Positions 1 to 64,000 of a stretch of 64,000 nucleotides of DNA are shown here, piece after piece (positions within the stretch are counted from its first letter, which is position 1; each line of letters starts with the position of its first letter). Made by a program: the position numbers and the translations under genes. Origin of the DNA: Utricularia gibba (Eukaryota > Streptophyta > Magnoliopsida > Lamiales > Lentibulariaceae); assembly GCA_002189035.1 (NCBI GenBank), contig CM007991.1:1612001-1676000 (forward strand), written 5' to 3'. Below the pieces are notes generated by a model that saw only the letters and a program-made list of their open reading frames with translations, was not told the origin of the DNA and ran no database searches.

Positions 1-1
1 G

Positions 2-238
2 AAGCTGCTGCTACAGGGACACGGTGTCAGCCCTTTGATCTTTGAAGTCGATGAGAAGAAGGAAGGTGGCGTTGCTTCTGAACTCTCGACGATCGGCGGG
101 TTGGGACGACAACCGCCGCGGCTCCCGGTGGTGTTCGTCGGCGGCGAGATGTTCGGTGGACTCGAAGAACTCATGGCCGCTCATATTTCCGGCGAACTCG
201 TGCCCAAGTTGAGACAAGCCAAAGCTTTGTGGCTTTAG
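2..238 (+). CDS. CC-type glutaredoxin (ROXY / GRXC9-like), 5'-truncated by the window edge
   Basis: The frame is open from base 2 and ends at TAG 236-238, giving the last 78 residues of a single-exon protein. Visible motifs are the thioredoxin-fold segment with PVVFVGG (the family's cis-Pro and GG glutathione-binding region), the helix HISGELVPKL and the C-terminal ALWL. In known CC-type (land-plant-specific) glutaredoxins the ALWL end contacts TGA bZIP factors and TOPLESS co-repressors, and the ALWL subclass includes Arabidopsis GRXC9/ROXY19. The CCxx active site would lie upstream of the window, so its state cannot be judged. Role inferred from the family: nuclear and cytosolic redox adaptor in jasmonate/salicylate and detoxification responses. 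Confidence 0.9.
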   Translation, partial: KLLLQGHGVSPLIFEVDEKKEGGVASELSTIGGLGRQPPRLPVVFVGGEMFGGLEELMAAHISGELVPKLRQAKALWL

Positions 239-2003
239 AGAAATAACTTTTTCACACTCCGGCGCCACAGCGCACCGCCATCTCCGATGATGATGAAAAC
301 CAATTAATTTCCTTCCAAGATACACTCTTAAGCACCACGTTATTTTCTATTTTTAAGTAATCTATATATATATAAATATATAATTCTATATTAAATTTAT
401 ATAGTTCATTTTATTTGAAAACAAATCAACACAATATTCTTATCGTAATTTGAAAACATGTTCACGGATTCATTTGGTACGACATTGATTAGTTAACAGG
501 TTGTTCGAAAAAGACAGGTGTGCGCCTGTGCGGTCGGTGGAGTGGGTCCCAAAGGATGAGGCGCATCACACCCATTGTCAAATTACTTTTAACCCCCTAA
601 TGGGCCGGGAATAGAGTGGCCCAGTAATCCCCTCTGCCGGCGGCCCAGCTTCCAATACTAAAAGCCGAATAGAGTCCTCTTTCTTATCCCCGTCCAACAC
701 ATATGGACACTTCCCTTAATTGGGCCAAGCCTTTTTCTCTTGATGAAATATAAATTGGGATTCTGAAATTTTTTTAAAAATAAGGACAATTTCTATTTAT
801 TTTTTATTTTTATTTAGTTGTATCACGTTGACTTCTGTGTCCAAGAGTGCTTTCTGTGTGGCGCATAATTGGGAATGCGTTGAGGAACCTCACTTGGGTA
901 TTCTCCCCAAATACAACACATGGTTGGTTGTGGGTTTTAGGAGTTGATGGTAACCCATCATGTGGGATGGCGCCCACTGCCCAGCAGTGCGAGTAGTGAG
1001 TGATGGGGATTTCAAAATAGCCCGGCAGTTGATCGGCATAAATTCGACGAGTGGCTTCCGTGTGTGTCCTGCCGACTAGGAACCCCTCCCTATCGTCTTC
1101 CACTCCTCGCCAAAGGAAAACAAGCACAGGAATTCAGACTCCCTCCCCAATTTCACGTTTTCCCATTTCCGTGGCACGAGCTGATCAAATCACCCTTCCT
1201 TCTTGCAGTCTCTGGAAAGTGGAAACTCGAATGGGTGAGAATGAAGCAGTACTGCAGCCGGGGATGTGGATTTCTGCTGCCTATCGCTGGTCCCAGTACC
1301 AGTCCTAGTGATGATGATTTGTGAGGCGAGGTTGGGGTGGGTGGGCCTGTTGGCCCATTTCTGCACTGCACCTAGTGTGCTTTGGCCCACTCCATTCATT
1401 AAATGCCTCGAATATGAACTGAACCCCCATCCCGCCCCCCCCCCCCCCCCCCATTCATTATTATTATTATTAATAATAAATTGAGGATTATCATCATTCT
1501 CTCTCTTATAGAAAAAACGATGAACAATTTATATGATTAGTTGTTGGTTTCCGTCTTCTATCGTAAAAATTTCGTCACCTAAAACGATTGGATCATGATT
1601 TTTTGATCATTTGAAAAAACAATAATTAAGCTGATTATTCGTGAATTGCTATGGATTAGGACAACTATACCCCTCAAAATATTCATAGGACAAGTAAATA
1701 TGTGGGGACAAGATAAGCGTAATGTCCCACGAGTAAGAAAATGTCTTAATCTAGCTACACAAGTGTCCCACGTGACACATAATGTTGTGTTAACCACCGA
1801 CCCCACAGGGCACGGACTTGTGTCTTATTTTCTTAGAAATGTAATTACTAAAATACGTGGAAATGGAACACGACATAGTTTGCGGCGAAATTGGAATGCA
1901 TTAAATTCGAATCTAAATTCATCATTATAATAATACAAAAAACGAATAAAAGGTAATTTTTGATTTTATTCCTTTCGGTGTAGTGAAAGGGGTGGAAGTT
2001 TTG
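239..2003. other. Intergenic region between the glutaredoxin and E6-like genes
   Basis: No coding sequence is supported. ORFs up to about 100 codons on both strands lack any recognisable domain and overlap one another. It contains a C18 homopolymer at 1435-1452 followed by an ATT-rich tract. A perfect G-box core (CACGTG) at 1769-1774, about 290 bp upstream of the E6-like ATG, may be a bZIP/bHLH site for that gene. Confidence 0.6.
1435..1452. repeat. C18 homopolymer
   Basis: Eighteen consecutive C, preceded by CCCG and followed by a short (ATT)n tract. It is the first of three long C runs in the window, all written as C on the + strand. The length may be unreliable. Confidence 0.9.
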
Positions 2004-2009
2004 TATAAA
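2004..2009 (+). promoter_or_regulatory. TATA box of the E6-like gene
   Basis: TATAAA lies 51 bp upstream of the ATG at 2060, which would place transcription start near 2035-2040 with a short leader. Confidence 0.6.
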
Positions 2010-2059
2010 GCCGCGGAAGCCCCTCTCGAACCAGCTGCAAAAGAATCTCCTCTCTCGTC

Positions 2060-2803
2060 ATGGCTTCTTCCTCGGTCTTCCTCTGCTCGGCGCTGCTTCT
2101 CCTCTTCGCTCTCCAGCCTCACGCTAGAGACACTCAAGACTTTACTAAGCTCTCTTCTTCCGTCTACGGCGACGGTGTCGCGGCGGAGACCTCCAAGGAT
2201 CAATACGAAAACATCCCACAGAGATCGGATCCGGTTTTCCAGCAGGAGAACCAGAACGCCTACGGCCTCTTCAGCCGAAACCGTGAAGCCGTGAAAGAAC
2301 CCGCCGCTACGGGAGTTGATTTCCGCCGGTACCTCCCTAAAAACTACAACCCCGTTGCGTATGTTACCCAGCCCGAAGGTTTCAAGGAGCGGGACGAGGT
2401 CCAGGGGAAGGAGAAATACTACGCCGTCGGTGAGGGTGAAGATTCCAGCGAGAATCCATCGAAATACCACCATGAAAGCTACACCATCGGCAACGAGGAC
2501 GTCGGCCATGGTTCCTTTTTCGGTACCGGAAGCCGCTCCAACGGCCTGAGCTCCACCTCCCTGAGAGGTGGCGGTGGCGACGCCGCTTTCTTCCCCACCC
2601 GCAGTGACCGGTTTCCTCAGGGAATGAGCGATACCCGGGCAGTGGAAAACGGGAGGTATTTCTACGATGTCAACAGTGAGAAATTCAACGGAAACCATCC
2701 GTACGAGACGATGAAGCAGCGCGGCTCTAACGGGTATTTTGTGGGTAACCGGAGAAGCTACGGGGTTGCCGGAGAAGGTTATCAGTACGGTAGCTGGCCA
2801 TGA
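2060..2803 (+). CDS. E6-like secreted protein
   Basis: Single-exon 247-residue protein. Residues 1-24 form a classical signal peptide (short polar start, then a Leu-rich core) cleaved near HAR, so it should enter the cell wall. The mature part is rich in Tyr, Asn, Ser and Gly. It carries the block that marks cotton-fibre protein E6 and its relatives: YNPVAYVTQPEGF in the middle, then GMSDTRAVENGRYFYDV about 45 residues before the end. E6 proteins are abundant in elongating cells and fibres, but their biochemical role is unknown. The start is the first ATG after a TATA box at -51. Family assignment is from recalled sequence. Confidence 0.88.
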   Translation: MASSSVFLCSALLLLFALQPHARDTQDFTKLSSSVYGDGVAAETSKDQYENIPQRSDPVFQQENQNAYGLFSRNREAVKEPAATGVDFRRYLPKNYNPVAYVTQPEGFKERDEVQGKEKYYAVGEGEDSSENPSKYHHESYTIGNEDVGHGSFFGTGSRSNGLSSTSLRGGGGDAAFFPTRSDRFPQGMSDTRAVENGRYFYDVNSEKFNGNHPYETMKQRGSNGYFVGNRRSYGVAGEGYQYGSWP

Positions 2804-3910
2804 AATGAAAAGAGTTCATCATCTCGTACAAGCCGCCGTGGGATGATGATACACCTTGCGTGTGTTCCTCTCCGGGAGGTGAGTTCCCAAGCTCACCCCT
2901 CTGCTATTAACCATAAATCTTGAAATATTAATTAAATTAAATACTTCCCAAAAAAGTAAAAACCACACAAAAACTGTCAAACGCATAAAATAAACACACA
3001 CGGTTACGAACTCCTTAAATGACCTGCACCTGTCCAACGTCTTTTCAAATTATAAGGAGAAACCGACCCGAGTTAAACGCAATTAAATGACGAAAAATAA
3101 GCTACGGCGTCGTGTTGGGCGTAGAAGAAACAATTAGGTGGGTGCAATTGTAATGCATGAAGCTTATTGATGATGATGCCTTCAATAGATTTCGCGAAGG
3201 GTGTCTGCAAGTTTTCTTCCTCAGGCTTTACAGCGGAGCCAACACCTTTGAAGTAAATGCTTTCCAACACCTTTTAGGGGAAGCCTACACCCTGGTGCCC
3301 TTTGCCGCAAATGGTTAGAAGTAAGAGCTTTCTGATGAATGCAGTAATAGCTTCCAAGTCAATCAATCTCTTTTGAGGTACTTTGATCATCTATCTGCTG
3401 CTAAGGGGTCACCTCAAACCTCAACTGCATCAGAGATTCACAAAGAGTGCAGCAGCAAGGCTTCCACAGAAGTCTAATATGAGCGTCAGTCATTGTAATC
3501 ATGCATGTCAAAACGAGTTCCTAGACTCAGTTAATTGAGCTGATCTTTTCCAATTCACCGGCGTTCAATCTGCTCTTTTGTTCTATTAACTTGAGCAGTT
3601 TGGAAACGGAATGCCGTTGCATTCATTGATTCCATTCTAGCACACATCGTAATAGAGCAATAATGATCCCATCTGGGAGTGGAAGGTCGACTGAAAGCAA
3701 GATGTTTATGTTAGTTGATAAGGTCATGAACAATGGTAGAAGCAGTCCCTTGAGTAACGTGGGACGATCTGTAATACTATAGAAAAATAAATATGCCTAA
3801 TGGAATGAGAAGAGGGTGCCTAGAAGCGCTTACAATTTCACCATTTCTCTGAGATGTCTTTCATCCCTCGCAACAGCACTATGCAGCAGTCTGGGGACTT
3901 CTCATGTAGC
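2804..3910. other. 3' UTR of E6-like gene and 3' flank of RING1 gene
   Basis: Two genes converge here. No further coding exon is supported. The minus strand immediately below 3911 may be RING1 3' UTR. Several short ORFs have no family resemblance. Confidence 0.5.
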
Positions 3911-6518
3911 CTAAAACCTGAAGATCAAGAGTATTGATGGTGTCATCGACTTGAGTAGAGGTAGGTAACTAAGGGAAGCGTTTTCATCCAATACCAGTGC
4001 TGGCAGCATTAGTCTTGCACGAATCTCTTCCAGTGTTTCGTGCTCCTTTGGCAAGTGCAGTGCGCTTGAGTTGAGATCTGAAAGGGGGAGCTGCTCCTTA
4101 AAGTTGTTTGAGATGTTGATCGGATGCATGTCTTTTACGATCAGCATCTGAATTTCATTCGCTTCGATGGATGTTTGAATCGCAACAAACTGCAATGGAT
4201 GAAGTTTTAGTGTCAATACAGATAAAATCGATAATGTTGGTTGTAGCATGTACGAAATGTAGAGATTGCAAATGGACCTGGGCAAGGTGTCTGACTGATG
4301 ATGCTGTGCTGCAGCAAACGTAGGGGCGCTTCAAGGTTGGCATGTTCATGTCCAAGGAAATAAGCGTGAGACTGATTTTTGACTGAAAATATAGGATAAG
4401 AGAAGGATTAACGTTCAGTGTAAAACGCAAAACAAGGAGCAATAAATATACATGAAGATATGTTGCATACCGCATCACCATTTATATTTGCGCTCTGTAG
4501 ATTGTTGATGAGTTTTGCCATCCGAATATGCCTTGAGATCTTGCCGTTGGTCCAACTGTGGCCACCATGCCGATTTTTGCGACGTGGCCCATGTCTTCCC
4601 CACGCCCCAAGAACTTGTCTGTAAAGCTCTAAATCATTATCATCACAAACACCATCTGCATTGACGGATGTCCGAGAGCTACCACGTTTGGATCGACCTG
4701 ATCTGGGTTCAGGGGAGTGCTCATCAGCTGAGGACGAGTCTCTGTTACCATCATTCCCAGTAACACCTTCCTCTTCGTCTGATTCGCTGCGTCCAATGGG
4801 GTGATGGTTTCTACGACCTCGTGTCTTATGATAACTGCTATGTCTTTTAGAACATGTGGCTGTAGCTCTGACTGAAGCTCGTCGTTTCCCCAATGCATCT
4901 GCTTGACGACGAAAAGTTTGAGCAATCACAGCTTGAATCTACACCAAACAGAAACTGTAAGCAAAAAACCTAAAGCAAAGCTTTCCTTGGAGAACAACCA
5001 TGAAGTCAAAAATTTAAAACACCCACTACCATTTTAGCTATCGTATACCTACCTTTTCATTTCGAGCATTCTCCTCTTCATTGAAAATCAATTCCTGAGG
5101 ACAATAAGCAGACAGTATTAACCAAGAAAAATAGCTTGAGTGGCAAAATGAAGAGGAAAGGACAATGCGTATGTAAGAGCACACTTACTTCTTCCTCATA
5201 TTTATCAATGTCAGGATACAAGGCAGAGATAAGAGCATCATAATTCGGATCATCCCTTAAAGAGCGACGACTCGCACAATGTGTGCGGCATGCAGGACAT
5301 TCATTGTTCCTAAATAGATTAAGAAAATTGAAGGAAAAAAGCCATGATTAAAAAAATCAGCTTGTCAATGGAAGGTAAACGAATTACCCGAGACGCATGG
5401 ATTTGTCGATACATTCTCGGCAAAAACGATGCAAGCACTCCATGACAGTTCTTGTTTTCCTAATAATTCCTGCCAAACAATAAATTTAACAGAAATGATC
5501 AACATGAAAATAGCAAGCAATAGCCAAGAGGCCACAAAAAAATAATCATTTTCAAGCCATTAAGATGGTGATCATTGAGCTCCTTTTCCACGGATGGAGA
5601 ATCCGGCTCCGGTATCCAAGTGCTGTTTTTTGCTGAATCTCCGGTCAAAAAGTGAAAGACATACCCAAACATATTGGACATTGAACTTCCTTCCGCACTT
5701 CAGCCAGCTTCACAACAATATATCTACATTAACAGCAGGTGGTTTTGGTTAGTTAGTCTTCATTCCGACCTCAATCTATTGATCTCGGGATTTTCATCTA
5801 ACTTAAACAAAAAATTGTAAATGGAGCATGAGAGTCTGGCTAGCAAGTTCCAGGTTAATGAATGCAGTTCCCTGTTGATTTGCAAGGATTACGTAGTCTC
5901 TATGTAGAATAAAGTCGAAACGCATGCATCCAGCATTAAGTTGAAAAAACCCTAGGCCTAAACGAGAATCATGCTTCATACAGCTTTACAAGTCAACAAG
6001 AGCCAATGTAGCAGCAGCAATGAGAGCTCACAGAAAATCCTATGAAGCTTTTCCGGAATGAAATTCAAATAGAAATCATACTAAATGGTCACACGGATCT
6101 GATGACCCAATTAATCGTTTCACACATTACCTATTATGGGAAGGGAAAAGAAAACTTACTCGTCATTTTCACCATTTTCAGTGCTACAAGTAGAACTCCC
6201 CTCAGACTCTGAGAATCGTACACACCAAAGTAAATAAGGGAAAACAACAAAAGGAACAGGCAGCCGAAAATAAGCAATAACAAATCATCCGACCACAAAA
6301 AAACGCTCGTCAAAGCTCAAGTAAGTCGCAAACGGAAATAGCGCTAGACGCAACCATGCAGTAGACGCATATACACACGCACCGCTCATGTCGACAAGTC
6401 TCTCCTGCTCGTGATTGTCGCACCCACGGTTGTTACCATCGGGAATCTCCTCCTCCAACGCCGGAACAGGAGAATGAGGCGACGCGGAGGAATCGCCACC
6501 GCGCTTGTGAACAGGCAT
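3911..6518 (-). CDS. RING1: RING1A/B-type E3 ubiquitin ligase (Polycomb PRC1 core)
   Basis: Nine coding exons on the minus strand: 6518-6383, 6208-6160, 5723-5665, 5469-5388, 5309-5189, 5094-5053, 4938-4471, 4382-4278, 4189-3911. They total 1,341 nt (446 aa), with frame kept at every junction. The C3HC4 RING finger uses C77, C80, C93, H95, C98, C101, C113 and C116 (CPIC, then ECLHRFC, then CPAC). It is followed by a basic Ser/Arg-rich linker and a C-terminal ubiquitin-like (RAWUL) region containing RPYVCC and FVAIQT. Plant RING1 proteins monoubiquitinate histone H2A with BMI1 partners and maintain repression of developmental genes in the nucleus. The donor after exon 8 is GTCCAT, weaker than the rest. 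The last about 20 residues are the least certain part. Confidence 0.93.
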
Positions 6519-7321
6519 TTCGTCGCCTATGGCAGCGGTGAGGACGAGGGAGAAGAGTCAATTACGCGAAAAGGAGAACGCAATTGGCGCGGCCGCAGAC
6601 CGCCGAATCGTTCCACAACTTCCAGGTTCTCGTAGAAGAAACTTTCCGCTCCCGCACCAAAAATAGGCATTATTTACTCATTTTATTAATATTTTTTTCC
6701 CCAGCAAAATATATTTTTAGTATTTTTAATACAATTCAGTATCACAACCTGCTTCATTTGGGCTGATCTAACTACTTCTTTTCCCCCAGCTCCCCGGCCC
6801 AATAAGCAACCCACTCACGAAGTGCCGCGTGGCATGCGGCTATTGGCTATTCGAAGACACCAAATCTGCGTCATGTGAGCAAGTAAAGTCCATTGCCTTG
6901 GTTTTTAATTTAGGCATGTTCGCAGCAAAGCTCGGACACGCGAGTCCGATGATGGAGACACGCTCCCGTCAAAGCTGGTCGACGCCTAGTCTAAGAATGC
7001 AATAAAAACCAAATTTCTGGGTGTAAATGAAATAGCCAAATTATTTTGTCTCCACTTTATAATTTCGATAGTTAATTTATTGAACCACCTACGACCTTAA
7101 TTATGGTTCACATTAATACCCGTAAAGCTTGGTAACAAAACTAAACTCCAGTATTATATTTTTGCTTTCACTTTTTTTTTCCCTAGATCAATGAGTTGTA
7201 TTATTATGAGTTTTTTTATTATTTTTTAAATATTTTTTTAAAAAGTAATGTGATAATCAGAATCCCCTTTTGTTTGCATTTATGGATTACTAAGAAGCGA
7301 ACAACAACAATGGGAAAAAGA
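6519..7321. other. RING1 upstream region and VQ gene 3' flank
   Basis: About 800 bp between two minus-strand genes. The part nearest 6519 should hold the RING1 5' UTR and promoter. No TATA box is obvious, as often for housekeeping genes. No other coding signal was seen. Confidence 0.5.
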
Positions 7322-7864
7322 TCAGGGAGCTATTGGTGAAGTAACAGGGAAAAGGGGCAAAAGCCGGGGCTCCGAATCTCTAGGGGTATTCACCGGCGAC
7401 GGATGCAGATAAAACCCCTTCTCTCTAATCGCTTTATCCTCCGCCGCTAAATCCAGCTGACCCGCCGTCCGATTGAACGGATCCGGGATCAACGGCGTGA
7501 CTGGGCTGAGCGACAGCGACGGGAAATCGAGAACACTGGGAGAAAGCGCTTCCCCGCGGAAAGACCCGGACCAGGTTGCCGGCCCCGGGGTGCTAATCTT
7601 GAAGCTCTTGTGCGCGTTTCTTCGCTCGTAGAGCTTGGGACACGAATTCTCCTTCATGTCGGATTCGGGAACCCGAACACCGCGACCCGCGTCGGAGGAA
7701 CCGGTGAGCATTTGAACCACGTGCTTGAAGGCGGAGGAGTCCGCCTGGACGAAGGTGGTCGGGTAGGCGGTGGTGAGCTTGGATCTGAAGTCGGGTGACG
7801 CCGGCGACGGCGGCGTGAGGTGGCTCATCGCGATCGGGGTTCGCGCTACCGCCGGGACCTCCAT
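7322..7864 (-). CDS. VQ motif-containing protein (VQ4/VQ31/VQ33-like)
   Basis: Intronless 180-residue protein, as usual for the family. The VQ motif is FKHVVQMLTG near residues 46-55 (FxxxVQxLTG), preceded by FVQADSSA, which points to the VQ4/11/13/31/33 group. Further on are several SP/TP sites (TPPSPASP, LSPSVLDFP, LSPVTPLIP, HPSPVNTP) that in this group are MAP-kinase targets. The conserved C-terminal block with KGFYLHPSP is also present. VQ proteins are nuclear cofactors of WRKY transcription factors and act in defence and stress signalling. The start follows a TATA box 43 bp upstream. Confidence 0.95.
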   Translation of the reverse strand: MEVPAVARTPIAMSHLTPPSPASPDFRSKLTTAYPTTFVQADSSAFKHVVQMLTGSSDAGRGVRVPESDMKENSCPKLYERRNAHKSFKISTPGPATWSGSFRGEALSPSVLDFPSLSLSPVTPLIPDPFNRTAGQLDLAAEDKAIREKGFYLHPSPVNTPRDSEPRLLPLFPVTSPIAP

Positions 7865-7906
7865 ACGCGTCTCTTGACCTGCCAGAGCGAAAACGCGAAG
7901 ACAATG

Positions 7907-7914
7907 TATTTATA
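7907..7914 (-). promoter_or_regulatory. TATA box of the VQ gene
   Basis: TATAAATA read on the minus strand, 43 bp upstream of the VQ protein ATG at 7864. Confidence 0.65.
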
Positions 7915-8175
7915 GTTGAAAGCTTACTCCCAACCTCGTCATTATTACTTTTTTTCCCTGCGCTTTTAGTTAGTTGGCGTTCCGTACCCATCTCACATCT
8001 GGAAGATGAAAAACAACGCCGCGTGGGATTCACGCGAGCAACACCATCTAATAAAATTATTTTTATCGAAAATAATAATTTATAAAAAGAATGCCAAATT
8101 TGTGTTAAAAAAAATTAACATGGTACCAAGAGGTGATTAACAATAATAAGGCTGTGGAGTGCACGCGCGAGTGGT

Positions 8176-8531
8176 GGTCAAAGCGAGAGGGGCAAAGAAG
8201 TCAAAAAGTCCAAGGGGCGGTGTTTAAATGCGGGCAGTGGAATAACGGATGAATGATGACAAGAGAGGACGTTGTCAAACCATTTTTCTTTGGTTCACAC
8301 GCGCCTTCTATTTCAAACACATTTATTTGCTCTCAAAATTAATTATATATTATTTACAACTGTGTTCAACGTATTTGTTCCTTTCATAAAAATCGTACTA
8401 TTTTTGACTACTTCAACAATCATTAATAATGATTAAAAAAATAAAATACAGAAAATATGATCATGTTAAAATCAAGGGATGTTGATTTAAAATACGTGTC
8501 ACATTATTATTGGTCGAAATCGGGATTGACT
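8176..8531. promoter_or_regulatory. W-box cluster upstream of the VQ gene
   Basis: Four W-box hexamers (TTGACC/T, either strand) lie at 8176-8181, 8199-8204, 8404-8409 and 8526-8531, 310-670 bp upstream of the VQ ATG. W-boxes bind WRKY factors, which are the partners of VQ proteins. Presence is seen directly; function is inferred. The stretch 7865-8999 otherwise holds only this promoter and the 3' flank of the kinase gene. Confidence 0.5.
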
Positions 8532-8999
8532 TGAGCGGGGGTCACCACCCCCTCCCCATCTAATTATTGGTCTACGTTAAGTTTCATCTTTTCGTTGAAA
8601 ATAGTACATTGAATTGGCGAGCCTCCGATTCAGGTGCAGTCTCCTGCCCTTCAAACTCACACCCGACCTAAACGAGACCGGACCGTAGGGCATTTCATTT
8701 GTACGGCGCACCCTCATCCTTGAGTTTAGAGATGGATATAACCGCGCTCCTTTGATAAAATCACTTTTTCCCATGAACTGCAAGGCCAAAAAGGAAACAA
8801 GGTAAAGAAAGCATCTACCAAACACTAGCAATTTCAAGATTCCATCCCTTCAGGCCAAGAACTCAACTCCTGAAACGTTTTTTTCAAAGAAACTGATCTA
8901 GCAATTCACTCGCATATGGAAACACAGGGAGGAAAGCTTATTTTCAGATTACAGAAAGCGTCTACTGGTCAGTCTACGTCGAACAGCTCTTGAGAAGTA

Positions 9000-10896
9000 T
9001 CACAGGAACTTTGGATTGGCTCTTGGAGGTGTCTTGTTGCTTGCTCCCAGCTTTTGATTGTAGTGAAACTGACCCTTCAGGATATCCTGGAGAATGGATT
9101 TTGGAACGAGGTCCAGGCTTCCATCACGAGAAAACCGAGACTCCAACTCCTCCAGAACCTTGACAATCTGCTGAAACTCGGGCCTTCTCTCGGGTCGAGA
9201 TGACCAACATTGTTCGATCAGGATTTTCATGACCGGAGGGCAGTGTGGAGGCACAACAGGTCTTAACTTCTGCGCAACATGACAAAGGTTTAGTAGAGGG
9301 AAACAGGAAGCATGATCAAGTGCACTACACTGTCAGGATTACAATCAGCAATTAAGGAAAGCAAGTTTGAAGCTTCAGAACTCGCGGTTCCGATCCTTAG
9401 TGATGCTGTAAAGTAGTATGTGTACGTGAATTATGCAAAATCACTTCATCACATCAGCGCCACCCCAAGAGTATATTCAAGATGGCAGAGTGTCGGAATT
9501 ATCTAGCAGCAAAATCAAATAACATTTATGAAAAATCATGTGACCTTGGTAACTACTGCATAGGCAGCTTGTATGGGTGTCATATCTTCATATGGAATGG
9601 TTCCGGCCACGAATTCCCATAAGATGAGACCAAACCCGTATACATCTACCTTGCGCCCATAATTCTTGTAATGTTTCCTGTCAATCATTTCTGGAGCCAT
9701 CCAGCGGTAAGTACCAGGATCATCTGAAATAACATCACACGAGTTTTCTTCACACGCTATGCCAAAGTCTGCAACTTTGAGATGGAAATCCTCAGTTATG
9801 AGTATATTTTCGGGTTTAAGATCTCGATGAATAACCCCCATTGAGTGAATATATTCCATCCCACGGGCAATCTCCAAAGCCATAGATAAAAGTTTTTGCA
9901 GGGGAAGCGGTTTCTCCTCAAGCTTGTGCAAGTATGATCTCAAAGATCCTAAAGGCAAATACTCAGTTATGATGCAAAGGACAGGTGGTTTCTGACATGC
10001 TGCCACAAACTGCATTCAATTTATTCAAAGCTATTAGTGCTAATCAAGCTTAAACATAAACCTCAAGACGCTAGGACAGATCAGTTTGTGAAATCGAATA
10101 AGACAGAATTGAATGAAATTGTTACCCTCAAAACATTTTGATGGCGGAGACGGGACAATAGCGTGACCTCCCTGGTAAACTGCTTCTCAAAGCGAGAACA
10201 CAGGGATCCATTTTCATCATCGTCTGGGAATCTGATAATCTTTACTGCAACAGGTTCCTCCTTATACTTACCTCGATAAAGTTGACTATGTGCCCCATGA
10301 GCGAATCGCAGCCCCAAGAATAACTTCGAAAGATCAACTTCAAACTGTTCGTCCAAAGTTTCTACAGAACTCACCCTCCCACCATTATGATCAAAATACT
10401 TGCTCCAGCCTGAAGACTCTTTCTGAGTCTTTGATTTGTCATTCGGTTTCAGGGAAGTGCTATGAGGAAGGGACCTTGCATTTCTTTGAAACTTCACCTC
10501 ACTCGTGGAAGACTTGGTTTCACTGAAGGACTTCGTGACCTTGGTATCCCGATTGAAAAACTTGGTAAGAGCACTTTTCTCTGAGTCTCTCCTTCTCGGA
10601 CTTGGAGTCGAGAACCTTTTCTGGTTTGAGCGCGCTTCACTGAATGTCTCTGGAAGTCTTAGTTCTGGGAGCGGCGAAACGGTCCTCACCTTGTTATTTG
10701 TAGGGTTATTGTGAACTTCAACAACATTTGACACTGACCTCTGATATGCAAGAGTTGCTTCTCTCCCAATTTTGGTCCATGACACTCTATTCGCCCGAAG
10801 AGGTAAAGAAGAGGATAACAATGAAGGATCCATGCGATGGCAAACAGTGTGAGAGAATTTAGTTCTCCTAATCCAGGAAGTAGCCTCTTCATCCAT
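9000..10896 (-). CDS. Raf-like MAPKKK (group C, HT1-related Ser/Thr/Tyr kinase)
   Basis: Three exons on the minus strand: 10896-10126, 10009-9545, 9269-9000, giving 501 residues in frame. The N-terminal about 190 residues are basic and Ser-rich, beginning MDEEATSWIRRTKF, a start typical of this subgroup. The kinase domain shows the catalytic Lys in VAVKII (K219), HRDLKPEN with D320, DFG with D338, and APE in the activation segment, so it should be active. ITEYLPLGSLRSYL and GTIPYEDMTP are typical of C-group Raf kinases. The C-terminus has QCWSSRPERRPEF and ends PKFL. Relatives act in stomatal, blue-light and stress signalling; no specific substrate can be deduced. An upstream ATG at 10962 is in frame, but 10896 fits the family. 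Confidence 0.93.
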
Positions 10897-13800
10897 GGAT
10901 GACAAGTTCCAAAAGCCACTCTGACAAACAAGCAAGTTGACTACAATATTCTCCTCATACATACATCAGCCCCAAATCGCACCATATTTCCCAATCCCAT
11001 CATCAAATTATGAAGAGAGACGAATCAAAATCCTCCTCCATCAAATTTCATGGAATCCCAGATGATATATGGCGGTGTATCTTGACAATACCTCGCACAG
11101 ACACCTGGAGTACTCAAAAATCAAAACTTTTTTTCCCAATCACAATCAAATTTTACAAACGCGGTCGATCCCTCCCCTTCAGGTTCGTAGTCAAAACACA
11201 TCTGGATCCCCAAAACCGGGAAAGAAAGAAATCATCAATCACACAAACAAAAACCAACAGGGATCTCTTCCCACCAAAACAGATGACAATCAACGTATCC
11301 CCGAAATTCAGAGAAAACAGCATGCGAAGGAAGGAACACAGATTGGGAAACCAGGGCAACAAAGGATGGATGCATCAGGCGAATCCTTGCTTCCGTCCAC
11401 GATCCGCAAAGCACCCAATTTTTGTACGGCTAATGATTCTCTCCCCTCCCCTCCCCCCCCCCCCCCCCTGGAACAATTCTGGTGGAGGAGGACTAGCTAG
11501 GGCGTGCGGTGGCGTGGGCCCACTCGTTCGGAAAGTCAAGAGAGGAAACCAAGATCCGGTTAAGCGAAGCCCGGAAGAATTCAGATGTCGCCATCCGCGC
11601 GGAGCATCCGTATCCTTTCGGACACTACGGCGTCTATTATTCCTCTTCTTTTTTTTCAGGAAATTACATAAAGAATTGATGTATAAAAAATAGGAACGAC
11701 AGGTGGAAAATATATACTAATATCATAACCTTGGTTTATATATATTACAATATATACTTTACTTTATTAAATTTCATAATATAATTTTATAATATAAAAT
11801 AGTTTATAATCTCAAAATTGATTTCATGTTATATAATTTGAATCAAATATTCAAAATTCGATCTCACATTTAGTATTATTCTTCCAAAACCCATGGATGA
11901 GAACATGCATCATTTTTGTTAGAGCAAAACACTATGGACCACGACTGCATGCATCTGCCTAAAACATCGTTCATTTTATTAGAACAAAACAATATGATAT
12001 TAGAATCGGAAAGTGAAATATTAATTATATAATAAGCTATAGATTATTAATAATTAATTGAATATAATTTTTTATAATATAATTCATATTTTTTATATAC
12101 TTGAATTTCACGTCCCTTCATGTTTACTATAACTAGTTATTTTTGTTCGTCCTATTCATTAAAATTTTAATTTTAACAAGTTTCGCACCCCAAGACTCAT
12201 AATCACCCGTTAAAATTGAAGGAAAGAGGTCATCAGCGCTCTCACATTGCTATTAGACGGTATTGGAATCAAATCAGCTCATGGGTCGATTTAGTGCTTC
12301 ACGGCAAAGAGAAAGAACTCCTAATCGGAGAGTTGAAAAAAGGTGAAGAGAGGACGATATGGATCATCCATCCACCAACTGATCACACTCATTCACAGCC
12401 ACACAAGCATGCATAAAGCCACTTCTTTTTTTCTTACCCACAAGCAATGTAACGCACATCACGTTCCTGCTTTATCAAACCCACTCCATGGTTTTCATCC
12501 GAGCCTGTCTTCTTCTCCTTGTTTCTTGGTGAAGAAATTTGTGGAGTTCTACTTTAGGGAGTAATCACAATCCCAACTAGAAAGAAGCCCAATTTGGAGA
12601 AGAAGAAGAAAAGGAAGAATCAACAAGATCTGCAAAAACCAGAAACCGAAACACTAATGGACAGCATAGCAATCAGATTCCTCTTCCTCAAATTGCTCTT
12701 CTTCTGTCATTTACCCAACTCAACATTTTTTTCCATAGTTTTCAAGATTCGCGAGAAATGAATAACTTGGATAGTGGGTACTTTTTTATTTCAGAATGGA
12801 TCACAAAAGCCAAGTCCTTCTCAAAGTTCACATATTCTTATTCACCAAACAAACATAGCAGGAGAATATCCTTTGCTTCCTTTTTCCAATATCTCCTACG
12901 TGGCTATGAGTGTTTTTCCACATTGGACCTCGTTGTCTTCTTCTAGGCACCGTACGTCTAAAAATAAAACTACGTGTACTTTCATACTATATAAATAAAA
13001 AAAGGGAATCTCAAGTGATGAATGTGTATGTTCCAAGTTATTAAATCTTAAGTAGACATAATTTATAGCTCATAAAAATAATTAGTGGCTGATTAATCTC
13101 TTAAGGGTGGAGTCATTAGGTATTTATACTTTATTCAAGACGTCATTTGCCATACAGTGCCTCTTTAGGGAGTGTCACTCACGTTGGTGAATGCGCTGCG
13201 CCCTACCAAAAGTAGATTGCGTCATGCTTCTTTAGAAACCTAATTTTTAGATTATTGGAAATATCTAATAAATGATAATCAATTTCTCATCCATTTTTCA
13301 AAAAAATGGGAATTGGGAATAAAAATTAAATAAAGCTTACTTAAATATAAAATAAAGAGATGAAAAATTAATGAATTTGGTTTCTATTAAAAATTCGATT
13401 ATTTTTTGTATTTTAAGGCAAATAACTCAGGAAAGGATTAATGGCGCGACGATTAGGCAAGCGGTAGATACTGGTATATTCTTGGAAGTGGGAACGATAA
13501 AGGTGGTGGCTTTCGGCTCGAAAGACACACTGAATTGTCGTGAGCTTGGAGGAAGGAAGGGGACACTGGGCGTGTGAATTCTCTGTTTCTGAGTCAAGAC
13601 TTGCTTCAAAGTTCGCCTTTTTCAATGATCAAAAGTTGCTTGCGCGAGTAATGGATTGAAGTAAGCCATTTGGAGAGTGTCTCCTTGGCCTCTCTGAATT
13701 GCTGGTGTGGTAAATTCTTCACGAAATTCGTCTCTTCTGGCGGAAGGAAAAGTTCCCGGGCAGTGAGGGAATTCCAAGAGTGGTGCGGTTTAAATTACCT

Positions 13801-14849
13801 GTGATCACATGATGATTGGAAAGGGGATTTGCTGATGGTGATCGTGCGCTACGTTTCAGCCTTTTTCTATCGGTGTGAATCTCCATCTTTTACTTTGTTT
13901 TGCTTCTCATACTGTGCACTTGCATGGCGATTGCAGTTTTTAGGTTTCGTCGTTGTCTTAGATTGAATCTTCTTCGAAATATACGATCAAAAAGTTTTAT
14001 GATCGTATTGGGAACTACACGGAATCCAACTTGATGTAAAAATATCTAGATTCTTGAGCATGTGCCTCGATGTTGGTGTAATAGATATTGACTAAAATTC
14101 AGAATGTTTTGTGGAGGTCTGAATGAAATTATGGTAGTTTCGCTTTTAAGTTGGTTTTCCACTTGCATGATTTTCCAGTTTTATATGCATTTCTTTGCAG
14201 GTGAATACGTGGATTTATCATAGAAATGTCTCTGAACTTAGGTTTTCGAACTACTTCTTAGTACTTCAATGCTTCCTGGAGCTTTTATTTGCTGAAAGCT
14301 AAAGAAGTCTTGAATCTGGAGTAACTTTTCCTTTTTTCCCTACTAATTTTCTGACAATGCAAGTGATGCTGATTAATAAACTGGCTTCTATGTGAAAAAG
14401 TTGGGTATTAACTCTTACTTTTTTGCAGCTTATCGCTTAATTTCTTCATCTCCTTCTCCTATGTCTAGTGGAACGTTCATTCAACTTTTTGCTGACCGCA
14501 TTTTCAGGAAGTAATTCACATGCCCACTGGTAGGGAACAATGAGCTGCTGGCCTATCCCAAGCTTGTTTGAGTCTATGTCTATTGATAACATTGTGTTCA
14601 CGGCCACCATGGCAGATTAGAGTTTCCCTCTCCTGCCCAAAAAAAAAATACAGAGACGTCCATTGTTGAAAGAATTGCAGTCTTGCGAGATTATTCTCCT
14701 CATGCCACATTGATTTAAGGTCTGTCCTTCACAATAATGTGGTAATTATTATCAATCGGATTGAAGCAAGGTAGCCTATAACAAATTATAGTCAGTGTTA
14801 CGAAGAACAGCTCTGTTTTTTTTGTACACACTTGACATTACAGAATTCT
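10897..14849. other. Kinase 5' flank and long PHO2 upstream region
   Basis: Nearly 4 kb without a supported protein gene, lying between two divergent genes. It holds a C16 run (11453-11468), AT-rich DNA (11.7-12.2 kb) and a GNATATNC sequence (GAATATCC, 12864-12871) that matches the PHR1-binding P1BS consensus. PHO2 genes have a long leader with untranslated exons, so part of 13.4-14.8 kb is probably transcribed, but exon borders cannot be fixed from sequence alone. Plus-strand ORFs at 11010-11693 and 12216-13000 have no domain. A 34-codon ORF at 12657-12761 starts with a hydrophobic, signal-like segment. Confidence 0.5.
11453..11468. repeat. C16 homopolymer
   Basis: Sixteen consecutive C in the upstream region of the kinase gene, about 560 bp from its ATG. 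Second of the three long C runs. Confidence 0.9.
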
Positions 14850-14972
14850 GTCATACATGTTCTTCTCGGTGATTGTTGAGAAGGTTTTGATCTCCTTCCG
14901 CCCAAGATACTGAAAGTTCCTCCTTTTGGAAAAATCTATTCAGCATTACATTGTTGGACTTTCTTTAGATTC

Positions 14973-14993
14973 TTGGGCAAATCTCCTTTGGCA
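14973..14993 (+). promoter_or_regulatory. miR399 target site 1
   Basis: The 21-mer matches the complement of plant miR399 at 20 of 21 or more positions, depending on the family member; the core is GGGCAAATCTCCTTTGGCA. Pairing is perfect through the seed and cleavage region. The site lies 366 nt upstream of the PHO2 ATG. Known role: miR399, induced by phosphate starvation, directs cleavage of the PHO2 leader. Confidence 0.95.
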
Positions 14994-15021
14994 TTTTGAG
15001 TCTTCTGACTCTAACCCTGTA

Positions 15022-15042
15022 AAGGGCAAATCTCCTTTGGCA
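15022..15042 (+). promoter_or_regulatory. miR399 target site 2
   Basis: Same core, GGGCAAATCTCCTTTGGCA, exactly 49 nt downstream of site 1. The flanks are also repeated (CATTTTGAGTC versus CATTTTGGAGTC), so the two sites come from a local tandem duplication of about 40-49 bp. Confidence 0.95.
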
Positions 15043-15358
15043 TTTTGGAGTCCTGGAACTCCCGTATCCCTCTAGTGTGCGTATTCCCTTAGACAATTCA
15101 TCTCCATATTGGAAGATTTTTACAACAAGGAATACGAAAAAAGTACCACAATTGTTTCTACACCATCACTAGCAAGCTCTCCTTGCAGCTGATAATTTGA
15201 AATTATCATTATTAAGCGTGGAGCTCAAGCTCAGTTCTTACGGATACATCCATTATTCAGGTGATTGCCTACTGTGGATATAATCATGCATAGCTTATTT
15301 TGTAGTGAAACTGCAGATATCTCACCCCCAATATTTTTTTCCAGGAGGGATAAGCTTT

Positions 15359-18300
15359 ATGGATTCATTGTTAAAAAACGTTGACATTTCAAGTGAAAGC
15401 AGCAGCTCTGAAGATTTGGAGTATTTTGACTCTCTATATGGTGGACAAGCCTCTTCCATTATCTCTAGCCTTGAGGAAACCATCAAGAAAATTGACAACT
15501 TTCTCTTGTTTGAGAGGCAATTCTTCCATGGTGATATAGTTCGCTTGGCTTCAGACTCGAAGCAGCAATTAGGGAAGGTAGTCGATGTGGAAATGACTGT
15601 GAACCTGGAAACAGTTGATGGCTTCAAATTAGAGAATGTGAAGTCTAGAAATCTTCAGAGAATAAGGTCTTTTTCAGTTGATGACTATGTGGTTCTTGGA
15701 CCATGGTTTGGCAAAGTCGAAAAAATAACTGACCACCTAACAATCCGTTTTGATGATGGCACAAAGTGCCAACTGAGTGCAGATGGTAATGAGATGAACT
15801 TTGCTCTGTCCGCTGATGTAGTCGAAGATTCCATCTATCCTTTCTATCCTGGTCAAAGAATCCAGGTAGAGCCTCCATCTTTGGCAAAATTGACTCATTG
15901 GTTGTGTGGGCGGGGGAAGGATAAACAAACACATGGCACCATTGTGAACGTGGATGCTGGAGTTGCATGCGTAGAGTGGCTTTTCTGCGCCGCGATGAAT
16001 GTTGAAAAGGGGGGCTCTCCTCCAGCTATACAAGATCCAGGGAATTTAACTCTTCTCTCTGCATTTCCTCATGCAAGTTGGCAGCTTGGCGATTGGTGCA
16101 TGGTTCCAGTGGAGCAGAGCGTTCTGCACCCTTTTAGTTCTTCAGTGATGAGTAGAGATCAAAAAAGGTCAGAGATCTTGAATCAGAATGGGGATATTAG
16201 TTCTACTTTTCTACAAGTAGCTGTTATTACGGCGACAAAGAGAAAACTTGATATTCTATGGCAAGATGGGAGTCGATCACTTGGGTTGGACACGCATTTG
16301 CTGGTTCCTGTCAATGTTGTTGATCCTCATGATTTCTGGCCTCATGCAATTGTCTTGGAAAAAAGAACTTCGGATGGCTCTCAAGTTCTGAACTCAGAGA
16401 GATGGGGTATTGTCAAAAATGTCGACCCTAAAGAACGAACAACACAAGTAAAATGGTGCAAGCTGTCTCCGGGTGACGAAGAACACATTGAGACTGTCAG
16501 TTCTTACGAACTCATTGAGCATCCTGATTACTCATTTCGCCTTGGGGAAGAAGTTTGCAAGATGACTTCCTTAGACTTGGGAGAACCTGATGAATATCAT
16601 GTTGGTGATGGACAGTGTAATTTCGGCTCTGTTGCAGGATTTGAGAATGGATACTTCGAGGTGAAATGGGCTGACGGCAAAACAAGCAAGGTACCTATCA
16701 TTCATGATCTTTACTTATGTACTTCAGACGTGCATTGCTGACTTTCTTCCTTTTAAAGGTAGCACCATACGAAATCTCCAAGGTCAACAAATGCCAAGAA
16801 GCATCTGCATTGATGCTCAGTGATGAAAATGCTCATTCAGTGATCGAGGAACTTCCAAACCCACTCACCGATCTGAAGCTAAAGGTGAACTGTTTTTTTT
16901 TAATGATTTGTAGCAATAATGGGGGTTATTTATGCTTATGCTTGTACAGGATATCACAGACCATGACAGCGAGAACATTGGCAGCTTCAGTGTGAACTCA
17001 TTTTCCCACTTTGTGGGGTTTTATCAAATGTCACTTCAGGCATATTTGGTTCTCTCTACGCGTCTAACACAAAATCATGCAATGAGAGCACTTCAGAATG
17101 TAGAAACAACTGCAGTCAACTTCTCAAAGATGAACAAGTGGAACTTTGCAATTTAGATCTGTGCAGGGAAACTCTTGAAGCAGATGACTATGAGCCATAT
17201 CCACAGACTAGAGAAGTCAATTTGGCTGAGGATCAAAGAGATTTTAAGCTCTTTGATATGGTTAACAACTGCTCGGACCACCATTTTATCAAGGAATCTG
17301 GGATGGAAACGCAACCGCCACAGGTCAGAAAAGGAATCCCACCACTTTCTATAAATTGTCTAATTGGATTTTAGCCCAATTTTTTTTTTTTTTGCTTCAG
17401 ACGAAAAGAAGTTGGCTGAGGAATATTCATAAAGAATGGAGCATTCTGGAAAAAGATCTTCCTGGTGAGAACTCTCCCACATCTACTCCCTATAATGTAT
17501 TCCATCCTGTTAAAAAATTGTTGATCACAGATATTTTAGTGTTATCAAATGCCAAACTTGTTTTCTCGCTTTACTTTTTTTGATTGAAATGGTTATGTCT
17601 GATCAGAAAATATCTACGTGCGGGTCTATGAGGAGCGAATTGACTTACTGCGTGCTGCGATAGTGGGCACTGACGGAACTCCATATCATGATGGTCTGTT
17701 CTTTTTTGACATCTATCTTCCTCCACAATATCCCTATGAGCCACCAGTATGCCCCTTTTACCGATCACTGGGTTTTACTGTTTTTAACAGACACGTTTCA
17801 TGGAAGTGAACTCTCTACTTTTTCAGATGGTTCACTACAACTCAGGGGGGCTTCGAATAAATCCCAACCTCTATGAATCAGGAAACGTTTGTCTCAGTCT
17901 GCTGAATACATGGACAGGATCCCAAAGTGAAGTCTGGAATCCAGAGTCATCGACCATCCTCCAAGTCCTTCTTTCGCTCCAGGCTCTTGTACTCAATGAC
18001 AAGCCGTATTTCAACGAGGCTGGTTATGATTCCCAGATTGGGAAATCCGAGGGTGAGAACAACTCTGTTAGCTACAACGAAAATGCTTTTCTTGTCAACT
18101 GCAAATCAATGCTGTACATACTTCGCCAGCCTCCTCAGGTCATCCATCTTACTCAAAGAAATCCATAGGCTCCATTATCAGTACCACAGTCTGATATCCA
18201 TGTTTGCTGGTTTTGGAGCAGAACTTCGAAGACCTTGTGATGGATCACTTCAACAGACGGTGCAGGAAGTTCTTGCTGGCCTGTGAAGCCTACATGGGGG

Positions 18301-18476
18301 GTCTCCACTAGGCCACCCATTCCACTACCAGAATCCTGAACAAGGGAATCCAAGAGCAACCTCTACTGGATTCAAGATCATGCTCTCTAAGCTCCTCCCC
18401 CGTCTCATAGAAGCTTTCGCCCAAAAGGGCTTCATTTGCCAAGCTTCACTCAACGCGGGTACGTAACACGAGATTA
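15359..18476 (+). CDS. PHO2: PHO2 / UBC24 ubiquitin-conjugating enzyme, frame broken near the C-terminus
   Basis: Exons: 15359-16690, 16759-16884, 16970-17323, 17401-17464, 17607-17746, 17827-18138 and from 18222. The long N-terminal region is collinear with recalled Arabidopsis PHO2 (YGG, SSLEETI.KID, PHASWQLGDWC). The UBC fold starts near residue 607, with LPPQYPYEPP, HYNSGGL and the active-site Cys694 in SGNVCLSLLNTW. PHO2 is an E2 (possibly E2/E3) on internal membranes that sends PHO1 and PHT1 transporters for degradation when phosphate is sufficient. After AYM, frame is lost at the G6 run 18296-18301, giving a stop at 18309-18311 (805 aa). One more G restores a conserved tail (STGFKIMLSKLLPRLIEAF) to the TAA at 18474-18476, about 860 aa in total. 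An upstream in-frame ATG at 15305 falls in the leader intron. Confidence 0.95.
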
Positions 18477-19146
18477 TCTCTGTAACATATATATAGTTTG
18501 CTCTTGTCGCTGCCTGTGTAATAATATATGCCCGCTCTTGAAACTGATGGTGTGCGGCCAATGCTTGTGTTGTGTAATAAAGCCCTTGGGCACGTAACTT
18601 GCCAAGACCATGTTAAATATTTGTGGCTTGTCAGCCCTTCCACTTTGCTGTAATAGACTCAATATGACAATATCATGTTTGTCTATATCAAGAGCTTGTC
18701 GGATGTCGTGTGACAAATTGTACATTTAATTACGTAATTAGAACGAGAAAATAGTTAAGAAATTACGTGTTTTTTTAATTTCACATTTTCATTAATATAA
18801 ATAGAATAAATATATCCTTAATGTTTAAAAAAAGCATTTTTTTTTTTGCTTTTCGATTTTTCCGTTAATAATATTGAGAAAATAAAATTGATTAATATAT
18901 ATATATATATATTTTTATTGATATATATTTATATACGCTGCCCCGCGCCGTCTCGCAGGAGGGGCTTATAATTTAACGGAGACGACCCCCTCCTTGTTTC
19001 TCCAATTTCGCTTCGATCCCTTTTGGGCGGGGGCGATTTGTCTGGAAGGTTGAAGCTACTGAGGTCTCTGTTGTTTAACTGGAACTGAACGGAGAAAGAT
19101 TTGGGGCTCGAAATTGCTTACTGATTCTCCTAGGGAAACCGCGAGG
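18477..19146. other. PHO2 3' UTR and NRPB2 promoter
   Basis: No gene is seen. Contains a polyadenylation-type signal at 18576-18581, an AT-dinucleotide tract near 18895-18930 and a GC-richer leader from about 18940. A T-rich acceptor ending CTCCTAG near 19133 hints at a 5' UTR intron before the NRPB2 start. Confidence 0.5.
18576..18581 (+). terminator. Polyadenylation signal of PHO2
   Basis: AATAAA about 100 nt after the conserved-frame stop of PHO2, in a T/G-rich context. Confidence 0.5.
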
Positions 19147-24863
<5,717 letters not shown>

Positions 24864-25200
24864 GCCAAAACTCTGTACGATCACTTTACACTATTAGAAA
24901 GCATCTGCTCTACTGTACTACTTCTTACAATATGATGAGCATTTCTCTAACGCGTATGTTGTTTGAAATTTTGAGAATTTCTTCTGGTAATGTATTTCAA
25001 TTTCTAATGCATGCTACATTCATTCGCCAACTGCTCTAAAGCTGTTCCATATGTTATTACACAGACCAGACTGAGAAGGAGATGTATTCTCTTTGTCATA
25101 CACAGTATTTGTGCATGTGCGCACGTGTCTATATTACAAAAGGGATGATCCAGACGACGATTCTGGTTATGCCACTGCAGGGTCGAATTGGATGGACTGT
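24864..25200. other. Convergent 3' flanks of NRPB2 and the HMA-like gene
   Basis: AT-rich 3' UTR sequence shared by two genes that point at each other. No coding signal. Confidence 0.5.
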
Positions 25201-25494
25201 CTAATACATCGGTTGGTAGTAATAAGAATACGAGCGTGGAAGAAGATGGTGCTGCTGCGCGTCGAACTGGATTTCGTCTTTTGCCGGCCCGACAGAGATG
25301 ATATCCACGTGGCCGAGCTTCCGCAACTTCTCCACAACCTCCACCGGATCCATGTTTCCGACGATCGTCATCTTCTTGCTGCTGGTGTCAACGCCGATGG
25401 ACTCGACGCCTGAGATACCTGAAACTTTCTGCATCCCCTTCTGCTTCGTTTTCTCCGACGTGTAGTAGAACGTCAGTACAATCTTCTTCTTCAT
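25201..25494 (-). CDS. HMA-domain (HIPP-like) protein lacking the metal-binding CxxC
   Basis: Single exon, 97 residues. It is one heavy-metal-associated fold: KKIVLTF strand, helix, GVESIGVDTSSKKMTIVG, DPVEVVEKLRKLG, then DIISVGPAKDE, which matches plant HIPP/HPP proteins. The loop that normally holds CxxC reads TSEKTKQKG, so copper or zinc binding through that motif is not expected. There is no C-terminal CaaX isoprenylation box (it ends QPMY), so it is HIPP-like rather than a true HIPP. Several plant members without CxxC are stress- or pathogen-induced. A TATA box lies about 57 bp upstream of the ATG. Confidence 0.9.
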   Translation of the reverse strand: MKKKIVLTFYYTSEKTKQKGMQKVSGISGVESIGVDTSSKKMTIVGNMDPVEVVEKLRKLGHVDIISVGPAKDEIQFDAQQHHLLPRSYSYYYQPMY

Positions 25495-25550
25495 TTTCAG
25501 GAGGGGATTGTGGGCTCCTCCTTGTTATGCTTGTGTGTGTGTCTGTTTGG

Positions 25551-25558
25551 TTTTTATA
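25551..25558 (-). promoter_or_regulatory. TATA box of the HMA-like gene
   Basis: TATAAAAA on the minus strand, about 57 bp upstream of the ATG at 25494. Confidence 0.6.
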
Positions 25559-25905
25559 CATGGAATTTGCGACTGAGTTTGACGGCGATGCAGTGAAGAT
25601 TTCGTCCACGCGTGTGGCAACGCGTTTCCCTCTTGCGGAAGGCGTTTGTGTAGATGACGTCTAACGCGTTTTTTATGGGCCTATAATGGCCGCGTTCAGA
25701 AGCTCATTCCAATTTTATCTTGTTGGGCTTCAGCCCATAAAATAATGCTTCTTCTTGATACATCGGAGTGCCAAAAGCGGTCCACCGGGAATGCACCTCC
25801 GCCGGTTCACCGGAATCCTACCTACACCCACTCCAATAATGTACAACGCAGCAAAGTCACAAGTGCCTCCTCCTTTAGCTTCATCCTTATTGGGCAATGG
25901 ATTCG

Positions 25906-26836
25906 CTATCCGTCGCGGCACGGAGCCGGATTCGCGAGGAACGTCGGAACTTTGTTCCCCGGCATCACCACCGAAACCTCCGGTGCATCCTTCATACGAC
26001 AAGCCTGAACTCCAAACACCAAGCAAGAAAAAACGTCAACTTGTCTGCAGTGGAAAGTAGATCTCCCGGAATTAAATATTAGTCACAGGGGAAGGGATTG
26101 GTCGTTATCACAAGATGGAGGGACAACTAGGATTGAGTCATTGTTCCAAATAATTGGACCTCCTCACTTATCATCATGCACAATAATTGACATTGATAGA
26201 CAGTTACACAGGCTCACAGGCTGAGGCAATTCACCAACAAGATCCAACACATTATTGGATAGCACATCTCTAATGTCGGAAAGGATGGATTTTAATAACA
26301 ATAAGGTTCTGTTGATTGGTGGGGAATTGATACATGGGGTAGCTTATGTATTGGTCTTGAGGGGCCAAAACGCAGACACAAGAAAACCAGCAAACTCTCA
26401 TGATTTGACAGATTTCGTCATGAATGCAACCTGGTATTTTGTAATACTCTTCTCTATTACCATTTAATAGAAGTAGGGGCCATAACAAAACGAAAAGAAA
26501 AGAAAGGAACGAGCCCATCTGCATGTTTGTTCTTTGAATAGATTAATAAAAGTGATGAATGAAGAAATTGCTTACCTTGGGAGATGGGTGGCGGAGTTTT
26601 TGGTGGGAATTGGATGGGGCCTGGGACTCGAGGTCGTGGGCGGTGCGGCGGCGCCCCTCTGTCGCTCTGAGAAACTTCTCGAAGATGGCCATGGCGAGGA
26701 ACATGGAAATGAGGACGGCCGTGGCGACGAAGCCGAAGGATAGAGTGCTATCGAATTGCGCGGGGTGGCCTTCTTTCTCCGCGTACGAATACGACGGCGC
26801 CGCGGCAGGTGCCAGCGGCAGAATTAGGACTCGCAT
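25906..26836 (-). CDS. Small single-pass membrane protein, uncharacterised plant family
   Basis: Two exons on the minus strand, 26836-26576 and 26004-25906, giving 119 residues. One transmembrane helix (LSFGFVATAVLISMFLAMAIF) is followed by a basic stretch (EKFLRATEGRRR). Exon 2 carries the motif EVSVVMPGNKVPTFLANPAP, which I recall from small plant membrane proteins of unknown function. The intron donor is AAG|GTAAGC; the acceptor CAG before GCTTGTCGT keeps frame. The C-terminus after PAP is doubtful: it ends CRDG, but one extra base would give an alternative, longer basic tail. Other family members continue with a Pro/Trp motif there. Upstream in-frame codons to 26992 lie in the GA-rich leader and are unlikely to be translated. 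Confidence 0.7.
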
Positions 26837-26947
26837 GCCCCCAAAAGAAGGAAAAAAATATCGCCGGCGAAGAGTATAGAGAAAGGAGAAGAGAAAGAGA
26901 GAACTGAGCTTCGGTGCGCTGATCTTCGGTAGTTGAGCTTCGTTGTA

Positions 26948-26966
26948 CTCTCTCTCTCTCTCTCTC
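26948..26966. repeat. (CT)n / (GA)n microsatellite in the membrane-protein gene leader
   Basis: Nineteen nucleotides of alternating CT, read as GAGAGA on the coding strand of the minus-strand gene, about 110 bp upstream of its ATG. GAGA repeats are the known binding motif of BBR/BPC factors; one such factor is encoded 4 kb away. Confidence 0.85.
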
Positions 26967-28277
26967 CCTCCCCCATTCTCTGCTTTTGGCACATGGGAAT
27001 ATGTATGTTGTCAGGGATTTTTTAATATGCGAAAGTACACAAATGCCCCTACCCGTCAGTATTCGACGGTTAACAGTTACCACTTCCCACCAACATCTCT
27101 CCAATGCCCATTGATTTCCAGTAACCCTGAGAACGACGTCGTTCCGACTCCACTCTATCGTGGTCTACCCCTAGACATCGAATCCTTCGCTCCTCCGAAT
27201 CGGACAAAGTTGTAGGCCCCGCACCGCCGGTAAGAGGAGGAGGAGGAGACGGAGTCCTGAGCACCATCTGACGCGGGAATCCACTGCCTTTCATTTCATT
27301 ATTCAACTCGCCGTCGAACAGACGTGGCTGCGCGTGCACACAACGAAAAGCCTGAAAGCCGGGCACACTCCCTGGTCCGGATCCAATCCTGGCCGTCGGA
27401 ACTTCCCATGGGCCCTCACTTTTTCCATTCTTTTCATGAGGCCCCCTGTCAAAAAGCCTGTGCGGTCTGTACGAAAAATAAAGGAACCAACCCCATACTC
27501 GTGCTAAATTAATTAATATACACTCCCCAAGTCCCATGCTATATTCTATAAACCAGACCCTGTTATTTCTATAGTGTAAAAGCAGGTAGAATCTAATACA
27601 CGAGAGAATATTGCAACTCTAGTACGGATGCCCCTTTGTCGCCGCTAATGGCCTCGGCGTGCGCATTCTGATGGGCATTTTCACGCTCCCGGTCGCCGGA
27701 GGAGTAGCCGTACAGTTGGCGAGGTGAGGCCCAGGCCTGAGCGACGGTCGGGCTCCGGGCACTACATGGTCAGTGTGGGCCGCCGGCGCGCCCTTGTGGG
27801 GTTGAGGTTTAGACAAGGCCCGAATTATAACGACTATCTTGGCTACTTAATTCGGCCTAAATAACTAAATATAAATAATGAAGAAACACGTGGCCTAAAT
27901 AATAATAACAATAAAGTCACGTGTTGGTTTAATTTAAAATGATGCTGCCCCGATATTATATAAGACACGGAAAACACGGGCATAATAATAACAATTATTT
28001 TGTTTTTCTGTTTTTAAAAAATAGGGAGCGAAAACCACGCGTCATTTTTTCAACCCCACCCGTGGGTAAAACTAAAAAGTAAAAAAACCAATTTTAATAT
28101 CATGGCCATCCACATACATCCAGATGTACTCCCTTCATTGGTATATAGAAGAACTCAAAAGAAATTAAGGTCTCTTTAGGGGTATCTAAGAAATAAAGAT
28201 GACAATCATTCAATGAGGTATTCGAAAATGTGTCCATAGGGAGGGAAAGGGATTTAAGAAATACAATTTGCACTACA

Positions 28278-28306
28278 CCCCCCCACCCCCCCCCCCCCCC
28301 CCCCCC
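28278..28306. repeat. C7-A-C21 tract
   Basis: Seven C, one A, then twenty-one C: the longest homopolymer in the window, in otherwise AT-rich DNA. Confidence 0.9.
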
Positions 28307-29174
28307 TACTACTAGTGTCTTGCTTGGTATTCATATAAAACCTTTATTTACTTTGACTTTTAGTAAAAAAAATATGTTTCATTTTAAAAATAAAAGAAAT
28401 ATGTTTGTATGTTTAATAAATCGATCCAAATAACATATATACAAGATGAATGATTAAATTCTGATAAACTGTTAGAAGTTGTTTCATAAAATGCATAAAA
28501 AATAGAGTACTTTACAAAGTAATTTTATTTTTTGGGGGTTATTTAGAAAATTTACGATCTACTATCTATTTTTTTCATATACTTTTTAATACATGATCAC
28601 TTTTCTAATTGATCTGTCTATGCCCATCCGGGTTACGACTATTCGACCCGTCAAGTATAGTGTAATGAAATAAAATAAAACCAGTTGATCAAAGAAACCC
28701 GTTTCACAAAACGGTTCAATGGTATTTTTTGTTACAAAAAAAAAAAAGAAAAGAATTGGATGATCAATCCTCCCGGGGGTTTTCTGGTTTGGAAATGGCA
28801 TGTGTTGTCCGAGAGGGCTTTAATTGCAAGGTCACGTCCAGTGTCCAGTAATTTTTCAATTGACGTGTCATCGAACTGTGAGACTTGTGATAATTAATGT
28901 CGTATTTATTCCAAAGACAGGGACCCCACCCCACTCACTAATGTTTTTCAATTCCTTTTTTTATGTAATCCACATTTTATTACACGCAATTCGCGACCCT
29001 GTCCGAGTCAACGGGAGTCGTTCCAAGGTGTTATTTTTTTAATAATTAATTATTAATCATTTGGAGTTTCCCCAAGTGATTGTTATTTTATATGTAATAT
29101 TTTTATTTCTTAATTTCCGGAATTATAGGAGGATTTAACAGCGAGCCGAGAGAGAGAACAAAACACGCCCATAC

Positions 29175-29214
29175 GGCTGGCTGGCTGGCTGGCTGGCTAG
29201 CTAGCTAGGTAGCT
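29175..29214. repeat. (GGCT)6 microsatellite grading into (AGCT)n
   Basis: Six perfect GGCT units (29175-29198) followed by AGCT, AGCT, AGGT, AGCT. It lies about 160 bp upstream of the TATA box of the next gene. Confidence 0.9.
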
Positions 29215-29375
29215 AGCGCTTTCCGCAACTCTCTTCCCATCACGGACTTTGGAAGTTGATTCCACCGAAAACCCAAACTAAAAACTTGATTTTGACTCTC
29301 CCTTCCTCAGAAGATTGAATTTTTATATTTCGTGGGGTTTTGTCGTCTTCCAGCATATTCCGTCCCTAGTTGTGG

Positions 29376-29382
29376 TATAAAA
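29376..29382 (+). promoter_or_regulatory. TATA box of the small 86-residue gene
   Basis: TATAAAA about 85 bp before a spliced leader. The leader appears to contain an intron from about 29470 (donor TAG|GTGAGA) to 29650 (acceptor ATCAG), putting the ATG at 29678 in the second exon. Confidence 0.6.
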
Positions 29383-29677
29383 ACTACGCCGCTGCATTAT
29401 ATCTTTTTCTATTTCGTGTTCTTTCTCTCATCTGGGGAAGAAGGAACCAAGTGCAGCAGCCTTTCTAGGTGAGACCTGTTTGTGATGATTTGGTTTCGTT
29501 CGGTTTCATGTAGCAAATGCCCAGATTCTTATATTCTTCCTGGGGGACTCTGGAACAACTCTGGTTTCTTTTTATGAGCGTTGGTTCTCTCCTATCCAAA
29601 GTTTGAATCTTGATTCCGTTTATTTGATTTTTTACTTGTCCGTGCATCAGGTAAAAGAAAAAGTTCCACGTTTTGAA

Positions 29678-29938
29678 ATGGGGTTGGTTGAGAGATTGGA
29701 ATGGGCTCATATTCATGGCAAGAAATTGTGTAAAAGCATCTATTGGAAGATCAGAGCGGCAGCAATGAGAAAAGGGAGCAAGAAAAGGTTGAAGTTTTTT
29801 CAGTATGATCCTTATAGCTATTCACTCAACTTCGATGATGGAATTGGATGCGGCAACGAGTCACCAAGGGCCGTGTTTCATTCATCAGGATTTGCGGACA
29901 AAAGAATCCTTTGCGTTTTCATTGTCCTGTTGGAATGA
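29678..29938 (+). CDS. Small basic protein of unknown function with a YDPxSYxLNFDDG motif
   Basis: An 86-residue ORF. The N-terminal half is basic (RIEWAH-like helix, KKLCKSIYWKIRAAAMRKGSKK region), followed by FQYDPYSYSLNFDDGIG. I recall the motif from small plant proteins of about 80-100 residues, nuclear or membrane-associated and uncharacterised. The start follows a leader intron and a TATA box. The last about 15 residues (hydrophobic, ending VLLE) are less certain. No enzymatic motif, signal peptide or Cys pattern is seen. Confidence 0.65.
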   Translation: MGLVERLEWAHIHGKKLCKSIYWKIRAAAMRKGSKKRLKFFQYDPYSYSLNFDDGIGCGNESPRAVFHSSGFADKRILCVFIVLLE

Positions 29939-30626
29939 TGGAACTTTTACCCTTTCACTGACTGTTCTTTTTTGCTGCAACGCAAAGTTTAGATTCCTTT
30001 TCATCATTGCCCCTTGGTTTCAAACTCATCCTTTACTTTAGTATCTTGACAAAATGTCGCCAAGTGTTGAGAAAACTTTCTTCTTACAAAAAGGGAATCT
30101 GATACTTAGAATGGGGCATGTTAGGAAAGAAAAAAAACAGACAAGATTGGTAAATGGTAGGTAGAGGAAGCATTTCATTGGTATTAACTGTGAGGGGGGT
30201 GGAAGATGGAGACAGCTAATAAGGATACAGCTAAACGTTAGTACTGCTTATGTATTAAATCTTCACATGGTCCTTAACCTACAGACCATACTCTGAAGAT
30301 GTCGTTGATGCGCCGGTGATGGGTTAGCTTTAAGTTGATTACGAGAGCGAGTTGTGATGCCGATTAGGTATACACTGCCTCCGCTGGCAGCGCAGTAGCC
30401 GCTGATGAGTTTTTGCAGCAGATTTATGGTGAAAAAACATGGCTTAGGTACAGTGTAATGTTAACAAGGACTACTGTTCTGAATTAGGATCATGACAAGA
30501 AATATAGATTGAAGGAACGAATGAGAAGAGAGATGATGGGCTGCAGGTCTTGAGAAGAAGCAGAGGCTTTCTGGGGCAACTTCACCACCAGCACGTCTAT
30601 TTAGCTGCAATGCCGGTGAAAGGTAG
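29939..30626. other. Convergent 3' flanks
   Basis: 3' UTRs of the small-protein gene (+) and the BPC gene (-). No coding signal. Confidence 0.5.
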
Positions 30627-31665
30627 CTACTTGATTGTGATGTAGCGGTTCGTGCCATGCTTCGCCCAGTGCGGTTTAAGGTCCACAGGATTGGATAGAT
30701 CATGGCCATCAGCTGCAAGCCTGCTGAGAAGCTTGCTGAATGCACTGCCGCTCATTTTGCGACCTCCCACTCGGGCATGTCTCTTGTTTGGAACAGCTGG
30801 TAGTGGATACATTGACAGATTTGTCGTGCAGCAAGATGATTGCCAGCCTCCATTTCCCCATTTGTAGCACGGCCTAAGAACTCCGGTGCATGAACAGACT
30901 GGAACAGGCATTGTCGTCTCGTCAAATGAAACCTGGTTCAAACTAAGGTCCTGCTCCTTCCATTGCTGCTTGGATGAGCCAACTTGCCTGTTGATATCAT
31001 CGTTGCCGCTGCCCGAATCCTGGACACTCTTCCAAAGCACCATTTTGCTATGATCCTCTGCCTCTTCTTTAACCCTTTTTGATGATTTGGAGGGCCTCCT
31101 TGAAGCAGTTGCAGACACAGGCTTAGTCTCCTTGGCACGCTTTGCACGATACGCCTTGGCAGGTTCAGGAGCAACAGCGGCTATCGTAACTTGATCAGCC
31201 AGATTCATGTCACCGGAATCATATGGTGGATCATGTGCCTGCGGCTGAGGATGGTGAAGAGTTGAGCAATCTGGCAGCCGATAGGACATTGAGATATGTT
31301 GCTTACGTTATTTTCACGGTACTGAAGGGCAGCAATAGCAGTATCCCTTTCTATTATGGCATTGTTCCGTTCTGCAATAGCTCTGTCTCTCTGCAGAAAA
31401 GCCAAGTCCCTCTCAGCAATGGCCGCTTTCTTCTCGGAAATAGCCAAGTTTCTCTCTTGGATAGCGGCATCTCTTTCGGCCATGACGCCCATTATATGCT
31501 TCATCGATGGCTGATGCTGCATTAGCCACTGAACACAGGAGCATTTGCAAAATCACTGATAGAAAACACTATAAATCACACTGAAACAAATAAGCTAAGC
31601 AAGATCTCTACTTGGCCCTGAGTGGGCTTTAGCCTTCCGTTTTCACGGTGCGCACCGTCATCCAT
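30627..31665 (-). CDS. BBR/BPC GAGA-binding transcription factor (BPC4/6 group), one frame break
   Basis: Exon 1 is 31665-31612 ([18 protein letters not shown]); exon 2 is 31528-30627. About 318 residues in the repaired frame. The N-terminal Ala-zipper coiled coil ([20 protein letters not shown] and repeats) is the hallmark of group II BPC proteins. The C-terminal DNA-binding domain has the invariant pentacysteine region ([18 protein letters not shown], then SSCCTT) and ends NRYITIK. BPC proteins bind GA repeats in the nucleus and can recruit Polycomb complexes. Between CPIGCQIA and LHHPQPQ, around 31252-31272, the frame shifts by one base. Both sides are conserved in recalled BPC6, so the gap is a single missing base rather than an intron. 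A 66-nt GT-AG alternative would remove the conserved CPxGCQI block. Confidence 0.93.
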
Positions 31666-33387
31666 AGGAGATCCTTGTGACAAGATAATCACAGCTTGAA
31701 CCTAACAGAGTACAAAGCAATTACAACAAACTGCAGGCAACCAGCTCCCATTCTATCTGGGAAAACTGATCTAAAGTAACAGACATGAAATAAACTTCTC
31801 CTTCACGTCCTATTTTCAAAGAAAGCCTTGAATTGCACAAGCTTTCATGTATTCCGTGCACATTGTATCATTTAGACATGAAATACACGAAACCCCAGAG
31901 ACAATGAAATGAAAAGAAAGAGCCAATATGAGCTAAGCTTGAATCTGATGCAGAGAAAATAAAGAGTGCCGCAGCCTCTTGAAGTTACTCAAATCTACAC
32001 TGTTTTCCCAACACAATTCAAGCAAAGGAACTGAGACGCAATCAATAATACCCGAATAGAGTAACGCCTAATTCAAGAACGAACAAGAAGAAATGGATCC
32101 AGAGTCGCCGCAAGCAGCTTTCAAAGCTAGTTAACCGCAATTCAAATCAATCTGTCAAGCACGCCACCAAGAATCTCCGAACAAATAGCTTCCATTGAGA
32201 AAAGAAATCGTGGAAACAACCACAAACGGCAGTCAACATACGAAATGGGAATGAAATTAGACAGGAGAAAAGCCAGCTGCTTTCAATCAAAGAACCCCGT
32301 GAAAATCTATTCAAGAAGAGTAGCAGCTCAATGATGAAGAGACCCAGTTACCACAAACCCCTTTCAATCAAAGAACGACACGAAAATCTATTCAAGAAGA
32401 GCAGTTCAATGACGAACAGACTCAATTACCACAAACCCAGCTTCACTATTTCCCTTCTCTGGATATCTGCAAATTGCAGCAGCTTCCACAGACCAAATTT
32501 TTACTTCGGCGACATTGTAACTTTAAACGTTCCGTACCAAAAAATATTCATTTCTGCAACTTTAATAGTGGGAGTGGGTGGGGGAGTGTGACCTTTTTAC
32601 TCAACGGTGGAAATTGAAAAGGAAAATGCGGTGAACCCGAGCCGAGAGGGGGGAAGGACTCTTGTCCTTTAGCCCGCTGTTCAGAAAGCATTTCTTACTA
32701 GAAATGGATTACAGAGAACACAAACAAACACCCCCATTCTTCCTCCCAGACAAACCTTCCATACGACCATTTGCAAGGCCCCGTCACTGAATTGAATACA
32801 TTTGACAATTTCCTGTTGTCCTAACAATATATATGTAATTTACTTGTTATAAAATTTGTTTTGCAAAAGCCTTACATTGTAAAAATGTCATCTTGCAAAG
32901 TTAGCCCCCATTCACTCCTATTACTTTCACTTCAGGTTATGATGAAAGTGTTTGATGATCCTTGAGACAACTTTGATTACTTTTTGTTGTTTTTATAATG
33001 AAGTAATGTTTAGTCTAATTTTTAAGGTTCCCGGATTTACAGTTGTCGAGTAATCAGTATGAATTTGATAGTGGAGGATTGAAATTGACAAAAAGCTCAA
33101 AGGTATTGATCTTTGCCCCGGAAAACACAACAGCTCAAAAGTCAAAACTGGTCGGAGTTTGACCTCTGGGTGACCTTTTTGCATAGTGTTGCACGTAAAG
33201 CCCTGAGTAAAAAACACAGTGGTTGGTTCTAATGTTGGCATCCTTATCTACTACCGAGTAGCAGCTTTGTGAGAAAAGTTGGCGGAATCCAATTATTCCA
33301 AAAGTTGTACCTTTATTTCCTTCTTCTTCTTCTTTATTCCTTTTAATTTGAAGTGGGCTAGTTGGGATTGCAGTTCTGAGACAGGAT
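31666..33387. other. BPC leader/promoter and upstream region of the DUF1218 gene
   Basis: Divergent upstream region of two genes. Contains an 80-bp imperfect tandem duplication (32281-32438), probably inside the BPC leader or its intron, and a short (CTT)n tract near 33320. No coding sequence supported. Confidence 0.5.
32281..32438. repeat. Imperfect tandem duplication of about 80 bp
   Basis: Copy 1 is 32281-32360 and copy 2 is 32362-32438. Both start TTTCAATCAAAGAAC, share GAAAATCTATTCAAGAAGAG, and end TTACCACAAACCC. A few substitutions and a small indel separate them. Confidence 0.9.
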
Positions 33388-34394
33388 ATGGCATCCAATT
33401 TTCTGCTTGCGGGTGTTTTTGTCCTGGATTTGATCGCCTTTTCGCTTGCTGTCGCAGCTGAGCACAAAAGATCTACTGTGAGTCCTGTCGACTTCTTGTC
33501 AGTTTGGGCTGTTTAAAGAGTGAAATGGGGTTGTTTTCAAGTAACAATTTTTCAAATGTCTTGTTTTTCAAACTTCTTCGTTCTTCTTGGGCACCCAGTT
33601 TTTTAGATTACTAGCATAGACTTTTTCCATCCGTTTGATTGGGTAACTGAAGAAGAACGAATGAACTTGAGGCTTGACGCCTGCTGTGTCACTAAAGCTA
33701 ATAAAACACTGCTGTTTTGCTGATTTACTCCTTACAGAAATTCCTGTACTTGTCTCTTCTTGTCCTGAGAGATACACTTTTAAGCATATGTCTTAATGCA
33801 ACTCCTTGTACTGAGTTTTCCCTCCCATTTCATCATTTCCGCAGGCAACAGTGAGGTACAATGAGAACCGGCAAGTCTGTAACTATACCTCAAAAGTATC
33901 TTCAGGCTTGGGCTTATCCTCATTTGTGTTAGTTTTAGCTGCTCAAGTACTGATAATGACTGCTACTAAGTGCTTATGCTGTGGGAAAGCACTTCATCCC
34001 GGTCGACGCAGGGTCTGGTCCATTGTTTCTTTCATTACTTGTTGGTAAGTTATAATCCTTATCACACTGTGATTCATTATCCTCATACTTCAGTTGCTAG
34101 CTGCTTCATTTTGTCTGAAGTAAATGAATCTAATCTTTTAGGTTGACGTTTTTCATCGCGGTTGTGTGCTTGCTAGCTGCTTCTGTTCAAAATGCATATC
34201 GCAGTGATGAGATGACCACCGGTCCAAACCCCCCAAATTGCTACACAGTGCGGAGGGGAATCTTTGCAGCTGGAGCAGCCTTTATATTCTTCACTGGGAT
34301 TCTCTCTAGCCTGTTCTATGTGAACTATTCGAATGCTGATCATGACATCCCCACTCAAAGCAGAGATGCAGGCATCAGAATGGGGTCGATGTAG
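33388..34394 (+). CDS. DUF1218 family membrane protein (VCC/DEAL/MWL-like)
   Basis: Three exons, 33388-33477, 33845-34044 and 34142-34394, giving 180 residues in frame. The N-terminus is a hydrophobic signal-anchor (FLLAGVFVLDLIAFSLAVAA). Three more hydrophobic helices follow (LSSFVLVLAAQVLI, VSFITCWLTFFIAVVCLLAA, IFAAGAAFIFFTGILSSLFY), so four membrane spans are expected. The Cys residues in CNYTS, CLCCGKAL and NCYTVRRGIFAAGA are typical of DUF1218. Members act at the endomembrane or plasma membrane in vascular and leaf-margin patterning or in lignin-related processes; the specific role here is unknown. Confidence 0.92.
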
Positions 34395-34913
34395 CTGCTG
34401 AATGGAAGAAGAGGTAATCAATCTGGTTCAAGCTTCTTGAATTGAAATGTGTTGCTGTACAGTGTGTGCTCATGATGGTTTCCAGTTGTTCATAGCCTTT
34501 GTTGTGTATGATGCATATGTTGATAGGTTGATTAGAAGTGTGGATCCACATTGGCTCTTACACTCATTTATATCATCTCTGTATACTAACTGTTTCACTT
34601 GTGTGCACTGGTATCAGACGAGTGATTTGAAAACACTCTTCTTAAAATGCACAATCACATACCATCTGGATTGAAATACAGGAAGAGGGAGGTGTGTTAT
34701 TTCCAATTTCACTCTAACAGGAAGTTACAGAGGCACAAAAGAGAAGAACGAATGTGAACAATAAGAAAAAGGTCTGCAGAGTGCAACACTAGAAGATTTG
34801 GGGGCAAGCACGAACCTAAGGCATCATCCTCAGTAACAATGGTGTAGTAAGAAAACTAGATCCTGTACAGGAGCAAGCAAACTGACTGTAGTATTGCTCT
34901 GTTTTTTTTTTTT
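34395..34913. other. Convergent 3' flanks of the DUF1218 and WAPL genes
   Basis: 3' UTR sequence only; ends in a T15 run just below the WAPL stop codon. Confidence 0.5.
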
Positions 34914-37900
34914 TTAAGGAATTCTACATGATTCTATCACTTCAAGAACGGCCGAGTGCGTCTCTGTGGAGATCATGTCCAGTGTCCGGTGGAACTCCTG
35001 CACAGACAATATTGGCCTTTCGCATTTCCCACCAAAATGAAAATACAAAACTCAACTTCACCCAACAAACTACTACACTGAGGACGGTAGCACATTATGA
35101 AACCATAGTATTCCTCCTAGTAGGAATGGTTAGGATGCTCGATAAAACTAAAGAAATATTGGAAGAAATACGTACCACGAATCTCTCTAAAACAGGAACG
35201 AGTATTCTTAAGTTGCGTTCTGGAAGATGCTCAGCAATTGAGTTGCGGACTTTTTTGCTAGTGAAGAGGACAAAGAAGAAAACATATGATATACTCAAGA
35301 CATTAAACAAAAGGACAAGGAGGGTTGGAAACAAGTTGAATACAATACCTTTCTGTTGAAAGGAATGCAAGCAGAAGTGCAGAATAAGCTTCTACTATCA
35401 TCTTCTCAGCTTCCTTCTCTCCTTGCAACAAGGAATCCTCATCCTCCTGCAACCAAATGCTGCACTACTTAACATAGATCAATGATGGGTAGTAATTGGC
35501 AGCACCCTAGAAAATTCAACTTGTGATCATTGACTTCGATCATTCTCTGACTTTCAACCATTATGGAGCTATGACTACAAGCTCCAGAATAGCAGATGCA
35601 GAAAACTTCGACCATTTTCCAACATTCAAGCGTGCATAAGGAACATGAGAAGCAAGTATATTTCCTCACCAACGAAAACGGTTTATCATCCTGACCAGCC
35701 TCACCACTGACACCCTGATTATTCAAAAATATTGAGCAAAGAAGAGAAATCACATCTACTTGATCCCCAGCGACTATGACTTCGTGCCTGGGTAATGAAA
35801 CCCTAGCTTTGGCAAGACTAGATCTGTTGAAATGACAGAAATCAGTTTTAAAAAACTCCTGGAAAGTAAAAAGGTACCGTTTATGAATAAGTTACCTATT
35901 GCAAATATCCTTTTCAACCAAATTCACTAGAGAGCCCAATATAGCAACGAGAAAGTCTAGCTGTTGATCAGTGAGATGTGAATTGATATGCCCATTAACA
36001 CTAGAACTAGACTTGGATGGCAAAGTACAAGGTTCCATGTCACTGAAATTTGGATTTGAGGAAGTAAATAATGGAAAATGACTAGCAACCAGTGAGCACA
36101 ATGTTTGTAATCCACCACAGGCCGCTATTTGTTTGCACCCCTCAGAATTTTCATTGGATAAGTTCATGAGAACCTGAAAAGAGATTAGCTATGAATATTT
36201 GATGACAGAAAAAAAGGACAGCAGAAGCACATATCTGTACTTGGTAAACTATTTTTTGGAAAGAGAAGATCCAAAGGAAAGATTACCGAGAGTTGTAGCA
36301 ACGAAAAGGTGTTTTAAGTTTCCACAAGGTACGGCATATAGCAGAACTTAAGATCAAGAATGCAAAGCCACATACAAGAGTTACCGCTTTTGAAAATTTG
36401 AACGTACCTTGACAGCTGTGAGAAGACAATCATCAAGATCGGAATTATTACTATAGCAAACTGAAGAACAACTGGTCTCTTGAGAATCAAGATGTTCCAT
36501 GCTTGATTTGAGTTCACTCTGAGTGAGTTGACTTGCGTAAACATCTTCTGATCTACGCATGCTTCCCCTTTTATCTCGCAAGAAAGATTTTTCTACACTT
36601 CCAGACATTAAATCCCACTTGGAAGGTTCAAACTCATCCTCATCAAATGCAAAGGGATCACTGATATCCTCTGATGTTCTATTGCATGTCATCATCTGTC
36701 TCTTCCCAGCAACAATTTCCATTTCCAATTCCTCATCAAGTCTAAGTCTGAAAGCATCTTCCGGATTCTGAGATGTTCCACTGCAAGATCCAGTTTGAGA
36801 GGATTCAATTCTGAGATTTACAATTTGAGAATCAGCAGGTAACCGAGACTGAATGCTTTGAGATACACTACAGCTTTTCTGAGAAGCTGATCCCAAGCTA
36901 CATATTCCTGAAACAATGTTCTCATGTGAAGAACAATTCAACTTGACATCTGCAGAATAATTTTGAATTTATTAGCAAGGAAGCACCTATAGCCCAATGA
37001 AACAGCCCTCATTTGGAATCGGAATATGCATCAACTAGAAACAATATAAAGTAGGAAATCTTATCTTTTACTTACCTGAGAGAATCTTAATCACACTCAG
37101 AATAAGTTTGACAAAAGTGCGTGGTGCTTTTTGCCCATTAAAAGACCCTCGCATACCAAGCAGGTGGCACTGTCATGAAAAATCAACTAAACATTAACGA
37201 GAAAAAACCTTGTGCAAGTTGAACGACAAAGCTGACGATGCAATTCAACTCCAAAGACGTTATACCTGATTATCTTTGCTAAGAAAGGTAGCATTTTCCA
37301 TTATTTTGAGGCATTTCAAAAGCAATAACAGACTCTGTAGCCAGCAAATATCGTTTGAATTGAGCGAGAAACTGGGATTCTTCTCTAGGAAATCCTGCTT
37401 TAACCACAGGCATCAAATTTACTCAACAGAAATATGGGTTGACACAAAAAACCACCTCAAGGGTGAAAAACGCCACATCAAGTTATCAAGTCAACAGTAC
37501 CGCACTAATATTCAGGATTCCCCATAAACAAACAAGACGATTCTGCTAGACAGCTAAAATGACATGATAAGTCACACGAACGGATAAAAAAGCAATATCC
37601 GCCATACATGCAATCATGTTTTGCATGATTTTTGAAAAAAAATATTCTTGCTTTTGAGAAGTAGATATCACAAACAGCTTAGATTCTACTTTGAATTGCA
37701 AAGATTATCAGAAAACGTGACTAGAAGTAAATGCAGACAGCCTTCTGTAACAAAAATAGGATAGCTAGGCGAGCAACACCAAACATAAAACATACAGCTT
37801 CACACCTCCAGTGTACAATGACATTTCCTTGCCACTTCAAAAACAGCCTCCAGCCCACCATACTGCCTCAGTTTCTCCTTGAAGTTACCCCCAGTTTTCC

Positions 37901-39543
37901 GTAAAGTGCAAGAGGTTTCTGATGAAGAAAATACCAAATATAAAATATGGAAAGAATAATAAGTGTATAATAAAAACTAGGTTTCTTTGAATAAAAATGA
38001 AAACTGTATAAAGCCTCCAGTTGAGACCACATTATTTGAGTTTTATACCTTCAATGGAGATTTTAGAAGAGCAGGCTTTCTCCATGATAAGTAGACTAAT
38101 CCACTTATGATTCAGTTCTGGTTCGTCACTGATTGCATCAACTCCTTTTCTTGGCTTCATTTCATTGCAGTTGGCAAGAATCTCCCGAACCTTGAGCATA
38201 ATTGCTACAGAGCTGGAATCTTTTTCCTTGGCTGAGTCTGGTAAAAAACCAGAAGTTTTGCACAAACCAAGAAGCTTGCTGCCAACTGGATGTGCTTTCT
38301 CCTTGATGGGTTTAGAAATAATAGGTATTAAAAAGTTTACCAAAAACCGAATGGAAGATGGTGAACCCAGGAGATTATCATCTTGACCCTGGAAAACAAA
38401 CTATGAGGACCAGGAAGCATAAATTACAAACACAAAACCACAGTAAAAATCTCACATCACATGTCAGGATGTAAAATAAAGCAGCTGCAGCAAGGTTACT
38501 GGAGGGGTCTTCAAGATTGAGTCCCATGATAGCATCAACGATATTTTTTGCCATCCTAAGAAGTGATGAATTAGACTGACTATAGTCATATATGGAAATT
38601 AGGTAATCCAACGTCAGCATTACTTTTGTCCCTACAATCTATGGTGCATCATACGTCTTGCAGAATGCTGAATAAACAATAATCTGCATGGAGCTTAAGA
38701 TTGTGAAAAAAAATTTCAAAAATTTTCACACTGCCTAAGAGCTTCTGTGTTTCTTAAAGCTTTTGATGGCTCAAAACCGTAAGGGATCAGAGGACAATAC
38801 CCATGTGTCCGCAAAAGCCTCCTTTGTTGCAATGTTACACAGTTTGACAACAATGACAGAAGGCTTGCTCTATGGACCCGAACTGGTTGCCCCTTCTTCA
38901 ATCCATCTAAGGCAAAATTTATCTCATCCAAACGCTCCATTGTTTCCCCACCCTCTTGAGTTTCCATCAATGTGCTGGTAAGTTCCAGATACACATCTTT
39001 CGACTTTGGTTTAACCCTCTTCTTCTTTTTCCTATGGAGCCCAACACTTCCCTCTCTAACACGCTTTTTACCATGCGCATTCAGAGCAGGCTCCAAGCGC
39101 CCCTTAGTACACTTCGACTCCAAAATTTCAAAGTCAGCCAACTCGTTCAACGATCTTGAGGCATCAAAGACAACATTTTTCGCTTTTCTTGATTGTTTGA
39201 AGCCTATAATTTCTACAGCCCCAAACTCCTGTTGTTCTCCTCCTGAACTTGAACAGTACGTCTCAGAATCCAAATCAATCACCTTACCCTTCTTCAAGTT
39301 CCAAACATCGACATCAAATTCTCTCCCTAGCTCTGGTTGCAGGAGCGTTCTTTCGCTCAATTCCTGAGAGGAATCAAAATTGTATGGATCATGCCAGCTC
39401 TCCTGGGACGGAAAAGAAAAATCGTAGGCATCCTGGGAGCAATCCTGCGATGAAGAATCCCGAGCCCCATTGCCAAATCTGCTCGGTGCCGTGCATCCTC
39501 TGCTTAACCCCCTTCCCCGACGGCCATAGGTTCTGTAAATCAT
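34914..39543 (-). CDS. WAPL: WAPL (Wings apart-like) cohesin-release factor
   Basis: Twelve exons on the minus strand: 39543-38801, 38555-38456, 38388-38049, 37918-37806, 37394-37266, 37169-37076, 36949-36408, 36173-35896, 35823-35670, 35446-35349, 35257-35176, 34997-34914. They total 2,757 nt (918 residues) with every junction in frame. It starts MIYRTYGRRGRG, has the conserved block EINFALDGLKKGQPVRVHRA, helical repeats throughout, and ends LEVIESCRIP. This matches recalled Arabidopsis WAPL1 and its length (about 930 aa). WAPL removes cohesin from chromosomes in prophase and meiosis. An acidic, Ser-rich stretch in the large seventh exon (DPFAFDEDEFEPSKWD) is also family-typical. Unlike many neighbours, this long gene needs no frame repair. 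Confidence 0.95.
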
Positions 39544-41056
39544 AGCTTTTGCTGACAGGCAAAATCAAACCTTATCATTACAAAATTCAATCCGAGCTCC
39601 AGGAACAGCCCCAATTGTTGGAATCAAAAGAAAACACGCGGGCCCTTCTGATAGAAACCAAACAAGCCCAACCCGAATCAGCCGAAGCTATTGAAAATGA
39701 AATTGGGGAATTAGGTTATGCCCTAATTGACAACCAAGGCTGTTGAACTCTGGTCAGAAACTACAAAATGGGAAACGAAATCCTAGCCGTTCGCTTCTTC
39801 GGATAACGGAAATATACGCCGTTCGATTCTTTATTTCTCGCATTTTGTGTTTAATGAGTATAATTGTATTTAATCACTTATTAATGATAGAAATTAGCCT
39901 TAAAATTTCATATTTAAAAACTCGCACCATATTCATGGGTTGGGTAGATGAAAGCATTGTTTAAAAAATTGTGATTGAATCCACAAATCAACTTGATTAA
40001 ATTCGAATTTTTAAAAAATAATAAAAAAATAACAATAGTAATTCATAGTTATCATAATTTTACATTTTTTTATAAAGAAAATATCATTTTTTAAAGATTC
40101 AGTTACAATAAACTTTATTGTAAAAAATGTGTATTTATAGTTTTTTATTCCAAAAATTTACATGAACGTCATATTGTCCTTTTCCTCTTATCCCTCTAAA
40201 TTTGCTTCGTTGTTTTTCTATTTAAAGTATGCTATGTAATTTGAAATCATGTTTCATATTATATGAAATAAAATCAATTTTAAATTATGTGAATAAAATT
40301 AATTTTGAAACTATAAAATTATGTTATGATATAATATAAAATTATAGTATAGAATTTAACATTTTAAATTATATATTATAAAATTTAATAGATTACATTA
40401 TTATAAATCATAAAAACCAAAAAAATCAATAATTTTTAAAGTTAATATCAGAATCTTAATTTCTGATTTTAACGTCCAAAGATTAAAATCTATAGAATTA
40501 AATCAAATTACTTCAGTAAATAAATGAAACAGAGCAAACACTTAGTTCAATATTCTGGAATTCGAATCCTTTTGGAGATCCTTCCTAGACTCGGAAAGAT
40601 TGGGACGATTCTTGGGTCATATTTTTTTAAAACTATTTTAATGATGATAATGGTGACAATTTAATTGAGACCACAAACAGTAATTAATCATTTGCAAAAC
40701 GTTGAGTAAAAACTATTCCTTTTTTAGCAAATTCTAAAACTAATTTGAATTCTAAAAAAAATAAATTTCCGTTCCGTGTACGGTTTATAAGCCGGAGAGA
40801 TCTGATTCAGGCATCCTCTTATTCGTGGCCTGGATCTAGGGTTTCTCCGTTCTCATAATTCTCAGGCCAAAGTTTCATCCACAAAGCCCCGCGCACGAAT
40901 TTGAATCTAAAATCAGGAACTTCACTCCATCATCCCGATCTCGAATTGATTTTTTTTTTCTCCGACACTGACAAAGTGAAATTCGTAGTGGATTGGGTTT
41001 CAAGATTTACGCTTTTTTTGTTAATCCGCTCTCCGGGAGATAATTTGGAGAATTAA
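39544..41056. other. Divergent promoter region between WAPL and CPL1
   Basis: About 1.5 kb, very AT-rich in the middle (39.8-40.8 kb). No TATA box is convincing at either end, as expected for two housekeeping genes. No coding sequence or repeat of note. Confidence 0.5.
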
Positions 41057-44000
41057 ATGAATCGAAAATTGGTTGTGGTGTACGAGGGAGGGAAGGTGCT
41101 GGGAGAGGCGGAGTTGCAGGCTGGTGAAGGTGGGGGTTTTCTGGGTGATCAGATAAAGGATGTTCGGATATCTCATTACTCTCAACCCAGCGAAAGGTGT
41201 CCTCCGCTGGCGGTCTTCCATACTATAAACTCCACCGGAATATGCTTCAAACTGGAATCTGCGGCCAAGACTATGGACTCGCCGCTATCGCTTATGCATG
41301 CAACCTGTCTCAAAGAGAACAAGGTATCAGAAACCACAAACCTAACCTCGCTTGAAATCAAACTCGATGGAGTTGAGAACCAGCTGCAAATTGATTCTGT
41401 TTTTAATGAATAGCCTGAGGTGGCTGGAGCTGAAAGTACTAATTCTTTTATATTAGCTGGACTCATTTTTGCTAAGATAACTGATTCCAAAGCCATTAAC
41501 TATAATGTCTTGATACATACACTTATAGTGGAGTGTTGATCTAGTTGGGAATTTATGGACAAAAATTTTCCACGCAAGTGAACTTTCGTTTGATGCTCAA
41601 GGAAATTTAAACTGATGAATTTGGATATTCCAGCGTTGAGCCATGGATTATGCTTCTGGAGGACCAGACCCTGGTTGTGGACCTTATATCCTTAGACATA
41701 AACAACGGATGTGTTTCTAATTGTGATTAATATTATTGGGAATTTCATGTTACATTTCGCATGCACATTTAGATATTCCAAGGTGCCTTCATGAATCAAA
41801 TTATACATGTTGAGTTGACCTTATTTTTGTTACTGAGGTACATTAAGAAGTTAGTTAGGCATGTGTACGTGTATATGTAAACAATTTAGTTTTCTGTATA
41901 TCCTGTATATATGAATTCCTGTTTCAGTGGTATTTGTTGTTAAGTCTTCTATGATAGCCTCCTTGTTATTGTCATGCGAATTTCCAAGTCTTGCTTCTGA
42001 ACTCTTTTTCTTACTGCAGACAGCAGTGTTGTCTGTTGGGGGAGTGGAAGTCCATTTGGTTGCCATGAAGTCTAGAAAGTATGATGAAGCTTGCTCTTGT
42101 TTTTGGGGATTCAGTGTGCCATCGGGCCTGTATAATTCTTGCCTTGCAATGCTGAACATGAGATGCCTAGGAATTGTGTTTGATCTTGATGAAACGCTAA
42201 TAGTTGCCAATACATTGCGCTCGTTCGAGGATAGAATTGATTCACTGCAGCGGAAGATGAGTTCTGAGTCTGATCCACAGCGAATCTCTACCATGGCTGC
42301 TGAGGTGAAACGTTACCAGGAAGACAAAAATATTTTGAAACAGTATGCAGAAACTGATCAGATTATTGACAATGGAAAAGTTTTCAAGGCACAATCTGAA
42401 GTCGTTCTTGCCATGTCAGATGATCAGCAAACCATAGTCCGCCCACTTATAAGACTGCAAGATAGAAATATAATCTTAACACGCATTAATCCATTGGTAA
42501 ATTATTCAACTCTATTCCTTTTCCAATCATTTTTTAATTTGGTCCAACTGGATCATGTTAGTGTGTACTGTCTGTAAATAGCTCTTGTCACCTATTCACT
42601 TCTTGCAACTCGGTGAATGCAATTTAGTTCTACGTCAATCTTGCATTATTCTACTCTCCATTTGGCATGTAACATTGAAGCTTTCTCAACATTTCAGATT
42701 CGTGATACTAGTGTTCTTGTGAGATTGAGACCAGCTTGGGAAGATCTCAGAAGCTATTTGACAGCCAAAGGTCGAAAGCGCTTTGAGGTTTTTGTTTGTA
42801 CAATGGCTGAAGGAGATTATGCTTTGGAGATGTGGAGGCTGTTGGATCCAGAATCTAATTTGATAAACCCACGGGATCTTCTGAGCCGCATTGTTTGTGT
42901 AAAGGCTGGTATGCTTTTAAAATTTTAAATACTTGCTGGGATTCATCCAGTCGTGGATGATTATTTACTTATTTATTTTTTCACTCCTTATAGGTTCTAG
43001 GAAATCATTGGTCAACGTTTTCCAAGATGGGATTTGTCTTCCGAAGATGGCTTTGGTGATTGACGATCGTGTAAAAGTATGGGATGAAATCGATCAACCA
43101 AGAGTGCATACTGTTCCCGCATTTACCCCATACTCTGCGCCTCAAGCTGAGGTAGATAATTCACTTTGAGTTCCTCATAATTTTTTTTTTTTTTTTCGGC
43201 ACAAGCATGCTCGAAGCTTATTTCCTGTAGGCCAATAGTGAGACGCCTGTCCTGTGTGTTGCAAGAAATGTAGCATGCAATGTAAGGGGCGGTTTTTTCA
43301 AGTAAGTCTGCTGCTACCTCTTACGAAAATGTGCCAAGATGTGTTTTTCTTTTGTGATGGAAGATCATAAGCCAGCATTTTTGTCACAGAGAGTTCGATG
43401 ATGGTCTAATGCCACGCATTTCAGAAGTTGCATTTGAAGATGATGCCAAAGACATACCACCTCCACCTGACGTGAGCAGCTACTTGGTTTCAGAGGTTAG
43501 TTTATATGATTCACTTTCTTAAACCCTTGGCATATTCATTAGCGTTATGCAAAAGAGCTGGCAATTATTTGGTGATGTAGATAATAAAAATCTTATGATC
43601 TCTTTTTTTTATCAACCTATTTTTGTATGCTGATGTGGAATACTTCAATTTTTATTCCTTAGGATGATCATTCAGTGTCTACTGGTGTCAAAGATGGCCT
43701 TGGATTTGATGGTGTGGTGGATAATGAAGTTGAAAAAAGATTAAAGGTAGAGGGCCTTCTTTTAGTCAATTGGATTTTTGCCTGTTGGTGATTAAAACAA
43801 TTATCCTTTCTCAGCTTGTGTATTTCAACGTGCTTGCTTATGATAATTCTCAAAATGTTTCTAGTTCTTCTAAAACTTCCTTGCATTATTGGAAGTTGTG
43901 CAATATTTTAGAAGTGGTTGCTTTCGGTTTAGTTACTCATTTATGTCTTTGGCACTTGTGTATTTCAGGAGGTGCTCTCAGCATCTGCTCTACCTGCACA

Positions 44001-46674
44001 AATTCTAAGTTTAGACCCCAGAATAGCATCAGCTATACAGCTTGCATATTCATCATCTTCGTTCCCTGTTATTCCACCAAAGGTGCAAGGGCAGGATATG
44101 GCTCCTCCATCTCAACAATTGCAGCATGTTGCAAAAGTGCTTAAACCACCATTGCCCCAACCAGCCATAGCAGAATCAGTATTGCATGGCTCTCCCGCCA
44201 GAGAAGAGGGTGAGGTTCCAGAATCTGAACTGGATCCCGATACGAGGAGAAGGCTACTGATTTTGCAGCATGGCCAAGACACCAGAGAACCGCCAGCACC
44301 TAGTGAAGGACAATTTTCTGGTAGGCTGCCTATGCAGGTTAATTTACCTAGGGCTTCTCCACCAGGTTGGTTTCCAGTTGAAGAGGAGATGAGCCCAAGA
44401 CAGCTGAACCGACGGGCACCATCTGTGGAATTTAATGGAGAGACAATCCCGGATGGCAGACATTGGAGCCATCATGCACCTTTTCTTCATAAAGATGATG
44501 CATTACTCCTGCCAGGGAGGCCACATGAAAACGTGAGGCTTAGCAGGGAGGTACTGGATTTTTATGGTTATTGAGGTTCTTTTTTGGCAGATTTTAGTGT
44601 CAGTATCATAATGATTAACTTCAAGTACACTGATTGTCAATTTGCGCTTCTCTACAGGAACTTTCAAGAGGAGACATGCTAAGATTGAATCAGTCTTCTC
44701 CCGAGTTCCATCAATTTTCAAGAGGTAATTCACTCCTAAAAACCCTGGATTTAGTTCTATGTCTATTTGAATGCCAAGATTTGTTTGGAGTCGTAGGCTT
44801 TGTTAAGCAGTAATGGAATTTCTGATTGTGCTGCAATAGTTATTTTTTTCTTCCTTCAACTCTGTGAGGCATGTTTCCTATTATATTTCTTGATAAAATG
44901 ACATGGTTAACGTAGTACTAACTGCTGGAACAAAATGGCAACGATTAGCTGAATATATAATTTTCTTAATTAGAATAAATTGCATGTTTTTTCTGTTTAA
45001 TGGGACCGTAAACCACAGAATATTGAGCCCATTCTTCTCTTGTTTTGGGGATGCAAAGATATGAACTCAAGTGATAAAGATAAGATTTTTGGTCCTCGCT
45101 TTGTGAACCTTCGTAGGTGAGGAAAGCACAGTAGCAAAGCTATCAGTTGGAAAAATCCTTGCAAGCAAATCTGGTCAAATTGATCCCGCCATTGAAACCT
45201 TTTCTGGAGCATTACAAGAAATTGCATTTCAATGTGGAACTAAGGTGTGTGATTTGCTATGCTTTAAACTTCTGGCTTTATTTCGTGGCCTAGACTCTTT
45301 ATTTTTCTCTGTTAATTTGTAGGTGGAATTCAAGCCATCTCTAGTATCAAGTATTGAATTGCAGTTCTCAGTAGAGGTGTGTTCCTGCAATTGCGTCACC
45401 TGTAATTGTGGCACATTGTTGAAGGAATCGTGTCATCTTTTGATTTAAACTCCTGCATCTGCCGCTTATCCCCGTGTTCAAAATTTCAGGTTTTTTTTGC
45501 TGGACAAAAAATTGGAAAGGCCATTGGTAATACAAGAAGGGAAGCACAGAACCATGCTGCAGAAGAAGCTGTTTTCTATTTGGCCCGTGAGTCTTGATCT
45601 CTAAAAAAGTGTTTCTCTATCATTTTTTTTAAAAATTTTGTAACGGGTTAACGAGTGTGCATACAATCTTCATGAAAAATCATGTATTTGTGTTTGTTGA
45701 CGGTATCCGTCATGCTTCAAAGACTCTGTTTAACTGCTTGATCTGATGTTATGCAGGCAAATACTTGTCTCAATCAAAATCGGATGTTGTGCATGCACCT
45801 GAGAGCCAGAGTAAAATTGGGAACAGTGATTTCACTGGTGATGCCACCCGTGGCTATCAACTATTTTCCAAGGAAACATCCGTGCCTTCAACATCAATGC
45901 ATGATGCCTCAAGGAAATCTGTGGGTTTCATCTCTGCGCTCAAGGAAGTGGTAAGTATCAAAACAAACTTTTTTAGGCAATACAGAAAGTTAATGCTTTT
46001 TGCATGGACTTTCTATAGTTTAAGTGATTCCTAGGCTTCAAGCCTCATGTTTCAATGTCGATTTTTAATGGTCCAGTGCATGATAGAGGGCTTTGACGTC
46101 GACTTTCAAATTCGACCTCATTTTCCAGTTAACCGAGGTCAGAAAAACGAAGCTTATGTCGAGGTTAGTCTATCAAAAAAATGTTTTTCATGGACTGAGA
46201 CACTTCATGTCAGTAATATTTACTTCAAACTTTCGGAGTTTCAGGTTGAAGTTAATGGTCAAGTGCTCGGCAAAGGCATTGGAGCATCATGGGAGGACGC
46301 CAAGTCACAGGTAATGTCATCGTAGTTCAAGCTGGCGCCTTCTACACGTAACACTGTTACTGATTTTCCTGAAACTGCGTCACGCAGGCAGCAGAGAAAG
46401 CTCTCGCCGCCTTGAGATCCATTCTCGCGCAGCCCTCATACAAACGCCAGGGTTCCCGAGGTGAGATGTTTTTGGCCACACTGTACGAACTTATTATACT
46501 GATGTCTGGACGAGGGCAATGGCTTTGAACACCCAAACTCCATGCTCTGTCTCCTGAACTGTGCATCTTTACAGGCCCATGCACCAAGGGAATCCCAGTA
46601 AGAGGTCAAAACCTGAATTCTCTCGAGGTTTACCGCAACTATCCACTTCCCTTCGACACCCCAGGCCATCTTAA
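41057..46674 (+). CDS. CPL1: RNA polymerase II CTD phosphatase-like 1 (CPL1/FIERY2), frame break near the end
   Basis: Seventeen exons: 41057-41323, 42020-42496, 42698-42908, 42994-43151, 43231-43301, 43390-43495, 43663-43746, 43969-44550, 44658-44724, 45117-45244, 45323-45376, 45490-45586, 45757-45950, 46077-46163, 46245-46310, 46388-46460, 46575-46674. About 940 residues when repaired. The FCP1-type catalytic motif is FDLDETL (D144, D146). Two double-stranded-RNA-binding domains follow (starting about [15 protein letters not shown] and [15 protein letters not shown]). The linker has [22 protein letters not shown], strongly conserved in CPL1/2. CPL1 dephosphorylates CTD Ser5 and assists miRNA processing with HYL1. 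In exon 16 the run CCC at 46455-46457 needs one more C. That gives GSPR and the conserved basic tail (KRSKPEF) to TAA 46672-46674; as read, the stop is at 46732. Confidence 0.95.
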
Positions 46675-47618
46675 CTCCCATCAAACTGCACTGCAGCAAC
46701 CCCTTTCCCCATTTTGGAGTTTGTGTACATAGGAGCTGCTCTCTTTGAGATCATCTGTGAATTAATGGGTAACCAGTCCAAGTTTTCCACTCCCCCACAC
46801 CCATCATTACACGAGGAAGAGGCCTTTGACTGCAAATCTCAAAGAAAGAGATGCACAGCTCTGCTGCAGATGATTTGAAGAGGGAAGGTGCCCCCTCAGG
46901 GTCCGGTTCCTTGTAGGAACCCAACTCTTCTGCCTATCCTTGAACTTGATCAAAATCATTTTTTTTTTCTAAGTCTGCATTTACAGTTATGGTCTTAATA
47001 TGCTTACCATCGTCCATTTCTCTGCCAAAAGCATTAAGTGAATTTATGATGTTATTTTAATTATTAATTTTTTAATTACTCATATAACCAATACTTCTGA
47101 ACAATGTGTTAATGGGAGGGTTGCCTTCTCGGTCGCCACGTGGCGGAGGTGACGCACGGGTGGCCTAGGTTTTATGGTGTTTTTTCTCGGTTTCACAGCA
47201 TATGGATTCGTGCCACGTGTCAGCATCCACGGTCCACGATAATAATTGTTTCACCACGTTGACCGCGCACCGTAAGCGCGTCGTGCCCCACTCCAAGAGC
47301 CGACCTTCCCACGTTTCGTCTTCTGGCCAATAACGGCTGCATGCTATTCTACGCGGCGGTTCCGATTTTTATATTATACTTTAAAAAAAAAATTAAATCC
47401 CACAGAAAATTCCACGCCGTTGATCTCAGAAGTAAAAAAGAGGCTCTCATTGAATCAGAATTTACTTTTCTGTGGCAACTGAAGTTGTGAATGGAATATA
47501 TATGTCGTTTCCTTGTTGACTAAAACCCATTACTTCACATCTTCTATCTTTTAGATTTTTTAGGGTTTCGATTATTTATTAGATTCTCTCATCTGCTGAC
47601 TGCTGCTGCAATCGAGGT
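46675..47618. other. CPL1 3' flank and promoter of the F-box gene
   Basis: No gene seen. Contains the G-box pair annotated separately and a GC-rich, CACG-rich stretch at 47130-47350. Confidence 0.5.
47137..47219. promoter_or_regulatory. Two G-boxes upstream of the FBS1-like gene
   Basis: Perfect CACGTG at 47137-47142 (in a CCACGTGG palindrome) and at 47214-47219 (CCACGTGTC, an ABRE form), 400-480 bp upstream of the ATG. Further ACG-containing cores follow to 47310. Such elements bind ABF/bZIP and bHLH factors; ABA or stress control is inferred. Confidence 0.5.
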
Positions 47619-48243
47619 ATGGGGAGGATCGCGGTGCTGGAATCAGGCTTCTAAGAAAAAGTACTTCTTTTGGAAGGAAAAGGGTTGTTTCTTTACCCGC
47701 TTCTCGTACCCATTTTGTCGACCATTTCGATTGCATTTCACAGAGGACGCAGTCCTCTTTCGGGAGATCACCGCTTCAAGATTTGCCTCAGGAGATTCTG
47801 GTTCATGCCCTGGCTCTGTTTCATATCACGCTTGATTTGCTCTGTTTCTGTTGAATTGAATTCAGCAACTCATGATGGGTTTTGAATGCAGATTAAAATC
47901 GTTTGTGGGGTGGAACACGAGGATCTGAAACAGTTGCTCTTGGTCTGTAAGGCCATGAAAGAAGCCGTAAGTTTGGTTGTTTGTTCATCATAATCCCTTC
48001 TCTGCTGCAACTCGAATTAGCTCTGAGTTGCGGAAAATGCAGACGTTGATCGCGAAGCAGTGCCATTTCGCGTACAGCACTCCGAGGAAGACACTGAGGG
48101 GGCTTGAGGAAATATTGATGTGGAGTGACGTCGAGGCGCCCAACGCTCCCCGGCAGCCGCGATTACATCGCAGATCGTTGACGCCCAAGAAACTCGCTGC
48201 CATTTCTATCGCACTTTTTTCTCCTGAAACGGAAACAAACTGA
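47619..48243 (+). CDS. FBS1-type (stress-induced) F-box protein, frame break after the ATG
   Basis: Exons 47619-47800, 47892-47966 and 48043-48243; about 152 residues in the repaired frame. The F-box is short: SPLQDLPQEIL joined to IKIVCGVEHEDLKQLLLVCKAM, then TLIAKQCHFAYSTPRKT. The C-terminal signature EAPNAPRQPRL and LTPKKLAAISIALF identifies the FBS1-like group (At1g61340/At4g21510 type). These proteins join SKP1 in SCF-like complexes and are induced by wounding, JA and ABA. The only upstream ATG (47619) is one base out of frame with the conserved part, which has no ATG of its own. One extra G in GGGG 47621-47624 would give a full-length ORF whose total length is then divisible by three. 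Confidence 0.85.
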
Positions 48244-49023
48244 ATTTCATTCATATCCTGTGTAACAGCACACCACGCTTGTAAAGTAGAAAGCCTTCTT
48301 TGTTCTGTATCGATTCTTCAGCTTCCGGTCGTTGGAGAAGATGACGGCATGGCCCCTTGGATCTTTATCCATTAAGACACCCCATATTTTATTTTTTAAT
48401 TAATTTATTAATATATTCGCTTCTATGGGCCACAATCAAAAAGCCCTCTTCATTTTATACCAAAGCAGCTTTTCAATCAAGCCCATAAGGTTAATATCTA
48501 AAGCCCGATAAGCGGGTTTTGGCCCATCCGCAACACAGAAATTTAACTTATGAATTTTTAAAATTTTTTGGAATATATTCTATTTTTAAAACATCGCTTA
48601 AGAATCAATTTTATTTTCAAATAAGACCGATATATTAACAATAATATATTTGTTAATCAAGAAGGATAAAAAAATGAATATGTGGGCCCCGGTTGAAAAA
48701 TAATGATTTTCAAGACATCCTTGGGCCCACATTTCGAGCTATAGTTCACCCTTGCGCTATGGAAAGGACACGTGTGCTTTAGGAGCTTGTCTTTCCTTTT
48801 ATTCGGAAATCCAACGGAAAGAAATCCGGCGCGGTGGCGCGGGAATGTCTGGGTATTTCGCGGATCACTGAGTTCTCCTCGAGTACACCTTTCGGTGATC
48901 TATCAGCAGCTTGTGGGGGATGAATTTTTCTTCGTTTACTTTTCGTTGCTGCGTGTTAGATGACGTTGTTGGAGGCTATTTAACTTCAATTAGTCTTCAC
49001 TTGAAGTTTAGGGTATTCTGAAA
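48244..49023. other. 3' flank of the F-box gene and NDB promoter
   Basis: AT-rich 48.3-48.7 kb, GC-richer toward the NDB start. No coding signal; an ORF at 48772-48963 is probably leader sequence. Confidence 0.45.
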
Positions 49024-51918
49024 ATGGCGGCGTTCCAGAGGATTGGCCGAACACTACGCGAAAGGCCTGGGTTAACTAAATTGCTAATTGTTGTCACTGT
49101 CAGGTAATCTTTGATCTTCTAATGACGCATTTTGTATTTCCGCTGTGTTTTTAGAGATTTTAATTTGGGTGGATCCGTCTCGTTTAGTTTGGGTGAGATT
49201 AGACGCGAAAGTTATATGATCTGCTTACGTATTGTTGGTATGGTTGGTTCAGTAGTCTGTCAGCATTAAGTTCGTCCGGTGATTTAGTAGCTCTTTATAA
49301 CTTGGGATCCCTTTGAGCGGCAGTGGTGGCGGTGTTATGGGATTTGCTGATGCATCGCCAGAAAATGCAGTGAATACTGCAAGTTCAATTGGTTCGGAGA
49401 GAATGAAAAAGAGAGTGGTAGTGCTTGGAACTGGCTGGGCTGGAACAAGTTTTTTGAAAAAACTGAAAAATCCAGATTATGAGGTGCAAGTGATATCGCC
49501 CCGCAACTATTTTGCGTTCACCCACTACTACCAAGTGTGACATGTGGAACTGTAGAACCTCGCAGCATAGTTGAGCCTATCCGCAATATAATCAGAAAGG
49601 TAAGGCTTGTATAGTTGCGATCTCTGTGCTAAATGATAACACTGAGAACGTTTGGCTCGGTTTGTTTGTTACATGAACTCATCGAAAATTTGAAGGTTTA
49701 CTTTCGTGGAAGGCTTTTCCAAGTGGCCAATGCTTATCTCTTGATTTTTCACCCCCCTTTTTGTCGTAGAAAAATGTAGGAGCTCATTACTGTGAAGCAG
49801 AATGCTTCAGGATTGATGCAAAAGAGAAGAAAGTTTATTGTCATTCTAGAACGCTGGGTAGTCATACTGACGAAGAAGTGATTATTGTCGACTATGACTA
49901 CCTCGTCATTGCTGTTGGAGCTCGATCAAACACATTCAACATCCCTGGTGTGGCAGAGCATTGCCATTTCTTGAAAGTATATCAAGATGCTTTTCTGTGT
50001 AACAGTATTCAATTATATTTATTTATTTATCCCTGAAATTTTGAACTATTTAGTTGGCTTTTCTGATTTATGGAAATGGTCTGAATATACCAAAATTTTT
50101 AGCGCTGTTGTGGCTCTTACTTTCATTGCAGGAAGTAGAAGATGCTCAAAAGATCCGCCGCACAGTTATTGATTGTTTTGAAAGAGCATCTTTGCCTAAC
50201 CTCAATGAAGAAGAGAGAAAGAAAATCCTTCATTTCATTGTTGTTGGTGGAGGACCAACTGGTGTTGAGTTTGCTGCAGAGCTTCATGATTTTGTGAATG
50301 AAGATCTGGTGAGGTTATACCCCAAAGTTAAAGAAGCAGTTAAGATAACGCTCGTTGAAGCAACTGACCACATCCTAAATATGTACGATTTTTCTAGTAC
50401 CAAAGATTTGTCCTGTTACAGCTTCTGTAAAATGGAAATGTAGCAATCATATTAAAATTCCTTTTTTTTTTTTTTTTTACTATCAGGCACTAGATTCAAA
50501 CCACCGTAGGTGCTTCCCATCAGTTATGAATCTCTGAAGTCTTTTACCGCAGGTTTGACAAAAGAATTACAGCATTTGCCGAGGAAAAATTTCAGAGAGA
50601 TGGCATTCATGTGAAAACTGGTGCTATGGTTGTCAAAGTATCAGATGAAGATATTTCTATAAAAGAAGTTAAGCAAGGTGGGGATGTATCCACTCTCCCC
50701 TATGGCATGGTTGTCTGGTCAACTGGCATTGGCACTCGTCCAATTATTGTAGATTTTATGAAGCAGATTGGCCAGGTAATCCACTAGAGACACAGAATTA
50801 TCCTTTTTTTTCAATCTTTGATGACTGTAAATTTTAGCGGATGATATCTTGCGCTTGCTGCCACCCAGGGTAGTAGACGTGCAATTGCAACAGATGAGTG
50901 GTTGCGAGTGAATGAATGTGATGGTGTTTATGCAATTGGGGACTGTGCAACAATTTATCAGCGCAAAGTCATGGTAACCAACTTTATGTGATACCTCTTG
51001 CTTTACATTGTGGCCTATCTAAAATGCTAGTTTTTGAAACTTGTAAGGATGACATTTGGGCGATATTTCAAAAAGCAGATAAGGACAACTCTGCAACACT
51101 TACGGTGACGGAATTCCAAGAAGTGATTGATGATATATGTGAAAGATACCCCCAGGTTGCACTCTACTTGAAAAATAAAAGGATGACTAATCTGGTTGAC
51201 CTCCTTAAAGATTCCAAAGGTGATGCTGCAAAGGAATCTGTTGAAGTCAACCTCGATGAATTCAAGGCTGCCCTTTCTCAGGTGGATTCTCAAATGAAGA
51301 ATCTTCCAGCTACTGCCCAGGTTAGAACTTGGATACCGCAGCTTTTGAAAATTTCAACATGGGTATCCAAAAGCATAGAAAAAGCAAATTGGTTATTATA
51401 GATGATGACAGATAACATCAGTTCTTTTATGGATTTCAGGTTGCTGCACAGCAAGGTTCTTATCTTGCTGACTGCGTTAACCGTATGGAAGAGTGCGAGA
51501 GAAAACCAGAAGGGCCTCTGCGTTTCAGAGGTGAAGGACGTCATCGTTTCAAACCCTTCAGGTACAAAAATCCAACTGAACCGCAGCAACCACAACTTAC
51601 TAAATCCCTCCTCATTTTTCCTAAGATACAAGCATTTTGGACAATTTGCTCCTCTGGGAGGTGAACAAACTGCTGCCCAGCTTCCTGGAGACTGGGTTTC
51701 AATTGGTCAAAGCACACAGTGGCTTTGGTATTCTGTCTACGCAAGGTGTGATTGCCATCTTCTCCCCATAACAATTCCTTCTTCAGTCATGTAACTCCAT
51801 GGTTAGCTAACCACCTTGAGGCATCTGCAGCAAGCTCGTTAGCTGGAGAACAAGAGCACTGGTGATATCAGATTGGGTGAGACGCTTCGTCTTCGGGAGG
51901 GACTCAAGCGGCATATAG
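49024..51918 (+). CDS. NDB: External alternative NAD(P)H dehydrogenase NDB (EF-hand type II NDH), one frame break
   Basis: Ten exons: 49024-49103, 49318-49599, 49770-49976, 50132-50382, 50553-50775, 50869-50973, 51048-51320, 51440-51561, 51626-51745, 51831-51918. 583 residues when repaired, like Arabidopsis NDB2. Two dinucleotide-binding folds are visible: VVVLGTGWAGTSF (FAD) and FIVVGGGPTGVEFAAE (NADH). The inserted Ca2+-binding EF-hand loop is DKDNSATLTVTE, and the C-terminus is the family's WLWYSVYA to FGRDSSGI. It oxidises cytosolic NAD(P)H at the outer face of the inner mitochondrial membrane without proton pumping. In exon 2 the run CCC 49521-49523 must be CCCC to read FAFTPLLPSVTCGTVE; as written a stop follows at about 49540. 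Confidence 0.95.
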
Positions 51919-54074
51919 TTCACACAAGCAAGAAGCCACCCTTTCCCTTCAGGTCCAACTTGCTCCTCAGACCCCATCCTGGTGCCCATCTTGCTATTTG
52001 GCTCACACTTGTGTTCTCATCGAAACTATAGTTAAATAATCATGGTTGAATTCTTTTGGACTGCAAATCCTTCACCGGTCAAATTTGATTGAATTACAAG
52101 TAAACTGTTTTAGAATGACGATCGTTCAGACAAATACATTTTTTCATCTGCTTTTGTCAACAATTCTTGTGTCTGCTGTGGAGGTCTAAAACACCAAATG
52201 TCGGCCCCGTCGCATTGTGGGGATGAAGTCCACGTCACGCGAAATCGGCAGGCCACGTGTCACGGCCCCGTGGATAAGGAATGGAACAAGAGGAAAAGGA
52301 CGACGACGACCACTGGTCACTTGTCCGAATAGGGGGACAACATTCCACGTGTCAATTTCCGCATTTACAAAACCCTTTCTCCCTTTTTCTTCCCACATGG
52401 GATCTTATCCACGTACCCAAATCATTCGATCCCCCTAAAAGAATGTAATTTAGGGTTTCTAAAAAAAGCGCTTCATTGAAATTCTTACATAATTTTTTTT
52501 CACCAATTTACTTTCTATTCTAATACAAGAGTAAAAATAGCGTGCAAGGTGAAGGTGATAATCATTTTATTATATATTAAATTAAAAAATTTACACTATT
52601 AATAATCTTTTTTTTCGTAGAATGCATGATATATGGTCACATTTATAGTTCATCCATTCTCTAGGTCCCTTCAATCATTCGAGGGAAGCCAACTAGAAAA
52701 TGAACTATCTTTTTTTTATCAATATTTTTTTTTTAAAAATAGAATAACAGCTGGATGGCTGCTGCTTTTACCATTTTCAAAACGATGCACAATAAAAATA
52801 AATTTTAATTACAAAAATAGCATCCGTAAATTGGATTCCCAGTTGGGTAATAACATGGGAAAACAGCTGGATTTGGTGGACTGCTATTGAATCGGGTCAA
52901 GATCCATGAAACCGACTTGGCCCGCCCGTATGTCGATTGACACTTCTACCCACAAAGCCGACTCAACGATTCTCCTTGCAGAAGGCGGTTACAGTCATTT
53001 TCTTTCTATTGACGTTTAAAATCTGTGTGCAGCGGGGAAAGGGGAAAAAAGGAGTAGGGCTTATTATGCTATCGTGCGCCAGACGGCGATACGGCTACAC
53101 GTGGAGGATGAAAAGATGGGCGGTGCGTGGATCCGAGGGTGGAGGAGCTCCGGGTGTTTTCAGTCGCCATTATTTGTCAAAAGGGTTAGCTTCCTTCGTC
53201 CGTTGTGGGTGGGGTTGCGTAATAATGGAAGGCTTTTATTCGGTAGCGGTAGTTGTACACGGTCTTCCTTGGGCGCTTCTTACGAATTTCCTTGAGAAGT
53301 AGGGTATATATATAGTAGTGATGTATACATTTTGGGGGTTTCATTGGATAAGCATGTCACTGGTTCATCATCGAAGTTTATACTGTAGAATTTCCTGTCA
53401 CTGTTTGTTGGGGTGCGACGCTTTTTCTTATATCTGCTAGTGGGTTTTGGGATGACTGGATGCTTTCCTTGGATCTCTGACTTCTCTTCCCCCAAGCGCT
53501 TGGTACTGAGGTGAAGGTCCCAATTGCAGAATTCTCTTCCTCGCTTGTCTTTTGCTTGGGTTCTTGCGCAAATCTTGCTTTGACCCAGAAGTTGTGCTTC
53601 TGGCGTTGTTGTTTTGTGTAGATCCCATTAAATTTTTGGACTTGCGAGGGTTATCCAGATGCTGCTTTGACTTTTGTTATGGTTTATTGGTTTTAGGTAA
53701 TTAAGATTGCGCTTTTTGCGGTAGTCTTGAATAATTTCTTCTTTTTTTGGGATTTGTCTTTAATTGATTGCGCTTTTGCCTACTTTCGATGCTGGAACTT
53801 AGCTAGTGACTAGGATTTGTTGGTCGATCTCTTCACGAATCTTGTGTGTAGATTCGGCGTGGTATCTTGAAATGGGATGGGTTTTGAATCTCTCTGAGTT
53901 CCTTATGGTTTGTGGGATTCTGATGATAAAAACTTGGTCTTTTACGTGGCTGCATAAAATTCTCGGACTGATTAAGCTGGGCATCGTTGTGAGGTTTTCC
54001 TGTTTAATTTCTACAGGACATTCGACATTTGAATCTGCGCTGGCCCTGAGTAAATCGCCTTAGGGAAACCTCGA
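51919..54074. other. NDB 3' flank and promoter/leader of the AFB gene
   Basis: 2.1 kb without a supported gene. Holds a G-box-rich segment (52229-52425) and, nearer 54 kb, sequence that should be the AFB leader. ORFs at 52186-52438, 52937-53302 and 53806-54063 show no domain. Confidence 0.5.
52229..52425. promoter_or_regulatory. G-box/ACGT-core cluster
   Basis: Perfect CACGTG at 52254-52259 and 52346-52351, plus CCACGTCA near 52230 and CCACGTAC near 52420. Two of the sites are in the CCACGTGTC form seen in ABA-responsive elements. The cluster sits about 300 bp beyond the NDB stop and 1.7 kb upstream of the AFB ATG, so which gene it serves is unclear. Confidence 0.45.
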
Positions 54075-56517
54075 ATGGTTTTCAGTCAAAAAAGATTCAA
54101 GGACTACCCGTCACTCAAACCCATGTCAAATGGATCAATACATTTTCATTCTCCTTTCCCAGATGAGGTATTGGAGAAAATTCTTTCATTTGTAGATTCA
54201 CACAAGGACCGGAATTCGGTCTCCCTTGTGTGTAAAGACTGGTATAATGCCGAGAGATGGACAAGATCAAAGCTCTTCATTGGAAATTGCTATGCTGTGT
54301 CCCCTGAAATCGTGGCTAAAAGGTTTCCAAGAATTAAAAGTGTACTACTCAAGGGGAAACCCAGGTTTTCGGATTTCAATATGCTTCCATCAGGTTGGGG
54401 AGCAAATGTGCATGCCTGGCTGATTAAATTTTCCAGTGTTTACCCGTTTCTGGAGGAGCTGAGGTTGAAGAGAATGATGATCGGCGATGATAGTTTACAG
54501 CTGTTGGCAGATTCTTTTCCCGGCTTCAAAGCTTTGTCTCTTTCTAGTTGTGAAGGCTTTTCCAATGATGGACTCAAAGCCATTGCTAGAAATTGCAGGT
54601 AAACAGTCCCAGCTTTTAGTCTTTTAGTCGTTTAGTCGTGGAGTTTCATATTGAGTATTTATAAGGCCTACATATGTACCTTCTAATGAAGGCTTTAGGA
54701 TCTGATTGAAGGATCTTCCTGTTTTTCTTTTTATCCGTTTTTTTCTGACAAGCATCTATCTGTTGCCCTTTTACATGATGGTAGAAGTTTTTCGAATAAC
54801 TGTAATGCTAAGGTTGCATGGAGTGGCTTCTTGAATGGAGTACCACGGGTAGATTCTCTCTATGGGGAGTAGGCATGTTGGTCGGGAGCCCTACTCCTTT
54901 TTTTTTAAGTTATTTTCTTGGTTTCTAGTGAGCTGCTTTGTATTATTATTTGTGTTTTCTGTCATTGGATGCCATCACTGGATTCCATTTTTTACCGCTG
55001 GTTTCTTTAGTCTTAACACTCTCCGACATAGAGCATATAGTCATAAGAGATTATGCAAATTTCTTTTCACAAATAGTCATATCACATTGCACAGATGAGG
55101 TTTTTTGCCAGCTTCGATTTTACAGTTCGTTTGCATTCTACAATTCTGTCGGTCTGATGTATTTATCTATTTACAGGAACTTGACCGTGCTTGACATCCA
55201 AGACTGTGTTATGCTGGATGGACGTGGAGACTGGGTGAGCGCATTTCCAGAAAACTTCAACTCACTGGAAGTGCTTAACTTCAGCAGGCTTGACAGTGAT
55301 GTGAAAATTGATGATCTGGAAAGACTTGTTACTCGATGCAGATCATTAAAAGTTCTCAAGCTAAATGAAAGTATTCCTTCAGACCAACTTCATCGGTTGT
55401 TAGTTCACACGGCTCAGCTTACTGAGCTTGGCGTTGGAGTCTCCCTGGAGGTGCCTCAAGACGTACTGTACAAGGATCTTGAGAGTAATCTTAACAAGTG
55501 TAAAAACCTTCAAGTGCTCACAGTTCTATGGGATTCGAATCCTTTCTATCTTCCCATTTTCTTCGGTGCTTGCTCCAGCTTGACTTTCATCAACTTAACT
55601 GATGCACCTCTTGACAGTGGTGATTTTTCAACTCTTCTTAGCAAGTGCCCAAATCTTCGCCGTGTCTGGGTAAGCTTCTTAACATCAACTACAGACTATC
55701 AACAGTGTTTTGGAGGGAAACCTTTTCATTATCGTTGCTAAACAGCTCTTTTAATATCTGGTTCTAGGTTCTTGATACTGTTGAGGACAAGGGCCTTGAA
55801 GCTCTTGGATCAAGTTGTCCCTTGCTTGAAGAATATCGTGTTCTTCCTTACGATCCTTATGACCTTGATCATGACCCTGGTGTAACAGAAGTGGGATTTG
55901 AAGCTGTTTCACGTGGATGCCCCCGGCTTCATTATGTTCTCTACTTCTGTAGGAGGATGACTAATGCTGCTGTCAAGGCTGTTGTTCAAAATTGCCCAGA
56001 TTTCACTCATTTTAGGCTCTGCATTATGAGTCCATGCCAGCCAGATCATACGACAGATGAACCCATGGATGAGGCCTTTGGTGCGGTGACTAGGACTTGC
56101 GGCAAACTCAAAAGACTTTCAATCTCAGGCCTTCTAACTGACTTGACATTTGAGTACATTGGCAGATACGCTAAGAATCTTGAGACGCTTTCTGTTGCTT
56201 TTGCTGGGAGCAGTGATAGGGGGATGCAGTGCGTTCTTGAAGGTTGTCCTAAACTCCGAAAACTTGAGATTAGAGATTGTCCATTCGGAAATGGAGCCTT
56301 GTTAGCAGGGCTTGCGAAATATGAGAAGATGAGATCGCTGTGGATGTCTTCGTGTGCTGTGACAATGAGGGGCTGCAGTGTACTCGCAAAGCAGATGCCG
56401 AGGCTTAATGTTGAAGTGATCAAAGACGAAGAAAACGATATAGCCGAAAAGCTCTATGTATACCGATCATTAGCTGGGCCGAGAACAGATGCCCCTTCCT
56501 TTGTTCTCACTCTTTGA
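54075..56517 (+). CDS. TIR1/AFB auxin receptor F-box protein, AFB6-like
   Basis: Three exons, 54075-54598, 55177-55669 and 55768-56517; 588 residues. The F-box is at about residues 27-65 (FPDEVLEKILSFV, RNSVSLVCKDW), followed by 18 leucine-rich repeats. FRLCI carries Arg422, the residue that contacts the auxin carboxylate in TIR1 (R403). The sequence VLDTVEDKGLEALGSSCPLLEE, FTHFRLCIMSP and the C-terminus DAPSFVLTL resemble AFB6 receptors, a class absent from Arabidopsis. At the TIR1 H78 position there is Arg (KGKPRFSDFN, R97), as in AFB4/5. It acts in nuclear SCF complexes that bind Aux/IAA proteins with auxin. Family is certain; the AFB6 subgroup is a judgement from recalled sequences. Confidence 0.93.
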
Positions 56518-58735
56518 AAAGAACCCAGAACGAGAATCCACCTGGTCAGTAGTTTTTTCTTGCTCCCTTGACGACGAACACACTTTGTTGCAATTTCCAT
56601 TAGCCTTTTCACCCTCTGCATGATCGGTTAGCTAAGATTCTGGGATCTTGTTAGTTTTTAATCCCATTACTGCTGCTTGTTTCCACAGGATCAACTGAAG
56701 GTTCGAGTGTGTGCTAAGCAGCAGCAGCAGCAGCCGGCAGCAGGAGCTACTTGGAAAGTCTGTAACTTTCTCCACTGCAGTCATAGATTGATAGGGGAGC
56801 TTGTTCCGATTCGTCTTCCGGTAAAAGCCCGGTTGGTTTTCGTTTCGGGTTTGCTGTTGGGGTATTTGTATGTTTAGTCTGTCGACTGTTTCGTGTATGG
56901 GTTGTTGTTGTCGTTGTTGCACTCCATCTCCGTTGAAGCAGATGTCAGTTAAAGTTTGAATGGCGAACATGGAGGATGGCCTAAAGGGTGGGTTGAGTGG
57001 CGTTAAATGCAGGATGAAGTCTGGCAATGTACAAATTTTCTCTGCATTACTTCATTCTGCTGAATGCTGATTCTTCTCCTGCAACCTGCCACCATGCCAC
57101 ATTTTCATTCGAGACTCGGAGCTCTTCAAATGAAACGCATATTGCCAGAGCTGGCCTGCCTAAGAGTCCTGCTTCACCTGGGGAGTTTTGCCACAAATAT
57201 GCCAAGAACACATCATGCTCGCTCCCTCTGTAAGATCACATAATCCCAATCATCGTCCTAATCCCATCTCCCTGAAAGCTAAGGATGTTCTGTTTCTTCC
57301 AAATTGGAATGTGTGTTCTGGAGGGCTGATAGTGTGGCGTGGCTGCAAAGGAAATCAGCTTCAGAACACATCCTCCTAAGGTTCCAAAACCCTTAAACAA
57401 TTTCATCCAACTATGAATTCTTTTGGATCGAAAAGGATTTAAATCATATTCCACCATTCAAAGCAGAAGTAGTACTGCTTGGGAGTGGGATGCGGAGGAG
57501 GCTCCAGCCAGTTGCTAGTTGGTAGTTGGAAGTTGGAAGTTGGTCTTCTTCTTCTTCTTCTTCTTCATTACACGTGTCAGTCAACGAGGTGTCCGGATGG
57601 AATGAGTGGGATTATTTGTTGTTATTGTATTTACGAATTCGGAAACATATTCTTGGAATTGAATTGAATACGGGAATTATTGAATTATTTGCTGAGGATT
57701 TATGTGGCGTAGGTCATCTTCTTACATAATAGAGTATCATAATTCAATTAATCACCCAATTCCATAATGCCAGCACCAGCATCTACCTTATTGCCAGCCA
57801 ACCCTGCCCTATGACCGGTGCCTTTCACGCCACGTGTTCACCCCCGAAATCACCATTTTACCCCTTTATTTTCTTTTATTTTATTCATTTAATATTTAAG
57901 ATACATATTATATAAATATTTGTTTTCTTCGGCGCAACAGCCGAAGGTCATTTTCCAAATCCTGCTGCCATCACCGATGTGGTGTGATGGGCCTCCATGC
58001 TAATCTAATCTCCCATGTCGGCCATTTCACTCCTTTCACCTAAAAAAAGAAAAATAGTTTTACAAAATAAAATACAAATTCTATTTAATGAATAATTTAT
58101 AAAAGATGTAAGATGCAATTTTGTTACTTAAATCCTTTTATATGGTCAAGATGTATCGAAATTGATTTAAAAACAGTTTTGTTATCAAATACGAACAACT
58201 ATGTTCCGAAAATTTAAAACTACTTTTCATTTTTAAAAAATTATAAAATCTCAATTTCTAATTTTTCGAAAGCGTTTTTCTGAAACATAACGTGATGCTT
58301 ACATTGATTTATGTTTACCATAAGTAAAAAGAGGAAAAAGATGCTTTTTTTGGTTATAGAACTGGACTTTTATTCTAAATATTTTAAGATGATAAATAAA
58401 TTCATGTTCTTGGAAAAATTACTAAAAAAATGCCAAACCAAGGTATGTATGGCAGGTGGGTAGAATCTGGTGGTTAGATCTCCATCAGCCAATTTTCTTT
58501 CTTTTTTTTTTTTACCGTGTGGTTGAAAGGAAAAGGTTATGGGGGTATTTTAGTAAAATAGCATAGTCGTATAATTCTGTTAGCTTAGGACCCAGAAAGA
58601 AAGATAAGCGCGTGTACCCAGACGGATTGTGCGCATTCGGAGAGAAACGAGCGCCCGTGAATTCTGCTGAGAAAACTAGTTTCTTGGTCGCCGGAGGAAA
58701 ATGGCGGTTTCCCGGAGCTAGCCTGACTCCGAAAA
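56518..58735. other. AFB 3' flank and upstream region of the ARM-repeat gene
   Basis: No coding gene supported. A CAG-rich patch is near 56725 and a (TCT)n repeat is at 57544-57566. 57.8-58.5 kb is strongly AT-rich. Short ORFs lack domains. Confidence 0.5.
57544..57566. repeat. (TCT)n microsatellite
   Basis: Twenty-three nucleotides of perfect TCT repeat, preceded by a degenerate run of GTTGGAA units (57510-57543). Confidence 0.85.
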
Positions 58736-60444
58736 ATGAGTGCAGATTCCGGGGCCGAAAAGCCGAGACTGAGGCAGGCGATAGTGGTGGCCTCCGCGTT
58801 GATATCAATTTCTCATTCAATCGGAGTCTTCACGTCGAAATGGCAGTCCATTAGATTGAAGCTCGACGATCTGTTTTCCCACTTATCAGCAATCGACAAC
58901 TGCGACCCAGTTGGAATTTTGTCGCTTTCTATAATTTTGGACGCCATTTTGGCTACCCTAAATCACTGCGAAGAGCTTGCGAATCTGTGTCTGGAGTCAT
59001 CCTACAGCGGGAAGCTTCTTATGCAAAGTGATCTTGATATTGTGTGTGTGAAACTGGATGCCCATATCAGGAATTTGTCTGATATTTATGCTACGGGATT
59101 ACTCAGGCAGAGTAACGCTTTAGTGGTTTCTAGGCCGAGTGTTACCGCTTCGAAAGATGATGTGGGATTCTATCTCAACGATTTGTTGACAAGGTTGAAA
59201 ATTGGGAGCGTTGAAATGAAGAAACAAGCCCTTTCTTCTTTCAACGAGGTCATTGAAGAGGACGTGAGGTATGTAAAGATTGCCCTGGAACTCGATGGAT
59301 TTGTCAATTTTGTTGTTAAATTTCTTGACTCAACGGAGGAGGGATACGAAGCGAAGCTGCTAAGGCGGCCTCCGTGATCGCGGGGCTGATTCCGGGTAAA
59401 AACGCGTTGCTTTGTGCCGGAATCATTGCTCCTTTAGTTAGAGTTATTGAGTCATCTGGGAGCAGTGATCAGAGCAAGCAATATGCAACAAGGTGTTTGA
59501 TGAAACTCACGGAGAATTCTGACAATGCGTGGGCGGTTTCTGCTCACGGTGGAGTCACTGCTCTGTTGAAGATTTGTGAGCATGGAAGCAAATACGGGAG
59601 TGAATTAGTTGCTTTAGCTTGTGGGGTGTTGAAAAACATCATTGGAATTGAAGAAATCAGGAGGTTTATGGTTGAAGAGGGGGCAATTTTCGATCTTCTC
59701 GAGCTTGCGAAGTGCAAAGATGAGGCTTCACAGGTATTTTCACTTGACCTGTTGCAAACTATGGCTTACTGTGACGAATCAGTGAGGAAGATAATCTTCA
59801 AGGAAGGCGGCATTCGGGTTCTGGTGAAAATACTGGATCCCAGATCATCCGTATCGATGAAAACGAGAGAAATCGCGTTGAGTGCGATAGCGAACGTCTT
59901 CATTTCAACGGAGAACTCCATTGATCAGCTGCTAAGCATCTCCTTCATGGATCACATCCTCTACTTCCTCAGACATGGTGAAGTTTCTGTCCAAGAACTT
60001 GCCTTGAAGGCTGCATTTTGGTTGTGCGGGATTTCAGAGGAAGCCAAGAAAGCCATGGGAGAAGCAGGGTTCTTGCCGGTTCTGGTCAAGTTCCTTGACT
60101 CAAAGTCATTCGAGATTTGCGAAATGGCTGCCGAGACACTATCCAACATGCTCATTCTATCCAAGAACCAGAAGAAATTCGTGCAGAACGAAGAGAACAT
60201 CAGCTCTCTGCTGCGGTTACTGGATCCTGAGGACAAGAACTCAACCAACAAAAAGATGCTACTTTCAATACTCAAGTCATTAATGAGCACCAACACCGCA
60301 AGGAGGAAAATCGCCAGTTCAGGTCACTTAAGGAACATAGAAATGCTCGCAGCATCTGAACACCCAGATGCTAAAAAGATAGTTAAAAAACTATCATCGT
60401 CCAACAGATTCCGCAGCATGATAAACAGATTCTTGAATTCTTGA
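58736..60444 (+). CDS. Armadillo-repeat protein without U-box, one frame break
   Basis: Intronless. The first ORF ends at TGA 59375-59377 and a second ORF continues in another frame. One extra G near 59356 gives EAKAAKAASVIAGLI and a single 569-residue protein ending at TGA 60442-60444. It is a helical N-terminal domain (about 1-190) followed by ARM repeats (KQYATRCLMKLTENSDNAW, ELVALACGVLKNI, ELALKAAFWLCGIS, EMAAETLSNML). No U-box or other enzymatic domain is visible. It looks like a plant ARM-repeat adaptor of unknown partner. The length is a multiple of three only after adding one base, which supports the single-gene reading. Confidence 0.88.
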
Positions 60445-61295
60445 ATCATCTATTCAATTTTTGTTATGTACATGTTCTTTAGTTTCTTCCTTCAAATTGT
60501 CAAGAGGGCAGGCATGCATCTCTCTTCCCTGCCCATTCCTCAATACCAGAGTGGCACTTACTGTAAATAGAATGCATCATCCATCATCTGATACAGAAGA
60601 GTTCAGCCAATAACCCAACTCCCAAAATCTACTGTAAACCTTGGGTTGTTAAGCAAAGAGTGACTTGAAAGGGAAGCAAAATGGGTAAGTTTTGAAGGGT
60701 GGAAACTGCACATGGAAGTGACAAGAAGGAGAGGAATTGCATGTGGGGAGGGGCTGCTCTGGTTGGGTTTTATCCCACAGGACTTGGGTGAGGATGAATG
60801 TGATGTGTTGCCTGTCTGCCTTTTAACTTTTGTTCATATTCGTTCTTTTGTTGCTTGTGACTTGTGTTATCTGTCTTGGCCTATAAAGTGAGTGGTCCAC
60901 AAGATATCTACCAAACACCTCATTGCATTTGTACATAAACATTTATTACATGAGCATTAAAGTGCATAATGAGTATTTTGACTTTAGGGCATATGTTGCC
61001 GAGCCTATTAATACAACATAGATGTATAAATTTTAATTCACTATTCATCTTGATAGTATTTTTGATGGTTAGTGTCTATGTGTACATTCTATTTCACATA
61101 TTAAATTAAAAAATTTACATAATGAATGATCAAATTTCTAATTCATTAGTTTATGAAAGGGGGATTTGGTAGAATGCTGATTTTCTCTAATCTACTAACT
61201 CATACCACAAAGACCAACATGCGCATGCTCTCCCAAATGATTAGAATGCAAAATGGGAACAGCATAAAGGCGCATTCAAGTAGAGCCCTGATTTG
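60445..61295. other. 3' flanks of the ARM gene and of the minus-strand gene
   Basis: 3' UTRs and AT-rich spacer between convergent genes. No coding signal. Confidence 0.5.
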
Positions 61296-61930
61296 CTAAA
61301 TCTTGTTCTCTAATGTTGGGAATGAGGACAAACCAGGTTCACATGGAAAGCTATAGAGCTGAGCAGTTTGCATCCATGATAAAGAAATAACTCTATATCC
61401 CTCAAAACCATGTCCCAGTTCAAGGCTACGACAGGGGGTTGAAGCTGTGTTCAATAATTTATCACCTGTTGCAATGGGCATTCTCTGCTGGAGAAAGTAC
61501 AGCACCAGGAACTAGACAACAGAAACAACAAAGAAACGTCATCACACACAGGATAATAACAAATCAAGGGACTGGATTCATGTAACGTGCCTTAAAGCTG
61601 ATGAGACTTGTTCGGTTTCGAATCTTGATAGCACTGCTGTCTTGGTTTCCCGGGCTCATCTGCAGAAGCATGGCGTGTCAATTAGAAGTGAATGCCCGTA
61701 AATAAATCTATGCTTTTTAGCAACGTGTCCCAATCTCAGTATTAAGTGATTCCAACATCAGGATCGGCAATACTCATCACAATGTGTTTTGCATCAGTGT
61801 TATTAAGGATTAAAGGCAGCAGTTACAAAAACAAGCTCAATACTGAGGAAAAAATGGCAAAAAAAAGAGAGGATTTCGATCCTTACAAGGAAAGTAGAGC
61901 TACGTCGAAGGATGGAGCTCAATTCTAACC
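61296..61930 (-). CDS. Unrecognised small gene with a probable GC-AG intron; start unresolved
   Basis: Three in-frame exonic pieces on the minus strand: A ending at 61930 (…FSSSGSAIK), B 61659-61591 (MSPGNQDSSAIKIRNRTSLI) and C 61511-61296 (FLVLYFLQQRMPIATGDKLL, stop at 61296-61298). Junctions A|B (GT-AG) and B|C (GC-AG, donor AAG|GCACGT) all keep phase 0, which argues for a real gene. The frame upstream of A is open to about 62040 but has no ATG. Translation may therefore start at the Met opening exon B (94 residues), or a start may be lost to a missing base. No family was recognised. The hydrophobic piece LISFKFLVLYFL could be a membrane segment. Confidence 0.45.
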
Positions 61931-62168
61931 TTTATTGCGGAACCGGAGCTTGAAAAGCCCCCATTTAGACGTCGTCGGTGATCACCATACTCAGCAGCGC
62001 AATGGCTCAAAAAAAATGCATTTTTTGATAAAAAAAATACAGGGAATTATTGAATTTGTTTATAATACATCGTTCAATAATATTTTACTACATTTTTTTT
62101 TCTCATAAATCATGATATCTCAACGTAAGATGTCTAACAGTCGGACGGGAAGGGGAGAAATCACCATT

Positions 62169-62637
62169 TCAGAAATTGAATTCAGAATCGTCCCACTGAA
62201 GCACAGCGGATTCGATATTCTGCTCTCTTTTGAGTTTATCCTTGAGGAACCAGTCGCAGATTCTCCCTGCATTCAAATCCTCAATCGCGCATCCTTCTTG
62301 CTCGGAAATCACCCGCAGCAAATTCAACGACGATATCTGGATCCACGAGACACAATCAACAAAAGGCATTCACCATCTTCTAAATTTTCATCCAGTAATT
62401 TACCGTCAATCTGCATAAGAACCGCTCGTGGGTGCTCAACCCAGAGATTTCGACCAATCCTGCTTCCTCTAGCGTCAGAAAACTTCGCTCCTTCCGCTCC
62501 TCAGCACCGGAGGATGCAGCAGCGACGATTCTTGCGTTTCTGGAGACGCCGCGTTTACGTTCGCTGGAAGTGAAGAAGCGAGGTTTGAAGATGCGATTCA
62601 CTTGGTGGTTCACTGGAGGTACGAGGAGCGCGTTCAT
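62169..62637 (-). CDS. Conserved uncharacterised plant protein, probably plastid- or mitochondrion-targeted
   Basis: Two exons on the minus strand, 62637-62404 and 62336-62169, separated by a 67-nt intron; 133 residues. The N-terminus is basic, Ser/Arg-rich and nearly free of acidic residues (about 1-45), as in organelle transit peptides. The conserved core is FLTLEEAGLVEISGLSTHERF, ISSLNLLRVISEQEGC, then CDWFLKDKLKREQN and AVLQWDDSEF. I recall close homologues in many plants but no assigned function. One Cys in EQEGC and one in RICDWF are conserved. Confidence 0.75.
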
Positions 62638-63754
62638 GGTTCACACGAGGCGGAAGGATCACCTTCGAATCGAGTGGCTACAAATCCGAAACAATTGGAC
62701 GTTCAGACGATGAGAATTGGGCCTTCTTTTTGGACCAAAATTGGACTCAGTCGCTGACTCTAATTTTTTGGGCCTTCAGAAGCCCCAGAATTTACTTACA
62801 TTTCAATTAATTTTTAGTTTTCAAATTTCAAATTTTATTTCGTTATAAACATATTTGATATATATTGTTTTTTAATCCAATTTCCAAAATTTTAATGGGT
62901 TAAATTTGGATTCTAAATATTCGTGTAAATCCAATCCGACCCGACCCGTAGATATCCCTAAAATTTAGGTTCTATACTTATGTTGATAGGCATATCCTTT
63001 ATTTTGGAAATATCCATTGAGGAAGAGTATTTTTTTTTTGGAAATAGCGGTTGGAATATTTACTTTATTTTATTTTATTTTCCGTTTAATTTGGGGGTCG
63101 GTAGTCGCATACGTGGCCTTTCACGCGCCAAAATTCCAACCATATGTAGTTGTCCGTCTTAGGGCATCAAGACCTAACTTTTCTTTTCTGTCAAGCTTTT
63201 ACCTTCTCAGGATTTCGCCGTCTTCGTTGCCTCAAGAAATTCCGGATTTCTCGGTATCGCTCCAGCGAATCATCTGTTTGATTTCTCAACGATTTGTAGG
63301 TTTCCTTGTTCCGGCGGTGCGGGGTTTCTTCTTCGGTAGTAGCAGTCATTCCGTGGGGGAAAACGCGATACTTTGTTAATTGGAATAGAAATTGGAGTTT
63401 TTCGGATGTTTGCAGCCCGTTCCGTTTCATTTATATTTTGAAGATGCCCCTTGGTTGCTCAGTATCGCGGCTTTTGTTTATTGCGTTTATTGAATCTCAA
63501 TCTTCGACATGCCGGGGTAGGTGGAAAGATTCGTCTTCGTTTTTGCACTTCATTCTCGAATTGGTTTCTTTTGTTATGCTTTGTAATGTATATATCCTTA
63601 CATGACGTTTATCACAATGTGGAATTGGGGAATTGATTCTGAACATGCTGCGTTTGCACTGAGGATTGAATTAGTTTGTATAAAGACTTTCATTAAGGCT
63701 TATACGTCTGTTCTCTTTGTCATATTGATGAGGAACTGGTTTTCTTGTTTGTTT
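62638..63754. other. Divergent upstream region
   Basis: Promoters of the minus-strand gene and of the gene starting at 63755. 63.2-63.75 kb is probably leader of the latter. No coding exon supported; ORFs here lack domains. Confidence 0.45.
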
Positions 63755-64000
63755 ATGATGTTGCTGTCTTCGTGTAGGCTGTTGAAGGTTGGAAATTTCA
63801 GGAGAACATCAAAGTATTTATTGAATCGGACAGTGAGGTCCACATCACAAGGATCACAGTATGGATACACAGGAAGTGAGAGTTTATGCCCACCGGCATA
63901 TAAGTTTTTCTCCAGATACTTGCATGGCATTCCGCATTCATCTAATGCACCGCGTCAGTTGGGAAAGATTTCCTATACCATCATTCCTGCAGCTATTGTG
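63755..64000 (+). CDS. N-terminus of a probably mitochondrial protein, cut by the window edge
   Basis: ATG at 63755 (a second in-frame ATG follows at 63758) opens a frame that stays open for 82 codons to the last base. The translation begins MMLLSSCRLLKVGNFRRTSKY and is rich in Arg, Lys, Ser and Leu with only two acidic residues in 82. That composition suits a mitochondrial presequence. The visible part has no catalytic motif. A rhomboid-type protease (RBL12/PARL-like) is one possibility because its plant presequence looks similar, but this is a guess. An earlier exon cannot be excluded, as TGTAG at 63774-63778 resembles an acceptor. Confidence 0.55.
   Translation, partial: MMLLSSCRLLKVGNFRRTSKYLLNRTVRSTSQGSQYGYTGSESLCPPAYKFFSRYLHGIPHSSNAPRQLGKISYTIIPAAIV

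What the first reader, a model, noticed from the sequence alone, without database searches (positions are those of the whole stretch)
18296..59356. At least six conserved genes each lack exactly one base
PHO2 (G6 at 18296), NRPB2 (GGG at 19168), BPC (about 31252-31272), CPL1 (CCC at 46455), NDB (CCC at 49521) and the ARM gene (G at 59356) are each collinear with their family on both sides of a one-base gap. The FBS1-like gene (GGGG at 47621) probably joins them. All are losses and most sit in short G/C runs. NRPB2 is essential, so a broken copy is implausible. The pattern fits under-called homopolymers in the consensus.
Basis: partly seen in the sequence, partly recalled or inferred. Interest (0 to 1): 0.8.

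Follow-up and report, generated by a model that had tools for sequence, protein, structure and literature searches.

The report
Assembly drops bases in G/C runs
Seven plant genes here look broken by a missing letter, but the same loss recurs across the whole genome assembly at runs of G or C, so it is almost certainly a sequencing-consensus error and not gene loss.

Summary
The frame breaks are real in the letters supplied and almost certainly not in the plant. NDB and the ARM gene lack exactly one base against intact relatives; PHO2 is one base short against a paralogue. NRPB2 fits the same, with no second copy in the assembly. CPL1 is likely but rests on reading frame alone. BPC is 10 nt (3n+1) shorter than its homeologue, and the FBS1-like gene is 2 nt longer than its homeologue, so for these two "exactly one base" is not shown. 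The ARM break lies near 59335-59343, not at 59356.

The pattern is genome-wide. In 38 GRAS genes (41 kb) outside the window, 14 are broken by 20 shifts, 19 of them loss-type. Breaks cluster at G/C runs (p<5e-5) and not at A/T runs. The share of runs that sit at a break climbs from under 0.1% (length 2) to 5 of 9 (length 6). Five GRAS paralogues break at one G/C-rich motif, and near-perfect HSP70 genes break the same way. Sequence beyond the break still evolves as coding in the ARM gene (p=4e-10) and BPC (p=5e-8). Published HGAP/Quiver PacBio assemblies show the same residual error. No new biology.

The parts
18296..18301 (+). PHO2 (UBC24-like): run of six G at the frame break in the last exon
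   Evidence: Three-frame translation; -1 shift at 18298 against the C1 paralogue L089
19168..19170 (+). NRPB2 (Pol II second-largest subunit): GGG at the frame break in exon 1
   Evidence: Shifted frame matches RPB2 N-terminus in the PDB; no other copy in the assembly; no ATG in the conserved frame before codon ~55
31252..31272 (-). BPC (BASIC PENTACYSTEINE, GAGA_bind): frame break, net 10 nt shorter than the C414 homeologue, no homopolymer
   Evidence: PF06217 match split at 1643256/1643307 on C3; nucleotide alignment; downstream codon-phase constraint p=5e-8
46455..46457 (+). CPL1: CCC at the likely frame break before the last intron
   Evidence: Frame and splice phase only; no relative found elsewhere in the genome
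47621..47624 (+). FBS1-like F-box gene: GGGG at the start codon, frame out of phase with the rest
   Evidence: the C414 homeologue is open and differs by 2 nt here
49521..49523 (+). NDB (type II NAD(P)H dehydrogenase): CCC at the frame break
   Evidence: Four paralogues open across the site; collinear with Ndi1
59335..59343 (+). ARM-repeat gene: GGAGGAGGG, corrected place of the frame break (finding gives 59356)
   Evidence: 1-nt gap at 59338 against the C414 homeologue; downstream codon-phase constraint p=4e-10

Best explanation
The breaks are consensus errors of the genome assembly. When reads are merged into a consensus, the length of short runs of G or C is under-called, most often by one base, and this was not corrected with accurate reads. 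The plant's own genes are very probably intact. Shown here: breaks in this direction, at G/C runs, genome-wide, with a hazard that rises with run length, in genes whose remaining sequence is intact and (where tested) evolves as coding. Inferred: that the assembly is a PacBio CLR assembly of the HGAP/Quiver type, probably Utricularia gibba from its size and contiguity; the published contig count of 581 does not equal the 516 seen here.
For: Genome-wide in 38 GRAS genes: 20 shifts in 14 genes, 19 of loss type, G/C runs enriched at the breaks (3.89 against 2.22, p<5e-5), A/T runs not. Break share rises with G/C run length to 5 of 9 at length 6; for runs of 4 or more 11/191 G/C against 1/254 A/T, p=6e-4. 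Five GRAS paralogues break at one G/C-rich motif. HSP70 genes otherwise near perfect have one -1 break. NRPB2 has no second copy. The two ARM homeologues break at different places, and the shifted frame stays under codon-phase constraint; BPC too. Method control: 95 of 96 simulated one-base losses recovered. Precedent: HGAP3/P6-C4/Quiver assembly with 205 residual indels nearly all in G or C homopolymers (PMC4832174); 561 single-base homopolymer deletions in another (PMC4888979).
Against: No reads were available. BPC is not at a homopolymer and its gap is 10 nt, so it may be partly or wholly real. FBS1 is ambiguous. The rate (about 0.46 per kb coding) is above that in the two cited bacterial assemblies. 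The published contig count of U. gibba differs, so platform and species are inferred.
Confidence: 0.93

Rival explanations
1. True one-base deletions: the genes are recent pseudogenes, for example from a real deletion bias in a shrinking genome with many duplicated genes.
For: Paralogues open across the site exist for NDB, BPC, PHO2 and FBS1, so single losses could be tolerated there; BPC has a 10-nt gap outside any homopolymer.
Against: NRPB2 has no other copy. Broken genes are otherwise clean, 19 of 20 GRAS shifts have the same sign, and the breaks follow G/C but not A/T run length. ARM and BPC stay constrained in the shifted frame, although this would not exclude very recent loss.
Confidence: 0.05
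2. Some of the apparent breaks are gene-model mistakes: another start codon or splice site makes the gene intact as written.
For: Applies in principle to CPL1 (next to the last intron) and FBS1 (at the start codon), where evidence is thin.
Against: NDB, PHO2 and ARM break inside exons that relatives read in one frame. NRPB2 has no ATG in the conserved frame.
Confidence: 0.06
3. Programmed -1 frameshifting, or slippage of RNA polymerase, reads through real one-base gaps and makes whole proteins.
For: The downstream frames stay under constraint, and PHO2 has GGGGGGT in the right frame.
Against: No slippery heptamer at the other six sites. Paralogues break at different places or not at all. Dozens of unrelated genes would need it.
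Confidence: 0.01

Closest known systems
Residual G/C-homopolymer indels in HGAP/Quiver PacBio CLR assemblies (PMC4832174, PMC4888979)
   Same: Single-base deletions, in G or C runs, left after polishing with the same long reads
   Different: Those are bacterial genomes with a lower rate, shown with Illumina reads; here a plant genome, shown by comparing genes
Gene-fragmenting indel errors in long-read assemblies (Kastor, PMC12007338)
   Same: False pseudogenes caused by consensus indels, mostly deletions at homopolymers
   Different: That study is on small genomes, with Nanopore data to a large part

Membership tests
Homopolymer under-calling in a long-read consensus | Strong excess of losses over gains | tested here: met
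   19 of 20 GRAS shifts and 7 of 7 in the window have the sign of a loss
Homopolymer under-calling in a long-read consensus | Located at homopolymers, with hazard rising with run length | tested here: met
   G/C runs only; share at a break 0.06% at length 2 to 5 of 9 at length 6
Homopolymer under-calling in a long-read consensus | Spread over the assembly, not tied to one locus | tested here: met
   GRAS, HSP70 and KCS genes on many contigs
Homopolymer under-calling in a long-read consensus | Raw or accurate reads contain the base | not testable with these tools
   No reads held
Pseudogenes by real deletion | Relaxed constraint or further lesions in the broken copy | tested here: not met
   ARM and BPC substitutions downstream concentrate at third codon positions of the shifted frame; GRAS and HSP70 cases otherwise clean
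Programmed -1 ribosomal frameshifting | In-frame slippery heptamer X_XXY_YYZ at the site | tested here: not met
   Present at PHO2 only, absent at the other six

The most novel reading that the evidence does not exclude
The bases are truly missing from the genome and the plant restores the frames when it makes RNA or protein at G/C runs.
Probability: 0.01. Interest if true: 0.95.

Novelty: not a real feature. Interest (0 to 1): 0.15.

Why it matters
In this assembly about a third of the GRAS genes tested (14 of 38) look broken when they probably are not. Counts of pseudogenes, gene losses or small deletions taken from it would be inflated, which is a particular trap in a small genome where deletion bias is an attractive explanation. 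Any one-base loss at a G/C run in this sequence should be treated as unproven until reads are checked.

Tried and rejected
Comparing the overlapping contigs C316 and C412 was meant as a direct error test; one 4.1-kb stretch has 10 gaps all on one side and 1 substitution, but another shows many substitutions and larger gaps, so the contigs are diverged haplotypes and the test is only suggestive. C241 against C304 is likewise divergent. A plastid control with psaA/psaB failed: the psaA copy on C515 (267.5 kb) has several lesions and degenerate stretches and looks like a plastid-derived insert in another organelle contig. The genome paper itself is not held in the library. Eight GRAS loci were left out of the statistics: one redundant haplotig (L019), three with likely introns, one with several lesions and three fragments or divergent ones.

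Full report
What was checked. The window is G000:C3:1612001-1676000 of a plant genome of 100.09 Mb in 516 contigs. I translated each cited place in three frames, compared it with relatives inside the same genome and in the PDB, and then asked whether the rest of the assembly behaves the same way.

The seven sites. In NDB the first frame ends in a stop shortly after NYFAFT, and the conserved sequence continues in another frame. Four paralogues (C255, C328, C505, C98) are open across the site; the window copy lacks one base at 49521 against three of them and at 49522 against the fourth. The joined protein, with an unknown residue at the junction, aligns to yeast Ndi1 without a gap there. In the ARM gene an 84%-identical homeologue on C414 places the gap at 59338, in GGAGGAGGG, so the position given in the finding, 59356, is about 18 bases too far downstream. 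In PHO2 a frameshift-aware alignment to the C1 paralogue puts a -1 shift at 18298, in the run of six G; the alignment to the more distant C414 copy stopped short of the site. In NRPB2 the frame after GGG 19168-19170 matches the N-terminus of RPB2 (E 3e-18), and no ATG exists in that frame before codon ~55. CPL1 is plausible from frame and splice phase only, because no relative of the stretch exists elsewhere in the genome.

Two corrections. BPC is shorter than its C414 homeologue by 8+2 nt at the break, i.e. 3n+1, so a single lost base is not demonstrated and no homopolymer is involved. The FBS1-like gene differs from its C414 homeologue by +2 nt at the start codon, which has the same effect on frame as one lost base but could be either.

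Is this window special? No. I took all matches to the GRAS family in the genome, built a profile from intact members, and aligned every member with a program that allows frame shifts. After leaving out one duplicate, intron-like cases, one multiply damaged copy and fragments, 38 genes with 40,965 nt remain. They hold 20 shifts in 14 genes: 17 losses of one, two gains of two (same frame effect) and one gain of one. In 96 trials with one base removed from an intact gene, the method reported a single -1 shift 95 times, with a median position error of 1 nt. The rate of loss-type shifts is about 0.46 per kb of coding sequence. With very roughly 20 kb of coding sequence in the window (my estimate by eye, not computed), some nine would be expected; seven were reported.

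What the losses follow. The longest G/C run within 7 nt of a loss averages 3.89, against 2.22 for random positions in the same genes; none of 20,000 resamplings reached this. A/T runs show no effect, 2.32 against 2.36. Assigned to the longest run nearby, the share of G/C runs at a break is 0.06% at length 2, 0.35% at 3, 3.3% at 4, 3.6% at 5 and 5 of 9 at 6. For runs of four or more it is 11 of 191 for G/C and 1 of 254 for A/T, p=6e-4. The assignment favours long runs, but equally for both kinds. Five paralogues (L033-L036, L039) break within profile columns 134-138, each next to a G/C run. Two cytosolic HSP70 genes, almost perfect otherwise, each have one -1 break; a KCS gene on C4 shows a split of the same sign.

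Why the plant's genes are probably whole. NRPB2 has one copy; all other matches are at most 56% identical and look like other polymerases or an organelle contig. Between the ARM homeologues, substitutions after the break fall 40/31/95 on codon positions one to three of the shifted frame (p=4e-10); for BPC they fall 13/16/51 (p=5e-8). So both stretches kept coding for long after the duplication. The ARM homeologue has its own one-base gap at another place, so both copies look broken, each where the other is sound. This does not exclude very recent breakage of any one gene.

Mechanism. The most likely cause is under-calling of G/C homopolymers in a long-read consensus without short-read correction. 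An HGAP3, P6-C4, Quiver-polished assembly was left with 205 indels, nearly all in G or C homopolymers (PMC4832174), and another with 561 single-base homopolymer deletions (PMC4888979). The genome looks like Utricularia gibba, assembled with HGAP at 88x (PMC5793159), but this is inference, and the contig counts differ (581 published, 516 here).

Rivals. True pseudogenes fail on NRPB2, on the clean remainder of the broken genes, on codon-phase constraint and on the dependence on G/C run length. Programmed frameshifting fails because only PHO2 has a slippery heptamer in frame. Gene-model error remains possible at CPL1 and FBS1.

Verdict. It is an artefact of a known kind, of practical and not biological interest. 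Reads were not available, so the last proof is missing.

Noticed in passing
window 30627-31552, 47621-48243, 58736-60444; L082, L091, L081 (C414:1399900-1414560): BPC, the FBS1-like gene and the ARM gene all have homeologues within 15 kb on C414, so the window and that part of C414 look like a duplicated block in which NRPB2 and CPL1 kept one copy.
   Followed up: partly
L092 (C515:70100-72400): A psaA copy with several lesions and degenerate stretches, next to an open psaB frame, on a 267.5-kb contig; perhaps a plastid-derived insert in the mitochondrial genome. No psaA match was listed on C516, which carries an open rpoB.
   Followed up: partly
L019/L020 and L079/L080 (C316 against C412); L062/L063 (C241 against C304): Short contigs duplicate stretches of long ones with substitutions and structural differences, so they look like second haplotypes kept in the assembly.
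   Followed up: partly
G000 contigs C1, C2, C505, C507, C515: Five contigs have lengths that are exact multiples of 2,500 (8,500,000; 6,192,500; 3,452,500; 642,500; 267,500), which chance would rarely give; it hints at trimming or chunking in the making or storing of the assembly.
   Followed up: no
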